From contig JAQGDQ010000888.1 in the NCBI GenBank assembly GCA_030141605.1, positions 1 through 64,000 of the forward strand: a DNA stretch of 64,000 bases, in the 5' to 3' direction. Positions 1 to 64,000 of the stretch are shown here, piece after piece. Position numbers and translations under genes: made by a program. How positions within the stretch are numbered: the stretch's first letter is position 1; every line of letters begins with the position of its first letter. The notes below the pieces were generated by a model. It was not told the origin of the DNA and ran no database searches. It saw only the letters and a program-made list of their open reading frames with translations. This stretch comes from Tubiluchus corallicola. Taxonomy: Eukaryota; Priapulida; Priapulimorpha; Priapulimorphida; Tubiluchidae.

Positions 1-194
1 ACACCATATCATCTACACTGTCCGACGTCACTGTCTTCACAAATAGTGATTATGATGGTGACAATGACGAAAACAACAACCACATCAGTTTTACTAGTAG
101 CCAGGAAACTTCATCATGTACATTGTCGTGCCTGGAAGTTCGTCAAAGACAGTTATTTGTGGAATTTACAGAAGTGCAGGGAGGGCCAGATTAA
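1..194 (+). CDS. probable C-terminal coding exon of an unidentified gene (5' end outside window)
   Basis: The frame whose codons start at position 3 is open from the window edge to a TAA at 192-194. It encodes an Asn/Asp/Ser-rich stretch followed by a less biased tail ending LFVEFTEVQGGPD. An AATAAA at 392-397 would suit a 3' UTR of about 200 bases. I do not recognise the protein. The bias in composition and the lack of a visible splice acceptor leave open that this is a chance open frame. Confidence 0.4.
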   Translation, partial: TISSTLSDVTVFTNSDYDGDNDENNNHISFTSSQETSSCTLSCLEVRQRQLFVEFTEVQGGPD

Positions 195-1114
195 GGTGTG
201 TTGGTGCATAAGCACACCCAGCATCTAGTGCTCCGGCTGTCCTCTGTCCCGCGTCACCACTTGCACATTTCACGGCTCAAAGCATTTGTAATACAGATTA
301 TGCGATATTATGTATAAAACAAACTCCATTGCTTTATGTAGGACTTATGCCATTTAAATTCTTTATTGACTTTCAAATGAAATTTTAGTTAAATAAATCT
401 TCTACAAAAAAGGTATGATGCCTGCCAACAGCAACAAAAAAAAATAGTCAAATCAAACATTAAGGACAACTTAATAGCTGTGATGTTCTCAGTCAGTAGG
501 TGGCAGCACCTGTGTGTGTGTGCAAAAAAAGTTGCATTGACTGGCACAGATTTTGGTGTTCAAAACTGCAAGGTTTGCTAATTTCATCTTAAACTGTACA
601 TCTTAGAGATAACAACAATGAATCAACAGCCTAGTGAAACCTTGCAAAAATATTTTGCACATAGTTGAAACTGTGTGAAATTATAAATACTCTTAGGCCC
701 ATCCACTAGTTATCATTAATGCACGAACATTTTACATGGTTTTGCAAACTACCATTTTGTTGACTCTTGACTTTGTTGAGTACAGGAGCAGACAAAGACA
801 TTTTGGCGATACGGGATCCTTGTTTGTGGCTAGCCCTCTGGTTTGATGGAATCTGCGATGCGTGGACCACCACAAATGGTTTTGGTGCGGTTCTTTGTTT
901 TGGACGTATGTTCAAGGATGGCTGGACCCATGGTACCACGACCCAATGATGCCCATTGATATTGCTGCAGAGACTAAGAATTCTTCTTTGGTAACTATCC
1001 TATCCAATCCAATCCTCCTATTAAACCTGGGTTGGGGTTAACCGAATTTCGTTGTATGTAAGTACAGTAGTGATTTGTAGAGTTATCTTGAAATTGCTAT
1101 TAAATCAATTTTTG
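195..1114. other. non-coding stretch
   Basis: Possible 3' UTR and intergenic DNA with an AATAAA at 392-397. Short open frames near 700-950 on both strands show no recognisable protein. A CTCF-like core, AGTAGGTGGCAG, lies near 494. Confidence 0.5.
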
Positions 1115-2407
1115 CATGTTTTATAGAAAAAAGCAATGATGTTTGTTTGTCCACCTGTTCATCCTGGTTATTTCTAAACACAAATGATAATGGCACAAAA
1201 ATAACATCATTTTTAACCAAACTGCTTTACCCTCGTGAAATTTTGGATAAAAACATATGAAAAGGTTTTATAATCTTTCTTTTTATTATTTTTATTCACA
1301 TGTGATAAACTTTGGCACGTTTGGACCAAATAAAAGACAACACTTGTTTCGTATTCCTGGCAAAACTATTTATTCTTTTATATAATACACCACAGAATGT
1401 CGCAAATGGTGCCAGAGGTTGTCACATTTGTTAATGTGCAAACTTTTTAAAGTAATTGCAAAAGGGCACCTCTAACCCTTTCACTATGGAAGGCTGCAAC
1501 TGCCGCACATCTCACAATAAGCGCAGTTACCCAGGTCTGTTTATTTCACTGCTACAGCCAAGCACAAACATTGTAGAAAAGTTTAACAGCCCAGGCATCG
1601 TGGTTGCGTCGCAACAAATAATGCTAACAAGCCAATCAACATCTGAAGCCAGGTGCATTCCATAATACTGTACTGTATAGTATGTTCTCACGCAAAATTG
1701 CTTGTTGATAGTTGATGAAACGTGTTTAGTCATTTGTTCTGCATTCTTGTAAAATAATTGCATATTATGGAATAGTAATATGGACTTCTGTGTAAATTGG
1801 CTTCTAAACATAAGTATGTAAATATTTGTGTGGGTGTGCACATGTGTGCATGCATGAGGGCATATATGTGTGCGCGGATGTGTGTGCATGTGTATAAATG
1901 AAACTAATAATCAATATCAGCATTTAATAAAAAATGGCTATTTGTTTATTTACAATATTCTCTTTTAGTAACATGCCACCAAAAGTTATTGTCAAATGTG
2001 CAAAAGGCAGTGCAGCCCTGTTAAAAGCCACTATGTAGTGAAAGGGTTAGAGGTGCCCTTTTGCAATTACTTTGAAAAAAGTTTGCACATTAACAAATGT
2101 GACAACCTCTGGCACCATTTGCGACATTCTGTGGTGTATTATATAAAAGAATAAATAGTTTTGCCAGGAATACGAAACAAGTGTTGTTTTTATTTGGTCC
2201 AAACGTGCCAAAGTTTATCACATGTGAATAAAAATAATAAAAAGAAAGATTATAAAACCTTTCATATGTTTTTATCCAAAATTTCACGAGGGTAAAGCAG
2301 TTTGGTTAAAAATGATGTTATTTTTGTGCCATTATCATTTGTGTTTAGAAATAACCAGGATGAACAGGTGGACAAACAAACATCATTGCTTTTTTCTATA
2401 AAACATG
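1115..2407. mobile_element. foldback-type element with 372-bp inverted arms
   Basis: The arm 1115-1486 is an almost exact reverse complement of 2036-2407. The outer ends are CATGTTTTATAG and CTATAAAACATG; the inner ends are AACCCTTTCACTA and its complement. The ~550-bp centre has TG-rich simple sequence and no transposase. Few mismatches between the arms imply a recent insertion or gene conversion. This fits a foldback element or a non-autonomous DNA transposon with very long terminal inverted repeats. Confidence 0.8.
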
Positions 2408-3567
2408 TAATCCAAGTGTCACTTAACCCTTGACCTTTTCACGATCATCATCAATCGCTGGAACTGTGAAAGGGCTTATTTGTTTGGTGCAAAGTCTCGT
2501 TAGTCCACGGAAATTGAAGATTTTATTTTGCTAAAGCAAGAAAGGTTTTTGGCATGTAGCCAACTGTAGTTTTCATGCTGACTGGCTGCATTATCAAACG
2601 TTTCTTTTGACGAAAAAAGGCTTTTGGTAATGGACAATGCAAATACATTTCCAAAAAATTCACGAATAACAACATTTTCGAAAACAAAATTGTCAAGTGG
2701 TAGTTGTAAAAGTAAATTGCAGTATTTCTGTGAATAAATGTGATACTTATTAGCAATTAATGAATAGCAAATGTTATTTAATGCGGCTATTATTCAGATG
2801 CTGATTTTCAAAATCCTTAATGAACAAACTTTTGTATAAATGCAGTTAAAATCATCTCGGTTTCATTCAGTGCAAGTCCAGGTATAGGTTTTATTCAGTT
2901 CAGGTTTCTTTCCCTATAAGGAAAATTTGCCAAGTTATTTGACTGTAATCCTTTGGCAGTCTTAAATTTGTATTTGTTTCACTATTACTTTTTTTAGCAT
3001 TTGTTGACTTCTCCTTTAATTTTTTACAGAAATTACAGAAACCGTGCTGTCGCTCATTGTTTCTTGTTTTGCTCTGCTATTTTTCTTGCATCAGAGTAAA
3101 TTGCAAAGTCAAAAAAATCTAAATCAAATATAATCGTAGAGGGGAAATTGTCAAGCTTTTGTAACATATAGGAGTTTATATTTTTGATTATCTTAATTGC
3201 ATAATAATGTTGTATATAAAGTGATTTAAAATGTAGAATTTAGAAGTAAATAAGTTTAAATGTCTAATAATTAGACAATCATATCAACTGCAAAACGCAC
3301 AAATACGTGTAAGATTTAAAGTTTATTATCTTTCCTTGCTGCAGTTTTACCATAAAATAATAATAATTAGTCTGGCATTTGTAATTTATTATTACTAAAT
3401 CATATGCAGTAGGGCTTTAATTTCTTACATGGAATTTTTTTGATACAGTAACAAGTTTTGTAAAATTCAACGACACTACACAAGTGTTGTTTAAACGTAC
3501 GTACTGTATTTATTTACTAGATTAAAATAAACTTGTGATTTGCGAATCCTGAAAATGGATTTTTTGC
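2408..3567. other. AT-rich non-coding stretch
   Basis: No exon or repeat recognised except a ~50-bp motif near 2425-2475 (CGATCATCATCAATC) that recurs at 35395-35445, suggesting dispersed repeat debris. Confidence 0.5.
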
Positions 3568-4696
3568 ATCATTGACTGATATAGGACACCGTCAACTAAG
3601 TCATTGACTGATATAGGACACCGTCAACTAAGTCATTGACTGATATAGGACACCGTCAACTAAGTCATTGACTGAACACTGTCAACAAAGTCATTGACTG
3701 ATATAGGACACCGTCAACTAAGTCATTGACTGATATAGGACACCGTCAACTAAGTCATTGACTGATATAGGACACCGTCAACTAAGTCATTGGCTGATAT
3801 AGGACACTGTCAACAAAGTCATTGACTGATATAGGACACCGTCAACTAAGTCATTGACTGATATAGGACACCGTCAACTAAGTCATTGACTGATATAGGA
3901 CACCGTCAACTAAGTCATTGGCTGATATAGGACACCGTCAAGTAAGTCATTGACAACACCAACAAGTCATTGACTGATATAGGACACCGTCAACTAAGTC
4001 ATTGACTGATATAGGACACCGTCAACTAAGTCATTGACTGATATAGGACACCGTCAACTAAGTCATTGACTGATATAGGACACCGTCAACTAAGTCATTG
4101 ACTGATATAGGACACCCTCAACTAAGTCATTGACTGATATAGGACACCGTCAACTAAGTCATTGACTGATATAGGACACCGTCAACTAAGTCATTGACTG
4201 ATACAGGACACCGTCAACTAAGTCATTGACTGATACAGGACACCGTCAACTAAGTCATTGACTGATATAGGACACCGTCAACTAAGTCATTGACTGAACA
4301 CTGTCAACAAAGTCATTGACTGATATAGGACACCGTCAACTAAGTCATTGACTGATATAGGACACCGTCAACTAAGTCATTGACTGATATAGGACACCGT
4401 CAACTAAGTCATTGACTGATATAGGACACCGTCAACTAAGTCATTGACTGATATAGGACACCGTCAACTAAGTCATTGACTGATATAGGACACCGTCAAC
4501 TAAGTCATTGACTGATATAGGACACCGTCAACTAAGTCATTGACTGATATAGGACACCGTCAACTAAGTCATTGACTGATACAGGACACTGTCAACTAAG
4601 TCATTGACTGATATAGGACACCGTCAACTAAGTCATTGACTGATATAGGACACCGTCAACTAAGTCATTGACTGATATAGGACACGGTCAACTAAG
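3568..4696. repeat. minisatellite, 32-bp unit, ~34 copies
   Basis: Direct tandem copies of a 32-bp unit built on AGTCATTGACTGATATAGG followed by ACACCGTCAACTA. Most copies are identical; a few are shortened (near 3665, 3950, 4295). Each unit contains the short palindrome GTCATTGAC. Confidence 0.97.
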
Positions 4697-4809
4697 ACTT
4701 GGCAAAAAACTGAAATACAACGTTTACTGATACATAATCTGTAGTGCAGACAGTTGCTGATTTCCCCAGTTAAAATTAGAAGTTGTAATTTTAGAAAATC
4801 CAGACAACA

Positions 4810-5687
4810 GTGTTATGGAGATCACTGGCATCTATTAGAATTAAATAGAACATTGTAGAATGTTCCATTAGAATAATCGTCTTACCTTGTAGAATGTTCC
4901 GTTAGAATAATCGTCTTACCTTGTAGAATGTTCCGTTAGAATAATCGTCTTACCTTGTAGAATGTTCCGTTAGAATAATCGTCTTACCTTGTAGAATGTT
5001 CTAGAACGACTCGTCTAGAATGTTCCCTGGCACGCTATATAAGGCGAAGCAGGCCGCTGAGACACACGCAGATTCACACGGACGCCACTAACACATTCTC
5101 TTGTATACTTTTCACGTTTACTGTAAACATTTCGCGTTCCTTCATACTTTTGTGTTGTAGAATTCTCGCTTAATAAACTACAGTCTAGCCTCGTTATCTC
5201 GCCGTTCGTTATGCCGCCAAACTCGTCTCTCGCCATAGAAAGTACCAGGACGGATTTCCTGCTTTGATATTTACCTCGTTAAGTCGCCACCCTCGCTTCT
5301 CCCCCCCACCACAAACAAAACAACATATGTCGCCAAACAGACAAACTCAGAGGTGAATCGATCAATACATATACCGCGTGTCGATCAATATAACCGCGGT
5401 ATGTAGACAATGCTGCTGTACTCGATAGACAGACGTAATTAATCTAGTGTGTGTCTCACCAGGATTAGATTAGAGCAACCAAAAAACCAAAACAAAACAC
5501 ATGTTAATCAGCTATTATGTATATACATGTATTCGTTATATTCCCGTTATCTCGCCATACTCGCCTCTCACCAAAAATTTGCCATAGACGGACAGTGGCG
5601 AGATAACGAGGCTAGACTGTAGTTTAATTTGACGAAGTGTTTTCTGGTTTTTTCTACGAGCCTTCCGAGAGAAACAAAACACAACAA
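4810..5687 (+). mobile_element. solo-LTR-like element, copy 1, interrupted by a MITE
   Basis: Excluding the insert at 5181-5619, this sequence matches 17535-17893 in reverse. It has TG...CA-like ends (TGTTATGGAG to ACAACA), a TATATAAG box near 5035, AATAAA near 5172 and an internal 34-bp tandem repeat (TAGAATGTTCCGTTAGAATA) in about 4.5 copies at 4853-5000. A promoter plus poly(A) signal inside a dispersed repeat suggests an LTR. No clean target duplication was found, so the class is inferred. Confidence 0.55.
5181..5619. mobile_element. Tc1/mariner-type MITE with TA target duplication
   Basis: The terminal inverted repeats are CAGTCTAGCCTCGTTATCTC and its complement, flanked by TA at 5179-5180 and 5620-5621. 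The homologous copy at 17535-17893 lacks the insert and has one TA at that point, so the 439-bp insertion and its TA duplication are shown directly by comparison within the window. There is no transposase frame. Confidence 0.92.
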
Positions 5688-5689
5688 AG

Positions 5690-6650
5690 AGACCACAAGG
5701 ACAAACAATAATTATTAAAAAGAACACTTATTATCACAGATAAGTCAAGAATACTAGTTGCCGTGAATTCAAGCGTTCAGTCCATAGAATCTATTCTTCT
5801 TTCACATTCAAGTGCAAGTTATGTGTGATTTTGAAGTCTGTAAATGTGCAAATGCATTAGACATGCAGTGTGTTGCTTCAATTCAATTCAAAATGTGCAT
5901 TTATTTCCATATTCCTGATATAACTGAGGCAAGTAAATGTATTTAATTAGCAATGGAAATAGGATGGCGAAAGACCAAGAAGGTAAACTAGTCAAGCCAT
6001 CCTTCAATGGATGTATGTGATTATTGGAATGACACTGTAGCTATTTCACTCACGAATAGTATTTAAATTACATTATTACTACAGTAGTTTACTTAGCAAC
6101 TTGATCTGTTTAAAATTCACTAATCAACTTTAAATAACTGAAGGATGAAAATGCAATCAAAGATATCTAAACATAGAGGAAAATGATGAAGAAAAAGCAA
6201 TGGTAAGTAAAAGCCAAATAATGTGGTACAAATGAATATAAAAATGATCAAAATTCAAGCTGTCATACTGTCCATGTATAACTCAAAATGAGAAAAACAT
6301 GCAAAATAATAACAATAATATTAAATAAAAAATAAATTAAATGAAGTGAAAAGTAAGCTAGCCAAACAGAAATTTAAATAAACTTTCAAATAGGGAACTG
6401 AATCAAACTGCAAAATATGTGCATTAAAATAATAACAAACGTGTCTGATTAATAAACAAAACAAAAGAAAAACAAATAAGATCAGCTAAGTTTGTGATTG
6501 TAATTCATGCAGTCGTATCCTAATAAATACACGAATATGATATTTTCCTAGATAATAAACTTGTGACAGATTTTTTCTATCATAAAGCACTATTATGCTT
6601 TTAAATTTAGAATGAGTTGAAATAGCCAGTTGCTTTTGCACTAGTTTTTC
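5690..6650. other. AT-rich non-coding stretch
   Basis: I see no coding exon. Near 5960-6005 is a short sequence (ATGGCGAAAGACCA) related to a LINE-tail sequence at 25540-25560. Confidence 0.4.
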
Positions 6651-6654
6651 GTAC

Positions 6655-7165
6655 AGCTCAAGAGTACATTGACCAGAGTGCATTGATGTATGGAGTTACA
6701 TAAAGGTATGGACATACGGGGCTAGAGTACATTGACCAGAGTGCAATGAAGGATTGCGTTACATAAAGGTATGGACATACGGGGCAAGAGTACATTGACC
6801 AGAGTGCAATGATGTATGGAGTTACATAAAGGTATGGACATACGGGGCAAGTGTACATTGACCAGAGTGCAATGATGTATGGAGTTACATAAAGGTATGG
6901 ACATACGGGGCAAGAGTACATTGACCAGAGTGCAATGATGTATGGAGTTACATAAAGGTATGGACATACGGGGCAAGAGTACATTGACCAGAGTGCAATG
7001 ATGTATGGAGTTACATAAAGGTATGGACATACGGGGCAAGAGTACATTGACCAGAGTGCAATGATGTATGGAGTTACATAAAGGTATGGACATACGGGGC
7101 AAGAGTACATTGACCAGAGTGCAAAGATGTATGGAGTTACATAAAGGTATGCAGACCAATGGACA
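6655..7165. repeat. minisatellite, 63-bp unit, ~8 copies
   Basis: Tandem 63-bp units containing GGTATGGACATACGGGGCAA and GAGTACATTGACCAGAGTGC. Because 63 is a multiple of three, long open frames run through the array on the - strand; they only repeat 21-residue blocks and are not taken as genes. Confidence 0.97.
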
Positions 7166-7589
7166 TACGCGGCAATTAAACGACAGCGCGTCAGGTGAGA
7201 GTATCGTCACGTGACAGGTGAGTTGTTTTAGCTTGAAGAAAGAATGTATCAGATGAAAAAACATGCATTTCTGTAAGCCGTGATACACTAACATTAAGAA
7301 TCAAAGTTGAATAAGTTTATCTCGTGTTTGTAGGGCACAATTATGGAATTTTTACATTGCAGACATAAAGGTTAGCTGCCAGACGTATTTGGTCATAGCA
7401 TAATATTGTTAAATGTTTTATGCTGGTAAAGCAATATTACTACTAAAATCACTCATTGTTCAATAATTTGTTGAATAAATGAGAACAATGGCGTTTAGTA
7501 GTATAACATGTGATTATGTTCTTCTTTGGGTTACGATATGATGCAGGGTTATAGAAAGGGGCACCATCAACAAAAAGTTGGGAACTACT

Positions 7590-7960
7590 GGTATAGAACA
7601 TTATGTACTAATTATGTATTTAATAGAAACTTAATAGGTAACGAATAAGCAGATCAGTAGAAAAGAAATTGATACAGTAAATTATGCACTAATTATGTAT
7701 TTACAAAAAGCCAAATAGGTAATGATTAAGTAGACCTGTAGAAAAATCTACTGTATCGGTTTCCTTTCTACTGGTCTGCATATTCATTACCTATTAGAGT
7801 TTTCGTAAATACATAATTAGCGCATTACTGTAGACTCTGCCTATACAAACTGATTGTATTTTTACCACTGATAATGACAGCAATAGCTCTGTCAAAATGC
7901 TTGACATGATTTTTAAATATGTAAATTAAAATTTTTAATACAGTTGTGGTGTTTTAAATA
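7590..7960. repeat. dispersed retroelement-like repeat W, copy 1, with foldback
   Basis: Shares with 9695-10520 and 28290-28812 the blocks ACTAATTATGTATTTAC, ACTGTATC and a terminal CTGATAATGACAG hairpin. The segment 7690-7825 folds on itself because a copy of ACTAATTATGTATTTAC is followed by its reverse complement. Confidence 0.6.
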
Positions 7961-8044
7961 TAATTGTTTTATGGTGGTTTTTAAAGTATACTTACATCCC
8001 TAAATTGGCTCTAATTGAGTGACTGTTTTTAATTTTAGCTGATC

Positions 8045-8197
8045 ATGACAAGTTTATATATTTCCATCGTACTATTATTACTCATCGTCTGTAGTTCTGG
8101 TAGACATTTTGAGAATCCACACGAGTTGCTTGATACTTGCCTATTAGGAAAAAACCATAAATCACAACCAGGACCAGAAGATGATTTATTTGGTCAG
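8045..8197 (+). CDS. FOLR: folate receptor family protein, first coding exon, alternative A
   Basis: The acceptor TTTTAATTTTAG (AG at 8037-8038) precedes ATG at 8045, so an untranslated exon lies upstream. The 51 codons give a hydrophobic signal peptide (residues 2-16, cleavage probably after CSSG) and the family N-terminus ending KSQPGPEDDLFGQ, which matches KEKPGPEDKLHEQ of vertebrate folate receptors. The donor GTAGGT follows at 8198 in phase 0, compatible with the exon at 13175. A second copy of this exon (10669) encodes 38 of 51 identical residues. This may be an alternative first exon or the remnant of a duplicated gene whose other exons are absent here. Confidence 0.85.
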
Positions 8198-8239
8198 GTA
8201 GGTACTGCAACACAGTTAATCAGAAATTGAAATGGTTTT

Positions 8240-8870
8240 GTATTAATTCAATGCTTTAGTAAATAAGTGGCACTGCTTGATTCGTTTCCATGAGTCATTT
8301 TCCACTATTTAACAGAATTTCTAAAGGAAATCATTGCAAGAACAACAATGTTACCTTTGTATTCTAAAAACACATTTTTGGCTCACCTGTTATTTTAATT
8401 TTTTTCCTTGTATTCTAAATTTACCCAATTTCACTGCTATCCTGATTTGTGAGTTGTTCATTACGTTTCCAAGTGTTTTCTGTGTTTCTGCAAATTTCAT
8501 TGCTTGATTGGTGTCAGTGTTATCATTGAATTTTAATAGTCCTAGTATTACTTTTTTAAAGTCATGAGTCCTATTATATATCCAGTTTAAAAAGGTTACT
8601 GTATACCAAAGAACTAAGATATACAATGTGAAAAGGTGTTGGCAAAACTGCCACTTTTTTCATTCATTGAATGACTCATGCGTCCAGTTACATGATTCTG
8701 TTCACCTCCCTATGCCAGGACTCCCTACTCGCTGCAATGCCCCAAATGCATTTATCTCTAAGGATCAATGCTGAAGTGGGTAAACTGTTCTGTATCTAAA
8801 TCAAATTATTAATGTTAATACCTCTCCTCCTGCAGTTTTTTTAGCTGGTTCTATGGGTTTGTTGAAGAGC
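8240..8870. other. intronic DNA
   Basis: No exon or recognisable repeat seen between alternative first exon A and the LINE fragment. Confidence 0.5.
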
Positions 8871-8875
8871 TATTT

Positions 8876-9085
8876 TTACTGGATTATCATCATATGCCTA
8901 ATCCATGTTAAACGGCGTCTTTTTATTTTTCTTGTCCAAGATTCTTCTTTTATTTTTTCATATAGATCTTTGTTTGAAAGTTTCTTTGGCCATCTAATAC
9001 CCAAAATGTTTCTGTAATTTCGCCTTTGAAACGCATCGATTTCGGCTTTATGAAAATGTAATGCTGAAAATGTAACGCCTCGTCG
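8876..9085 (-). pseudogene. LINE reverse-transcriptase C-terminal fragment
   Basis: The - strand frame encodes RNYRNILGIRWPKKLSN, DLYEKIKEE and KIKRRRLTWIRHMM. This is the pattern seen at the C-terminal side of non-LTR retrotransposon reverse transcriptases (…RRLLGIRW…N..LY..I…IKRRRLRW.GH). Upstream homology is lost by frameshift. It is a dead 5'-truncated copy inside the FOLR intron. Confidence 0.75.
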
Positions 9086-9694
9086 TTGGCCCGTTTGAAA
9101 CAATGAGGGGAAACCTTAGTGAGCACAAACAATAAAATGTAAACCATAGATAAGAATGCCAATACACAGGAGGGTAGTGTGTGTGCGGGAAGGAAAGAAT
9201 GTGGTAACACTTCTGTTCATCTCTGTGTGCCAATATCATTCACTCCTCTGAAACACATCTTGTTTAAATTTGTTTTAATGTACGCATGTAATGGTAATAT
9301 GTATAGAAGCTATGTAAATACACTGTGGTGCTCCTAGTGACCTTTGCTCCTTCATAATTTTATGTACGTGAGAACCGCACATCAAGATGTTTTAAGCTTA
9401 ACTGCATTCAAGAGAACATATTTATTGCTGTTATAAATACTAAGGTACGCAACTACTATCAGTATTATTATTTTAATAATGGCAGCAGTGCCTTTACTGT
9501 TATCAATCATTATTTTTATCTGTGTTACGAAATTCACAACCGATGAACAGTTTACACGAAGATCAAGTGTTTGTTAGTATAACCTACAACGTGGTTTGCT
9601 TCATTCTATCAGATTGCTGCCTTTCATTAATTTTGGATTCGTTTTTGAAATTATATTTCAATTTTTTATGTAGTTAGGAACAACACAACTTTGT

Positions 9695-10520
9695 TTAAAA
9701 CTTTTACATTAAAAAGTTAAAATCATGCCAAACGTTTCGACTAGCTGCTGCTGTCATCACCAGTTGTAAATTTAGAAACATACAACCAGTTTATATAGGC
9801 AGAGCCTATTATGCACTAATTAAGTAGTTAACAGAAGCCAAATAGGTAATGAATGAGTAGACCAGTAAAGCAATTTAAAGTAAGAATTTGTGGACATTTG
9901 CGTATTTCGTGTAGAACTGGCAAAAAAATTAAAAAATTCTCCTCAATCCAGCATTAATGGCCATATTTGTGCCTCTGGCCACAAAGCCGATTTTCATCAT
10001 CTCAGCATTGTGACCAGAGCTGCAAAAACTGGGACTTGTTAATAAAAGAAACTCTATCTATGTACTCTAATAAGCCTTCTCTTAATGTACAAAACAGCTC
10101 AATTCCTTTAACTTTATTTTCAAATACTTAGCTACTTGTTACTGTATCAATTTCTTTTCATCAGCTCTGCTTAATCATTACCTATTTGGCTTTTGTAAAT
10201 ACATAATTAGTGCTTAAGTTACTGTATCAATTTCTTTACTGGTCTACTTATTCATTGCCTATTTGGCTTTTGTAAATACATAATTAGTGCTTAAGTTACT
10301 GTATCAATTTCTTTACTGGTCTACTTATTCATTGCCTATTTTGCTTTTGTAAATACATAATTAGTGCATAATGAGCTCTGCCAACATAAACTGGTTGTAT
10401 GTTTGTAAATTTACTACTGATGATGACTGCAGCAGCCTGTCGAAGTGTTCGGCACGATTTCAACTTTTTAATGTAAAAGTTTTAATAAAGTTATGTTGTT
10501 TTAACTATAAAGGTTTTTAT
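9695..10520. repeat. repeat W, two head-to-head copies; internal 86-bp tandem triplication
   Basis: The segment 9700-9890 (-) and 10120-10510 (+) are inverted copies carrying a CTGATGATGAC…GAAA-like hairpin and ATGCACTAATTA blocks. Within the + copy, 10140-10370 is a threefold tandem repeat of ~86 bp around GTTACTGTATCAATTTCTTT. The paired inverted layout resembles Penelope-like or other non-LTR debris; the class is not proven. Confidence 0.6.
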
Positions 10521-10668
10521 GTTTTTTGTTTTATATTCTGCTCACACAAGATTCAGTTGATCGTGAAGAATTTCTACAATTACAATAAATAAAGTTGCTA
10601 ATTTTGTTTGGTAACGAACACATTTTGGAAAATATGCTAAAAAGGCATTTTTTTAATTTTAGCCAATC

Positions 10669-10821
10669 ATGACAGGTTTCTATATTTCTATCCTGCTATT
10701 ATTACTCATCGCCTGCAGTTCTGGTAGAGATTTTGACGATCCAGAAGAGTTGCTTGATATTTGCTTATTAGGGAGACATCATAAAACAGAACCAGGGCCA
10801 GAAGATGATTTATTTGGTCAG
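10669..10821 (+). CDS. FOLR: folate receptor family protein, first coding exon, alternative B
   Basis: The acceptor TTTTTTAATTTTAG ends at 10662, ATG is at 10669, and the donor GTACCC starts at 10822, phase 0. It encodes a 51-residue signal peptide plus N-terminus (MTGFYISILLLLLIACSSG then …HHKTEPGPEDDLFGQ). Being nearest to exon 2 it is the default partner. Joined with 13175-13363, 15731-15866, 16540-16686 and 18351-18484 it gives 252 aa, close to human FOLR1 (257). The mature chain has exactly 16 cysteines (C32, 52, 60, 61, 83, 91, 100, 104, 130, 134, 141, 147 and four in exon 4), the eight-disulfide set of the family. The predicted product is a secreted, GPI-anchored ligand-binding glycoprotein (sequon N64-V-T). 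Confidence 0.9.
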
Positions 10822-11639
10822 GTACCCACTGCAAAATGCTGACTCGGAGCTTTAAGCTGTTTTTGTATTATAATTATGCACTATATTGTTCAATACTGTA
10901 CGACTAAATTTAACTTTTTATATGCTTTTATTTTATTTACCTGACTAATAAATGATTTAACTTCGTTTTTATTTAAAACGTAAAATACAAAGATGATAAA
11001 GCAATGGATTTTGTAAATACAGTAGTCATTACTTGTATTTTTTTACAAAATTTGTTCACATGTGTATTCGGCTGCCCGTTGATTATTGTTTGCCGCTCTA
11101 AGCGCTGCTAGCGCCATCTATCCACTAAAAATACAAACTCATACAATAAAAATGGTAAATATTTTACGGAATTTCCAAAGAAACTTGTTAAAAGAACAAT
11201 ATTATCAGCAACTTTTTTTACCTTATCTGTGTTATTTATGTTCCACTGAAATACACTGTTATTAAATGTAATTTTATAAGAAGAGCGACGATATTATTAA
11301 TAATTTTTTATTGATATTTATCTGTGTTATCAGCGTCATTATTATCATTGTTATTTAGGCAAGGTATTGATTGTGTGTCTAATATGTTGCTGATGCTATC
11401 GTGGAAACCAATATCATCTGCATTATCTCTGGTATTATTCAAGATTTCACAGCTGCTTTTGGAGTTTATTACCCGTTGTTATCAATTGCTATTACCCGAT
11501 TACCCAGTTAATAAGATCTAGGCAGCATCGGAGGCATTCTGTAATTTGCTGACTAGATCACTGGAGCCAAATAAACAAGAAATTTACAAAGCAAACATAT
11601 CAAGTGAAACTTTAGAGAATAAAAGCAAAATAAGATCAA
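10822..11639. other. intronic DNA
   Basis: AT-rich; a 65-codon open frame at 11324-11521 has no recognisable similarity. Confidence 0.5.
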
Positions 11640-12065
11640 AAGTGAAAAGTCTCTGTTTGCAAGGATGTGAAGTATTGTTCAACTAAGCACGACACTTTTC
11701 TACATAGAAAGTGAAAAGTCTCTGTTTGTAAGGATGCCAAGCATTGTTGAGCTAAGTGTGACATTTTCCTACATAGAAAGTGAAAAGTCTCTGTTTATAA
11801 GGATGCCAAGCGTTGTTGAACTAAGCTTAAAACTTTCCTACATAGCATAGAAAGTGAAAAGTCTCTGTTTGCAAGGATGTGAAATATTGTTCAACTAAGC
11901 ATGACACTTTTATACATAGAAAGTGAAAAGTCTCTGTTTGTAAGGATGCCAAGCGTTGTTAAACTAAGCGTAACATTTTCCTACATAGAAATGAAAAATC
12001 TCTGTTTGTAAGGATGCCAAATGTTATTGAACTAAGCTTAAAACTTTCCTACATAGGAAGTGAAG
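11640..12065. repeat. minisatellite, ~70-bp unit, ~6 diverged copies
   Basis: Tandem units starting GTGAAAAGTCTCTGTTTG and containing AAGGATGCCAAGCGTTGTTG, with period 69-73 bp. Copies differ by many substitutions, so it is older than the neighbouring arrays. Confidence 0.93.
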
Positions 12066-12486
12066 GTCTCCGTAAGGATTTGTTGAAGGTTCAATTTGTT
12101 TATCAAATTAATTCAAAAACACAACTGCATTAGCATGGTGTCCTTTGGCAGTGACATGTGCTTATCGTCGTATACACAATCGCATTATGTAGAAAAGGGT
12201 CTTTCACTTGATGCTGACAGTGACAGAGCTTAGGATGCTAGAGGAATTTTAGAGTCCACTGTGATAAAGTTTGGCAAACCGGTTAAAAAAATAACTGGTT
12301 AGCCAGTCCAAGCACACTTTTGATTCACTGTTTTTAACATTATGAATGTTATCTGTGATTTCAAGATGTGTGGCAGACTTCAATGTAATTCAACTTTGTC
12401 CTGTCACTTGTCTTTTTATCGAATTAAAAAAATACAGAGTTATAATATAATAGAGCACTACACATACTCAATGATGACATGATTGA

Positions 12487-12666
12487 TTAAAACTTCCCAA
12501 ACACACATCTGTGCCGCTCATTTCTAGCAGTAAACTCGTTCGCAATTTCCTTCAGGTCGAGAGCGTCTGTTCTATCCATATGTACATGCAAAGTCATGAG
12601 ATTGTTCAGTCTAGTTTGAGTCATCGTACTCCGCAAATAAGTTTTTACTCTACGCATGGCTGAGAA
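12487..12666 (-). pseudogene. hAT transposase C-terminal (dimerisation domain) fragment
   Basis: A 59-codon - strand frame ending at TAA (12487-12489) reads FSAMRRVKTYLRSTM then TQTRLNNLMTLHVHMDR. This is the hATC dimerisation motif of hAT-family and ZMYM-like proteins (FSALRR.KT.LR..M...RL..L..L). The frame is closed immediately upstream by a stop, so it is a truncated relic. It could relate to the autonomous relatives of the hAT MITEs in this window. Confidence 0.75.
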
Positions 12667-13174
12667 TGTCTAGGCACGTATGGCAGAAAAAGTGGTCCGG
12701 CCATGGCCGGACCGCCGACTACGGCCTTGTATATTAGCATTGTCCTGCTAAATTTAGTTTTACCCCTTTAGCTGTCATCAGTCATGTACGTGGCCAAGTA
12801 GTTAGCCAGCTAGGTATTTTATCTGGCATGCAATTCAACTCGATATGAAGTGAAATTTGTAAATTGATTTAAGCGCCAAAACTCAGGGAGTCCACAGTCT
12901 AATTATATTTGTTGTAACTGCTTTATACAAATTGGGCTATTTCGCTCTTTGTATAATTATAAATAATTTTTTGTATAAATAGGACTTTTTTGTATAATTA
13001 CAATCGAAAATTGTGTAATCTAATTTAGTAATTTACTAGTAATAAATAATCAAACTTATATTTTTGCTAAAAGCTCATTGCTGTAATCCATTATTACAGA
13101 TAAAACGACAATTGCTGCATATTAAACATATTTAAATGTACTGGTTTTTTTATCTGTGTTATACATGATTTCAG

Positions 13175-13363
13175 TGTGTCCCGTGGAAGGATCACGCATG
13201 TTGTACACACAACGTAACCGAAGAGTTCCACACGAGTCCAGACTGGTACGGTTTCAACTGGCATCACTGCGGAATACCGCTTAGCACAAAGTGTGAAGAA
13301 CATTTTATGCAAGACTTGTGTTTTTATGAATGTTCCCCAAACGTTGGACCATGGTTTGTGGAT
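13175..13363 (+). CDS. FOLR: folate receptor family protein, exon 2
   Basis: The acceptor ATGATTTCAG is at 13165-13174 and the donor GTAAGT at 13364, phase 0 at both ends. The 63 codons start CVPWKDHACC and include FNWHHCG, FMQDLCFYECSPNVGPW, the most conserved part of the family (human: FNWNHCG, FIQDTCLYECSPNLGPW). The aspartate equal to human FRα D81, which binds the pterin ring in published structures, is kept, as are Y60, F62 and W64 equivalents. It carries seven of the 16 cysteines and an N-glycosylation sequon (NVT). Confidence 0.95.
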
Positions 13364-13594
13364 GTAAGTAGTAGTTATGTGCATTTATAATAGAGTCACA
13401 CCGCGCCCAGACTGAGTCTTTGTCGTTTTATGACAACAGAAAGGAACACATATTTACAAGGCCCAAGGCTGGCGCTATGAAGTGCGGGGCCCTCTACCAC
13501 ACGCTGCAAAACAGTGTAAACATTTTGGACACATTCTAACATACAACACATGTAGATATCATTATGTTTTCTTCTGAACAGTCTATTATTATAT

Positions 13595-13650
13595 TTTTTT
13601 GGGGGACAAACCATTTTTAATCCATTTTTGGGACAAACAAATGTCCGGAG
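13595..13650 (+). repeat. displaced fragment of FOLR exon 4 and its acceptor array
   Basis: The 20 bases GGGACAAACAAATGTCCGGA (13630-13649) are identical to the acceptor G plus first 19 bases of FOLR exon 4 (16540). They are preceded by a diverged array-type unit (GGGGACAAACCATTTTTAA). It lies between exons 2 and 3, about 2.9 kb upstream of the true exon, and lacks a usable AG here (TTTTTGGG). Confidence 0.8.
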
Positions 13651-14151
13651 TTTCATTTTATATGACATCTTCATATTGCAAGTTTTATGTTATTTAAGTT
13701 CATTAACAGCTCTCTTCTGTGTTGAGGTTTTGAATATCGTTCATAAATTAGTAAAATTAAAATCCAGTGACGATCTAACTAATGCATATAGGGTACGCCA
13801 ATTACATTCTTAAAAAGGCAAATGGCAACTATAAGATAAAATTACGAAACAAATAAACAAACTGCTTCTCTAGCCCACTGTAGTACAATTATTCTTTTAT
13901 GATATCGTTAGTGTATGAAACATAATAATTCATTACAATATGAAATAACAATTTTGATGTCACCATGTATTGAACGTCATTATATTGTAGTGAATGTGAT
14001 AATAATGAAAACTTCGAAAATGATCCGTAAGAAACATTGAAACATAGATATACGAGAACAGACTGGATACTATCACTGCCTTCCTAGAATCAAGAAACTT
14101 TGTGCACACTGGACACTCATTAATTTATCATTGTGTCCTCCCCTCAGCTAT
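13651..14151. other. intronic DNA
   Basis: No exon or repeat family recognised. Confidence 0.4.
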
Positions 14152-14159
14152 GTGTACGG

Positions 14160-14537
14160 TAGGGGTGAGCATTGTCTACCAGAATTCGAATTCGAATCGA
14201 AATGAATTTCAGTATTTCGATTTCGAATTAAATTAGAATTGAGTTTGAAAGATTTTCGAACCACTAGTAAAAAGTGGTCTTAAAAAGATCATGCATATTA
14301 CTTGATTTAGTTCTGCAGTAAAACCACTATTAGCTTATTAAAAATTTTGCACAGAAACTGCAACGAAATCGCGCTAATTGCTTGATGTTTCAAAAATTTT
14401 AATGATAAAGAGCATGTGTGGCTGAAGTGCTGAATTATTCAAATCTATAATTTTAGGTTCCAATCGAATTTTAACTAAAAAAACTCGTTCGAATCGAATT
14501 CGTACGATCAAACTCGAACGTTTGATGCTCACCCCTA
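14160..14537. mobile_element. hAT-type MITE with 8-bp target duplication
   Basis: The termini are TAGGGGTGAGCAT and ATGCTCACCCCTA. They are flanked by GTGTACGG (14152-14159) and GTGTGCGG (14538-14545), an 8-bp duplication with one mismatch, as expected for hAT. The interior is rich in TTCGAATCGAAT motifs and has no coding capacity. Related copies are at 47808-48154 and, partial, near 24290-24400. Confidence 0.9.
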
Positions 14538-14639
14538 GTGTGCGGTGGCCCCTCTTGGCACGGGGCCCAATTTGAATCTGTCTAATTTGATAGCACAATC
14601 TATCTAATTGGCTTAAAACCGTCCCTGCAAAGCCACAAA

Positions 14640-15730
14640 GAACCGTTGCCGTGTGAACGGTTCAAGTCCGGGTGGGAAGTGAAATTTTTTCCCACTTTAT
14701 TTTACTCAGGTGGATATGAACATCAGGGATCAGAAATTTCATGACGTGCCACTGTGTCGCAGCGAGTGTGATCGCTGGTGGAATGATTGTAAATACGGGT
14801 TCAAGTCCGAGTAGAAGTGAAATTTTTTCCCACTTTATTTTACTCACATTTCAGGTGGATATGAACATCAGGGATGAGAAATTTCATGACGTGCCTCTGT
14901 GTCGCAGCGAGTGTGATCGCTGGTGGAATGATTGTAAATACGGGTTCAAGTCCGGGTAGAAGTGAAATTTTTTCCCCACTTTATTTTACTCACATTTCAG
15001 GTGGATATGAACATCAGGGATGAGAAATTTCATGATGTGCCTCTGTGTCGCAGCGAGTGTGATCGCTGGTGGAATGATTGTAAATACGGGTTCAAGTCCG
15101 GGTAGAAGTGAAATTTTTTCCCCACTTTATTTTACTCACATTTCAGGTGGATATGAACATCAGGGATGAGAAATTTCATGATGTGCCTCTGTGTCGCAGC
15201 GAGTGTGATCGCTGGTGGAATGATTGTAAATACGGGTTCAAGTCCGGGTAGAAGTGAAATTTTTTCCCCACTTTATTTTACTCACATTTCAGGTGGATAT
15301 GAACATCAGGGATGAGAAATTTCATGATGTGCCTCTGTGTCGCAGCGAGTGTGATCGCTGGTGGAATGATTGTAAATACGGGTTCAAGTCCGGGTAGAAG
15401 TGAAATTTTTTCCCCACTTTATTTTACTCACATTTCAGGTGGATATGAACATCAGGGATGAGAAATTTCATGATGTGCCTCTGTGTCGCAGCGAGTGTGA
15501 TCGCTGGTGGAATGATTGTAAATACGGGTTCAAGTCCGGGTAGAAGTGAAATTTTTTCCCCACTTTATTTTACTCACATTTCAGGTGGATATGAACATCA
15601 GGGATGAGAAATTTCATGATGTGCCTCTGTGTCGCAGCGAGTGTGATCGCTGGTGGAATGATTGTAAATACGGGTTCAAGTCCGGGTAGAAGTGAAATTT
15701 TTTCCCCACTTTATTTTACTCACATTTCAG
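14640..15730 (+). repeat. exon-derived array: seven truncated copies of FOLR exon 3 with its acceptor, 146-bp unit
   Basis: Exon copies start at 14710, 14855, 15001, 15147, 15293, 15439 and 15585; the eighth, at 15731, is the functional exon. Each unit is 87 bases of exon (29 codons, to …WWNDCKY) fused to 59 bases containing GGGTTCAAGTCCGGGTAG and an intact acceptor TTTTACTCACATTTCAG. The frame runs into TAG ten codons before the next acceptor. Copies 3-7 look identical; copies 1-2 differ by a few bases (GACGTG for GATGTG). Confidence 0.95.
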
Positions 15731-15866
15731 GTGGATATGAACATCAGGGATGAGAAATTTCATGATGTGCCTCTGTGTCGCAGCGAGTGTGATCGCTGGT
15801 GGAATGATTGTAAATACGACTGGACTTGCTTAGAAAACTGGGGCGCAGATTTTGACTGGCAAGATG
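15731..15866 (+). CDS. FOLR: folate receptor family protein, exon 3
   Basis: The acceptor CACATTTCAG ends at 15730 and the donor GTAATA starts at 15867; phase 0 in, phase 1 out. It encodes VDMNIRDEKFHDVPLC, RSECDRWWNDCKY and DWTCLENWGADFDW. These align with human VDQSWRKERVLNVPLC, KEDCEQWWEDC and YTCKSNWHKGWNW. Pocket residues equal to human R103, W134 and W140 are kept, but W102 is Ile, R106 is Lys, H135 is Gly, K136 is Ala and W138 is Phe, so ligand preference may differ from folate. It has four conserved cysteines. This is the last and only full-length copy of the preceding tandem array. Confidence 0.95.
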
Positions 15867-16100
15867 GTAATAACTTAGCTAAAATTATTGTAAAACCAGT
15901 GTCTATTTCAGAGGGGGAAGTGGGGATACTTCCTCGGAGCTTCAACCTCCAGGGGGGCCTCACGCCACGGTAACTTTTTTTGCCTTATGCAAAAGCCGTT
16001 TATGCGCCATTTGCCAGTATTGACAAGTATTAAGGACTGCTCTTGAGAATAAAGCAGTTTTTCTTTCAATTGTTCTTTCCTTTAATAACTGTATAACTCC

Positions 16101-16539
16101 ATTTTAGGGACAAACAGTGTTTATTCTATTTTAGGGACAAACAGTGTTTATTCTATTTTAGGGACAAACAGTGTTTATTCTATTTTAGGGACAAACAGTG
16201 TTTATTCCATTTTAGGGACAAACAGTGTTTATTCTATTTTAGGGACAAACAATTTTTATTCCATTTTAGGAACAAACAGTGTTTATTCCAGTTTAATAAC
16301 AAACAATTTTTATTCAATTTTAGGGACAAACAGTGTTTATTCTATTTTAGGGACAAACAGTGTTTATTCCATTTTAGGGACAAACAGTGTTTATTCCAGT
16401 TTAAAAAGAAACAGTCTTTATTCCAGTTTAAAAACAAACAGTGTTTATTCTATTTTAGGGACAAACAGTCTTTATTCTATTTTAGGGACAAACAGTCTTT
16501 ATTTCTGTTTAAGGACAAACAGTGTTTATTCTATTTTAG
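16101..16539 (+). repeat. exon-derived array: ~16 copies of the FOLR exon 4 acceptor, 27-bp unit
   Basis: The unit is TTTATTCTATTTTAG followed by GGACAAACAGTG, period 27. The last unit runs directly into exon 4, where TTTATTCTATTTTAG is the functional acceptor and GGACAAACA the first exon bases. Most copies keep an AG preceded by a pyrimidine-rich run; a few have lost it (TTTAATAACAAAC, TTTAAAAACAAAC). Confidence 0.95.
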
Positions 16540-16686
16540 GGACAAACAAATGTCCGGAAGACAAACCTTGTAAAAAATTTCACGAGATCTACGACGACGC
16601 GGAAGAATTTTGTGAAAAGCTTTGGGATTATTCATTTGAAGTTGTCGACGATGATGAACCGTGCATGAAGATATGGTTCGAAGGCG
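16540..16686 (+). CDS. FOLR: folate receptor family protein, exon 4
   Basis: Phase 1 at both ends, with donor GTAAAA at 16687. It encodes TNKCPEDKPCKKFHEIYDD, EEFCEKLWDYSFEVV and EPCMKIWFEG, which align with human NKCAVGAACQPFHFYFP, VLCNEIWTHSYKV and RCIQMWFDP. It supplies the last four of the 16 conserved cysteines. Confidence 0.95.
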
Positions 16687-16825
16687 GTAAAAGTTGTTCC
16701 TTTAATAATCTTCGTTTCTTTTCTAACTGTAGTGTGTCGGACACAATTGTCCCCTGTCCTGCCTGCCATGTAAAAGCTTACCCACTTGTGACATAATATT
16801 CAAGAATGCATGCAGGGGCGGATCC

Positions 16826-17175
16826 AGGGGGAAGTAGCAGGGGCGTGTCCAGGTTTTAAAAATGTATGGAGCAAGCACATAAAAAGGCGCCGTGACAGGG
16901 GCGTAGCTAGGTTTTAAAAATGTAGGGAGCAAGCACATAAAAGGGCGCCGTGACAGGGGCGTAGCTAGGTTTTAAAAATGTAGGGAGCAAGCACATAAAA
17001 AGGCGCCGTGACAGTGGCGTAGCTAGGTTTTAAAAATGTAGGGAGCAAGCACATAAAAAGGCGCCGTGACAGGGGCGTAGCCAGATTTTAAAAATGTAGG
17101 GAGCAAGCACATAAAAAGGCGCCGCGACAGGAGCGTAGCTAGGTTTTAAAAATGTAGGGAGCAAGCACATAAAGG
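16826..17175. repeat. minisatellite, 58-bp unit, ~6 copies, with MITE-like end sequence
   Basis: Units contain CAGGGGCGTAGCTAGG, TTTTAAAAATGTAGGGAGC and ATAAAAAGGCGCCGTGA. CAGGGGCGTAGCCAGG is a common hAT-type MITE terminus in invertebrates and is also seen at 49479, so the array was probably seeded on a MITE end. Confidence 0.93.
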
Positions 17176-17534
17176 GGCGCATTAACTGGAATAGTATTTT
17201 GTGAAGTCGTACTGAGAGTCTGAAATGTCATCAAATTTTTCAATTGGTTGGTACTTATCACGCCAACCACCTAAAGTTTTAGCGCTGCGTCATTTGATAA
17301 AGAAATGTTGTTGAGATCGGACGATCGGAGACGAATTAACCATTTTCAGTGTCAATATACTGCAAGTAAAGCTTACAGAAATCATTATAAGACGCATACT
17401 TGTGACACGGACTAACGGTTCTGTAATAATAAAAGGTTTATTATACAATCAATCATTTTGAAATACCGTCTTTTGCTCACTGAACGAGTTGAATTTCACC
17501 TGGTTTGTATCTTCAAGTCAACCAAAGTGTTGCG
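17176..17534. other. intronic DNA
   Basis: No exon or repeat family recognised. Confidence 0.4.
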
Positions 17535-17893
17535 TTTTGTTTCTCTCGGAAGGCTCGTAGAGAAAACCAGAAAACACTTCATCAAATTAAACTAGTTTAT
17601 TAAGCGAGAATTCTACTACACAAAAGTATGAAGGAACACGAAATGATTACACTAAACGTGAAAATCTGGAAAACGTTTAAGTGTATCTGAAAATGCAAGT
17701 ATACAAGAGAATGTGTAAGTGGCGTCCGTGTGAATCTGCGTGTGTCTCTCTCGGCGGCCTGCTTCACCTTATAAAGGTTCCAGGGAACATTCTAGACGAG
17801 TCTCTCTAGAACATTCTACAAGGTAAGATGATTATTCTAATGGAACATTCTACTATGTTCTATTTAATTGTAATAGATACCAGCGATCTCCAC
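17535..17893 (-). mobile_element. solo-LTR-like element, copy 2
   Basis: Reverse-strand counterpart of 4810-5687 without the MITE insertion. On the - strand it holds TTATAAGG (TATA-like), the CACACGCAGATTCACACGG block, and AATAAA, and ends ACAAAACGCAACA. It lies in the last FOLR intron. Confidence 0.55.
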
Positions 17894-18350
17894 AACAGAA
17901 AGTTAAGGAACTTGTCAAAATGATCCACTTAAGTATTCATCGCCACTTAGAGAATAAGGATGGAGCTTAATTAAGTCTTTTCTCTGCAGGGAGTCATGTA
18001 GTTTTCTGTCTACAAACATAATTCAGTTTATTAGAAAATGATATTGATATTTTTCACTTAATTTCTTTGCTGTTTTTTTTGTTTGTTGCGTATCATGATT
18101 CACAGCAAGTTCTGATACCATAACTGAAATTGAAGCTTCACTTAGTAACAGCCGCTTCTACATTTCAGTCGAACTGCAAAATGTTTATGAAAATAATTTT
18201 TTCAGAGCATTCATACAAAATTTGACCCGCATGAGAATGCAAAACTTGTTTGAGTTAAGCTACTGTCTGGGAATCCAGCAACTTATTCTTACATTACTTT
18301 TTTCGGAGCAAATTGTAATATTATGAAACATCTTTCTTCTTTTATCACAG

Positions 18351-18484
18351 AAAATCCAAACAGAGCAGTAGCCGAATGGAAAGTGGAACAAATGGGAGGG
18401 TCGGAAACACGAATGCCTATGGCAGTAACAATGCTTTTAATGGTTTTAGTATCTTTTCTCTTACAAAGTACAGAAATTGCATAG
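18351..18484 (+). CDS. FOLR: folate receptor family protein, last coding exon
   Basis: The acceptor CTTTTATCACAG ends at 18350 and the stop TAG is at 18482-18484. It encodes ENPNRAVAEWKVEQMGGSET then the hydrophobic tail MAVTMLLMVLVSFLL. NPN..VA matches the family (human GNPNEEVA), and the short polar spacer plus terminal hydrophobic run is a GPI-attachment signal, with a candidate omega site in the GGS region. Total length in the joined model is 252 aa. Confidence 0.92.
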
Positions 18485-19315
18485 TGTCGATGAAAACTAA
18501 TTATGATTCACTGTATAGTGTGTAGTACAGTAATTATGATTCACTGTATTGTGTGTACTACAGTAATTATGATTCACTGTAGCATGTAGTACAGTAATTA
18601 TGATTCACTGTATAGTGTGTAATACAGTAATTATGATTCACTGTAGCGTGTAGTACAGTAATTATGATTCACTGTATAGTGTGTACTACAGTAATTATGA
18701 TTCACTTTATTGTGTGTACTGCAGCAATTATGATTCACTGTATGGTGTGTACTACAGCAATTATGATTCACTGTATAGTGTGTACTGCAGTAATTATGAT
18801 TCACTGGTTCGTGTGTACTACAGTAATTATGATTCATTGTATAGTCTGTACTACAGTAATTATGATTCAGTGTATAGTGTGTACTACAGTAATTATGATT
18901 TGCTGTATGGTGTTTGCTACAACAATTATGATTCACTGTATAGTGTGTACTACAGTAATTATGATTCACTGTATAGTGTGTACTACAGTAATTATGATTC
19001 ACTGTATAGTGTGTACTACAGTAATTATGATTCACTGTATAGTGTGTACTACAGTAATTATGATTCATTGTATAGTGTGTACTACAGTAATTATGATTCA
19101 GTGTATGGTGTGTACTACAGTAATTATGATTTGCTGTATGGTGTGTGCTACAACAATTATGATTCACTGTATAGTGTGTACTACAGTAATTATGATTCAC
19201 TGTATAGTGTGTACTACAGTAATTATGATTCACTGTATAGTGTGTACTACGGTAATTATGATTCACTGGTTAGTGTGTACTACAGTAATTATGATTCACT
19301 GGTTAGTGTGTACTA
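18482..19315 (+). repeat. array beginning at the FOLR stop codon, 33-bp unit, ~25 copies
   Basis: The first unit starts with the stop codon context (ATAGTGT) and continues CTAATTATGATTCACTGT. Later units read ATAGTGTGTACTACAG then TAATTATGATTCACTGT. The array would occupy the start of the 3' UTR. Because 33 is a multiple of three, three frames stay open for over 200 codons (e.g. SNYDSLYSVYY blocks); these are by-products of the repeat. Confidence 0.95.
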
Positions 19316-19435
19316 AAAGATGAAAATAGTTTCCGCGCAAAAACTAGGTGCTGCATTCAATGACAAGCTTTACACTAGTAAGTTGTAACCTCAGTGAATT
19401 TGAGTGTTGAATTTAATCAAGAACAGAAAATTATA

Positions 19436-19441
19436 AATAAA
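19436..19441 (+). terminator. candidate FOLR poly(A) signal
   Basis: First AATAAA downstream of the stop-codon array, with a second AATAAA at about 19455. If used, the 3' UTR would contain the entire 33-bp array. Confidence 0.4.
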
Positions 19442-19459
19442 TTTATTATTTTTAATAAA

Positions 19460-19946
19460 AGGTACTTCTGCCAACGTGATTTACGTTACGGTTACATTTA
19501 CATTTAGTACAACGAACTCTTACGATTGGGTGAAATTGTTCAGATAGATTGAAGAAAGGAGTCTTCAAATTGTTCATATTTTTCTAACATATAATGAGTG
19601 AGTTTATATCATTATGCATCCTTGCAAAGTTGCAAAATTGAAGAAGTTGACATTGCCATTCTTGTATCAGATAAACACTTTGTACTGAACCAGTCAAAGT
19701 ACAGCTTTGGTTAGAACATGTCATAGAAGCAGGTAATTACCACACACCAGGTGATGAGCGTGTTGATAGTTTTAATCAAACTGTCGGAGGTTGTTGCAGT
19801 AAAAACTCGAGAAAAAAAGTGACTTATGATTCATTCGCAAAGTTCATAAAATGTTTGGTTGTGTACTTTTCTGGGCTCAGTCGTATCCTGCTTGAAACGG
19901 TCCTGTAATGTCCAGTAGAAATTGTTTCCATATTTCTATTCCCTGA
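19460..19946. other. intergenic DNA
   Basis: No gene or repeat recognised. Confidence 0.4.
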
Positions 19947-20465
19947 TGCATGATCACTGGTTTCCGTTCCTTGACCTCTGCATGATCACTGGTTTCCGTT
20001 CCCTGACCTCTGCATGATCACTGGTTTCTGTTCCCTGACCTCTGCATGATCACTGGTTTCTGTTCCCTGACCTCTGCATGATCACTGGTTTCTGTTCCCT
20101 GACCTCTGCATGATCACTGCTTTCCATTTCCTGACCTCTGCATGATCACTGGTTTCCTTTCCTTGACCTCTGCATGATCAATGGTTTCCGTTCCCTGACC
20201 TCTGCATGATCACTGCTTTCCATTTCCTGACCTCTGCATGATCACTGGTTTCCGTTGCTTGACCTCTGCATGATCACTGCTTTCCATTTCCTGACCTCTG
20301 CATGATCACTGCTTTCCATTTCCTGACCTCTGCATGATCACTGCTTTCCATTTCCTGACCTCTGCATGATCACTGGTTTCCATTTCCTGACCTCTGCATG
20401 ATCACTGGTTTCCGTTGCTTGACCTCTGCATGATCACTGGTTTCTGTTCCCTGACCTCATGATCA
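19947..20465. repeat. minisatellite, 32-bp unit, ~16 copies
   Basis: Units read TGCATGATCACTGGTTTCCG then TTCCCTGACCTC, with variants CTGCTTTCCATTTC that recur in blocks. Each unit contains TGATCA and TGCATGATC palindromic elements. Confidence 0.96.
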
Positions 20466-20605
20466 CTGATAGGCTAAATTCAAGAAAATGCTACCTCACC
20501 ATAAAGACCTTTGAATTAAACTAGGTTTTGTTCAGCAATTGCTGCAATGATGCCAAGCATTTCTAAGCATTTTGAAACAGTAAACACAAACAGTCCATGA
20601 TAATT

Positions 20606-21535
20606 AAGAAAACATTATTGTTACATCAATAGTTCTTCAGTTGATAAGAATGAAAACATTATTGTTACATCAATAGTTCTTCAGTTTATAAGAAAGAAAA
20701 CATTATTGTTACATCAATAGTTCTTCCGTTGATAAGAATGAAAACATTATTGTTACATCAATAGTTCTTCAGTTGATAAGAAAGAAAACATTATTGTTAC
20801 ATCAATAGTTCTTCCGTTGATAAGAATGAAAACATTATTGTTACATCAATAGTTCTTCAGTTGATAAGAAAGAAAACATTATTGTTACATCAATAGTTCT
20901 TCCGTTGATAAGAATGAAAACATTATTGTTACATCAATAGTTCTTCAGTTGATAAGAAAGAAAACATTATTGTTACATCAATAGTTCTTCAGTTGATAAG
21001 AAAGAAAACATTATTGTTACATCAATAGTTCTTCAGTTGATAAGAAAGAAAACATTATTGTTACATCAATAGTTCTTCCGTTGATAAGAATGAAAACATT
21101 ATTGTTACATCAATAGTTCTTCCGTTGATAAGAAAGAAAACGTTATTGTTACATCAATAGTTCTTCCGTTGATAAGAAAGAAAACGTTATTGTTACATCA
21201 ATAGTTCTTCCATTGATAAGAAAGAAAACATTATTGTTACATCAATAGTTCTTCCGTTGATAAGAAAGAAAACGTTATTGTTACATCAATAGTTCTTCAG
21301 TTGATAAGAGAGAAAACATTATTGTTACATCAATAGTTCTTCAGTTGATAAGAAAGAAAACATTATTGTTACATCAATAGTTCTTCCGTTGATAAGAAAG
21401 AAAACGTTATTGTTACATCAATAGTTCTTCAGTTGATAAGAGAGAAAACATTATTGTTACATCAATAGTTCTTCCGTTGATAAGAATGAAAACATTATTG
21501 TTACATCAATAGTTCTTCAGTTTATAAGAGAATTC
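20606..21535. repeat. minisatellite, 45-bp unit, ~21 copies
   Basis: Units read AAAACATTATTGTTACATCA then ATAGTTCTTCAGTTGATAAGA. Variants (CAG/CCG, AAT/AAA) alternate in patterns that indicate higher-order block duplication. Confidence 0.97.
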
Positions 21536-21750
21536 AATATACTTGTTTATGCTTGCTGTCAACTGAAACAAAATCAAATCAATACCTGATCCGTGTAACA
21601 AAACGATTTGAATTGAGTCTTTCTCCTACAGACGACGTAGAAACATTTATATTTTTCTTTCGGCGCATTTAAACTTCCCGGAATATGCAGTAGAATGTTA
21701 AGTTTCTTCATCACGCTGTACCACAACAGGGAGATGCACACAGAGCATTA

Positions 21751-21882
21751 TCAGCTACTGCCCTTCAGTCCAAATATGGGCAATGATCTCATATATTCAT
21801 CGAGTTTACTTTTAAACAGTTCACTTGAGATGGGCTCTCCGGACTTACACATGGGATTCTTTATAACATACTGCACATAAAT
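21751..21882 (-). CDS. TRAPPC1: TRAPPC1, exon 4 (C-terminal)
   Basis: On the - strand the acceptor CTGTTGCAG precedes ATTTATGTG; 43 codons end at TGA (21751-21753). The product contains YVIKNPMC and SSELFKSKLDEYMRSLPIF, matching human TRAPPC1 VVKNPLC and QSELFRSRLDSYVRSLPFF. The exon is flanked on its intron side by an array of copies of its own 5' edge. Confidence 0.95.
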   Translation of the reverse strand: MYVQYVIKNPMCKSGEPISSELFKSKLDEYMRSLPIFGLKGSS

Positions 21883-22085
21883 CTGCAACAGAAAGATTCT
21901 TTATAAAACAGTTCATGTAAATTTGCAACAGCGAGATTCTTTATAAAACAATTCATGTAAATCTGCAACAGCGGGATTCTTTATAAAACAATTCATGTAA
22001 ATCTGTAATAGCGGGATTCTTTATAAAACAATTCATGTAAATCTGCAACAGCGAGATCCCTAAAAAACTTTTCACATAAATCTGC
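21883..22085 (-). repeat. exon-derived array: ~5 copies of the TRAPPC1 exon 4 acceptor, 40-bp unit
   Basis: On the - strand each unit is GCTGTTGCAG followed by ATTTACATGAATTGTTTTAT and AAAGAATC. The functional exon starts CTGTTGCAG|ATTTATGTGC… and continues TTATAAAGAATCCC, so the units are copies of the acceptor plus ~28 exon bases placed on the intron side. One copy has a damaged acceptor (TATTACAG). Confidence 0.93.
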
Positions 22086-22210
22086 TTAGAAAAAAGTAAA
22101 ATATCTCGTTCAGTCGGAGCTTTGTGACATCCCTAACAAAAACATCTCAAATGTAAGTAAAAATGCTGAAACTTCGACAGCTGCTTGTTGTATCAAACTC
22201 ATTATTTTAC

Positions 22211-22352
22211 CTGACTATATATCTGATGTAGAATCTCTCGCACATTACCAACGACATTATTATCCGTGTTTAAGACAAACTTCAAACCGCTGGCCGCTTC
22301 GTAGAAGTGCAGCTTGTATTTGCTGGTTGTGTAACATAGAAATCCATCTTTA
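22211..22352 (-). CDS. TRAPPC1: TRAPPC1, exon 3
   Basis: On the - strand it runs from the acceptor GTGATCTAG to the donor GTAAAA. It encodes [33 protein letters not shown] and [10 protein letters not shown], matching human DGFLAFQTSRYKLHYYE, KVVMNTD and RDVLHHIYS. Phase 2 in (completing Leu), phase 0 out. Confidence 0.95.
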
Positions 22353-22369
22353 CTAGATCACAAAGTTAA

Positions 22370-22800
22370 AGCAAAACAGGATGATTTTTCATATGCAGTA
22401 GGCGCCGTTTAATAGACTCACGGTTAATAGACTCAACTGCTTAATTGACTCAAAAACGCCTAGCATGGGCCGCTTCTATTCTAATGTACATAAAAACGGT
22501 CAAAAATCGGGTCAAAACACTTCAGTCCTAAAGTGAGTCTATTAAGCAGTGCCTACTGTACTACTCCATTTTAAAGTCCGATAAAAGAATACATTTTAAA
22601 ACAATTAAAACTGCAAAAGCATTTTTGATAATTAAAAAATAGATTAAAATCTTAATTAACGGTGGGCGAACCCAAATATTGATGACACCACAAGTGGACA
22701 TGATTTTCAACAACGAAAACATTCCACGAGCGTGTTGCACGTGTTTGCGAAAGCAAAAATTGAAGTACAGCATGACTGTCGGCTAAAAATACTCCTCTAA
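22370..22800 (+). repeat. dispersed repeat X, copy A, split by a MITE
   Basis: Matches copies B (27636-28235), C (33478-33790), D (37180-37690, reversed) and E (43857-44140). Shared landmarks are AACAGGATGATTTTTCATAT, GAGCGTGTTGCACGTG and GAGCTGTCGAACGTGTG (the last not in this copy). The family is about 600 bp with no coding capacity; its class is unknown. Confidence 0.75.
22396..22558. mobile_element. short TA-flanked MITE inserted in repeat X
   Basis: The inverted ends are CAGTAGGCGCCGTTTAATAG and CTATTAAGCAGTGCCTACTG, with TA at 22559-22560 and a degenerate TG at the left. The uninterrupted family sequence CATATACTAC in copy B shows the insertion point. A truncated relative occurs at 63013. 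Confidence 0.85.
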
Positions 22801-22955
22801 TGGTTCAGTGGCTCATCAGTCGGCATAACCCGGATTAAGAATCAGATCCTGGCTTTGCCACAACCATCCATTGAATGACAGATTTCAGCTTAAAGGATTC
22901 CAAAACACACACAAAAATATGTAAGCAAAGAACTTTCGTATTCGGGACTTTAAAC

Positions 22956-23688
22956 CAGGGGTGTGCAAATTGCGGCCCGCAAAGAGATTTGTCAGCCTAA
23001 TGAAAGTGCGGCCCGGGAAGAGATTTGTCAACCTAATGAAACTGCGGCCCGGGAAGAGATTTGTCAACCTAATGAAAGTGCGACCCGGGAAGAGATTTGT
23101 CAACCTAATGAAAGTGCGACCCGGGAAGAGATTTGTCAACCTAATGAAAGTGCGACCCGGGGAAGAGATTTGTCAACCTAATGAAAGTGCGACCCGGGAA
23201 GAGATTTGTCAACCTAATGAAAGTGCGACCCGGGAAGAGATTTGTCAACCTAATGAAAGTGCGGCCCGCGAAGAGATTTGTCAACCTAATGAAAGTGCAA
23301 ACCGGGCGATTAATTGAGTGTATCCAGCTGAAGTCCGTGCCACGATCCCAAAGATAGTGCGGGTAGTTTTTTCTACTAGATCGGATGCCATTAACCCTTA
23401 CAAGACGGTTGTCGCTTAATGTCACTGTACTACACAGACTGTGTGTTACGCATTACTAATATGCATTGTAATGAAATTACCACTATCTGTCCTGAAAGTA
23501 GAAATATATGGTTTGTAATATCAATTTTAATAACTTCTAAAATAGTTTCTTGAGTGTAGTAGTAATGATGTACGCAGGTCGGATGCAAAAAATCGTTATT
23601 AGGCCCTTCTGTACTTGGCTCAATGATCAAACTGCCTGTGGCCCGCAGGAATTGCGGGAAAGTTTAAAGTTTAATTTGCACACCCCTG
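22956..23688. mobile_element. hAT-type MITE with perfect 8-bp target duplication
   Basis: The ends are CAGGGGTGTGCAAATTG and TAATTTGCACACCCCTG, flanked by identical CTTTAAAC at 22948-22955 and 23689-23696. The 733-bp body lies in TRAPPC1 intron 2, contains GCGGCCCGC near both ends, has a minisatellite near the left end, and has no transposase frame. Confidence 0.95.
22970..23310. repeat. minisatellite within the hAT MITE, 36-bp unit, ~9 copies
   Basis: Units read GAGATTTGTCAACCTAATGA then AAGTGCGACCCGGGAA. The first unit grades into the element's own subterminal sequence (GCAAATTGCGGCCCGCAAAG), so the array grew from just inside the left inverted repeat. Confidence 0.95.
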
Positions 23689-23745
23689 CTTTAAACCCTT
23701 CATGTTAATAAAATCACTTATAAATATACAAGAATAAAAGGATAC

Positions 23746-23816
23746 AGGTCTACTGGTGATATCCGTGTTATGAAAGACTTGATGGAAAACAGCATTCCGT
23801 ACATTAATTTGAATTC
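23746..23816 (-). CDS. TRAPPC1: TRAPPC1, exon 2
   Basis: On the - strand it runs from the acceptor TTGTTTTTCAG to the donor GTATCC. It encodes EFKLMYGMLFSIKSFITRI and SPVDL, matching human EYKLMYGMLFSIRSFVSKM and SPLDM. Length 71, phase 0 in, 2 out. Confidence 0.95.
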
Positions 23817-24126
23817 CTGAAAAACAACAGAATAAGTCGAAGAAGTTATTTTTACAATTTGGGGAGCAACATTTTGTCATGGTTTTGTTTAAACTTTAAA
23901 CCCTTCGCTAGGTTGTTGCTTTTTAACTGGGCTAAATTGACTTTTGGACACACCATAAGTTCTTGTGGTGTGTTACTAAAACAGAACCTTGTAAATAAAC
24001 AAGTAGATGTTTGTTATTGAGTACTAATATGAAATATTAGTTTTATTTCTATACACGTACACACATACGAGCACACATACATGCATTCACACGCTATTCT
24101 ATAATTAGTGAAATTTGGTTAGTAAC

Positions 24127-24225
24127 CTCATCATCGGACATTCCAGAACGCTTTCTTCTATTCCATTCTCCGTAGTAGAGACAGATGCCATTTCTGTCAA
24201 AGATGTAGAAGTTGAAAATAGCCAT
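24127..24225 (-). CDS. TRAPPC1: TRAPPC1, first coding exon
   Basis: TRAPPC1 is the BET5-like longin-fold subunit of the TRAPP complexes, which act as Rab1 exchange factor and tether in ER-Golgi traffic. The start ATG is at 24225 (- strand), three bases after the acceptor TTGTTTTAG, so an untranslated exon lies further upstream. The 33 codons, [20 protein letters not shown] followed by [13 protein letters not shown], match human MTVHNLYLFDRNGVCLHYSE. The four exons join in frame to 147 aa (human: 145). The gene converges with FOLR and is head-to-head with PAK. Confidence 0.95.
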
Positions 24226-24396
24226 TGCCTAAAACAATTCTTATTTTAAGATTGCCAGTTAAAGATAGAATAATAAATCACTGGAACAAATTTGATTCAA
24301 ATGAGTTTTTTTAGTTCGAATTCGACTCTAATAACCTAAAATTCGAATAATTTAGCATTTCAATTACATAAACCAATTTAAGAACAAAATTTGCTG

Positions 24397-25005
24397 CTTG
24401 GAAACCCAAACCGTCCATAAGTCGGCATAGTTAAAACTATGTAACAATGCTTCAAAGTAAAAAGCATCAAAAATTTGGTCGAACGTCGATTTTTTATGAA
24501 AACAAATGCTAAATATATTGGACTTTTATATTCCAGAATCAAATTATCAGGAAAATGTCCAAAAAATATTAATTATCTAATTTTATAACTCCTTACCTAC
24601 TTTTCTGTCAAGAAACTAATATTGCAATTTTGCAAAAAAAACTTTTCTAACTCCGATAGTAGCTCGCCATCTTGCTTCGGGTTTTTTTTGTTGACAAGAC
24701 CAGATTATCGTCAGGAAAAGCCATATACTGGATTTAAATGTAACTTCAATTTGATCTTGCAAAGTCCATAGCAACCACACTTTTGTATGGTTGCTAAGTG
24801 TTTTGTAGAGACGCGACAAAAAACAATGGCTAACCTCAGTGCATAACCTGCACCTCAACTTCAACATGGATTATGTCAGCTTAGAAATAACGTAGAGTGA
24901 TGAACTTGGTATGAAAATGATCCTCATGAAATGAAGATTCAGGATATGTGAATAAGAAAAGCTTAATAGCCGACTTATGGACGTTTTTGTTATGCAAGCA
25001 CACAC
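24397..25005 (+). mobile_element. repeat Y copy 1, ~610-bp MITE-like element
   Basis: The inverted ends are GCTTGG…CCGTCCATAAGTCGGC and GCCGACTTATGGACG…GCAAGC. Other copies are at 61852-62513 and, reversed and interrupted, at 45175-46065. It has no coding capacity. A degenerate hAT-like AT-rich piece (TTCGAATTCGACTC) lies just upstream. Confidence 0.75.
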
Positions 25006-25039
25006 ATAGGATTAAATACATCAAAGAAGTGAAAGGTAT

Positions 25040-25125
25040 AGATCTGGGTTGGTGCAATGGTCTGGAGGGTTGCCGGGTCGGAGCAATGGTCTGGAGGGTT
25101 GCCGGGTCTGTGCAAGGGTTGCCAC
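25040..25125. repeat. short tandem duplication, ~35 bp x 2.5
   Basis: GCAATGGTCTGGAGGGTTGC and CGGGTC are repeated twice in full plus a partial copy. Confidence 0.8.
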
Positions 25126-25439
25126 ATTCAACGTGCATTGTCTATAACCCTTAGTGCAGGGCTTTTGCACTTAAGGTCCTTCCAAGAAAGCAAATGAAGC
25201 ATGAAATGTCTTTAAGTTTGAAGAATCATTTGAAAATATAGAAAAGCCTATAAATAAGAAATATAGAAAATATAGAATTTTTTCGTTCACTCGCTGCATT
25301 TATGATTTAACCCGATTGCTTGCTTTTTTGTTGTTGCATTCATGACTTGTTTAGTTGTTGTTTAAATATTTAACTGCATTATTTGCTCGCTTCTTTCCAT
25401 TGGTATAATTATAATATAACTGCTTTGCATTTTGTTTAT

Positions 25440-25626
25440 TTGCTACACTTAAGACCTAACCAGGTATTATTCACTTAACCATGTAGTCTGCCGTGCTTTA
25501 TACTATTCCTAAGTTATATAGGGGTGGCTGACTCCATGACCTCCTGGTCTTTCGCCATCTCGACATCCGTTACATAATTTGTTGTATTTGCGCTATAAAT
25601 ATTATATTAGAGATAAATAAACCTTT
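25440..25626 (+). mobile_element. LINE-like 3' tail
   Basis: Ends GAGATAAATAAACCTTTGAA then TTGAATTGAG. A 3' region with a TTGAA/AATAAA-type repeat tail is typical of truncated invertebrate non-LTR retrotransposons. No reverse transcriptase sequence is preserved. Confidence 0.45.
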
Positions 25627-26433
25627 GAATTGAATTGAGTAGAAATAGTTTATAGAAAAATAAATTAAAAAGAAATTGGGAAGTATGATAAAAAATAATA
25701 ATTTTCAAAGACCAGTCTACATTGAAAAATGGCGATTAGATGAAATGAAGGAACTTATGGTTATAAGGCTTAATAGGGCTAATGTTAAAGCAAATTTTAA
25801 AAACCTATATGAGAATGACCGTTAGATGTTCGTTACGTTACAGAGAAGACGACACTGCAGAGCACAGTTTGAATGTCAAGCAATTTACGTGTGAATAAAT
25901 GGGTTCTACCAGTACAGGATACAAGCCGCTCAAATATAAAGTAAGAAAAGTCACAATGTATGTCAATGCAATATTGCAGTAAAATTGTAAACAAAGACGA
26001 GGAAACTGTATGATCTATATAGTATGAATTACAATACAAGTAAAGTTCGTTCCTGTAATTGATCTTGCAAACAGGCACTTTTTGTTGATGCTTGTTTGGT
26101 GAAGAGGATCGAGTGTAACAACTGCATCCACAGATAATAGTGATCTATCATCAATAATCGATTTTACTACTGCCATAAGCTCCGAAATAAGGGCCTTTAC
26201 TTCAGCTTTAAAACAGTTTAGTAACCATGACTTGTTTGCGTTTTTACAACTATCGCCACAAATACTTACAATGCTCAAACTAACAAACCATCACAATCTA
26301 TAGAGTTTAGAACATTTCACGTTTATTGTAGTTATCAATTGCAGCAAATATCAATACTTTGATATTAATTATTGACAGTATAATATATTACTGTAAATTT
26401 CTCTCACTTAGCAAATCTGGTAATACACGATAC
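25627..26433. other. intergenic DNA with one unassigned - strand frame
   Basis: An 87-codon - strand frame at 26015-26278 (…FKAEVKALISELMAVVK…) is not recognised and does not join in frame to the exon candidates upstream. Confidence 0.3.
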
Positions 26434-26518
26434 CTTTCAAATCAACCACTGAAACGGTTGCGATTTCAGAACTATGTAACGACTGCGCCATAAGTTTCGT
26501 GACCGTTTCTGCTAAAGC
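26434..26518 (-). CDS. unidentified exon candidate 2 of a possible - strand gene
   Basis: On the - strand it lies between the acceptor CTTCTCGTCGCAG and the donor GTATCG, with 28 codons (ALAETVTKLMAQSLHS…). It joins in phase 0 with the candidate at 26615-26701, and helix-forming residues dominate. I do not recognise a family and found no third exon that continues the frame, so it may be chance or a decayed gene. Confidence 0.25.
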
Positions 26519-26614
26519 CTGCGACGAGAAGAGCGTGAAAAAACTGTCTTTATTGTTGTTATTGTTCTTATTTTACTATAGTTTAGTAAAACATATTAGT
26601 TGGAAGAGGGCTAC

Positions 26615-26701
26615 CTGGTTCAAAACCCGGCTTTCTTCTTTAATATCAGAATTGGTTAGTGCAAGTTCTCTTATAGTGTTGACTTGATGTGTCCTCTTCA
26701 T
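26615..26701 (-). CDS. unidentified exon candidate 1 of a possible - strand gene
   Basis: On the - strand an ATG at 26701, preceded by an in-frame TAG, opens 29 codons (MKRTHQVNTIRELALTNSD…RVLNQ) to the donor GTAGCC. The Kozak context is weak. See the candidate at 26434-26518. Confidence 0.25.
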
Positions 26702-27635
26702 GTGCTAATGATTTACAAATTTTCTATATTACATGTTGTTCTTTATGTACATGAATACATTGGTAGAATAAACCTAATTTATTTTTTAAAAAATGTGTTT
26801 TTAAACAAGTTAATTTACTATAATAATTATAATAGCAACAATAATAAAGAAGGAAGATGTTACATGATATAATGGGTGCAAGGAAATGATAGGCTATGCT
26901 TAAAAGTTAACAGATATGAACATCTTATCTTCTAAAGCGTAAATTATTATAATATTATCACTGAATCTGCTTTTTTATTTTAATGCTCCTTATTTTTGAA
27001 AATGAAAAATCAACGAAATTCTTGAAGAAATAATTGAATAATGACACTGTTCGTATCAAACAACCTAGTTAAATTGCACCTGATTTTGACAAACTGCTCG
27101 AACTCGTTGGCAAATTGATTTTAATTCGAAGTAGTGTCATGATGGCATATAAAAAACAGTAGTATGTCAGCCCTGTTTCGAGGCAAAACCAGAACTAACC
27201 GGCCAACATATTTAAGTAGTAGAGAATAGAGAGAAGTTAGCCGTGACATTACTTTCATACTTTTAAATTTAAACTACTGGTCTACTACAGTACGTATTTT
27301 TAACAACACCCCTCGATCAATTTGGACCTAGTCCTAGACAATAAGCATTCTTCCTTCAAAATTAAATGCTATTTCTCGTGGTTTCTGTCCATTCTTTTTG
27401 GTTTATTCTGGGCAGTGGTGGAAGGGACAATTACTTCTTGTCCCTGCATATTGATCCATTGATTATAAAGCATGAGTAGAAAGTATGAGATTTTCCGTGG
27501 GACGACAAAAGAAAAAAATTGCCAAACACACAAGATCATTTCAGTGGAATTGTGGTTTTGTACTTTTCATCGTTGCTTTAAAAACTTGAATGTTGAAGCG
27601 AAGTACTGGTAACCTGATACTGGTTACATGCTTGT

Positions 27636-28235
27636 TTAAAGGAAGACAGGATGGTTTTTCATATACTACGCCATTTTCAAGTAAGATAAAAAGTATACAT
27701 TTTAACACTAATAATACTGCAAAAGCATTTCTAATAATTAAGCAACAGATTAAAATCCTAATTAATGGTAGTCGAGCCCAACTATTGATGACGTCACAAA
27801 CTAACATAATTTTCAAGAGCAAAATATTCCGCGAGCGTGTTGCACATGGTTGCAAAAAAGAAAATTCGAGTACAGTGCTACTGTAAGATATTCAGCGTGT
27901 TGTACTAAAACTAGGCAAGTTTTGAGAAAAAAGTCGAAATTTCAAATTTACTGCTGTGCTAAAGCATGAGCTGTCAAACGTCTGTAGTTCGTCAGTAACT
28001 AACACACCTGAACTGACAGGTACATCACCTGTTTTTTGTGTAATGGGTTTTCGAAATGCAGGTGCCAGTGCCCGTCTAACTAGTGAATAGCGAAATGCAT
28101 GTAACAGCGAAGAATTAGTGACGTGAACGTCAAACTGTGTTTGAGTGGAAATAATTCTTTCATGTAAGTTATTGTGTTTTCTTATGTATATTTATGTAAA
28201 TAGTATGTTTTCTTTCAATAATTTAAAAAGTCGAT
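27636..28235 (+). repeat. dispersed repeat X, copy B (longest)
   Basis: Contains all landmarks: CAGGATGGTTTTTCATATAC, CGCGAGCGTGTTGCACATG, GAGCTGTCAAACGTCTGTAG, CTGACAGGTACATCACCTG and AATAATTCTTTCATGTAAG. It serves as the reference for the family. Confidence 0.8.
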
Positions 28236-28289
28236 TATTTTGACCTACGGTTTAAGATTGTGTGCGATTTTCCTTCAGCAAGTGGAAAC

Positions 28290-28812
28290 TTATGCAACTG
28301 ACCTCCAGACTCTTTAAACTAAAAATTTGTGAACATCTGAGTGTTTCGTCTAGAACTGGTAGGAAATTATAAAATTCTCTTCAGTTTAGCATTAGTGACT
28401 GTATTTGTGCTTCTGGCCATAAAACTGATTTCCATCATTTCAGCAATGTGACCAGAGCTACAAATAACTGAGGCTTATTAATAAATGAAAGTTTGTCTAT
28501 CTACCCTAATAGCCTTCTCTTAATGTGCAACGTAGTTCAATTCAATTAACTTTATTTCCAAACGCTTAGTTATCTATTACCGTATCTATTTCTTTTCTAC
28601 GAGTCTGTTTATTCATTACTTTGGCTTCTTTGTAAATACATAATTATTGCATAATTTTTTATAACGTATAGGTTCTGTCTATATAAACTGATTGTTGTTT
28701 GTATAGTGCACCACTGATGATGACAGTTCATTGCTGTTGAAACGTTAAACAGTTGTAAATTAAAGTTTTTTTTAATAAAAGTTGTGCTATTTTAATGATA
28801 AATGCTTTGAAG
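28290..28812 (+). repeat. repeat W, copy 3
   Basis: Shares TGTTTCGTCTAGAACTGG, the TAAATACATAATTATTGCAT block and the terminal CCACTGATGATGACAG…CTGTTGAAACG hairpin with 9695-10520. Confidence 0.65.
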
Positions 28813-29344
28813 TGTCTGGATAAATTGGTTTATTCAATTAAATTTCTAAATTATTATAGTGAGTTTATTTTTTCTCTTCTAACAACCACCATGTCATAGA
28901 CACGTGGGTTATAAAAATAGTTCATTATACTCTAATAAATGGTAACACCTCAATAATAGGTGGAATGAGACTTGATAATGATCAAAGTAGACTGCCCAGT
29001 AAATAAAGCAAGTAGCGCCGCAACTATTTGCAGTGTGTTAAGGAATAACAGTCGTTTTGAGACTAGCGCCTTAGCTTAATTGCGTATTTCATGTTTTACT
29101 TCTAGATATTAATATAAACTTGATTGAACTGTAATCAAAAATGAAACATCCTACAATCACCGGAAGAATTATGCGGATAATTATATAAATTGTGGAAGTT
29201 TGGCACAAATTATCACGTTGGTGTTGATCATAATGGTGTTTTTATCACTTTTCTATCTTTTTCTTAATTTTTACGTTTTCTTGCCAATTTGACTTCGCAC
29301 TGTAGTAATTACAAGTTAGCTACAAATATTAGAACAGAACATAT

Positions 29345-29780
29345 ATATATATATATATATAATCTTTATTTGCAATTAAAATACATTGATAATCAGTTAA
29401 TCACCGATAAAAACTTTACAGAGATGATCAATCAGTGTTAGTTAATAAAAACTTACACTGCTAAAGGCAAAGGCGTCAGTGCAATCTAAACTACTTTGCA
29501 GTAATGGAAAGTAACGATTACTAAAATCAAACATAATTGCAACTTGCACAGAAAATGAAAAAACTATGATTTAATTAATATGGCCGTGGATATATGAATT
29601 CTGAATTGGTGTGTATGTTGTCGTACTGGTGTGATGGTATTTCATATCTGGTTAATATTAGTGATTTTAATTTTGTTTTAAATGCTGATAGGGACTAGAT
29701 TTGTTTAACCTGTAATGGTAGAGAATTCCAAAGTAGAATTGCTTGTTTGAGTTCATATTTTCCCGTACTTCGAAACGGGA
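29345..29780 (-). pseudogene. LINE 3' end (reverse-transcriptase C-terminus and 3' UTR)
   Basis: The - strand encodes KYELKQAILLWNSLPLQV, a stop, then SLSAFKTKLKSLIL. This is the IWNSLP…SL..FK..LK ending of CR1/Jockey-type ORF2 proteins. The 3' UTR (AATAAAGATTATATATA tail) matches 41500-41695 on the opposite strand. The in-frame stop shows it is dead. Confidence 0.75.
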
Positions 29781-29799
29781 TAGGATATAAAGAAAAAAA

Positions 29800-30559
29800 T
29801 CACACATTTGCTTGGTGTATTCACCTTGTTTTATTTATTAGTAAAAAATAAACAAACATAATGAGGATTTATATCTCGTAATTATAACAAAAACTTAATT
29901 TTATTAGAAAACGCAACTTTGTTCTCGTGTTCAACGTTTTGTACCCGTCCGCTGAAGTAGAAAATAATCCCTACTAAGTACGTTAATTTAGTTCAAAACA
30001 TTTCAAATCATTAATTATTAGGAAACTGACATTTTAACTTTTGCTTATTTTTGACAAAAAACACAAGAAAATTAAATTACAGTACCTCTAAGCGAATTTA
30101 ACGAATTTAAAGCCAATTTACTTGTTGCGCACGAACATTCCAACTCGTGTGAAAATATCTAACACTTTGCATTATATAAAGGGGTGGGTCGCAAAATTTC
30201 AGATAGATAGCACATTCATAATTATAATCAATTGCAAAGGTCAGTTTATGCATCTGATACTAATTACACAGACTCAACTTTCACCTACCCTCGCCCCTGA
30301 CTCCATAAAACGATTAAGACTGTAAATTTTTTAAAAAATTATGTGATGTAATACGTGTTATGTTAGTTTTGTAATGTCAAATGCATAAATAGTGTAAATG
30401 TAATGAGTGAAATTTATGTAATGTAAAGCATGTTTCTGTTAATTGTGTCATGTCAAATGTATATATAGTTTAGAATATGTCATGTAAAATTTAATGTACT
30501 TTTGTAATATTATTTTGTCAAAAAAATTTAATATGGTGTTTGTAAATATGTTCATTTAT
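29800..30559. other. AT-rich non-coding stretch
   Basis: Contains irregular TGTAATGTCAAATG-type short repeats near 30340-30500. No gene is recognised. Confidence 0.4.
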
Positions 30560-30735
30560 TGCATATAATTAGGCTTTAGTTTTGCACTTTAGTTTTTTTT
30601 AGTATGTACTGGATGCATTTGTCTTGAACAGTGTTGTTATTTCAACACTACGCTGAGGCTTACTCAATTTTATTATAATGAGTGAACCATTTTAATGACA
30701 AATAAAGAATTAATAATAAATAATAATAAAGGTGA
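30560..30735 (+). mobile_element. LINE-like 3' tail with (AAT)n
   Basis: A unique-looking 3' UTR ends GACAAATAAAGAATTAATAA and then (ATA/AAT)n, the usual end of a truncated non-LTR retrotransposon. No coding part remains. Confidence 0.4.
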
Positions 30736-33390
30736 CATAACACCACTCGCAAAAGATATGAAAAATCGTCTTGTTATTCTTTTACTTTCATAGTTGCGCA
30801 TAAACTAGTTACGACTAAGATGCGATGAATAGATAAATAATGTTAAGTGCCAAGCTCGTACTTAAGAGGCAGAAGTTGTCGCTAGTAATTCAGGTTTCAC
30901 GTTAAAGCTAACACACCACAGGTAGTTGTTGCCGCAGCTGTTATAAGAAAGCGGTCGCTCGCGTAGCATGCACTTTTTACCGTACTTCAGAATTACTATA
31001 GCTCAAAACAATCTAACGTATAACGTTTTTTGCAAACCCCTTGTCTGTGACATGGTGGTTATTACAAAATAATAAAATCCATTTTCTTTCTATGTTTTAG
31101 TTGGTAAAGGGTTTACACTTTGGAATATATCACACAAATATAAGTTTTTATAATTTTCATGAATCAAATATATAGTCAAAAATGTGTAGTCTAGTTTTAT
31201 TTGTAAAAATTTATTCTACAAAATTATAAAATGAAATATAACAACCTGAAAATAACACACCATTTTGTGTATAATTTGTATTATAAATCATGGAAGTAAA
31301 CATTAATTATTGTGTAGCTGCTGCTGATGATAATTATGCTGTTTGCACTTGTTCTAATAATTGTTAATTACGTAGATGGTTCTTAACAATAGCAACGAGA
31401 GGACTTACTGTTGAGGAACAGCATTGAATTTCAAAATGGTGACGTCACAAAATTACAAGCCATCTAAAAAAGCCAGTTAGCAGCAGCCGCGTTGAGGTAT
31501 AAAGTGTGTAGTCATTTAATTATTACGCTAATTTTTTGTGTTTGTTAAATATTTGTTATTATAATTCACCTGTCATGCGTCTGGAGGGGGGTAGTGCGGA
31601 ATAAGTAAAATCGGTTTATATTGTTTTTATTCACCCGTTTGTGCAGCCTGCGTATGTGTTATTCTCTTTATTGAATGAACAATTTAACGAGAAAGTTTGC
31701 AAAATGACAAAAATAAGATTCTTAAAAGAGCGGAAGTTTGAATTGCGAAATTATCTATCAGAGTTAGGACCAAATGAGTGTAAATAAATTTTAAATATGA
31801 GACTAAAGAAAGTTGAAGCTGTCATAATAATTATAAAGATAATCTTAGCTGTGTGTAACGAATAGCAAGAAATGACAAAACACTTATTTCTATAAAAAAC
31901 AGCATAATTTTATAGCGGTTTCTAGATATTAAGACCTGTATTGAAGCGTCAAAAAGTGCGTATCGAATCGTTAGGTCACGTATCAGAATAATGAAAAGCA
32001 ATAACACAATGACAGCTGTCAACAAGAAAACGTGACTAAAAAGTAAAAGATGAAACTTCCTAAAGAACAACCTTTGAACGAAGGCAAAGACTGTCAATGT
32101 GATATAGAATGGAAACTTAAATTCTCTTGCGTACCATTACAGTGTGTAGGGTATGTTCGTCGGACGTACCGACGTTGGAGGTAACAACCTCAAAGCACTT
32201 CTAAGCGTCTTGCTGAGCTCGATAATACTGTAGTATTGGCGCGGCCAGTGGAGGCCACGCGAAAATTGGTGCGCCTCTACTTGTGAAGATACTTCAAGAT
32301 AAGAAGAAGGTTATGAAAATGGCGTATCACTAATTTGTATAGTTCTGAAACAAATGTCTATAAGTCTAACTTGAGAGTCCTGTGAGCAGTAAAAGGCAGA
32401 ACGAAAACAGCGTCTTAATTTAGAAACGTGAGTATGTTTGTTTACTACTGTAATGCTGCCTTGCCAGTTGAGCATATGCATTTACACAAAGGAAGAAAAG
32501 TGATTAACCTGCGTCTGTGACCTTACTGACCTAGTCTGTGTAAAATGTTGTGTCACTGAAATCATGCAGTAATTTTATTTTTTGTTACCTTATGTATATT
32601 AAGATTTTGCTGAACTTATTGAAATGTAAGGGCAAAATTTTATTTCAGTAAAAGTGCCACGGTTTTTAAAATTTAAATTAAAATATAAAAATAAGGAACC
32701 CAATTATGTGGTTGTTTAAACTCATTTTACGATCAAATCTTCACAAGTTCACAAAGCTGAAGTAGACCTGTACAGTACTCATTAGTAAAATACTGTTTTG
32801 AAATGCTAAATAACTTTTAGGCGAATTTTTGCCTTGACCGGAGGCCAAGAGAAACTAATTAAGAAGCAGTCTAAGTGGTTACCGGCAACAGTCAGGTTCA
32901 GGCTATGTGCCTTCATTTTTTCGGGTAGAAAGGCAAAAAAGGCTAAAATACAGCAATAATAACACTTACTGTTGATATAATTGAACATAATTAGTTTGTT
33001 TTCAACTGTCTGTGCACTGCAATCTCTGCATTAATAATCCTGTCGCAATTAAACTTCAACTTCGATTATTTTTAGTTTAGGCTTTTTGTACCCTAACCTA
33101 AAAATAATCATAACTCTGATGTACAAAAAGCTCTAATCTAAGAATAATTAAACTATGTGGACAGTTGAAATGGTAGCCGACCCCTGTGCACACAATGTTT
33201 TGTAAGAAATTTAACATTAACTAATTTAGTAAAGCCAAAATTTGCCAAGAAGTTGTCGTTAGGCCTGTTGTCTAAAATACTATGAAGAGCTGTCATGTTT
33301 ATTAAAGTTTATTACATGTTTATATGACACTTACTGAAGAAAACAGTTAGCTACACGCTGTAGCTATTTGTACACTGTAAAATATAAAAT
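30736..33390. other. intergenic DNA
   Basis: No exon or repeat recognised. A hydrophobic 88-codon - strand frame at 31831-32097 is unassigned; it has two potential membrane segments but no family resemblance. Confidence 0.35.
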
Positions 33391-33477
33391 TAATCTATGC
33401 TGAAAATGTCTGCGCAGATGGCATTGACGCAATAATTTCCTGATGAATAAAAAATGGTAATATAGGTAACTCTAGTG

Positions 33478-33790
33478 AAGGTAACATAATTTTCTATAGC
33501 AAAAATGTTCCATGAGCGTGTTGCACGTGTTTGTAAAAGTGAAAATTGAAGTACAGTGCTACCGTAAGAGTTTCGGTGTGTTGTACTAAAACTAGGCAAG
33601 TTTTAAGATAAAAATTCAAAGTTAAAATTTACCGCTGTGCTCACGTGCATGAGCTGTCGAACGTGTGTAGTTCGTCACAACCTAACACATCTGAACTGAG
33701 AGATACAGCACCTGTTTTTTGTGCAACGCATTTCTGAAATTCTGGCAGTAGTGCCCATCTAACTAGCAAATGGCAAAGCGACTTCAGACT
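33478..33790 (+). repeat. dispersed repeat X, copy C
   Basis: Carries CATGAGCGTGTTGCACGTG and GAGCTGTCGAACGTGTGTAG, truncated at both ends relative to copy B. Confidence 0.75.
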
Positions 33791-34299
33791 AGGCTTGCTT
33801 TATTCAGATGGGTGCTAAACACGTTAGCTTGCTGCTGGGTTACGCAGCCAGAATATTCATTAGGATAGGTCCCCTCTAATGATTTTACTCGGCGTTGCCA
33901 AAACATGTTAAATCACCATGGATGCTCAAGCTAGTCATCAACGGGAGAATACATAAGTGAAATTTTTTTGGAATATTTCGCAAAAACTTGACATACTTAA
34001 CGTTTTAGACAGTGTATAGGAGGCTCTCTGGTCCCCGGTACGTATTAATACGTACTGCAACAACTCGGTGATAATTGTCAGCCTTTACAAGAGCCACCTA
34101 GTGGTGGATGAAAGCCGCCTTTGTTATTGCTTAATTGTTTAATGGTCGCTCTCGCCGTGCACAATTTTCAAATAAAATTCGTATTGGGTGACCAGGTCAG
34201 CAGCCTAGGTTCAACACCAGAAAGTCAAAAATTGACAGAGGACCGCAGACCCAGTCGTCACTTTTTGTCGACCAGAGGCGTAGCCAGAGATGCTAGAAT

Positions 34300-34735
34300 G
34301 GTGATTGATTGATGATTGATGTTCGTCCTTCGAATCGAAGATGACCATAGTGACATGGATAAAGGGTCAGTTTGGGGGTTGTCATTCCTTTGATGAGCTC
34401 GAAGGTGACTGACTAGGCCAATTCTGCCCTGGAAACTTCTTTGGCATTTGGCACAGGTGAGGCTGGGTGTTTGGACCTGTTGTTTGGCAGTGTCACATGC
34501 CTTGCGTCTCCTGCACTACTCCTCTGCCCCCTCAATTCTTTTCACCTCTGCTGTCTTAGTCCCTGTGGTGATGGCACTCCGCCATGCTGAGCGATCTTGT
34601 GCAAGGGTTTCCATTGAGCGGATATCCATGCTGAGCTCCTTGAGTGAGGCCTTCAGGCTGTCTTTGAAGCATTTCTTAGGTCATCCAACCTTTCTCTTTC
34701 CAGACACAAGAATGCTAGAATGGTAGATCATCATT
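34300..34735 (-). pseudogene. LINE ORF2 C-terminal fragment with C2H2 finger
   Basis: The - strand, across one stop and a frameshift, encodes KDSLKASLKELSMDI, METLAQDRSAWRSAITTGTK, then CAKCQRSFQGRIGLVSHLRAH and TMVIFDSKDEH. The WE..AqDRsaWRs motif followed by a C..C…GL.SH.R.H finger is the known C-terminal layout of a class of invertebrate non-LTR retrotransposon ORF2 proteins. Dead copy. Confidence 0.8.
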
Positions 34736-34859
34736 AGTTATATGTCTTTATTTAATGTTATGTCCTTCCTTATACTTACAACCACTAGCAAAGTTAGAAT
34801 GCTTTTAGTCACGGACTTTATGCTTTCAAAGGCAGGTGTCGTTTAGGGCATTACCAGAA

Positions 34860-35345
34860 AGCCAATTCGAGTTAATAAAGCCTTTTCACCATTTCTCTGT
34901 GTGCATGCGCAGTTGCTGTATCAGCACTTGGTCTATACTCAAATGTTTCATTAATCAGCAAGTAGGACATTTTCAGATCTTCAAGTGCTTTCCAAGCATC
35001 TTGCGCAGAACTTGAAACCCGATAAACTTGCTGCCCCGACGCCTGCAGTCCCGTTAATAAATGTTTTAAGCCTTTTTACAGTTTTGCTGTCTGCTTACAC
35101 GCAGTTGATTTAGGTCAAAGGTTAACTGTACGACAGCAATGCATCTTAACTACGACCGTCACGTGACATGTGGGTAATGCAAAGCCGTCTGCCACCTCAG
35201 TTCAGTTACTTCGGTTTTTCACGTGAACTTTACTTGACTATGCATTAGTCTGTGTGTAAAGTGATTTACTAGCAGGATCTTGCTTGGAAACAAGAAAAAT
35301 GAACTAGGTAAGGTTCTAGCTAGCCGTTATAACTTGAGCTGGAAG
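34860..35345 (+). repeat. dispersed repeat, paired with 46215-46500
   Basis: Shares AGTGATTTACTAGCAGGATC, AAGAAAAATGAACTAGGTAA and CAGCAATGCATCTTAAC with the segment in PAK intron 2. No coding capacity; class unknown. Confidence 0.65.
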
Positions 35346-35690
35346 GTTGGGAAGCATTGTCAAGTGCACACAAATGCGTTGTCTGGTGCACTTAACCGTT
35401 TGACGATCATCATCAATCACTGGAACTGTGAAAAGGCTTAATGCTTCAATCCTTTCCAGTTTTATTTCTTTGGGTGTAGCAAATTTATTGGAATAGCGAT
35501 TAATTAGCAACATTTGCAGATTGTGAGTCAATTTTTAAGAGGAAATTTGTTTAATTTTTTCTTGTTTAATGACTGAAATGTTTCTGTGTTATCAGTAATT
35601 TGATTAAAAGCTTTAATATTTCTACTCGGGTTTCTGTGCAGCTTTGCGCTTTTTCAAAATAGATTTATTCACCATTTAGTCAGTATTCAG
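35346..35690. other. non-coding stretch
   Basis: Contains the CGATCATCATCAATCACTGG motif shared with 2425-2475; otherwise nothing recognised. Confidence 0.4.
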
Positions 35691-36385
35691 ATATTCAGAC
35701 CAAATCCGATATTCTAAATTTGTTTGGTCTTCTGACCAAATCCGGTATTCTAAATTTGTTTAGTCTCTGACCAAATACAGTATTCTAAATTTGTTTGGTC
35801 TTCTGACCAAATACAGTATTCTAAATTTGTTTAGTCTTCTGACCAAATACAGTATTCTAAATTTGTTTAGTCTTCTGACCAAATACAGCATTCTAAATTT
35901 GTTTGGTCTGCAGACCAAATCCGGTATTCTAAATTTGCTTAGTCTAATTTGTTTGGTCTTCTGACCAAATCCGGTATTCTAAATTTGTTTAGTCTTCTGA
36001 CCAAATACAGTATTCTAAATTTGTTTGGTCTTCTGACCAAATACAGTATTCTAAATATGTTTAGTCTTCTGACCAAATACAGCATTCTAAATTTGTTTTT
36101 TCTTCAGACCAAATCCGGTATTCTAAATTTGCTTAGTCTAATTTGTTTGGTCTTCTGACCAAATCCGGTATTCTAAATTTGTTTAGTCTTCTGACCAAAT
36201 ACAGTATTCTAAATTTGTTTGGTCTTCTGACCAAATCCGGTATTCTAAATTTGTTTAGTCCTGACCAAATCCGGTATTCTAAATTTGTTTAGTCTTCTGA
36301 CCAAATACAGCATTCTAAATTTGTTTAGTCTTCTGACCAAATACAGCATTCTAAATTTGTTTGGTCTTCTGACCAAATCTGGTAC
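35691..36385. repeat. minisatellite, 36-bp unit, ~19 copies
   Basis: Units read CTGACCAAATACAGTATTCT then AAATTTGTTTAGTCTT. GACCAAAT and its near-complement TTTGGTC recur in every unit, so single strands could fold. Two blocks containing TTTGCTTAGTCTAATTTG mark a larger ~190-bp duplication. Confidence 0.96.
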
Positions 36386-36579
36386 TTTTCTTCAAGACGA
36401 ATGACGTCATTGGAAGAAGTATGGGTACCAAGCATGAAGTGATTGTGACTTTAAAGTGATTTTACTAATTACACGAGGCGCTTATTGCAGTCGTATTACT
36501 AAATTCTTCTAACATTTTTTGCAAATATTGACATAAAGCCTACCCTCCCAGAAGACTTGACTTTTCCTTTAATTCAGCC

Positions 36580-37075
36580 GGCTATATAGTCTAGGCATCT
36601 ACTGTATCAGCAACTCATGATGACTCATGCTCTATTGTTGTCGGGGACTCTCCATCCTTCTCCCAGCTTCCCTAGTGAAGCCACGCTGATGAGTCAGCTG
36701 CTCTACAAGGATGCTGCGTGCAGCTGACGTGTGTTCGGTATTGGTGTATCCAGTGTTCAATGAATCAGGAGGAGTCAGCTGTGAATATGAGCCTCAGCTT
36801 TTGTTGTGTTAGTGTCATTGCTGCTTTGTACTTGCACGAGTGCAGTGATTTGACTGAGCTCTGATAAACTGTAGCAGTTTCTGTTTCACTTCGACTCTGA
36901 AAACAGTGAAAAATCAATAAATAAGGAATTCGGAATAGATGTGATGATATAGTGAACTATTTCTCGTCAGTTGGACTGGGTTTATTTCGTAATTAATGTT
37001 GTCTGTTGCAAAGACTGCAGTGTGTTGTCCTAGTGATACTGCCGTTGAGTCTGACAGGCAGTTTAAGAATACATG
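36580..37075 (+). promoter_or_regulatory. possible PAK 5' region (weak)
   Basis: Relatively GC-richer, non-repetitive sequence with GATGAGTCAGCTG and GGAGTCAGCTG motifs (AP-1/E-box-like), about 1.7-2.2 kb upstream of the first PAK coding exon. A GTAGGA donor follows ATACATG near 37075. The PAK start exon has an acceptor at 38727-38728, so some upstream untranslated exon must exist. Its location here is only a guess. Confidence 0.2.
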
Positions 37076-37179
37076 GTAGGATACAAACCTTTGCTTATAT
37101 TCTTCTAGTTTTACAGTTTGTTTTTTGGCTGTTTTGTTTTGTAAAAGTATTTCTATTTTATCTTCATTTTAAGATGATT

Positions 37180-37690
37180 AAAACAAAACTGGACCCAATC
37201 CTAAACAATCTACTCGTTAAAATATTGAAAAGAAACATACTATTTTTTTCAAAAATGACTTACATGAAAGAATTATTATCACACAAACACAATTTCGCAT
37301 TCGCGCCACTAGTTCTTTGCTGTTACATGCATTTCACCATTCGCTAGTTAGATGGGCACTAGCGCCTGCATTTTGGAAACGTATTGCACAAAAACCAGGT
37401 GCTGTACCTGTCAGTTTAGATGTGTTAGTTTGTGACAAACAGCACACGTGAGCACAGCTGTATGTTTCAGATTTGAACTTTCATCTTAAAATTTGTCTAG
37501 CTTTGGTACAACAACCTGAATATGTTACAGTAGCACTGCGCTTTAATTTTTGCTTTCACAAACACGTGCAACACACTCGTGGAATATTTTTGCTGTTGAA
37601 AATTATGTTAGTTTGTGATGTCATCAATAGTAGGACTTGAAAATAGAGTAGTATATGAAAAATCATCCTGTTTTCCTTTAAGTTTCTGTT
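37180..37690 (-). repeat. dispersed repeat X, copy D
   Basis: Reverse-strand copy; on the + strand it reads CATTCGCTAGTTAGATGGGC, CACACTCGTGGAATATTTTT and ATATGAAAAATCATCCTGTT. Confidence 0.75.
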
Positions 37691-38162
37691 TGTAGCACTT
37701 TACTCAATTTTTAATGGAAGATCTTGTAAATTTTTTATAATTTAATTTAAATTTGATGTAATTTTTTTCATACAGTTGGGCATTGTTTTTGTGATCTCTC
37801 ATCCATTTACTAACCAGGTTTGGTGCTGTGATAGTCAAGCACGGTCAACATCCATTCAGTTATTCCTCTTGTCCTAAACTGTTACTGTGTATAACTACCT
37901 CCTATGTGACTAACATCATTGAGTGTTAATTATAGCTAGAGATTTGGAGATACTTTGGAAAGCTCCATACTGAAATGTGTGCATTCTACTTATTACAGGT
38001 TTTTCCAGTAGCCCCTAGTATGACTGAATTTCAATCTGTGAGAGATGTAACTGTGGTAGTACTGTTTTTGGCTTCACACAAGCTGTCTGGCATTTAGAGT
38101 AGTGTTGCATCATCTGATTAGTCAGTCTTAAAATATAATTTTACCCATCATTCGGAATAGGT

Positions 38163-38575
38163 GAACGATACCCCAGGGACGTACCATGACTTCATGACAC
38201 CCTAGGTTGATTGTTCTGCCCCGCCCATCTGCATTGTGAATTTATGGTTGTTTATGTAATGAGCAGATCAAACAATTACTTGTGGTGTATTAGAAACACT
38301 ATTAACCTAGTTTCTACGTGGTCATTATTAATTACATGTATTTGCATAGTGCTTATATTCAAGCAGGCTGCGCAATTGCTTGTTGTGTAATACCTTGCAC
38401 CTGTTCGTTATGTGTCAATTATATAACTGTCTGTGGTGTGTTATAAAATGCGCACGCTACATGAACATGAAAGTATACACATTTTCCGAGGAGAATATGA
38501 TTTTTTTCTAAAATGTGACACGCTCAAACTTTGGCATCCTACACTATAACCTAGTTAACCTATTGGTTAATACAC
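38163..38575. mobile_element. MITE copy 1 of family ending CAGGGRCGTA
   Basis: Begins CCCAGGGACGTACCATGACT and ends GGTTAATACACCCCTGG. The internal sequence matches 49479-49892 closely (e.g. CTTGTGGTGTATTAGAAACA). No clear target duplication. hAT type is suggested by the ends only. Confidence 0.7.
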
Positions 38576-38786
38576 CCCTGGCTACCATTGTACATAGTTT
38601 ACAGTTACATTTTCATTGTAATCAGTTTGGAGTAGAAAAAGATTACACATTATGCCGGCGTGTGTAATGTGCTCTTAGTTACACGGTAGAGTAGATTTTT
38701 AATATTTATATTGTTCTTGTTTTTTTAGGCAAAGTAATATCCTAGCAAAAGCAACAAAGAACTGGTTGTTCACTAATCACGTCAAA

Positions 38787-38854
38787 ATGTCTTCAGATTA
38801 TGAACCAAGTGATGATAAGCCTCCAGCTCCACCTGTTAGGCTAACTAGTAATCG
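38787..38854 (+). CDS. PAK: PAK (group I p21-activated kinase), coding exon 1
   Basis: PAKs are Rac/Cdc42-activated Ser/Thr kinases that control actin, adhesion and MAPK signalling. The acceptor TTTTTTTAG ends at 38728, so 38729-38786 is 5' UTR. ATG at 38787 (AAAATGT) begins MSSDYEPSDDKPPAPPVRLT, with the Nck-binding PPAPPVR motif of PAK1-3. The donor is GTAAGT at 38855, phase 2. Ten exons in the window join without a frameshift to 460 codons; vertebrate PAK1 has 545 residues, so about 85 kinase residues remain downstream. The 3' edge of this exon has been amplified into the array that follows. Confidence 0.95.
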
Positions 38855-40214
38855 GTAAGTTACCCAGCAGCTCCATCTGTCACCGTAGCTTGTAATTAGT
38901 AAGTTACAACCAGCAGCTCCACCTGTTAGGTTAACTAGTAATCGGTAAGTTACCTAGCAGCTCCACCTGTCACCGTAGCTAGTAATTAGTAAGTTACAAC
39001 CAGCGGCTCCACCTGTCAGGCTGACTAGTAATCGGTAAGTTACCTAGCAGCTCCACCTGTCACCGTAGCTAGTAATTAGTGAGTTACAACCAGCAGCTCC
39101 ACCTGTTAGGTTAACTAGTAATCGGTAAGTTACCCAGCAGCTCCATCTGTCACCGTAGCTAGTAATTAGTAAGTTACAACCAGCAGCTCCACCTGTCAGG
39201 CTGAGTTGTAATTGGTAAGTTACCTAGCAGCTCCATCTGTCACCGTAGCTAGTCATTAGTGAGTTACAACCAGCAGCTCCACCTGTCAGGCTGAGTTGTA
39301 ATTGGTAAGTTACCCAGCAGCTCCATCTGTCACCGTAGCTAGTAATTAGTAAGTTACAACCAGCGGCTCCACCTGTCAGGCTGAGTTGTAATTGGTAAGT
39401 TACCCAGCAGCTCCATCTGTCACCGTAGCTAGTAATTAGTGAGTTACAACCAGCAGCTCCACCTGTCAGGCTGAGTTGTAATTGGTAAGTTACCCAGCAG
39501 CTCCATCTGTCACCGTAGCTAGTAATTAGTGAGTTACAACCAGCAGCTCCACCTGTCAGGCTGAGTTGTAATTGGTAAGTTACCTAGCAGCTCCTCCTGT
39601 CACCGTAGCTAGTAATTAGTGAGTTACAACCAGCAGCTCCACCTGTCAGGCTGAGTTGTAATTGGTAAGTTACCTAGCAGCTCCACCTGTCACCGTAGCT
39701 AGTAATTAGTGAGTTACAACCAGCGGCTCCACCTGTCAGGCTGAGTTGTAATTGGTAAGTTACCCAGCAGCTCCATCTGTCACCATAGCTAGTAATTAGT
39801 GAGTTACAACCAGCGGCTCCACCTGTCAGGCTGAGTTGCAATTGGTAAGTTACCCAGCAGCTCCATCTGTCACCGTAGCTAGTAATTAGTGAGTTACAAC
39901 CAGCAGCTCCACCTGTCAGGCTGAGTTGTAATTGGTAAGTTACCCAGCAGCTCCATCTGTCACCGTAGCTAGTAATTAGTGAGTTACAACCAGCGGCTCC
40001 ACCTGTTAGGTTAACTAGTAATCGGTAAGTTACCTAGCAGCTCCATCTGTCACCGTAGCTAGTAATTAGTAAGTTACTACCAGCAGCTCCACCTGTCAGG
40101 CTGAGTTGTAATTGGTAAGTTACCTAGCAGCTCCACCTGTCACCGTAGCTAGTAATTAGTGAGTTACAACCAGCAGCTCCACCTGTCAGGCTGAGTTGTA
40201 ATTGGTAAGTTACT
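38824..40214 (+). repeat. exon-derived array: PAK exon 1 3' edge plus donor, 90-bp dimeric unit, ~15 copies
   Basis: Each 90-bp unit has CAGCTCCACCTGTTAGG…AATCG|GTAAGTTAC, that is the last ~31 exon bases plus donor, and a diverged half (CACCGTAGCTAGTAATTAGT then RAGTTACAAC). Sixteen GGTAAGTTAC donors occur at 90-bp steps from 38854 to about 40205. The first is the functional one. Later copies carry the variant GAGTTGTAATTGGTAAGT. Confidence 0.95.
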
Positions 40215-40239
40215 TGTTACCATCAACAGGTTCGCCTGT

Positions 40240-40655
40240 TATTCATTCATTCACTCATTGATTCATTCATTGATTCACTCATTCAATCATGCATTCAATT
40301 TGTATTCATTTATTCGTTCACTCGTTCGTTTATTTTTCATTCATTCACTTATTTATTCATTCACTCATTTATTTATTCGTTCGTTTATTCATTCATTCGC
40401 TATTCATTCACTAATTGATCCATTCATTCGTTTATTCATTCACTCATTCATTCACTTATTTATTCATTCGTTTGTTTACTCATTCATTTATTCATTCATT
40501 CGACTATTCATTCACTCACTCATTCATTCATTTATTAATTCATTCAATCATTCATTAATTTATATTCATTTATTCATTCACTCATTTATTCTTTCATTCA
40601 TTCGTTTATTCTTCATTCATTCATTCATTCATTCATTTATTTTACATTCCTAGCA
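40240..40655. repeat. (ATTC)n microsatellite
   Basis: Imperfect ATTCATTC/ACTC/GTTC tetranucleotide run. The 131-codon open frame over it is an artefact. Confidence 0.95.
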
Positions 40656-40942
40656 TTCTTTCTTAGCTTTATCTCAGAGTTTCATGTGTTTTTTAATCTG
40701 GCACAGTGCCAAGTCTGAGTCTGAGCTCCTGGAATGTGCTCTTATTCAGTTAATCTGGCAGTTTAATCATCTGCACCAGCTGCAGGACCAGTTGTGACTA
40801 AGTAAACCGCGTCACAGTGGTTTCATTGCAGCCTCTTTTAAACACACGAAGTATTTATTTACTCTGAACGTATGTTTAAAGTTAAGCGTTAAGCGTAGCC
40901 GTGAAATCGATGTATTCATAACGTGTGTTTGGAGTTAACTGC

Positions 40943-41115
40943 ATCTGTGGAACTGGTGCTCACATTGTAAGCTACAGTACTGTTTATGATGCTGATAATA
41001 TCTGTGGAACTGGTGCTCACATTGTAAGCTACAGTACTGTTTATGATGCTGATAATATCTGTGGAACTGGTGCTCACATTGTAAGCTACAGTACTGTTTA
41101 TAATGCTGGTAATAA
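40943..41115. repeat. 57-bp tandem triplication
   Basis: Three copies of ATCTGTGGAACTGGTGCTCA…GATGCTGATA, the last with TAATGCTGGTA. Confidence 0.95.
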
Positions 41116-41214
41116 GAAGGTAAAATTTGTTTATTTATCATTTCTATTTATTTTGAGACTTATACACATTTAATGGTTTATTAAAACTCTTGTCACTCAA
41201 AGGTTAAATTACAT

Positions 41215-41700
41215 TTCATTAATAATAATCTTTATTTAAAGTCAGCTTTTGGGTCAACAATTAACATTAGCTCAAAGAGCTATTATCGCCGACTGTAAAT
41301 AACAACCTACAACTACATAACAGAGACTATTATCACCCCACTTTTACCCTAAACACCACGCGTCAGGCAGGGCAACAGCAGGTACCATTTTTAAAGTCTT
41401 TGGTATGACCGGCCGCTGGTTCGAACTCACAACCTCCCAGATGGAAAGCAGACGCATTGACACGGCCATATTAATTAAATCATCATTTTTTCATTTTTTG
41501 TGCATAGTTGTAAATACGTTTGATTTTATTCGTCGTTACTTTCCATTACTGCACAGTAGTTTAGATTGCACTGACGCATTTGCCTTTAGCAGTGTAAGTT
41601 TTTATTAACTAACACTGATTGATCATCTCTGTAAAGGTTTTATCAGTGATTATCAATGTATTTTAATGGCAAATAAAGATTATTATATATATATGTCACA
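41215..41700 (+). mobile_element. LINE/SINE-type repeat with tRNA-like box and LINE 3' tail
   Basis: The part 41500-41695 matches the LINE 3' UTR at 29345-29530 (opposite strand) and ends AAATAAAGATTATTATATAT. Upstream, CTGGTTCGAACTCACAACCT at ~41417 contains a tRNA B-box-like GGTTCGAAC, seen in many invertebrate SINEs. Truncated and chimeric. Confidence 0.6.
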
Positions 41701-42129
41701 GTGTATATAGTAGTAATGAACTTACTGATAATTAAAAAGTGCATATGGTATAAAACTACTTTTAAAACGTTCAGTACGGCAAAGAGGTAAAGGATACATC
41801 AGTTGTTTACGAAGATTGTGCTTATGGGGGTTATGTTTAGGTAATAAATTACGGAGTCTACTGTTTCTGTGTATTTGTACTTCTGAATTAGCCCCCCCCC
41901 CCCATAATCATTACATGTATATGAATTTAGTGAAATATGAATTAGTATCATGGGAAAGGTGAAATTTGATATACGTACTTGTAAGGGAATGCTTGTATAG
42001 TTTAATAGTGTGTTTAGTTGCCTTGATGTTATTTGTCATTGTGTTTTTTTATATAGTTTAGTATTTTAATACTATTTTCGTAACACTGCAAAAATAGCTA
42101 ACTTGGTTTAAATCATCGATCGTCGTGCA

Positions 42130-42750
42130 TCATCGTCATTAGCAGCAATTTGTTATCATCGTCGTCATCACCGCCGTTGCCATCAGCATTAATATCACCA
42201 TTGTCGTCATCATCATCATCATCATGATCATCATCATCATCATCTTCATCAACATCGTCATTATCATCATCATCATCATTATGATCAACATCGTCATTAT
42301 CATCATCATCATCTTCTTCATCAACATCGTCATCATCATTATCATCATCATCATTATGATCAACATCGTCATTATCATCATCATCTTCATCAACATCGTC
42401 ACCATCACCCTCATCATCATCATCATCATTATGATCAACATAGTCATTATCATCATCATCTTCATCAACATCGTCCACCATCACCCTCATCATCATCATC
42501 ATCATCATTATGATCAACATAGTCATTATCATCATCATCTTCATCAACATCGTCATCATCATCATCATCATCATTATGATCAACATAGTCATTATCATCA
42601 TCATCTTCATCAACATCGTCATCATCATCATCGCCATCATCAACATCGTCATTATGATCAACATTGTCATCATCTTCATCAACATCGTCATTATGATCAA
42701 CATTATCATCATCATCATCTGCATCAACATCGTCATTATCATCTTCTCCC
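42130..42750. repeat. (ATC)n microsatellite with higher-order blocks
   Basis: A long ATC-rich run in which the ~30-bp block ATCATCTTCATCAACATCGTC recurs about ten times. Open frames of up to 220 codons (poly-Asp, poly-Ile, poly-His, poly-Met) are artefacts. Confidence 0.97.
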
Positions 42751-42789
42751 ATCCGTTTGCTTTGCTCCATTTCACATTGTTTATGTCAT

Positions 42790-43296
42790 TAGTTAATTAG
42801 TTAATTAACTAAGTCTTGTCCATGCTGAGCGTAGCGTATAAGTTAATTTCTTCTGCAACACTCACAGAACTTTGAATTCATTGTTAATTTGTTATTGTAC
42901 AACTTGTATTTTGTTGTATTGTGCCAAATGGATGAATAAATGAACCTAAATTGTAAATTTATCGAAAAACTAATGAATATTAAGTTTGAAATCAAGATGC
43001 TACAGAGTGTAGGTTGAGTTTTGTCTCTGATGATCTCACTCATGCTTTGAATTAAGCAGCTTTAATGTAATCCACCCAAGGGGAGTAGGGAAGACGTCAC
43101 GCGTGTTCTTGGGGGTCAGTGTTAGAGTCACACGTGTCCAGAGTATGTAGATGCCAAGGGTAACTGTAAACTGGTGTTAAAACTTAAAACCACACAGGTG
43201 GAGACAGTGTGTTGTGTGCTCGCTTACTGGAACAGCTGTCAACAAGATTGAAAGAGTTAAGCAGCCCTTGGGCGTGATGAATATGTGTGTGCTTGT
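42790..43296. other. intronic DNA
   Basis: PAK intron 1; nothing recognised. Confidence 0.4.
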
Positions 43297-43856
43297 ATTA
43301 GGCCTATGCGGGCAACGGATATATGTGCTCTACTAGGTCTATGCGGGCAACGGATATATGTGCCTTACTAGGCCTATGCGGGCAACGGATATATGTGCTC
43401 TACTAGGTCTATGCGGGCAACGGATATATGTGCCTTACTAGGCCTATGCGGGCAACGGATATATGTGCTCTACTAGGTCTATGCGGGCAACGGATATATG
43501 TGCCTTACTAGGCCTATGCGGGCAACGGATATATGTGCTCTACTAGGTCTATGCGGGCAACGGATATATGTGCCTTACTAGGCCTATGCGGGCAACGGAT
43601 ATATGTGCTCTACTAGGTCTATGCGGGCAACGGATATATGTGCCTTACTAGGCCTATGCGGGCAACGGATATATGTGCTCTACAACGCCTACGCTGGCAA
43701 TGTATATGTGTGCCTTACTAGGCCTAGGCAGGGCAATGTATGTGTGCTCTATTAGGCCTATGCGGGCGATAGGTATGTGTGCTCTATTAGGCCTATGCAG
43801 GACAATGTATATGTGTGCCCTACTAGGCCTATGTAGGCGATGAATATGTGTGCCAC
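43297..43856. repeat. minisatellite, 35-bp unit in 70-bp dimers, ~16 copies
   Basis: Units read GGCCTATGCGGGCAACGGAT then ATATGTGCTCTACTA. Two variants (CTCTACTAGGTCT and CCTTACTAGGCCT) alternate strictly over 43301-43680, giving a 70-bp higher-order unit; copies degenerate at the 3' side, where repeat X copy E abuts. Confidence 0.97.
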
Positions 43857-44140
43857 GCACGAGCTGTCGAACATGTGCAGTTCGTCACAAACTAACACAT
43901 CTGAACTGAGAGGTACAGCAGCTGTTTTTTGTGCAATGCGTTTCTGAAATTCAGGCGCCAGTGCCCGTTTAACTAACGAATGGTGAAATGCATGTAACAA
44001 TGAACAACTAGTGGCGCGAACATGAAATTGTATTTGGATGGTAATAATTCTTTCATGTAAGTCATTTTTGAAAAAAATAGTATGTTTCCTTTCAATATTT
44101 TAAAGAGTAGATTGTTTTGACGTACAATTTAAGATTGGGT
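43857..44140 (+). repeat. dispersed repeat X, copy E
   Basis: Starts GAGCTGTCGAACATGTGCAG and runs to AATAATTCTTTCATGTAAG. It begins exactly where the 35-bp array ends. Confidence 0.75.
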
Positions 44141-44514
44141 CCAGATTTGCTTGAAGTATAAGAGGTAAGTTCTTTGTACAATGGTTGACTTACCTCGAGC
44201 AATTTTGTTTAAAACTTGTAAATTCAAATCGACTCCTAAGAAGAAACAGCCATAGTCGACTGTTTACCAAATTTTCGCTAGAATTTTTGGTGTTTGATTT
44301 AGTTAAACATTTTCACCCAGTGATATTTGCACGACTCTAAAGATTAAAATTCATTGCAGTAAAAATCCATGAGACGCACGACTGTTCAGTTCTTGGCAAC
44401 AAACACGGTGTATGCTTTAGTTGCAGAATAGTCATATGGTGGTGACTAGTCGTGTTTCTAGTGTGTCGAAAGTTGCTGCTAACTGTGTTTAATATTGACT
44501 TTATGTATGCTTAT

Positions 44515-44739
44515 TTATTATTATCTTCATCATCATCATCATCGCTATCATCATCGTCGTCATTATTACTATTATCATCATCATTTTCATCATCATCGTC
44601 ATTATCATTATTATTACTATTATCATCATCATCATCATCATCATCATTATCATCATCATCTTCATCATCATCATCATTATTATTACTATTATTATTATCA
44701 TCATCATCATTATCATCATTATTATTATTACTATTATTG

Positions 44740-44782
<43 letters not shown>

Positions 44783-44783
44783 G
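44515..44783. repeat. (ATC)n/(ATT)n microsatellite
   Basis: Mixed ATC/ATT trinucleotide tract ending ~55 bases upstream of PAK exon 2. Its pyrimidine content could influence acceptor recognition. Confidence 0.97.
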
Positions 44784-44839
44784 GTAACAGCGCATACTGT
44801 CAACTTATTAGTAACCTGCCGCTGTATCGTATTTTATAG

Positions 44840-44937
44840 AGACCAAGTTGGGATGTCAGTCGACATGAAACCTCTTCCCAGGGAACCCGACAGCGACGAG
44901 GCAAGAAAGGAGAAGAAAAAATCGAAACCTCCGAAAG
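44840..44937 (+). CDS. PAK: PAK, coding exon 2
   Basis: The acceptor CGTATTTTATAG ends at 44839 and the donor GTATGA starts at 44938; phase 2 in, 1 out. It encodes DQVGMSVDMKPLPREPDSDE then ARKEKKKSKPPK: KPLP and the basic Lys-rich stretch before CRIB correspond to PAK1 KPLPPVPEE and KKKEKERP. Confidence 0.88.
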
Positions 44938-45019
44938 GTATGAGTAAAGTTTGTTTCTCTGTGTGACTGTTAAAAATTTTCACTAAAGTTTACAATTCTC
45001 CACATGCAAGAAATTAGTT

Positions 45020-45075
45020 CCTGAAGCAGATTAGGATTAGGATTAGGGTTGGGATTAGGATTAGAGTTTGGAAAC
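45020..45075. repeat. short interstitial GGATTA/GGGTTA run
   Basis: GATTAGGATTAGGATTAGGG followed by degenerate copies, about nine hexamers. Resembles a degenerate telomere-like or simple repeat. Confidence 0.6.
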
Positions 45076-45174
45076 ATTTCTCTTGGAGTTGGCCATATCT
45101 AAAGTTCTCAGCGTCATGTATTTAACTCTATTCAAACTTGTTCTAACGATATCTAAAGTTCGTATGTATGTTTG

Positions 45175-46065
45175 CGTAGAAAAATCGTCCATAAGTCGGT
45201 AAATAAACGTTTCTAGTTATTCACATACCTTGAATTTGCATTTCATGAGGATCATTTTGGTACCAAGTTCATCACTCTATGTTATTTCTAAGCTGAGATA
45301 ATCCATGTTGAAGTTGAGGTGCAGGCTGCACACTGAAAAACATAATCTTGAGAAAATCGCTGCTAAAATCAGCCATTGTTTTTTGTCGCGTTGCTGCAAA
45401 ACACTTAGCAACTGCACAAATGTTGGTTGCTATGGACTTTGCAAGAACATATTGAAGTTGTGTTTAAATCCAGTAGATGGCTCTTCATGACAAAGATTTG
45501 GGCTTAGCAATAGAAAAAACCCGAAGCAAAATGACTGCTTCCACGAGTTGCTATCAGATTTTGAGCATACAAGATTTTTGCAATTGCAGTACAGTGTTCC
45601 CTCGCTACTTCGCAGTTCGTTTATTGCGGTATTTTCGCTGTTTCGCGGGTTTTTGCGGTACTCTGTCAAAATTACATATCTAGGTTTAAGAGTTTAAAAC
45701 ATTTATATGAACATGTAAGTAAAGTTTTTAAAAGGTACATGTACAGTATAGGAAAAGTTATTACGGGAATGGGAAAGGGTTATGTATAAGAGTGTGGGGA
45801 GGGTTTATAAAGGCTTAAAATAATGTATAACTACTAAAATAAGTATAGCGTCCCTACTTGGCGGAAAATCTCGGGTGGGCCTGGAACGGAACACCCGCGA
45901 TAAGTGAGGGAACACTGTATTAGTTTTTAGCCAGAAAAGTGAGTATGGGTTATAAAATTTGATTTTTAGCATTTTTTAATCATTTTCTTGATAATTTTGT
46001 GCTAGAATATAAAACTTCAATGTATTTAGCATTTTTTTGCTCAAAGCTCATGTAATATTCTTAAT
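45175..46065 (-). mobile_element. repeat Y copy 2 (reversed), interrupted by a TA MITE
   Basis: TCGTCCATAAGTCGG at 45188 starts the element. The sequence resumes after the MITE at 45592-45917 with GTTTTTAGCCAGAAAAGTGA, matching the reverse of 61990-62100. Confidence 0.7.
45592..45917. mobile_element. pogo/Tc1-type MITE, TA target duplication
   Basis: The ends are CAGTGTTCCCTCGCTACTTC and GATAAGTGAGGGAACACTG, with TA on both sides (45590-45591, 45918-45919). The 326-bp body has no transposase. These termini resemble those of Tigger/pogo-like elements known from many animals. Confidence 0.9.
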
Positions 46066-46214
46066 TTCGTGCCTACCTGTAATGTAGCGACTAGTTACGT
46101 TCACTCAGTACTGAATTTTGTGGTCCGATTTGTGTATAGGATGCTTATATACTCGTGTGGCTAGGGAATTGTTTGTGGTGTGTTGCTGTGTGTGCTTAGT
46201 GAATAACAATTTGT

Positions 46215-46500
46215 GACTCATTAACAACCGCAGTAAGCCTTTTCACACTTTTGTTGTGCACGAGCAGTTGCTGTAGATTAAAGGTTAAGCGTACCACAGC
46301 AGTGCATCTTAACAACAACCGCTATGTGACATATGGGTAAAGCAAAGCTGTCTGCCTGTCAGTTCAGTGATTTCAGTTGTTCTAGTTGGACTTCAGTTAA
46401 TTATGCATAAATCTGTGCATAGAGTGATTTACTAGCGGGATCTTGTTTGGAAAAAAGAAAAATGAACTAGGTAAGGTTCTAGCTAACTGTTAAAAGGCTT
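46215..46500 (+). repeat. dispersed repeat, partner of 34860-35345
   Basis: Shares AGTGATTTACTAGCGGGATC and AAGAAAAATGAACTAGGTAA with the partner; it ends about 30 bases before the PAK exon 3 acceptor. Confidence 0.65.
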
Positions 46501-46526
46501 ATGTGTAATGTATTGTTTTATTTTAG

Positions 46527-46633
46527 GTAGTAAAAAAGAAAGAAAAGAGAATGAAAGACCGATAATTTCATCGCCGACGAACTTTGAGCACACCGTACAT
46601 GTGGGTTTCGATGCCTGTACCGGTGAATTTACA
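46527..46633 (+). CDS. PAK: PAK, coding exon 3 (CRIB domain)
   Basis: The acceptor TTTTATTTTAG ends at 46526 and the donor GTGAGT starts at 46634; phase 1 in, 0 out. It encodes [20 protein letters not shown] then GEFT, the p21-binding CRIB consensus I.SP..F.H..HVGFD..TG.F with both histidines (H77, H80 in the joined protein). Binding of Rac/Cdc42-GTP here releases autoinhibition. Confidence 0.97.
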
Positions 46634-47468
46634 GTGAGTTCTGGTTTTTGTTGCAATCATGTAACCTTTGCTTTGTAACCGAAGGGCACAAAATTCTTCT
46701 AGAGTTCAAAGACTGTTAATTAGTAATTACTCGCCGGACATTAACAATTAGCAAAAGTTTTCAAACTACAACAAAATTGCCTAGTCAGAGATCATCATAG
46801 CTGATTTAATTACTACATACAGCCTAGAAAAAAGGCCAATGTTGTCACTTAAGGATGTGTGTAGAGTGTCGTGTGGCTTAGCAGATTGATAATTTCAGGA
46901 GAAACAGTGACGTTTCTCTAAATGCTGATTGTATTATTGTGAAAACCTGTAGTGTTCTGTATCTTTCATAATCTTTGCATGTTTTAATGCTGGAGTTGAA
47001 TGTTTAATGACTGTCGTGTTATGAGCAACTTATGCATAGAAAAGAGTTACTCTGCTGCAGTACAGCAAATCAAACTCCAGGCGATTCTAAGAAAAATTCG
47101 TTTATCTTTATCCCATCATGTTGAAAAAAGGAAGTTGGGCTCAGGGATGCAGAAAACATGCAGAAAACGTGAAGAATTTGTGGCTTCACCCACGAAACAA
47201 ATGATCAAAATATTAGGGCATCCCCCGGGTGCCACAAGCACTTGCTACACCACTGTTGCACATGGGGCATCCCCCGGGTGCCACAAGCACTTGCTACGCC
47301 ACTGTTGCACACGGAAGAAAACTGGAAACTTTTCCACTGTTTAAGTTACAGTAGGTGAATTAACTTACTGTAAACACAACTTTCACAATTTTAGCTTCGT
47401 CAGCAAGTGATGCATCACATCACCATTTTCAATTATTCATTGTATTCTGCATTCTGCTGTACAATTGG
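46634..47468. other. intronic DNA with a 57-bp duplication
   Basis: At ~47217-47310 GGGCATCCCCCGGGTGCCAC followed by AAGCACTTGCTAC occurs twice in tandem. Otherwise nothing recognised. Confidence 0.6.
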
Positions 47469-47800
47469 TACTTTATCTTGGGAAGATCTTGGCATTATCT
47501 TGGCATTATCTCGGGACGATCTTGGCATTATCTCGGGAAGATCTTGGCATTATCTCGGGAAGATCTTGGCATTATCTCGGGACGATCTTGGCATTATCTC
47601 GGGAAGATCTTGGCATTATCTCGGGAAGTTCTTGGCATTATCTCGGGAAGTTCTTGGCATTATCTCGGGAAGATCTTGGCATTATCTCGGGAAGAACTTG
47701 GCATTATCTCGGGAAGTTCTTGGCATTATCTCGGGAAGATCTTGGCATTATCTCGGGAGATCTTGGTCCTTATCTTAGGAAGATCTTGGCATTATCTCAG
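47469..47800. repeat. minisatellite, 22-bp unit, ~15 copies
   Basis: Units read GCATTATCTCGGGAAGATCT TG. Because 22 is not a multiple of three, three frames each give a shifting 22-residue repeat; these are artefacts. The array abuts a hAT-type MITE. Confidence 0.97.
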
Positions 47801-47807
47801 TAATCAC

Positions 47808-48154
47808 TAGGGCGAGCATAGAATGCTCGAATTCGATTCAAACGAGTTTTTTATTCGGATTTGATTCGAACCTAAAATTATAGATTCGGATAATTCGGCA
47901 CATGAACCAAGTACATTCTTTATCAATAAAATGTTTGAAATGTCAAGCATTTAGCATAATTGAGTTGTGATTTCTGTGCAGAATTTTAAACAAATTATTA
48001 CTGCAAAGAAATTCAAGCAATATGCACGATCTTTGTAAGAGAAGCTTTTACTGGTAGTTGGAAAACTTGGTTGAAAATCTTTCCATCTCAATTCGAATTC
48101 GAAAGCCACAAATTCGATTCGAATTCGTTTCGTGGCAGAGAATGCTCACCCCTG
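47808..48154. mobile_element. hAT-type MITE, relative of 14160-14537
   Basis: The ends are TAGGGCGAGCAT and ATGCTCACCCCTG. The flanks GTAATCAC and ACAATCAC match at six of eight positions. The interior is TTCGATTCGAAT-rich. Confidence 0.85.
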
Positions 48155-48193
48155 ACAATCACGGGGGGGGGGACTGCTTCATCTGTTAATTAA

Positions 48194-48648
48194 CCCTTTC
48201 ATATCCGTTGTATCCCGTGGGATAGGAGAATATTTTCTGCCTTTAAAATTAATAAAATTTTAAAACTGACAGTTATTTGATCTGTTATTTTGATTTAAGC
48301 CAATAACAATAGAATAAAAATGGTGATAAAATGGCAAACTAGAAAATCTACATAGCATAAAAAACTGCGCAAGGTACAGTACTTTAGAAACGACTTTGTA
48401 CAGATCAGCATAGCGTGCATACTAAATGTCTTAAATACTTTAAAAAATTATCAGCAGTTGCAAAATGAAGCACATTTTATGCTTCCATTGAATCCCAATG
48501 TATCCCGTGGGATACAGGCTATATTTAGCACGCGGGCACAGGTAGAAAAAATAATTGTTATATGTATGTAAACAAGATGAACATACTGAACAAAAGTACC
48601 AAGCCAAAATTTTTTTCTTATTAAAAAAATAATTTGGGACTGAAAGGG
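48194..48648. mobile_element. piggyBac-like MITE at TTAA
   Basis: TTAA flanks (48190-48193 and 48649-48652) enclose ends CCCTTTCA and TGAAAGGG. The interior carries the palindrome TATCCCGTGGGATA twice (~48219 and ~48500). TTAA duplication is characteristic of piggyBac-type elements; the short terminal repeat limits certainty. Confidence 0.65.
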
Positions 48649-48743
48649 TTAATTACTAATGTTTAAATTATTAATTGAAGCTGCAAGTTTGTATTTTTAT
48701 GTAGACCAGTTGTTTAAATTGGTCGCTTTGTTTTTCTATTCAG

Positions 48744-48900
48744 GGTTTGCCCGACTCATGGGTGCGCTTGCTTGACCATTCCAATATTTCAAAAAAAGAA
48801 CAAAAAGAAAATCCACAGGCCGTGTTAGACGTACTAAACTACTACGACCAGTCGAAGAACAAACAGAGGGAGTCAAAATACATGCAAGCGAAACCGACTA
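48744..48900 (+). CDS. PAK: PAK, coding exon 4 (autoinhibitory segment)
   Basis: The acceptor TTTTTCTATTCAG ends at 48743 and the donor GTGAGT starts at 48901; phase 0 in, 1 out. It encodes [20 protein letters not shown] and [16 protein letters not shown], aligning with PAK GMPEQWARLLQTSNITKLEQ and [14 protein letters not shown], the inhibitory switch and kinase-inhibitory segment. Confidence 0.96.
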
Positions 48901-48973
48901 GTGAGTATTGTTATGAAATGATGGAGTTCGTTTGATGTTTGATTAGAAGCATCACCTGGTGGGGAGACAAGGG

Positions 48974-49474
48974 CAGGGATGAGAATTTTGCGCGGATACG
49001 CAGACGTCCGAGTTTTTGGAAGACCAGTAGTGCCATTTTTGTAAATCGCGTAAATTCGTCGAGAAAATTTTTACGGACCCTTTACATTATTTCACAAGCT
49101 GACCACTAGGTGGCAGGCCGTCACTTTGTTTACATCACGTACATCAGTGTAACCACGTGTACATCTCTATGTATAAAAATATAGAATCAATTGTGCAGAG
49201 TTATTTGAGTCATTTGCAGACAGTTTTTATATACTTTTGCATAGGAGCGGCCAGTACTTAGGTGTTTTTGAGACAATTAGGTATCATGTATCCTTGATAG
49301 TTGGGTATTTTAAATTATGCATGAAACAAGGTAATTGATATTTTAAGTCCACTTAGAGGCTCTCTGTGGTCACAAAAATGCAATTTGTTGCCCTTGAACC
49401 CCATTGGGGGCCTAGGTGGCCCCAAAACCCCCGGCCTGTTTCAGAGTTTTTTGCAATTTGTCATTCTCATCCCT
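48974..49474. mobile_element. hAT-like MITE ending CAGGGATGAGAAT
   Basis: The inverted ends are CAGGGATGAGAATTTTG and TTTGTCATTCTCATCCCTG. The target duplication is unclear (GACAAGGG versus GGACAGGG). It contains a strong CTCF-like core CCACTAGGTGGCAG at 49103-49116. Confidence 0.75.
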
Positions 49475-49478
49475 GGGA

Positions 49479-49892
49479 CAGGGGCGTATCGTGACTTCAC
49501 CCTAGGTTGATAGTTCTTTCCACTCATTCCTATTGTGAATTTATGGTTGTTTATGTAATGAGCAGGTTAAACAATCACTTGTGGTGTATTAGAAACACTA
49601 TTAGCATACGGCGTCATTATTAATTACATGTACTTGCATGGTTCATATATTCAAGCAGGGTGCATGACTCCTTGTTGTGCAATATTTGGCACCTGTTCGC
49701 TATGTGGCACTTATATAAAAGCTGAGCTCAGCAACTGCCTGTGGTGTGTTATAAAATGCGCCCTTTACAGAATATGAAAGCATACGCATTTTCCGAGGAG
49801 AATAAGAATTTTTTTCTAAACTACGACGCCCCTCAAACTTTGGCACCCCTAAGCTATGGGTCTAGTTAGTCTCTTGGCTAATACGCCCCTGG
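49479..49892. mobile_element. MITE copy 2 of family ending CAGGGGCGTA
   Basis: The ends are CAGGGGCGTATCG and AATACGCCCCTG; the interior matches 38163-38575. It is followed by GTCAGGTAG, and a near copy of its right end (ACTACGCCCCTGGTCGGGTAG) reappears at ~50327 after the 42-bp array. Confidence 0.8.
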
Positions 49893-49924
49893 TCAGGTAG
49901 GACTCGTACAGTTCTTCGCGAGGC

Positions 49925-50300
49925 GTCCTGCTGCCAGCTAGAAACTATGCATTCTCCTCATGAGGAATTCTCCTACCAGCTAGAAGTTATGCATCCTCCT
50001 TATGAGGAATTCTGCTGCCAATTAGAAGGCATGCATTCTCCTAGTGAGAAGTTCTGCTGCCAGCTAGAAGCTATGCATCCTCCTCATGAGGAGTTCTGCT
50101 GCCAGCTAGAAACTATGCATTCTCCTCTTGAGGAATTCTCCTACCAGCTAGAAGTTATGCATCCTCCTCATGAGGAATTCTCCTACCAGCTAGAAGTTAT
50201 GCATCCTCCTCATGAGGAATTCTGCTGCCAATTAGAAGGCATGCATTCTCCTAGTGAGAAGTTCTGCTGCCAGCTAGCAGCTATGCATCCTCCTCGTAGA
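49925..50300. repeat. minisatellite, 42-bp unit, ~9 copies (upstream of PAK exon 5)
   Basis: Units contain TGCCAGCTAGAAGTTATGCA and TCCTCCTCATGAGGAATTC, the latter with the palindrome TCCTCATGAGGA. The in-frame 14-residue repeat (MHPPHEEFCCQLEV) over 133 codons has no splice support. The same array recurs on the other side of exon 5. Confidence 0.96.
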
Positions 50301-50594
50301 ATTCAGTCTAAACTTAACTACTCAGTAACTACGCCCCTGGTCGGGTAGTAGGTGGGTTGCTAAGATATTTGTTATATCTACCTTGAATACAGGGTCGGAT
50401 TATGACCTTTTGGGATGCCTAGGCTAATGAAATTATGGTGCCCTCTCAGATGGAGTCAACCTCTAACTCGCCCGCACCCCATCTTGAACATAAGTACAAA
50501 ATTTCTTCGAAGAAATTCAGGTTTGCTAAAATGTCTGCACAGCCTTGTCTTATACTGCTTATAGATTATTAAAGTTGTGTGTTTTCCATTTCAG

Positions 50595-50656
50595 TATCAA
50601 CGCCACGGCCGAGTTATCAGACAGATAGATTTGCTTCCAATGCGGTTATAACACCA
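50595..50656 (+). CDS. PAK: PAK, coding exon 5
   Basis: The acceptor TTTTCCATTTCAG ends at 50594 and the donor GTAAGT starts at 50657; phase 1 in, 0 out. It encodes STPRPSYQTDRFASNAVITP. This linker is poorly conserved in the family, so support comes from the frame, splice sites and the intact flanking exons. Confidence 0.8.
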
Positions 50657-50789
50657 GTAAGTAAGTTTATGTATAAATGTCAAATTATTAAGAAAAGGTC
50701 ACATCTTATGCTGCATAAATCTTCTCACAAAAATGGAACGCATTGTTTTTCTATGGCACATTTCACAGTAAGGAGGCGCTGCAAAATTC

Positions 50790-51170
50790 CTCGTACAGTT
50801 CTTTGCGAGCTAGAACCAGCTGGAACCTATGCATTCTCCTCTTGAGGAACTTTCCTGCTAGCTAGAAGTTATGCATCCTCCTCGTGAGGAATTCTCCTGC
50901 CAGCTAGAAGTTATGCGTCCTCCTCATGAGGAATTCTACTCCCAGTTAGAAGTTACGCATCCTCCTCATGAGGAATTCTACTCCCAGTTAGAAGTTATGT
51001 GTCCTCCTCATGAGGAATTCTACTCCCAGTTAGAAGTTATGTGTCCTCTTCATGAGGAATTATGCAGCCAATTAGAAGGTATGCATCCTCCTAGTGAGAA
51101 GTTTTGCTGCCAGCTAGAAGCTATGCGTCCTCCTCATGAGGAATTCTGCTGCCAGTTAGAAGTTTTAACA
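50790..51170. repeat. minisatellite, 42-bp unit, ~9 copies (downstream of PAK exon 5)
   Basis: Same family as 49925-50300 (GCTAGAAGTTATGCATCCTC), with a subtype TACTCCCAGTTAGAAGTTA expanded here. Both arrays begin with TCGTACAGTTCTT, so one probably arose by duplication of the other around exon 5. Confidence 0.95.
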
Positions 51171-51242
51171 CATTGTTTCTTTAACTTAATGATAAAAATG
51201 TCGAATCATGAAAAGACTATCAAGTGTTGTTTTATATTTCAG

Positions 51243-51344
51243 CAACGTAAGCCGTCGCCGTCACCGGTGAGTATAGAAGACGACGATGAAGACGCAGTTG
51301 TACCGCCACCTATAGCTACAAGACCAGAGCGAACTAAATCTATT
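51243..51344 (+). CDS. PAK: PAK, coding exon 6 (PIX-binding region)
   Basis: The acceptor TTTTATATTTCAG ends at 51242 and the donor GTAAGT starts at 51345; phase 0 in and out. It encodes the acidic EDDDEDAVV and PPPIATRPERTKSI, aligning with PAK DDDDEEAAPPVIAPRPDHTKSI, which contains the acidic stretch and the PIX/Cool-binding proline-arginine motif. Confidence 0.95.
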
Positions 51345-51682
51345 GTAAGTTCGTGAAAAGTTTTTACAGTTTTGTCATCTTGTTCCTTTTCAACGACTTA
51401 ATTACGTGTGAATGAATAATCGCAATTAAAGGAAGACCAGACGATTGATTAGATTCAATCTCATTTAAATTTACTGCCTAAAATGTACATTTTATTGTAG
51501 ATAAAAGTTTGCAGTTGTTTCTAATCTGTGAATAATTAGTTTGCAAAGTTAATTAATGGCATCCGGTCACAGTTATCGCTCACGTCACAAACTAACTACA
51601 GTTTGGCATCTTCTGTGTGCGTCAAGCACGTTTGCGTAAAAGTGAAGATGGCTGTATATATCAAGATATATGTATATATCAG

Positions 51683-51954
51683 TGAATCCACTAAGACTGG
51701 CAATGGCGCCTTTTTCTCACATTTGCGTGGTCAATAAATAGGCGAGGTACCAAGATAAGCGTCATCATGAATTGCAGTGTTCGTTTGTGATGTAAGTGTG
51801 ACATGGAGCCCATTTTCATGACATCACATCAACGTCTTATATATGTCACACTGATAGCACTGCAATTCATGATCACGCTTATCTTGGTACCTCGCCTATT
51901 TGTTGACCACGCAAATGTGACAAAAAGGCACCATTGCCAGTCTTAGTGGATTCG
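51683..51954. mobile_element. short foldback element, ~98-bp inverted arms
   Basis: The left arm (GTGAATCCACTAAGACTGGC … GAATTGCAGTG) is matched by the right arm (CACTGCAATTCATGATCACG … TAGTGGATTCGC) with few mismatches, around an ~80-bp spacer that itself contains TGACATG/CATGACA complementarity. Confidence 0.85.
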
Positions 51955-51959
51955 CTGAG

Positions 51960-52334
51960 CAGAAGTTTAACAAAATTTAACTATCCGAAGTAATTATTAT
52001 TTATTCTAAGTTTTGATTTAGAAAAAGCTGTTGTAGTTTTCAATATTTTAGGACATATTTTATTTTGAACTAATGTCTACACAATCGTACGCTTTGATCG
52101 ATGTATAGTCAAATGCATAGTGAATCATCGTCAATTACTTCATTTCTACATCTATTTCTGTAGCATTTGTAGAATTCAATGTTTGCAAAGCATTATTATA
52201 GTACACCTTCACTTTGTGCTTATTATTTTGATAAATGGAAACCTGTATTAATGAATTCTTAACCAATATATTTCAACTAGTTGCAGCCATGTTTTAATAT
52301 ATCAAAATACATCAGTACACGAAGCCAGTTGAAC
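51960..52334. other. intronic DNA
   Basis: AT-rich, nothing recognised. Confidence 0.4.
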
Positions 52335-53721
52335 GTGAAATATATACTTTCAGTACACGTAGCCAGTTGAACGTGAAATATATACTTTCAGTACACGAAG
52401 TCAGTTTAACATGAAATATATACTTTCAGTACACGTAGCCAGTTGAACGTGAAATATGTACTTTCAGTACACGCAGTCAGTTGAACATGAAATATATACT
52501 TTCAGTACATGAAGCCAGTTGAACGTGAAATATATACTTTCAGTACACGAAGTCAGTTTAACATGAAATATATACTTTCAGTACACGTAGCCAGTTGAAC
52601 GTGAAATATATACTTTCAGTACACGAAGTCAGTTGAACATGAAATATATACTTTCAGTACACGTAGCCAGTTGAACGTGAAATATGTACTTTCAGTACAC
52701 GCAGTCAGTTGAACATGAAATATATACTTTCAGTACATGAAGCCAGTTGAACGTGAAATATATACTTTCAGTACATGAAGCCAGTTGAACGTGAAATATA
52801 TACTTTCAGTACACGAAGCCAGTTGAACGTGAAATATATACTTTCAGTACACGTAGCCAGTTGAACGTGAAATATATACTTTCAGTACACGAAGTCAGTT
52901 TAACATGAAATATATACTTTCAGTACACGAAGCCAGTTGAACGTGAAATATATACTTTCACTACATGAAGCCAGTTGAACGTGAAATATATACTTTCAGT
53001 ACACGAAGCCAGTTGAACGTGAAATATATACTTTCAGTACACGAAGTCAGTTGAACGTGAAATATATGCTTTCACTACACGAAGCCAGTTGAACATGAAA
53101 TATATACTTTCAGTACACGAAGTCAGTTGAACGTGAAATATATACTTTCAGTACACGAAGCCAGTTTAACATGAAATATATACTTTCAGTACACAAAACC
53201 AGTTTAACATGAAATATATACTTTCAGTACACGAACCCAGTTTAACATGAAATATATACTTTCAGTACACGTAGCCAGTTTAACATGAAATATATACTTT
53301 CAGTACATGAAGCCAGTTTAACATGAAATATATGCTTTCAGTACACGTAGCCAGTTTAACATGAAATATGTACTTTCAGTACACGAAGTCAGTTGAACGT
53401 GAAATATATACTTTCAGTACACGAAGCCAGTTGAACGTGAAATATATACTTTCAGTACACGAAGCCAGTTGAACGTGAAATATATACTTTCAGTACACGT
53501 AGCCAGTTGAATGTGAAATATATACTTTCACTACACGAAGCCAGTTTAACATGAAATATATACTTTCAGTACACGAAGCCAATTGAATGTGAAATATATA
53601 CTTTCAGTACACGAAGCCAGTTTAACATGAAATATATACTTTCAGTACACGAAGCCAGTTGAACATGAAATATATACTTTCACTACACGAAGCCAATTGA
53701 ATGTGAAATATATACTTTCAG
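52335..53721 (+). repeat. exon-derived array: ~36 copies of the PAK exon 7 acceptor, 38-bp unit
   Basis: Each unit reads ATATACTTTCAG|TACACG AAGCCAGTTGAAC then GTGAAAT. The final copy is the functional acceptor of exon 7, whose coding sequence begins TACACGAAGCCAGTTGAAC. Nearly all copies keep an intact CTTTCAG. Units also contain AAC|GTGAAA, a weak donor 19 bases after each AG. Variants (GAAGCC/GTAGCC/GAAGTC, GAACGTG/TAACATG) repeat in blocks. Confidence 0.96.
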
Positions 53722-53930
53722 TACACGAAGCCAGTTGAACAGGAGAAAGAGAACGAAAGACCACCGATAGTGCCGACAAATGGCTTGGTTGGTTCAGGCG
53801 ACAAGAAAGTCGAGACAAGACCAAAGAAGAAGAAAATGAGCGACGAAGAAATTCTAGAAAAGTTAAAGACGATCGTCAGCATTGGAGACCCCAACAGGAA
53901 GTACACGAAAATGGAGAAGATTGGGCAGGG
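53722..53930 (+). CDS. PAK: PAK, coding exon 7 (linker and start of kinase domain)
   Basis: The acceptor ATACTTTCAG ends at 53721 and the donor GTGTGT starts at 53931; phase 0 in, 2 out. It encodes [40 protein letters not shown] and [16 protein letters not shown], aligning with PAK1 [33 protein letters not shown]. The glycine-rich loop is split at GQG|ASGTV. Both edges of this exon have been duplicated. Confidence 0.97.
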
Positions 53931-54056
53931 GTGTGTGTGCTTCTCTTAAAATGAAATGTCATATTTTGCTCTTTCTATGCACGAAAATGGAGAAGATTGG
54001 GCAGGGGTGTGTGTGTTTCTCTTAAAATGAAATTTCATATTTTGCTCTTTCTATGC
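53905..54056 (+). repeat. 76-bp tandem duplication of the PAK exon 7 3' edge and donor
   Basis: ACGAAAATGGAGAAGATTGG…GGGGTGTGTGTG at 53905 recurs at 53981, each followed by TCTCTTAAAATGAAAT. The first copy is in frame with exon 7. Use of the second donor would add 76 bases and shift the frame. Confidence 0.95.
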
Positions 54057-54239
54057 ATAATATACTTAATACTTATAATGTCTGAATTCCGGTATTTCAT
54101 ATACACTCTTATCTCGGTTTGCCGGACAAAAGCGGGGAGACTTCGGTCCGAATCTGCCAATTGTCCGTACTTTCCGATACTAAGCTAATCCAGTAGGCGT
54201 CGTGTATTGGACTTATGATAATCGTATATATTAATTCTA

Positions 54240-54300
54240 CTGATATATATATATATATATTTATTTATATATATTTATAAATATATATATATATATATAT
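54240..54300. repeat. (TA)n microsatellite
   Basis: TATATATATA tract interrupted by TTTATTTATA. Confidence 0.9.
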
Positions 54301-54829
54301 AAGATTTGAGACTACAGCTCGGACGACGGCACCATTTGCGGCGATCTATACATCAAACGCAAGGTCTCGATCTAGTGTCATGTCATTGGGGGTTTATTTT
54401 TCGAATCGGGCCCACTGGGAGGAACGGGGGGCGAAAAACCTCCAAAAATGGCCATTTTTCCGCCGTTTTTTTTGCAAAACTTCGTCTGAGATCTGAAGAA
54501 CGGGAACGGGCCATGGGTGGTGCTGGCTATGGATAGATAGCCCGTTCAGCGGGCGGGTGTAGTAGTGTAGAATTAAATGCCTAATTGTCTCAAAAACATC
54601 TAGTACGGGCCACTCCTATGCAGAAATATATAAAAACAGTGGGCAGTTGACTCAAATAACTCCGCATAATTGGTTCTGTATTTTTATATATACGCGTGGT
54701 TGCAATGATCTAATGATGTAAATAAAGTGACGGCCCACCACCTAGCGGTCAGCTCGCGAAACGACGGACCGTGTCCGTAGTATGCTAGACTTTTTAACTT
54801 ACGTGATTTAAACAGTATTGATTTTTGCC
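54301..54829. other. intronic DNA
   Basis: Includes a piece (~54570-54660) related to the interior of the TA MITE at 22396. Nothing coding recognised. Confidence 0.4.
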
Positions 54830-55395
54830 TGTGAAACATATCTCAATTCTTTTACGTTAATTTTTATGGAAGTCTTGGTTTCGTTTAACGACGTTTCGAT
54901 GGAACGCATTAGTATTGTTAAGCTAGAACTTACTGTATACAACTCTGATTCATATGCGTGTTGTATAAATGACACCTGGTGCTTTAAACTGTCATGAAAC
55001 ATATCTCAATTCTTTTGCGATACTTTCTACGGAAGTCTTGGTTTCGTTTAACGACGTTTTGATGGAACGCATTAGCATTGTTAACAGAACTTACTTATAT
55101 GATCAGTTTATAAAGACACCTCGCTTAACTGCATAAATGTACCTGTTCTACATTCTTTCTACGGAAGTCTGGTTTCGTTTAACGACGTTTCGATGGAACG
55201 CATTAGCATTGTTAAGCTAGAACTTACTGTATACAACTCTGATTCATGCGCGTGTTGTATAAATGACACCTGGCACTTTAAACTGTCATGAAATGTATCT
55301 CTGTTCTTTTACATTGCTTTCTGTGGAAGTCTTGGTTTCATTTAACGACGTTTCGCGTAACTTCGCATTTTGCTTGAACGCGTTAGCATCGTTAA
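54830..55395. repeat. tandem repeat, ~170-180-bp unit, ~3.5 copies
   Basis: Units contain GGAAGTCTTGGTTTCGTTTA, ACGACGTTTCGATGGAACGC and GTGTTGTATAAATGACACCT. The copies are diverged, and one is internally deleted. The array ends ~100 bases before exon 8. Confidence 0.9.
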
Positions 55396-55502
55396 GCGAA
55401 GACTTGCTGTATGTTTCCTTTTTATTACTGCATTTATAATTATGAAAATGCAATTAAATGCAAATACATATATGTATATAAGCAAAGAACTCTTTATTGC
55501 AG

Positions 55503-55689
55503 TGCTTCGGGTACGGTGTACACGGCTATTGAAACAGCTACCGGAATGGAAGTTGCCATAAAACAGATGAATTTGTCTCAGCAGCCGAAGAAAGAACTCA
55601 TCATAAACGAAATTCTAGTGATGAGAGAGAACAAAAATGCCAATATTGTCAACTATCTAGACAGCTATTTAGTGGGAGAGGAATTATGG
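55503..55689 (+). CDS. PAK: PAK, coding exon 8 (kinase N-lobe)
   Basis: The acceptor CTTTATTGCAG ends at 55502 and the donor GTAGGT starts at 55690; phase 2 in, 0 out. It encodes [40 protein letters not shown] and [14 protein letters not shown], nearly identical to vertebrate PAK1. The ATP-binding Lys is K288 in VAIKQM of the joined protein. Confidence 0.97.
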
Positions 55690-55724
55690 GTAGGTTTTTT
55701 AGTAAGTTTGATGTGGGTTACACA

Positions 55725-56345
55725 TTCAAAATAGGTCTTATAAGACCTATGACTTTTCTGCTACTGTATGAGCACAGACATAACTAAATGATTACAAATT
55801 GTGCACTGTTCTGTTCACGAGAATCTCGGCTATCCAATCATGCTCTTTGTTTAAACATTTATAAGTGATTTAATTGGATAAAATTAAGAAAAACATGCCG
55901 TTTTCAGGTACCCCACAACTCAAAATAGGTCTTGTAAGACCTCTGACTTTTCTGCTACTGTATGTGCACAGACATAACTAAATGATTACAAATTAGGTAC
56001 TGTTCTATTCAGGAGAATCTCGGCTATGCAATCATGCTGTTTGTTTAAACATTTATAAGTGATTTAATTAAATAAAATTAAGAAAAGTGCGCCATTTTCA
56101 GGTACTCCAACTTAACCTATTGAGTAGATTAGTCTGGTTTACACTTGTGTGATCGTACACAGTATTTTACTGATAACCTGCTTTCCGCATCTCAAGAGAA
56201 CCATGATTTTTATGCTACTGTATGAACACAGACATAACTAAATGATTACAAATTAGGTGCTGTTCTATTTAGGAGAATCTCCATTATCCAATCATGCTAT
56301 TTACTTAAGCATTTAAGATTTAATTGGATAAAATTAAGAAAAACT
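55725..56345. repeat. tandem repeat, ~190-bp unit, ~3 copies
   Basis: Units contain CTGCTACTGTATG, CACAGACATAACTAAATGAT and AGTGATTTAATT. Copies two and three grade into the sequence that forms the direct repeat at 56350-56645. Confidence 0.88.
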
Positions 56346-56349
56346 CACC

Positions 56350-56645
56350 CTTTTCCGACATTGCAACTTAGCCGATTGAGTAGCTTAGTCTGGTGTACAC
56401 TTGCATGATCGTACACACTATTTTATTGATCGCCTGCTTGCTGTAGCCCAAGAGAACTGTCTGCTGTACAGATTTCCAGGAAAAACCAACCGATCAATCA
56501 AGGATAAATTAAGGTCGTCTCAAATTCCAACAGGAATTTTGGCTTAAAAATAGAATATACTTGAGGCCAAAGTATATCAGAGTGTTATGTCCGGACAGTT
56601 GAAATTTTCTGCATAAGCCGATTTCGTACAAGTGATACTGTACAT
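56350..56645. repeat. left direct repeat flanking the ankyrin-cGLR gene
   Basis: Matches 60540-60845 in the same orientation (e.g. GTAGCTTAGTCTGGTGTACA, CCAGGAAAAACCAACCGATC, GGACAGTTGAAAT). The copies are diverged by scattered substitutions. Confidence 0.85.
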
Positions 56646-56743
56646 TGAGTTCCCAAATACAAATATTTGCTTAGAATTCATGTAATACTTATTAAACCAT
56701 TGAATGTCTGATGACTAGATTTAACCAAATGACTAAAGCATTT

Positions 56744-59128
56744 CTAAGATGCACTTTGCTGTTTCTTATCACTTTCTTCTATCCAATCCCAAACCTTTCT
56801 TAAATACAAATCAACTCTCACAATTCCCGCCTTGTTCAATCTTGCCCTCTGAGTTAGTGCATGTGTTTTTAACATAGCATGGTACTTTTCAAAATCTGGC
56901 TCCATTAGACCTTTGTTTGATGGTATGGCATCAATATCTAATTTGTTGGCTATAGCACGTGCTGCGTCTTCTGCCAATGTTAACAATGGAATGCCACTCA
57001 TTTCTTTATGTTTTAGATCTTCTAAGATATTAACATCATTTAGCAGTGGGTGAAACATTGCGCCTTCTTGGCAACAGTCCCCAATGTACTGGAATATAGA
57101 GACAGCTCGAGCTTTCAAGTTTTCTGTGCCCCAGTCATCTTTAGTGGTCACCACTTCGTGCAAGAAGGCCACTTTTAACATGTAAGAGTCAATGACCTTA
57201 TCTGGTTGATACTTTATTGCTCTGTATAATTCTGGCAAGTTGACATCTAAACTGACAAAAATGTTGTGAAGTGCTGAAGCACTATGACTGGGATATAAAT
57301 GTATTTCTTTGTTGCAAGAATACAGGACAGGCTTTACTAGCACCTTTATGAGCCTCAACACCATCTTACGGCTGTTGTCTAAGTTCTTTATAAATTCACA
57401 TTCAGCAACAGCAAATGTGGGTTCAACTTTTGTTTTTGATTCGTCTGGTTTGACCACGTAGTGATAACTGTTGACCTCTGGCCATTTATCATTGGCATTC
57501 TTTGGTACTCCCACTTTTTCAAAACATGGTGTCACATCTACAGAGACTTGTGCTATTTTTTTGTTTGGCAACAGAACACATAATTTAAAACATGTACAGA
57601 CTTTATTCCATTCCACTACATGTGGAAAGCTGTTTGGCACAATTTTTTCTTTAAGTTTCTCTTCTTGCAAAGCTGTTGCCACGGCTCTTGGCAACATCTC
57701 CTTTAATTTTCGTAATTCTGCTGTGAAATCTCCGTGCACAACAAAAAAGTCAAATTCATCTGGCTGGCCAATCTTTACTCCACAAGCCGAACTGCCAACA
57801 AGTATGGGCACAAATCTTATACGATGATTTTCGTAAACAATTCTGCTAACAGCATCTAACAATTCCTTTATATTTTTTCTAATATAGTCAAATTCTTCCA
57901 CATTTGAAATTGTTCCTAATCCAGGCTCAGAAACCAAGTCCTTTAGAGACAATCCACAAATGTTTTTTGACACTGTTTCATCATCCTCTTTGCCAGAAAG
58001 CTCTGAAGACACTTCTTGCCACATTTGAAAGTACCGATAGGAAAGAAAAATTCCTGCAATTTGTTTGTAATTTCGGTTCAATGCCTTTTCGTAAGCTCGT
58101 TGGATGCACATATCATAAGCCGTTTCATGAAGGATATTTAACATTTCGGTTTGAACACCTACATCAACGAGGTATTTAACAACGTCTACACTTTGAGGTG
58201 ACAAGTGAGCATTTTTACAAGCCCAATGAATTAAACTTCCTCCATTGTAAAGTTTATTTACTATCTGCCTTACTATTTCGCCTGAATGCCTCTCGAGCAT
58301 ATTTTCATATATTAATTTAACAACATCCAGTCTACCTTCCATACATGCTAGGGTAAGTGGGGTCAAACCACCATTATTTTCTGCCAGAATGTCAGAGCCC
58401 GCAAACATCAGAACTGCTGCACAATGAACATGTCCTTGCCTTGCTGCCATATGCAGAGCGGTATAACCTGCTGTGTCTAGGTAGAAGACATTTGCACCTT
58501 TGAGAAGCAGCAAAACAAGGGTTTCAAAGTGCCCTTGAAGTGCTGCAACATGGAGGGGCGGAGCACCATCAACTGAAATGTAAGGATGTTCATCTATTTT
58601 GGCACCATATTTAATTAACAGCTTCACTATTTCAGTGTGGCCTTCCGATGATGCATCCTGTATAGGTCGTATTTTACGCGTTTCTGGGAAGCAATCAACT
58701 TCTGCTCCATGAACCAACAGCATTTCACAAATTTCTGTATGTCCCGCTAAAGCTGCTAGTATTAAAGGCGACCATGCTTTGCTTCTAGAAAGACAGTTTA
58801 TTTCAGCACCCCGTTCAATGAGTTGCTGTACAAGAGAAGTGTGTCCCAAATAACATGCATGTCCAAGGGGGGTTACTTCTACATAATCTCGATCTGATAG
58901 TTTTATAGCGATTGGTGATAGACTTTCCATTTCTGCTCCTCTGTTGAGAAGTTCATGAACAAGCTCATGCATGTTAAAGTGTGTAGCAGAATGTAGCAGC
59001 ATGTTGAGCAACTCTGTTCCATCTGCACCAAGTATAACAGCAAATTGGTAAAAAATTAGTGTCGTCTGGAGTACCAATCTTTGAATGGCATCTGACACAC
59101 TGTCAATAAGTTCCTGGATTCTTTCCAT
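56744..59128 (-). CDS. ankyrin-repeat cGAS-like (Mab-21 family) nucleotidyltransferase, intronless
   Basis: Single-exon 794-codon gene, stop TAG at 56744-56746. The frame extends six codons upstream to a GTG, but the first ATG is at 59128 with good context (GATATGG), and a TGA closes the frame just above, so ATG is taken as start. Residues ~37-332 form about eight ankyrin repeats (GYTALHMAARQGHVHCAAVL, GHTEIVKLLIKYGAKID). Residues ~405-700 are a cGAS/Mab-21 nucleotidyltransferase: GSSACGVKIGQPDEFDFFVV aligns with human cGAS GSYYEHVKISAPNEFDVMFK, giving acids E458 and D460; VSVDVTPCFE gives the third, D531. The C-lobe is seen in IDSYMLKVAFLHEV…DDWG. The full triad predicts an active enzyme making a nucleotide second messenger after ligand sensing. 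No cGAS-type HCCC zinc finger is seen. It lies antisense in a PAK intron. Confidence 0.92.
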   Translation of the reverse strand: MERIQELIDSVSDAIQRLVLQTTLIFYQFAVILGADGTELLNMLLHSATHFNMHELVHELLNRGAEMESLSPIAIKLSDRDYVEVTPLGHACYLGHTSLVQQLIERGAEINCLSRSKAWSPLILAALAGHTEICEMLLVHGAEVDCFPETRKIRPIQDASSEGHTEIVKLLIKYGAKIDEHPYISVDGAPPLHVAALQGHFETLVLLLLKGANVFYLDTAGYTALHMAARQGHVHCAAVLMFAGSDILAENNGGLTPLTLACMEGRLDVVKLIYENMLERHSGEIVRQIVNKLYNGGSLIHWACKNAHLSPQSVDVVKYLVDVGVQTEMLNILHETAYDMCIQRAYEKALNRNYKQIAGIFLSYRYFQMWQEVSSELSGKEDDETVSKNICGLSLKDLVSEPGLGTISNVEEFDYIRKNIKELLDAVSRIVYENHRIRFVPILVGSSACGVKIGQPDEFDFFVVHGDFTAELRKLKEMLPRAVATALQEEKLKEKIVPNSFPHVVEWNKVCTCFKLCVLLPNKKIAQVSVDVTPCFEKVGVPKNANDKWPEVNSYHYVVKPDESKTKVEPTFAVAECEFIKNLDNSRKMVLRLIKVLVKPVLYSCNKEIHLYPSHSASALHNIFVSLDVNLPELYRAIKYQPDKVIDSYMLKVAFLHEVVTTKDDWGTENLKARAVSIFQYIGDCCQEGAMFHPLLNDVNILEDLKHKEMSGIPLLTLAEDAARAIANKLDIDAIPSNKGLMEPDFEKYHAMLKTHALTQRARLNKAGIVRVDLYLRKVWDWIEESDKKQQSAS

Positions 59129-59146
59129 ATCAACAATCAAAAGCAC

Positions 59147-60539
59147 TTCTCACTGTAATCTTTTAGTCAGGTAGCAGAAAAACCAAAGTGGCTAATTTAT
59201 ATTGTCTATCAAAAATATCATACAAACAGCATACAAAATGGTCTTATGCTTTATTTTATTTTCAAGCACGTAAACTTGTACCAGATAGTAGAACGTTCTA
59301 GCGAATAATAATTCCACAAGCTGTGATAGTAAAATTTGTGCATATTGTACCTTTGTACCTTAATCACAGCAAACTGTTGACCAAAAAACGTACAACTTAT
59401 CTTGGCAAATAAGACGCAATTTGTCTAAGCGCTGTTATCAGATGTAAATAGGGAAGCATGGCGTCTTGGAGAAATTGTTGCTGTATATTTAATTCTAAAC
59501 GTGGACTCTTGATACAGTCTTTTAGGTTCATTTTGTTTGTTTATTGGTGGCCATTACATATTTTCAAGGCTTGATAATGTAGTTGTACTCAAATTGAAAA
59601 TATAATTATTATGGAGCAAGCAATAATTATATATGTACAAGAAAAATATACCCAGTATATAGGTTGCTGTGACGTCAGTCTGGAATATAAGAACTACGGA
59701 GCAGCATTGCAACCCCTTTTAATATAGTTGACTTTGTATTCTAGTATGATTTTGTGTATATCCTATACTTAGGTTGCATTAATAGCTTAATTTAGTTAAT
59801 TACTTATGTTAATTGAATGAGTCATTAGTTAATTACTCATTAAACGAATTTATCTACTACAATAAAGCAAGTAGTGACTGTAGGTATATGAGCACGCACC
59901 TAGTTAGCTCTGGGAAGGGTCCCACCTCATACCTGTCCTAGATCTCCTTTACAAGAAAGTAAGTGATTGGTCATACACTCAACTGAACAGACTATCTGGC
60001 CAATGAACCGTCGTGTTAAAGGACAAGGTCATCCAGTTTTACCTGTTCTAGAAATTGAAACCCGGTTCAACACAATGTGGCTTCCGACGAACATTCATTA
60101 ACAATCAAAGTCAAGACTTAATTACTGTGGCGACAGAAAGTGATTAAAGGGCACTGACACACCAAAGGGTTAGGTGTTCGAGCCGTGAGGCGGAAACACC
60201 AATAAACTGGCTACTACTTGTTATCTGACGTACTGCTGTAAACTGAAATTCAGGAGATCTGATGCAGAAACAACCAGGCGATGACCAGACGTTGTATCAG
60301 TGGTAGTTTCACGAGCTCCATGGGTCAGGACTCCACTGCACTCCACTAGGATTGGAGTACTTTACCACTTACGACTCCGGTACACCTGACACGCATTGTA
60401 GAAGTGGCCATATAAGATTCCGCCCCCTGCTGAGCTTTGGAAGAGTAACTGCTCAAGATTCCACGAAGTTCGCATAACCGTTTAGTCACGTTATTCCAGC
60501 TTCCAGAGTGATGGAGAACGTCAAATGTTGGAATCCGAC
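59147..60539. other. upstream region of the ankyrin-cGLR gene, LTR-like remnant possible
   Basis: No coding exon. Positions 60115-60130 read TTAATTACTGTGGCGACAGA, resembling an LTR end followed by a tRNA primer-binding site. At ~60170, TTAGGTGTTCGAGCCGTGAG resembles a tRNA B-box. Neither is proven. The - strand promoter of the ankyrin-cGLR gene should lie at its left side (~59150-59700). Confidence 0.3.
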
Positions 60540-60845
60540 AGTGTCCGACTTTTCAGGCACTCCAACTTAGCCTATTGAGTAGCTTAGTCTGGTGTACACT
60601 TGTGTGATCGTAGGTATTAATTTACTGATCTCCTGTTTGCTACAGCTCAGGCTGTGCAGTGTTCAGCTGCTATTCCAGGAAAAACCAACCGATCAGCCAA
60701 GGAGAAATCAAGGTCATTTCATCTTGTAACAAGAATTTCTTCTTAAAAATAGAGCAGAGTTGAGGTCAAAGTTCACCAGAGTGTTGTGTCTGGACAGTTG
60801 AAATCTTCTGCATTAGACGATTTCACACAAGTGACGCTGGTACTT
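60540..60845. repeat. right direct repeat flanking the ankyrin-cGLR gene
   Basis: Partner of 56350-56645; the two enclose 3.9 kb containing the whole antisense gene. Confidence 0.85.
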
Positions 60846-60867
60846 TGTTACAGTGCAAACACTTCAG

Positions 60868-60868
<1 letters not shown>

Positions 60869-60950
<82 letters not shown>

Positions 60951-60951
60951 G
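60869..60951. repeat. (ATT)n microsatellite, ~28 units
   Basis: Uninterrupted TTATTATTATTA run; being pure, it is likely length-polymorphic. It precedes a LINE fragment transcribed leftwards, so it may be that element's tail. Confidence 0.97.
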
Positions 60952-61492
60952 AGTTTATTTCGTATAAAAATATACAGTTTACAAAGATAAAGATGTTAGT
61001 AAAACAGGTAATGCGATATTAGTAAAGTAACATATCTACAGATATTCAACTTTATAATAACCACACATTGTAGTTCCCTTGTAATTATATTACATTATAC
61101 AGTGTTGTAAGGAGCTATAATAGATATCTTAAAACATCTTTAAATGAGTTCTTAACCTTTAATTTTACATCATCGTTTAGATCTACAGTACAACCATATT
61201 TAAATCTTAAATTTACTTGACTGTTATTTACATAGTAGCATAGCTTTGGAATTCTCATTGTGCAAGAGTTTACAATTTTTCTCACAAAGTTTAATTTTCG
61301 ACTATCTATTAAATAATTCGCAGGCATTGTGCCACAAAAATACATTAACAATTTGACGCTTTCATTTTGTCTAAAACCGAATATTTTTCTATAAGCATTG
61401 TTCCATTTTACCCTAACGGCATTAACTTCATTGTTAATGAAAGATTTTTCAATCTTGCAACGTTTCAAGATGGTGTGTGCGAACAATTGCAT
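60952..61492 (-). pseudogene. LINE reverse-transcriptase C-terminal fragment and 3' UTR
   Basis: The - strand frame at 61115-61492 (125 codons to its stop) encodes VRVKWNNAYRKIFGFRQNES then VKLLMYFCGTMP and RKLNFVRKI. This is the WNNAFRKIFGF..WESV..L…CG..P pattern found near the C-terminus of several invertebrate LINE ORF2 proteins. The 3' side runs into (ATT)n. It is 5'-truncated. Confidence 0.78.
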
Positions 61493-61620
61493 TTTCTGTT
61501 AAATAATATTAATGTTTAAAGTTTGGTAAAACTATGAAAACATTTTGAATTATTTCAGTATTAACCGAGACAAATGCGAAGTGAAATTCTTTTACGCCTT
61601 TGATTTGTTATTTTTTGCAG

Positions 61621-61813
61621 GTAGTAATGGAGTACCTAGCCGGTGGCTCCCTCACCGACGTGGTGACAGAAACGTGCATGGACGAGGGTCAGATATCATC
61701 CGTGTGCAGAGAGGTCCTTCAAGCTTTAGAGTTTCTCCACGACAATCATGTGATTCACAGGGATATTAAGAGTGATAATATTTTATTAGGAATGGACGGC
61801 AGTGTGAAACTGA
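61621..61813 (+). CDS. PAK: PAK, coding exon 9 (kinase hinge and catalytic loop)
   Basis: The acceptor TTTTTTGCAG ends at 61620 and the donor GTAAGT starts at 61814; phase 0 in, 1 out. It encodes [40 protein letters not shown]: hinge MEYL, catalytic loop HRDIKSDN (H376-R377-D378). Confidence 0.97.
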
Positions 61814-61851
61814 GTAAGTTTGTGAGGTGTATCTCTAATAATGTGTGCTGC

Positions 61852-62513
61852 TTGCAAACCAAAACCGTTCACAAGTCGGCATAGTTAAAACTACTTTATG
61901 ATGCTTCAAAGTAGAATGTATCAAAAATTTGGTTAAATGTTAATTTCCTGTTTTTTTTTGTAGAAACAAATGCCAAATATATTTCACTTTTTTATTCTAG
62001 CTTCAAATTATTTAGGAAGTGTTCAAAAACTACTGAAAAATAATTTTTTAGCCCCATATCCACTTTTCTGGCTAGAAACTAGTACTACAGTTGTAACAAA
62101 CTTGTATTTTCAAACTTTGATTGTAGCTTATGGAAGCAGTCATTTTGCTTCGGGTTTTTTCTTTTGCCAAGCCCAGATTTTCTACTTTATTTAAACATAA
62201 CATCAGTATGTTCTTGCAAAGTTCATGGCAACCAAAATAACTTCAGTGTGTTCTTGCAAAGTCCATGGCAACAAACATTTGTGACATTTTTGTCAATAAA
62301 AATGTGACAAAAGCAATAGCAGTGATTTTCTCAAGATTATGTTTTTTAGTGTGCAGCCTGCACCTCAACTTCAATGTGGATTATCTCAGCTTAGAAATAA
62401 CATAGAGCGATGAACTTGGTATCAAAATGATCCTCATGAAATGCTCATTTGGGACATGTGAATAACTAGAAAAGCTTAATGTCAACTTATGGATGATTTT
62501 GCTATGCAAGCAC
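61852..62513 (+). mobile_element. repeat Y copy 3
   Basis: Starts GCTTGCAAACCAAAACCGTT CACAAGTCGGC and ends CAACTTATGGATGATTTTGC TATGCAAGC, the most complete inverted ends of the family. Insert of AACTTCAGTGTGTTCTTGCA duplicated at ~62195-62270. Confidence 0.75.
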
Positions 62514-62759
62514 ACAATAAATTATGACTTTCATTGGCAAAATTTTAATAAACCATTGCGGTTCATTTTGCCAATTACTACCCATTGCGGGTCATGAGCT
62601 GGAAAAAGGAGACACTGAAAAATTTTTGACTAGTCGGGATTTGAACTCAACACCTCGGATTAGTACTCTAATGCTCTGTTTATTTATCTTTCTCTACATT
62701 TACTTGTTTAGGTAGCCTAGTTTTCAGTCAGTTTGTCTGTTCGTCCGTAATGTCATTAG

Positions 62760-63085
<326 letters not shown>

Positions 63086-63450
63086 CCACTGGTGTAGCAT
63101 ATTACTGCAATAAAAGTATGAGTTATGACTCATCACCTTGACATGCATTGAAAAGGCTTTAAATGAATTTTAGAAATGAATTCATGTCAAAATTCCTAAG
63201 TACAATTAATTAAGAAAACTAATTTACGTAAGTGAATTAATAAAAAAGAAAAAAGTCGCACAAATCTGATTATTACCAGTAAAAATTACAAAAATTATGC
63301 AAGATCGGTTGCTTTATTTCTTAACGAAAAAGATGCAATTCTCATAGTGATAAAAACGTTGAAATTTGTTACTGTTTCCTGTACATATTCACGGAAAACA
63401 CCTAGCCACCTAGTGGTTGAGCTGCGAACCTTGTTTTCCTTGTGAACAGC
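63086..63450. other. intronic DNA
   Basis: Holds GCCACCTAGTGGTTGAGCTG, a motif shared with MITE-derived DNA at 49100 and 54730. Nothing coding. Confidence 0.4.
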
Positions 63451-63454
63451 AGCG

Positions 63455-64000
63455 GGAACTTCAAAAGCAAACTGCTGGTCAAGTGATTAAATGTCCAGAA
63501 ACAACGAGATTAACTGCAGTGAACAAGCGGGTGACAGATTCAAAGCAAAACCGCTGGTCAAGTGATTAAATGTTTAGCTTCCACAAACAACGAGGTTAAC
63601 TGCAGTGGACAAGCGGGTGACAGATTCAAAGCAAAACCGCTGGTCAAGTGATTAAATGTTTAGCTTCCAGAAACAACGAGGTTAACTGCAGTGGGCAAGC
63701 GGGTGACAGATTCAAAGCAAAACCGCTGGTCAAGTGATTAAATGTTTAGCTTCCAGAAACAACGAGGTCAACTGCAGTGGAAAAGCGAGTGACAGATTCA
63801 AAGCAGAACCGCTGGTCAAGTGATTAAATGTTTAGCTTCCAGAAACAACGAGGTTAACTGCAGTGGACAAGCAGGTGACAGATTCAAAGCAAAACCGCTG
63901 GTCAAGTGATTAAATGTTTAGCTTCCAGAAACAGCGAGGTTAATTGCAGTGGACAAGCGGGTGACAGATTCAAAGCAAAACCGCTGGTCAAGTGATTAAA
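63455..64000. repeat. minisatellite, 86-bp unit, >6 copies, continues past window end
   Basis: Units contain GAGGTTAACTGCAGTGGACA, AGCGGGTGACAGATTCAAAG and ACCGCTGGTCAAGTGATTAA. The first copy is shorter (lacks TTTAGCTTCC). It lies in the PAK intron after exon 10. Confidence 0.96.

What the first reader, a model, noticed from the sequence alone, without database searches (positions are those of the whole stretch)
14640..54056. Shared rule: minisatellites grown from exon edges, always extending into the intron
Five splice-edge arrays (before FOLR exons 3 and 4, before TRAPPC1 exon 4 on the other strand, after PAK exon 1, before PAK exon 7), plus a two-copy duplication after PAK exon 7 and an array at the FOLR stop codon, are tandem copies of a real exon boundary. 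Acceptor arrays have the functional exon as the last copy, donor arrays as the first. The polarity is what selection would leave if local tandem duplication is frequent and only copies that keep the reading frame survive. The density in one 64-kb window (three of three recognised intron-containing genes) is far beyond what I know from any described genome, and would load introns with decoy splice sites.
Basis: partly seen in the sequence, partly recalled or inferred. Interest (0 to 1): 0.9.

Follow-up and report, generated by a model that had tools for sequence, protein, structure and literature searches.

The report
Splice sites duplicated into intron arrays
In animal DNA whose proteins are most like those of a priapulid worm, six of the 36 exon edges of three genes are repeated in tandem into the neighbouring intron, leaving dozens of decoy splice sites that the splicing machinery would have to pass over; such arrays are already known from lancelets, so this is a known oddity that looks unusually dense here.

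Summary
The core observation holds. Six of 36 splice junctions in three multi-exon genes (FOLR E3 and E4 acceptors, TRAPPC1 E4 acceptor, PAK E1 donor, PAK E7 acceptor and donor) are the exon-side end copy of a tandem array running into the intron. The seventh item, an array made from the FOLR stop codon, fails (p = 0.13). The arrays hold 87 motif-matched decoy junctions; 33 score at least as high as the real site. Using 75 of the 87 would damage the protein (74 early stops, one frameshift); all 12 decoys of FOLR E4 stay in frame. These are 'mirage' minisatellites, described in amphioxus, so the kind is known. The top named hit of FOLR and PAK is Priapulus caudatus; no listed paper reports mirages in priapulids. 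Minisatellites cover 22% of the window, so edges are covered no more often than other noncoding DNA; counted as birthplaces, edges are over-represented (6 arrays against 0.7-1.3 expected; post hoc, one window). Best reading: ordinary local tandem duplication, homogenised by exchange, with polarity fixed by coding constraint and likely by exon-proximal splice-site pairing. Genome-wide and RNA tests could not be run.

The parts
14659..15818 (+). FOLR exon 3 acceptor array: 146-bp unit (59 bp intron end + 87 bp exon start) x 8; 7 decoys upstream of the functional copy
   Evidence: TRF, 98% matches; functional copy and 5 decoys identical over 146/146; 7 of 7 decoys lead to an early stop
15731..15866 (+). 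FOLR exon 3 (functional copy)
   Evidence: folate receptor family PF03024
16101..16548 (+). FOLR exon 4 acceptor array: 27-bp unit (18 intron + 9 exon) x 16.6
   Evidence: 12 of 12 TAG| decoys in frame and open
16540..16686 (+). FOLR exon 4
21855..22085 (-). TRAPPC1 exon 4 acceptor array: 40-bp unit (12 intron + 28 exon) x 5.8
   Evidence: 3 of 4 decoys weaker than the functional site, one stronger
21755..21882 (-). TRAPPC1 exon 4 (terminal exon)
   Evidence: Sybindin PF04099
38824..40213 (+). PAK exon 1 donor array: 45-bp half-units in a 90-bp unit x 15.4; 30 GTRAGTTAC decoy donors
38787..38854 (+). PAK exon 1 coding part (functional copy is the first)
52312..53740 (+). PAK exon 7 acceptor array: 38-bp unit (19 intron + 19 exon) x 37.6
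   Evidence: 33 CAG| decoys, 15 at least as strong as the functional site
53722..53930 (+). PAK exon 7, with a duplicated boundary on both sides
   Evidence: kinase PF00069 and PBD PF00786
53904..54057 (+). PAK exon 7 donor duplication: 76 bp (27 exon + 49 intron) x 2
13604..13649 (+). Dispersed copy of the FOLR exon 4 acceptor edge in intron 2, 2.9 kb upstream
   Evidence: 87% over 46 bp to 16513-16558, E 2.5e-8

Best explanation
Six of 36 splice junctions in three genes are repeated in tandem into the adjacent intron ('mirage' minisatellites), likely born by ordinary local tandem duplication in a minisatellite-rich genome and likely tolerated because splicing pairs the sites nearest each other across the exon. 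A short segment spanning an exon edge is duplicated (inferred), then multiplied and homogenised by unequal exchange or gene conversion (inferred from identical copies in FOLR E3, a two-unit periodicity in PAK E7 and divergent outermost copies). The protein stays intact only if the copy joined to the unique part of the exon is the one spliced: shown in silico for 5 of 6 arrays. Proximity across the exon (exon definition) would select the last copy of acceptor arrays and the first copy of donor arrays by the same rule (inferred from published human data; RNA not tested here).
For: Arrays and exon models. Local origin: 26 of 32 arrays do not span a junction, and the 18 of those with about 3 or more copies are no more splice-like than random noncoding DNA (median rank 0.6), so arrays form from sequence of many kinds. 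Homogenisation: FOLR E3 functional copy and 5 decoys identical over 146 bp; no distance gradient in PAK E7; the outermost copy is the one least like the functional copy in 4 of 4 acceptor arrays; in PAK E7 copies two apart are more alike than shuffled order gives (0.939 against 0.925, 0 of 2000 shuffles, the only one of 30 lags to stand out). Constraint: 75 of 87 decoys would damage the protein. Proximity rule: in large introns the sites closest across the exon are preferred (PMC9225289, abstract and section 9). Four of the six arrays sit in introns of 986 bp or more even after collapsing the arrays. Adh3 and globin RT-PCR data suggest that mirages do not disturb regular splicing in amphioxus (PMC3087553, passages).
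Against: No RNA evidence: the used copy is inferred from protein homology. In the human data large introns only reduce, and do not reverse, the preference for the upstream 3' site (PMC9225289 section 9), so proximity alone is weak for acceptor arrays. Two arrays lie in short ancestral introns (FOLR intron 3, 252 bp collapsed; TRAPPC1 intron 3, 137 bp), where the rule predicts the wrong site; there the decoys are in frame (FOLR E4) or mostly weaker (3 of 4 TRAPPC1 decoys below the functional site, one above; the nearest copy has lost AG), which fits tolerance but is one case each. Plain random duplication does not explain the excess of births at junctions.
Confidence: 0.66

Rival explanations
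1. Splice junctions are mutational hotspots for minisatellite birth in this lineage, for example through co-transcriptional or replication-linked breakage or short homology between exon and intron at the junction, so junction arrays are made more often than arrays elsewhere.
For: 6 of 32 arrays span a junction against 0.73, 0.91 or 1.27 expected by unit-length seeding, P 1.5e-4 to 7.9e-4; 6 of 36 edges against 3.8% of 1500 control positions, P = 0.002 at the 30-of-40 cut-off.
Against: One window, flagged because of the pattern; two of the six are on the same exon (counting PAK E7 once: 5 arrays, P 0.0016 or 0.0056). At looser cut-offs the control test weakens (24 of 40: P = 0.34; 25: 0.054). 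Edge coverage does not exceed general array coverage, and 6 of 63 array ends in CDS is near expectation (5.1 for all CDS; 2.7 for the three genes, P = 0.057). Non-edge arrays show no splice-like motif overall.
Confidence: 0.3
2. The arrays are functional: tandem acceptors or donors recruit splicing factors or tune isoform choice, and FOLR exon 4 makes isoforms with extra nine-residue repeats.
For: All 12 FOLR E4 decoys are in frame and stop-free, 6 of 12 as strong as the functional site. Minisatellites have been linked to splicing choices in C. elegans introns (PMC4039745, search listing only) and repeats at human exon-intron boundaries alter splicing (PMC2812944, passages).
Against: 75 of 87 decoys would damage the protein. 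Priapulus FOLR has no insertion at the exon 3/4 join. A 27-bp unit open in one frame is not rare; a second frame across the same array is open too.
Confidence: 0.1
3. Assembly artefact: repeat copies created or multiplied by the assembler.
For: FOLR E3 has six copies (functional plus five decoys) identical over 146 bp, so copy number there cannot be trusted without reads.
Against: The FOLR E4, PAK E7 and TRAPPC1 arrays carry many differences between copies, and the exons on both sides fit open spliced proteins. The same kind of structure was found in amphioxus, where one array of the genome draft was however reported as wrongly assembled.
Confidence: 0.04

Closest known systems
Mirage minisatellites of amphioxus (Adh3, globins BflGb6 and BflGb9, troponin C, PGBD5)
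   Same: [quoted passage not shown] units within the published range (10-72 bp Adh3, 150-160 bp BflGb6); many copies keep AG or GT; inner copies homogenised, boundary copies not (PMC3087553 passages; PMC3902484 passages).
   Different: Here the top named protein hits are from Priapulus, not a cephalochordate; copy numbers reach 38 (BflGb6 has 3-6); six junctions in three neighbouring genes; no RNA or polymorphism data.
Variable internal tandem repeats at exon-intron boundaries of human genes in segmental duplications
   Same: Minisatellites at exon-intron boundaries that can change splicing (27 intron modifications; PMC2812944 passages).
   Different: There half of the repeats lie in coding exons and can be kept in mRNA; here all six run into the intron.
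[quoted passage not shown] potato RdRp case)
   Same: Local tandem duplication of a segment with splice signals, here as in potato including an intron-exon boundary (PMC4974935 passages).
   Different: No new intron is seen here; each array repeats one end of an intron.

Membership tests
Mirage minisatellites | Tandem copies span an exon-intron boundary | tested here: met
   6 of 36 junctions
Mirage minisatellites | Both donor and acceptor boundaries can be affected | tested here: met
   4 acceptor and 2 donor arrays
Mirage minisatellites | Many copies retain AG or GT splice signals | tested here: met
   87 motif-matched decoys; scores
Mirage minisatellites | Inner copies homogenised, array-boundary copy excluded | tested here: met
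   Outermost copy least like the functional copy in 4 of 4 acceptor arrays, (ungapped counts; the FOLR E3 one is lowered by an indel, 91% when aligned with gaps); donor arrays not tested this way
Mirage minisatellites | Normal mRNA splicing despite decoys | not testable with these tools
   No RNA data held
Mirage minisatellites | Copy-number polymorphism or somatic instability | not testable with these tools
   One haplotype only
Intron gain by tandem duplication (AGGT model) | Duplicated segment supplies both ends of a new intron | tested here: not met
   Each array spans only one end of an intron; PAK E7 carries two arrays, on two different introns
Introner-like dispersed elements | Same sequence at intron ends of several genes | tested here: not met
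   Self-comparison of the window at E 1e-6 shows no match between junction arrays of different genes

The most novel reading that the evidence does not exclude
In this priapulid-like genome splice junctions are preferred birthplaces of minisatellites, several-fold over other noncoding DNA, and exon-proximal pairing of splice sites makes the resulting full-strength decoys harmless, so genes accumulate dozens of intact decoy splice sites at ordinary exons. Where pairing across the exon should not protect (short introns), arrays persist only if decoys are in frame or weakened.
Probability: 0.28. Interest if true: 0.75.

Novelty: new member of a known kind. Interest (0 to 1): 0.5.

Why it matters
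Each array is a natural competition test: many near-identical splice sites that differ mainly in position. In PAK exon 7 one real acceptor competes with 33 CAG| decoys, 15 of them scoring at least as high, so RNA reads from this animal would show directly how far position across the exon decides splice-site choice. It also extends a phenomenon described in lancelets to what appears to be a distant ecdysozoan lineage, and gives raw material for intron gain and exon lengthening.

Tried and rejected
Array at the FOLR stop codon: rejected as a boundary copy (p = 0.13). Age gradient from the exon outward: not seen in PAK E7 (rho 0.03) or FOLR E4 (rho 0.25, p 0.36); FOLR E3 has rho -0.80 (p 0.03, 7 copies), but that rests on its two outermost copies only; TRAPPC1 rho -0.36, p 0.55. 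Splice-like sequence as a general seed for arrays: not seen in 18 non-edge arrays; one of them, 4853-5001, is donor-like (rank 0.007) and lies in a dispersed element. Duplicates at the other 30 junctions: none found within 1.5 kb, their best self-matches are 19-22 of 40, below 24 like 87% of controls. Long block repeats as evidence of exchange in PAK E7: a 517-bp block at 93.6% is hardly above the array mean of 92.5% and was dropped; only a two-unit periodicity stands out. Rfam (gathering scores) and tRNA scans: nothing. Nulls that disagree: circular shift 7.9 expected (P 0.77) against legal random placement of whole arrays 1.47 (P 0.0037), both; the unit-seed null was judged closest to the mutational process, and all are reported. 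Rows dropped before counts: overlapping rows among the 59 TRF rows were collapsed by hand to 39; the 6 with period under 10 were set aside, leaving 33 rows, 32 after merging; one array end at the window edge was dropped (63 of 64 ends); the U12-like TRAPPC1 sites were left out of the splice-site matrices. Decoys were counted by motif, so array copies that lost AG or GT are not among the 87. The matrices rest on 13 acceptors and 15 donors from this window only. In one search the single PAK E7 donor decoy was placed 2 bp off (+78 instead of +76); the stop lies upstream of it, so the result does not change. Of the 4 TRAPPC1 decoys, three give a stop at residue 134 or 138 of 146 and one a frameshift ending at 147.
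Full report
What is there. The window carries three recognised multi-exon genes: a folate receptor (FOLR, plus strand, exons E1a, E1b, E2-E5, 8039-18484), TRAPPC1 (minus strand, four exons, 24225-21755) and a p21-activated kinase (PAK, plus strand, ten exons from 38787, running off the window). Exons were placed by tblastn with recalled human proteins and then by splice sites; the spliced reading frames are open and match Pfam folate receptor, Sybindin, PBD and protein kinase. The top hit for both FOLR (55% over 90% of the query) and PAK (84% over 97%; the next-ranked hits 73-74% over 98%) is Priapulus caudatus, so the DNA probably comes from another priapulid or a near relative. Some hits are more identical over less of the query: a Solemya FOLR (58% over 76%), and insect PAKs (up to 93% over 50%).

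The arrays. Tandem Repeats Finder gives 59 rows, collapsed to 32 minisatellite arrays of period 10 or more covering 14,336 bp, 22.4% of the window. Six of 36 splice junctions lie inside an array with at least 5 bp on each side: FOLR E3 and E4 acceptors, TRAPPC1 E4 acceptor, PAK E1 donor, PAK E7 acceptor and donor. The other 30 junctions show no duplicate within 1.5 kb (19-22 of 40 matches; 87% of controls are below 24).

Is it more than chance? The answer depends on the null, and all are given. Because arrays fill 24% of noncoding DNA, random circular shifts cover 7.9 junctions on average; 6 is no excess (P = 0.77). But an array cannot grow over a junction that its first unit did not span, so the better question is how many births fall on junctions. 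Placing one unit per array at random, barring seeds wholly in coding sequence or swallowing an exon, gives 0.73 (P = 1.5e-4); in collapsed coordinates 0.91 (P = 1.9e-4), and within gene spans 1.27 (P = 7.9e-4). Random placement of whole arrays under coding limits gives 1.47 (P = 0.0037). A separate comparison of self-matches at 36 junctions and 1500 noncoding control positions gives 6 against 1.37 at the cut-off of 30 of 40 (P = 0.002); at 24, 25 and 26 the P values are 0.34, 0.054 and 0.017, and at 32, 34 and 36 they are 0.007, 0.018 and 0.006. Counting PAK E7 once leaves 5 arrays (P = 0.0016 or 0.0056). By array ends there is no clear excess: 6 of 63 ends lie in coding sequence, 5.1 expected for all coding sequence and 2.7 for the three genes (P = 0.40 and 0.057). 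The window was flagged because of this pattern, so these values overstate the case.

Structure of the arrays. In PAK E7 the 37 upstream copies match the functional copy at 27-38 of 38 positions with no trend with distance (rho 0.03); copies two units apart are more alike than in shuffled order (0.939 against a mean of 0.925; 0 of 2000 shuffles; 30 lags tested). In FOLR E3 the functional copy and five decoys are identical over 146 bp. In 4 of 4 acceptor arrays the outermost copy is the least similar to the functional one; in PAK E7 and FOLR E4 only its intron part differs while its exon part is unchanged. This resembles the turnover described for the amphioxus globin mirages (PMC3087553, passages) and points to unequal exchange or conversion after a local duplication. 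Arrays away from junctions come from sequence with no splice character overall (18 arrays), and at least one lies in a dispersed element of which a single-unit copy exists elsewhere (4811-4899 and 17809-17897).

Decoys and polarity. Motif-matched decoys number 87: 7, 12, 33, 4, 30 and 1 in FOLR E3, FOLR E4, PAK E7 acceptor, TRAPPC1 E4, PAK E1 donor and PAK E7 donor. With matrices trained on the window's other sites, 33 of 87 score at least as high as the functional site (6 of 7, 6 of 12, 15 of 33, 1 of 4 and 4 of 30; 1 of 1). Using a decoy and retaining the stretch to the real exon would bring an early stop in 74 of 87 and a frameshift in one more; all 12 in FOLR E4 keep the frame. So coding constraint alone fixes the polarity for five arrays, and the frame of the unit is irrelevant (146, 40, 38 and 76 bp are not multiples of three). 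The functional copy is inferred from homology: Priapulus FOLR and PAK have the same length across the FOLR E2/E3, FOLR E3/E4 and PAK E6/E7 joins and the identical sequence at PAK E7/E8; its PAK isoform has another N-terminus, so the E1 join was not compared, and no Priapulus TRAPPC1 was fetched.

How it probably works. A single positional rule covers both polarities: the used site is the one nearest the other end of its own exon. In human data, when flanking introns are large the sites closest across the exon are favoured (PMC9225289 abstract); for 3' sites the effect reduces the upstream preference rather than reversing it (section 9), which is a weakness of this reading. Intron lengths in this window fit in part: four arrays sit in introns of 986 bp or more after collapsing arrays. 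The two in short ancestral introns (252 bp FOLR intron 3; 137 bp TRAPPC1 intron 3) are the one whose decoys are all in frame and the one whose decoys are mostly weaker (scores -0.9, -1.1, -4.2 and 2.5 against 2.1; nearest copy without AG). With one case each this is a hypothesis, not a result.

What is known. Tandem repeats across exon-intron boundaries were named mirages in amphioxus Adh3 and later seen in globin, troponin C and PGBD5 genes (PMC3087553 and PMC3902484, passages; the original Adh3 paper is not held). Repeats at exon-intron boundaries are also described in human segmental duplications (PMC2812944, passages), and local duplication including a boundary made a new intron in potato (PMC4974935, passages). 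Searches for mirage or minisatellite with amphioxus, for priapulid genomes and tandem repeats, for Halicryptus, for Priapulus with intron or minisatellite, and for junction-spanning minisatellites listed no report of them in priapulids. Only one search listed every paper found (15 of 15); the others were capped lists (for example 15 of 7,816 and 10 of 751), and the library holds open-licence papers only. The kind is therefore known; the taxon and the density look new.

Limits. No RNA, reads or second haplotype were available.

Noticed in passing
8026-8245 and 10650-10870: FOLR has two tandem signal-peptide exons (E1a, E1b), 82% identical over 221 bp, with the duplicate reaching about 13 bp before the acceptor and 48 bp past the donor: likely alternative first coding exons.
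   Followed up: partly
22353-23745, minus strand: TRAPPC1 intron 2 has a U12-type look: donor GTATCCTT and TTTAAC shortly before the acceptor (sequence; the U12 consensus is recalled).
   Followed up: no
13604-13649: A second, dispersed copy of the FOLR exon 4 acceptor edge, including about 20 bp of exon and a trace of the 27-bp period, lies in intron 2. How it got there is unexplained.
   Followed up: partly
49903-50280 and 50790-51162: The same 42-bp minisatellite stands in PAK introns 4 and 5, on either side of exon 5 (80% over 378 bp).
   Followed up: no
40943-41114: Three copies of a 57-bp unit (19 codons, open frame) in PAK intron 1, not tied to a recognised exon.
   Followed up: no
56747-59149, minus strand: Open frame of about 800 codons without a stop, with ankyrin repeats and a Mab-21 C-terminal domain, inside PAK intron 8; best hit 47% identical, from an unnamed source.
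   Followed up: partly
1112-1486 and 2036-2410: Inverted repeat of 377 bp at 98.7% identity, possibly a recent mobile element or hairpin.
   Followed up: no
4853-5001 and 17809-17897: A 34-bp minisatellite at 4853-5001 matches a dispersed element present as a single unit at 17809-17897, reverse strand; its unit is donor-like.
   Followed up: partly
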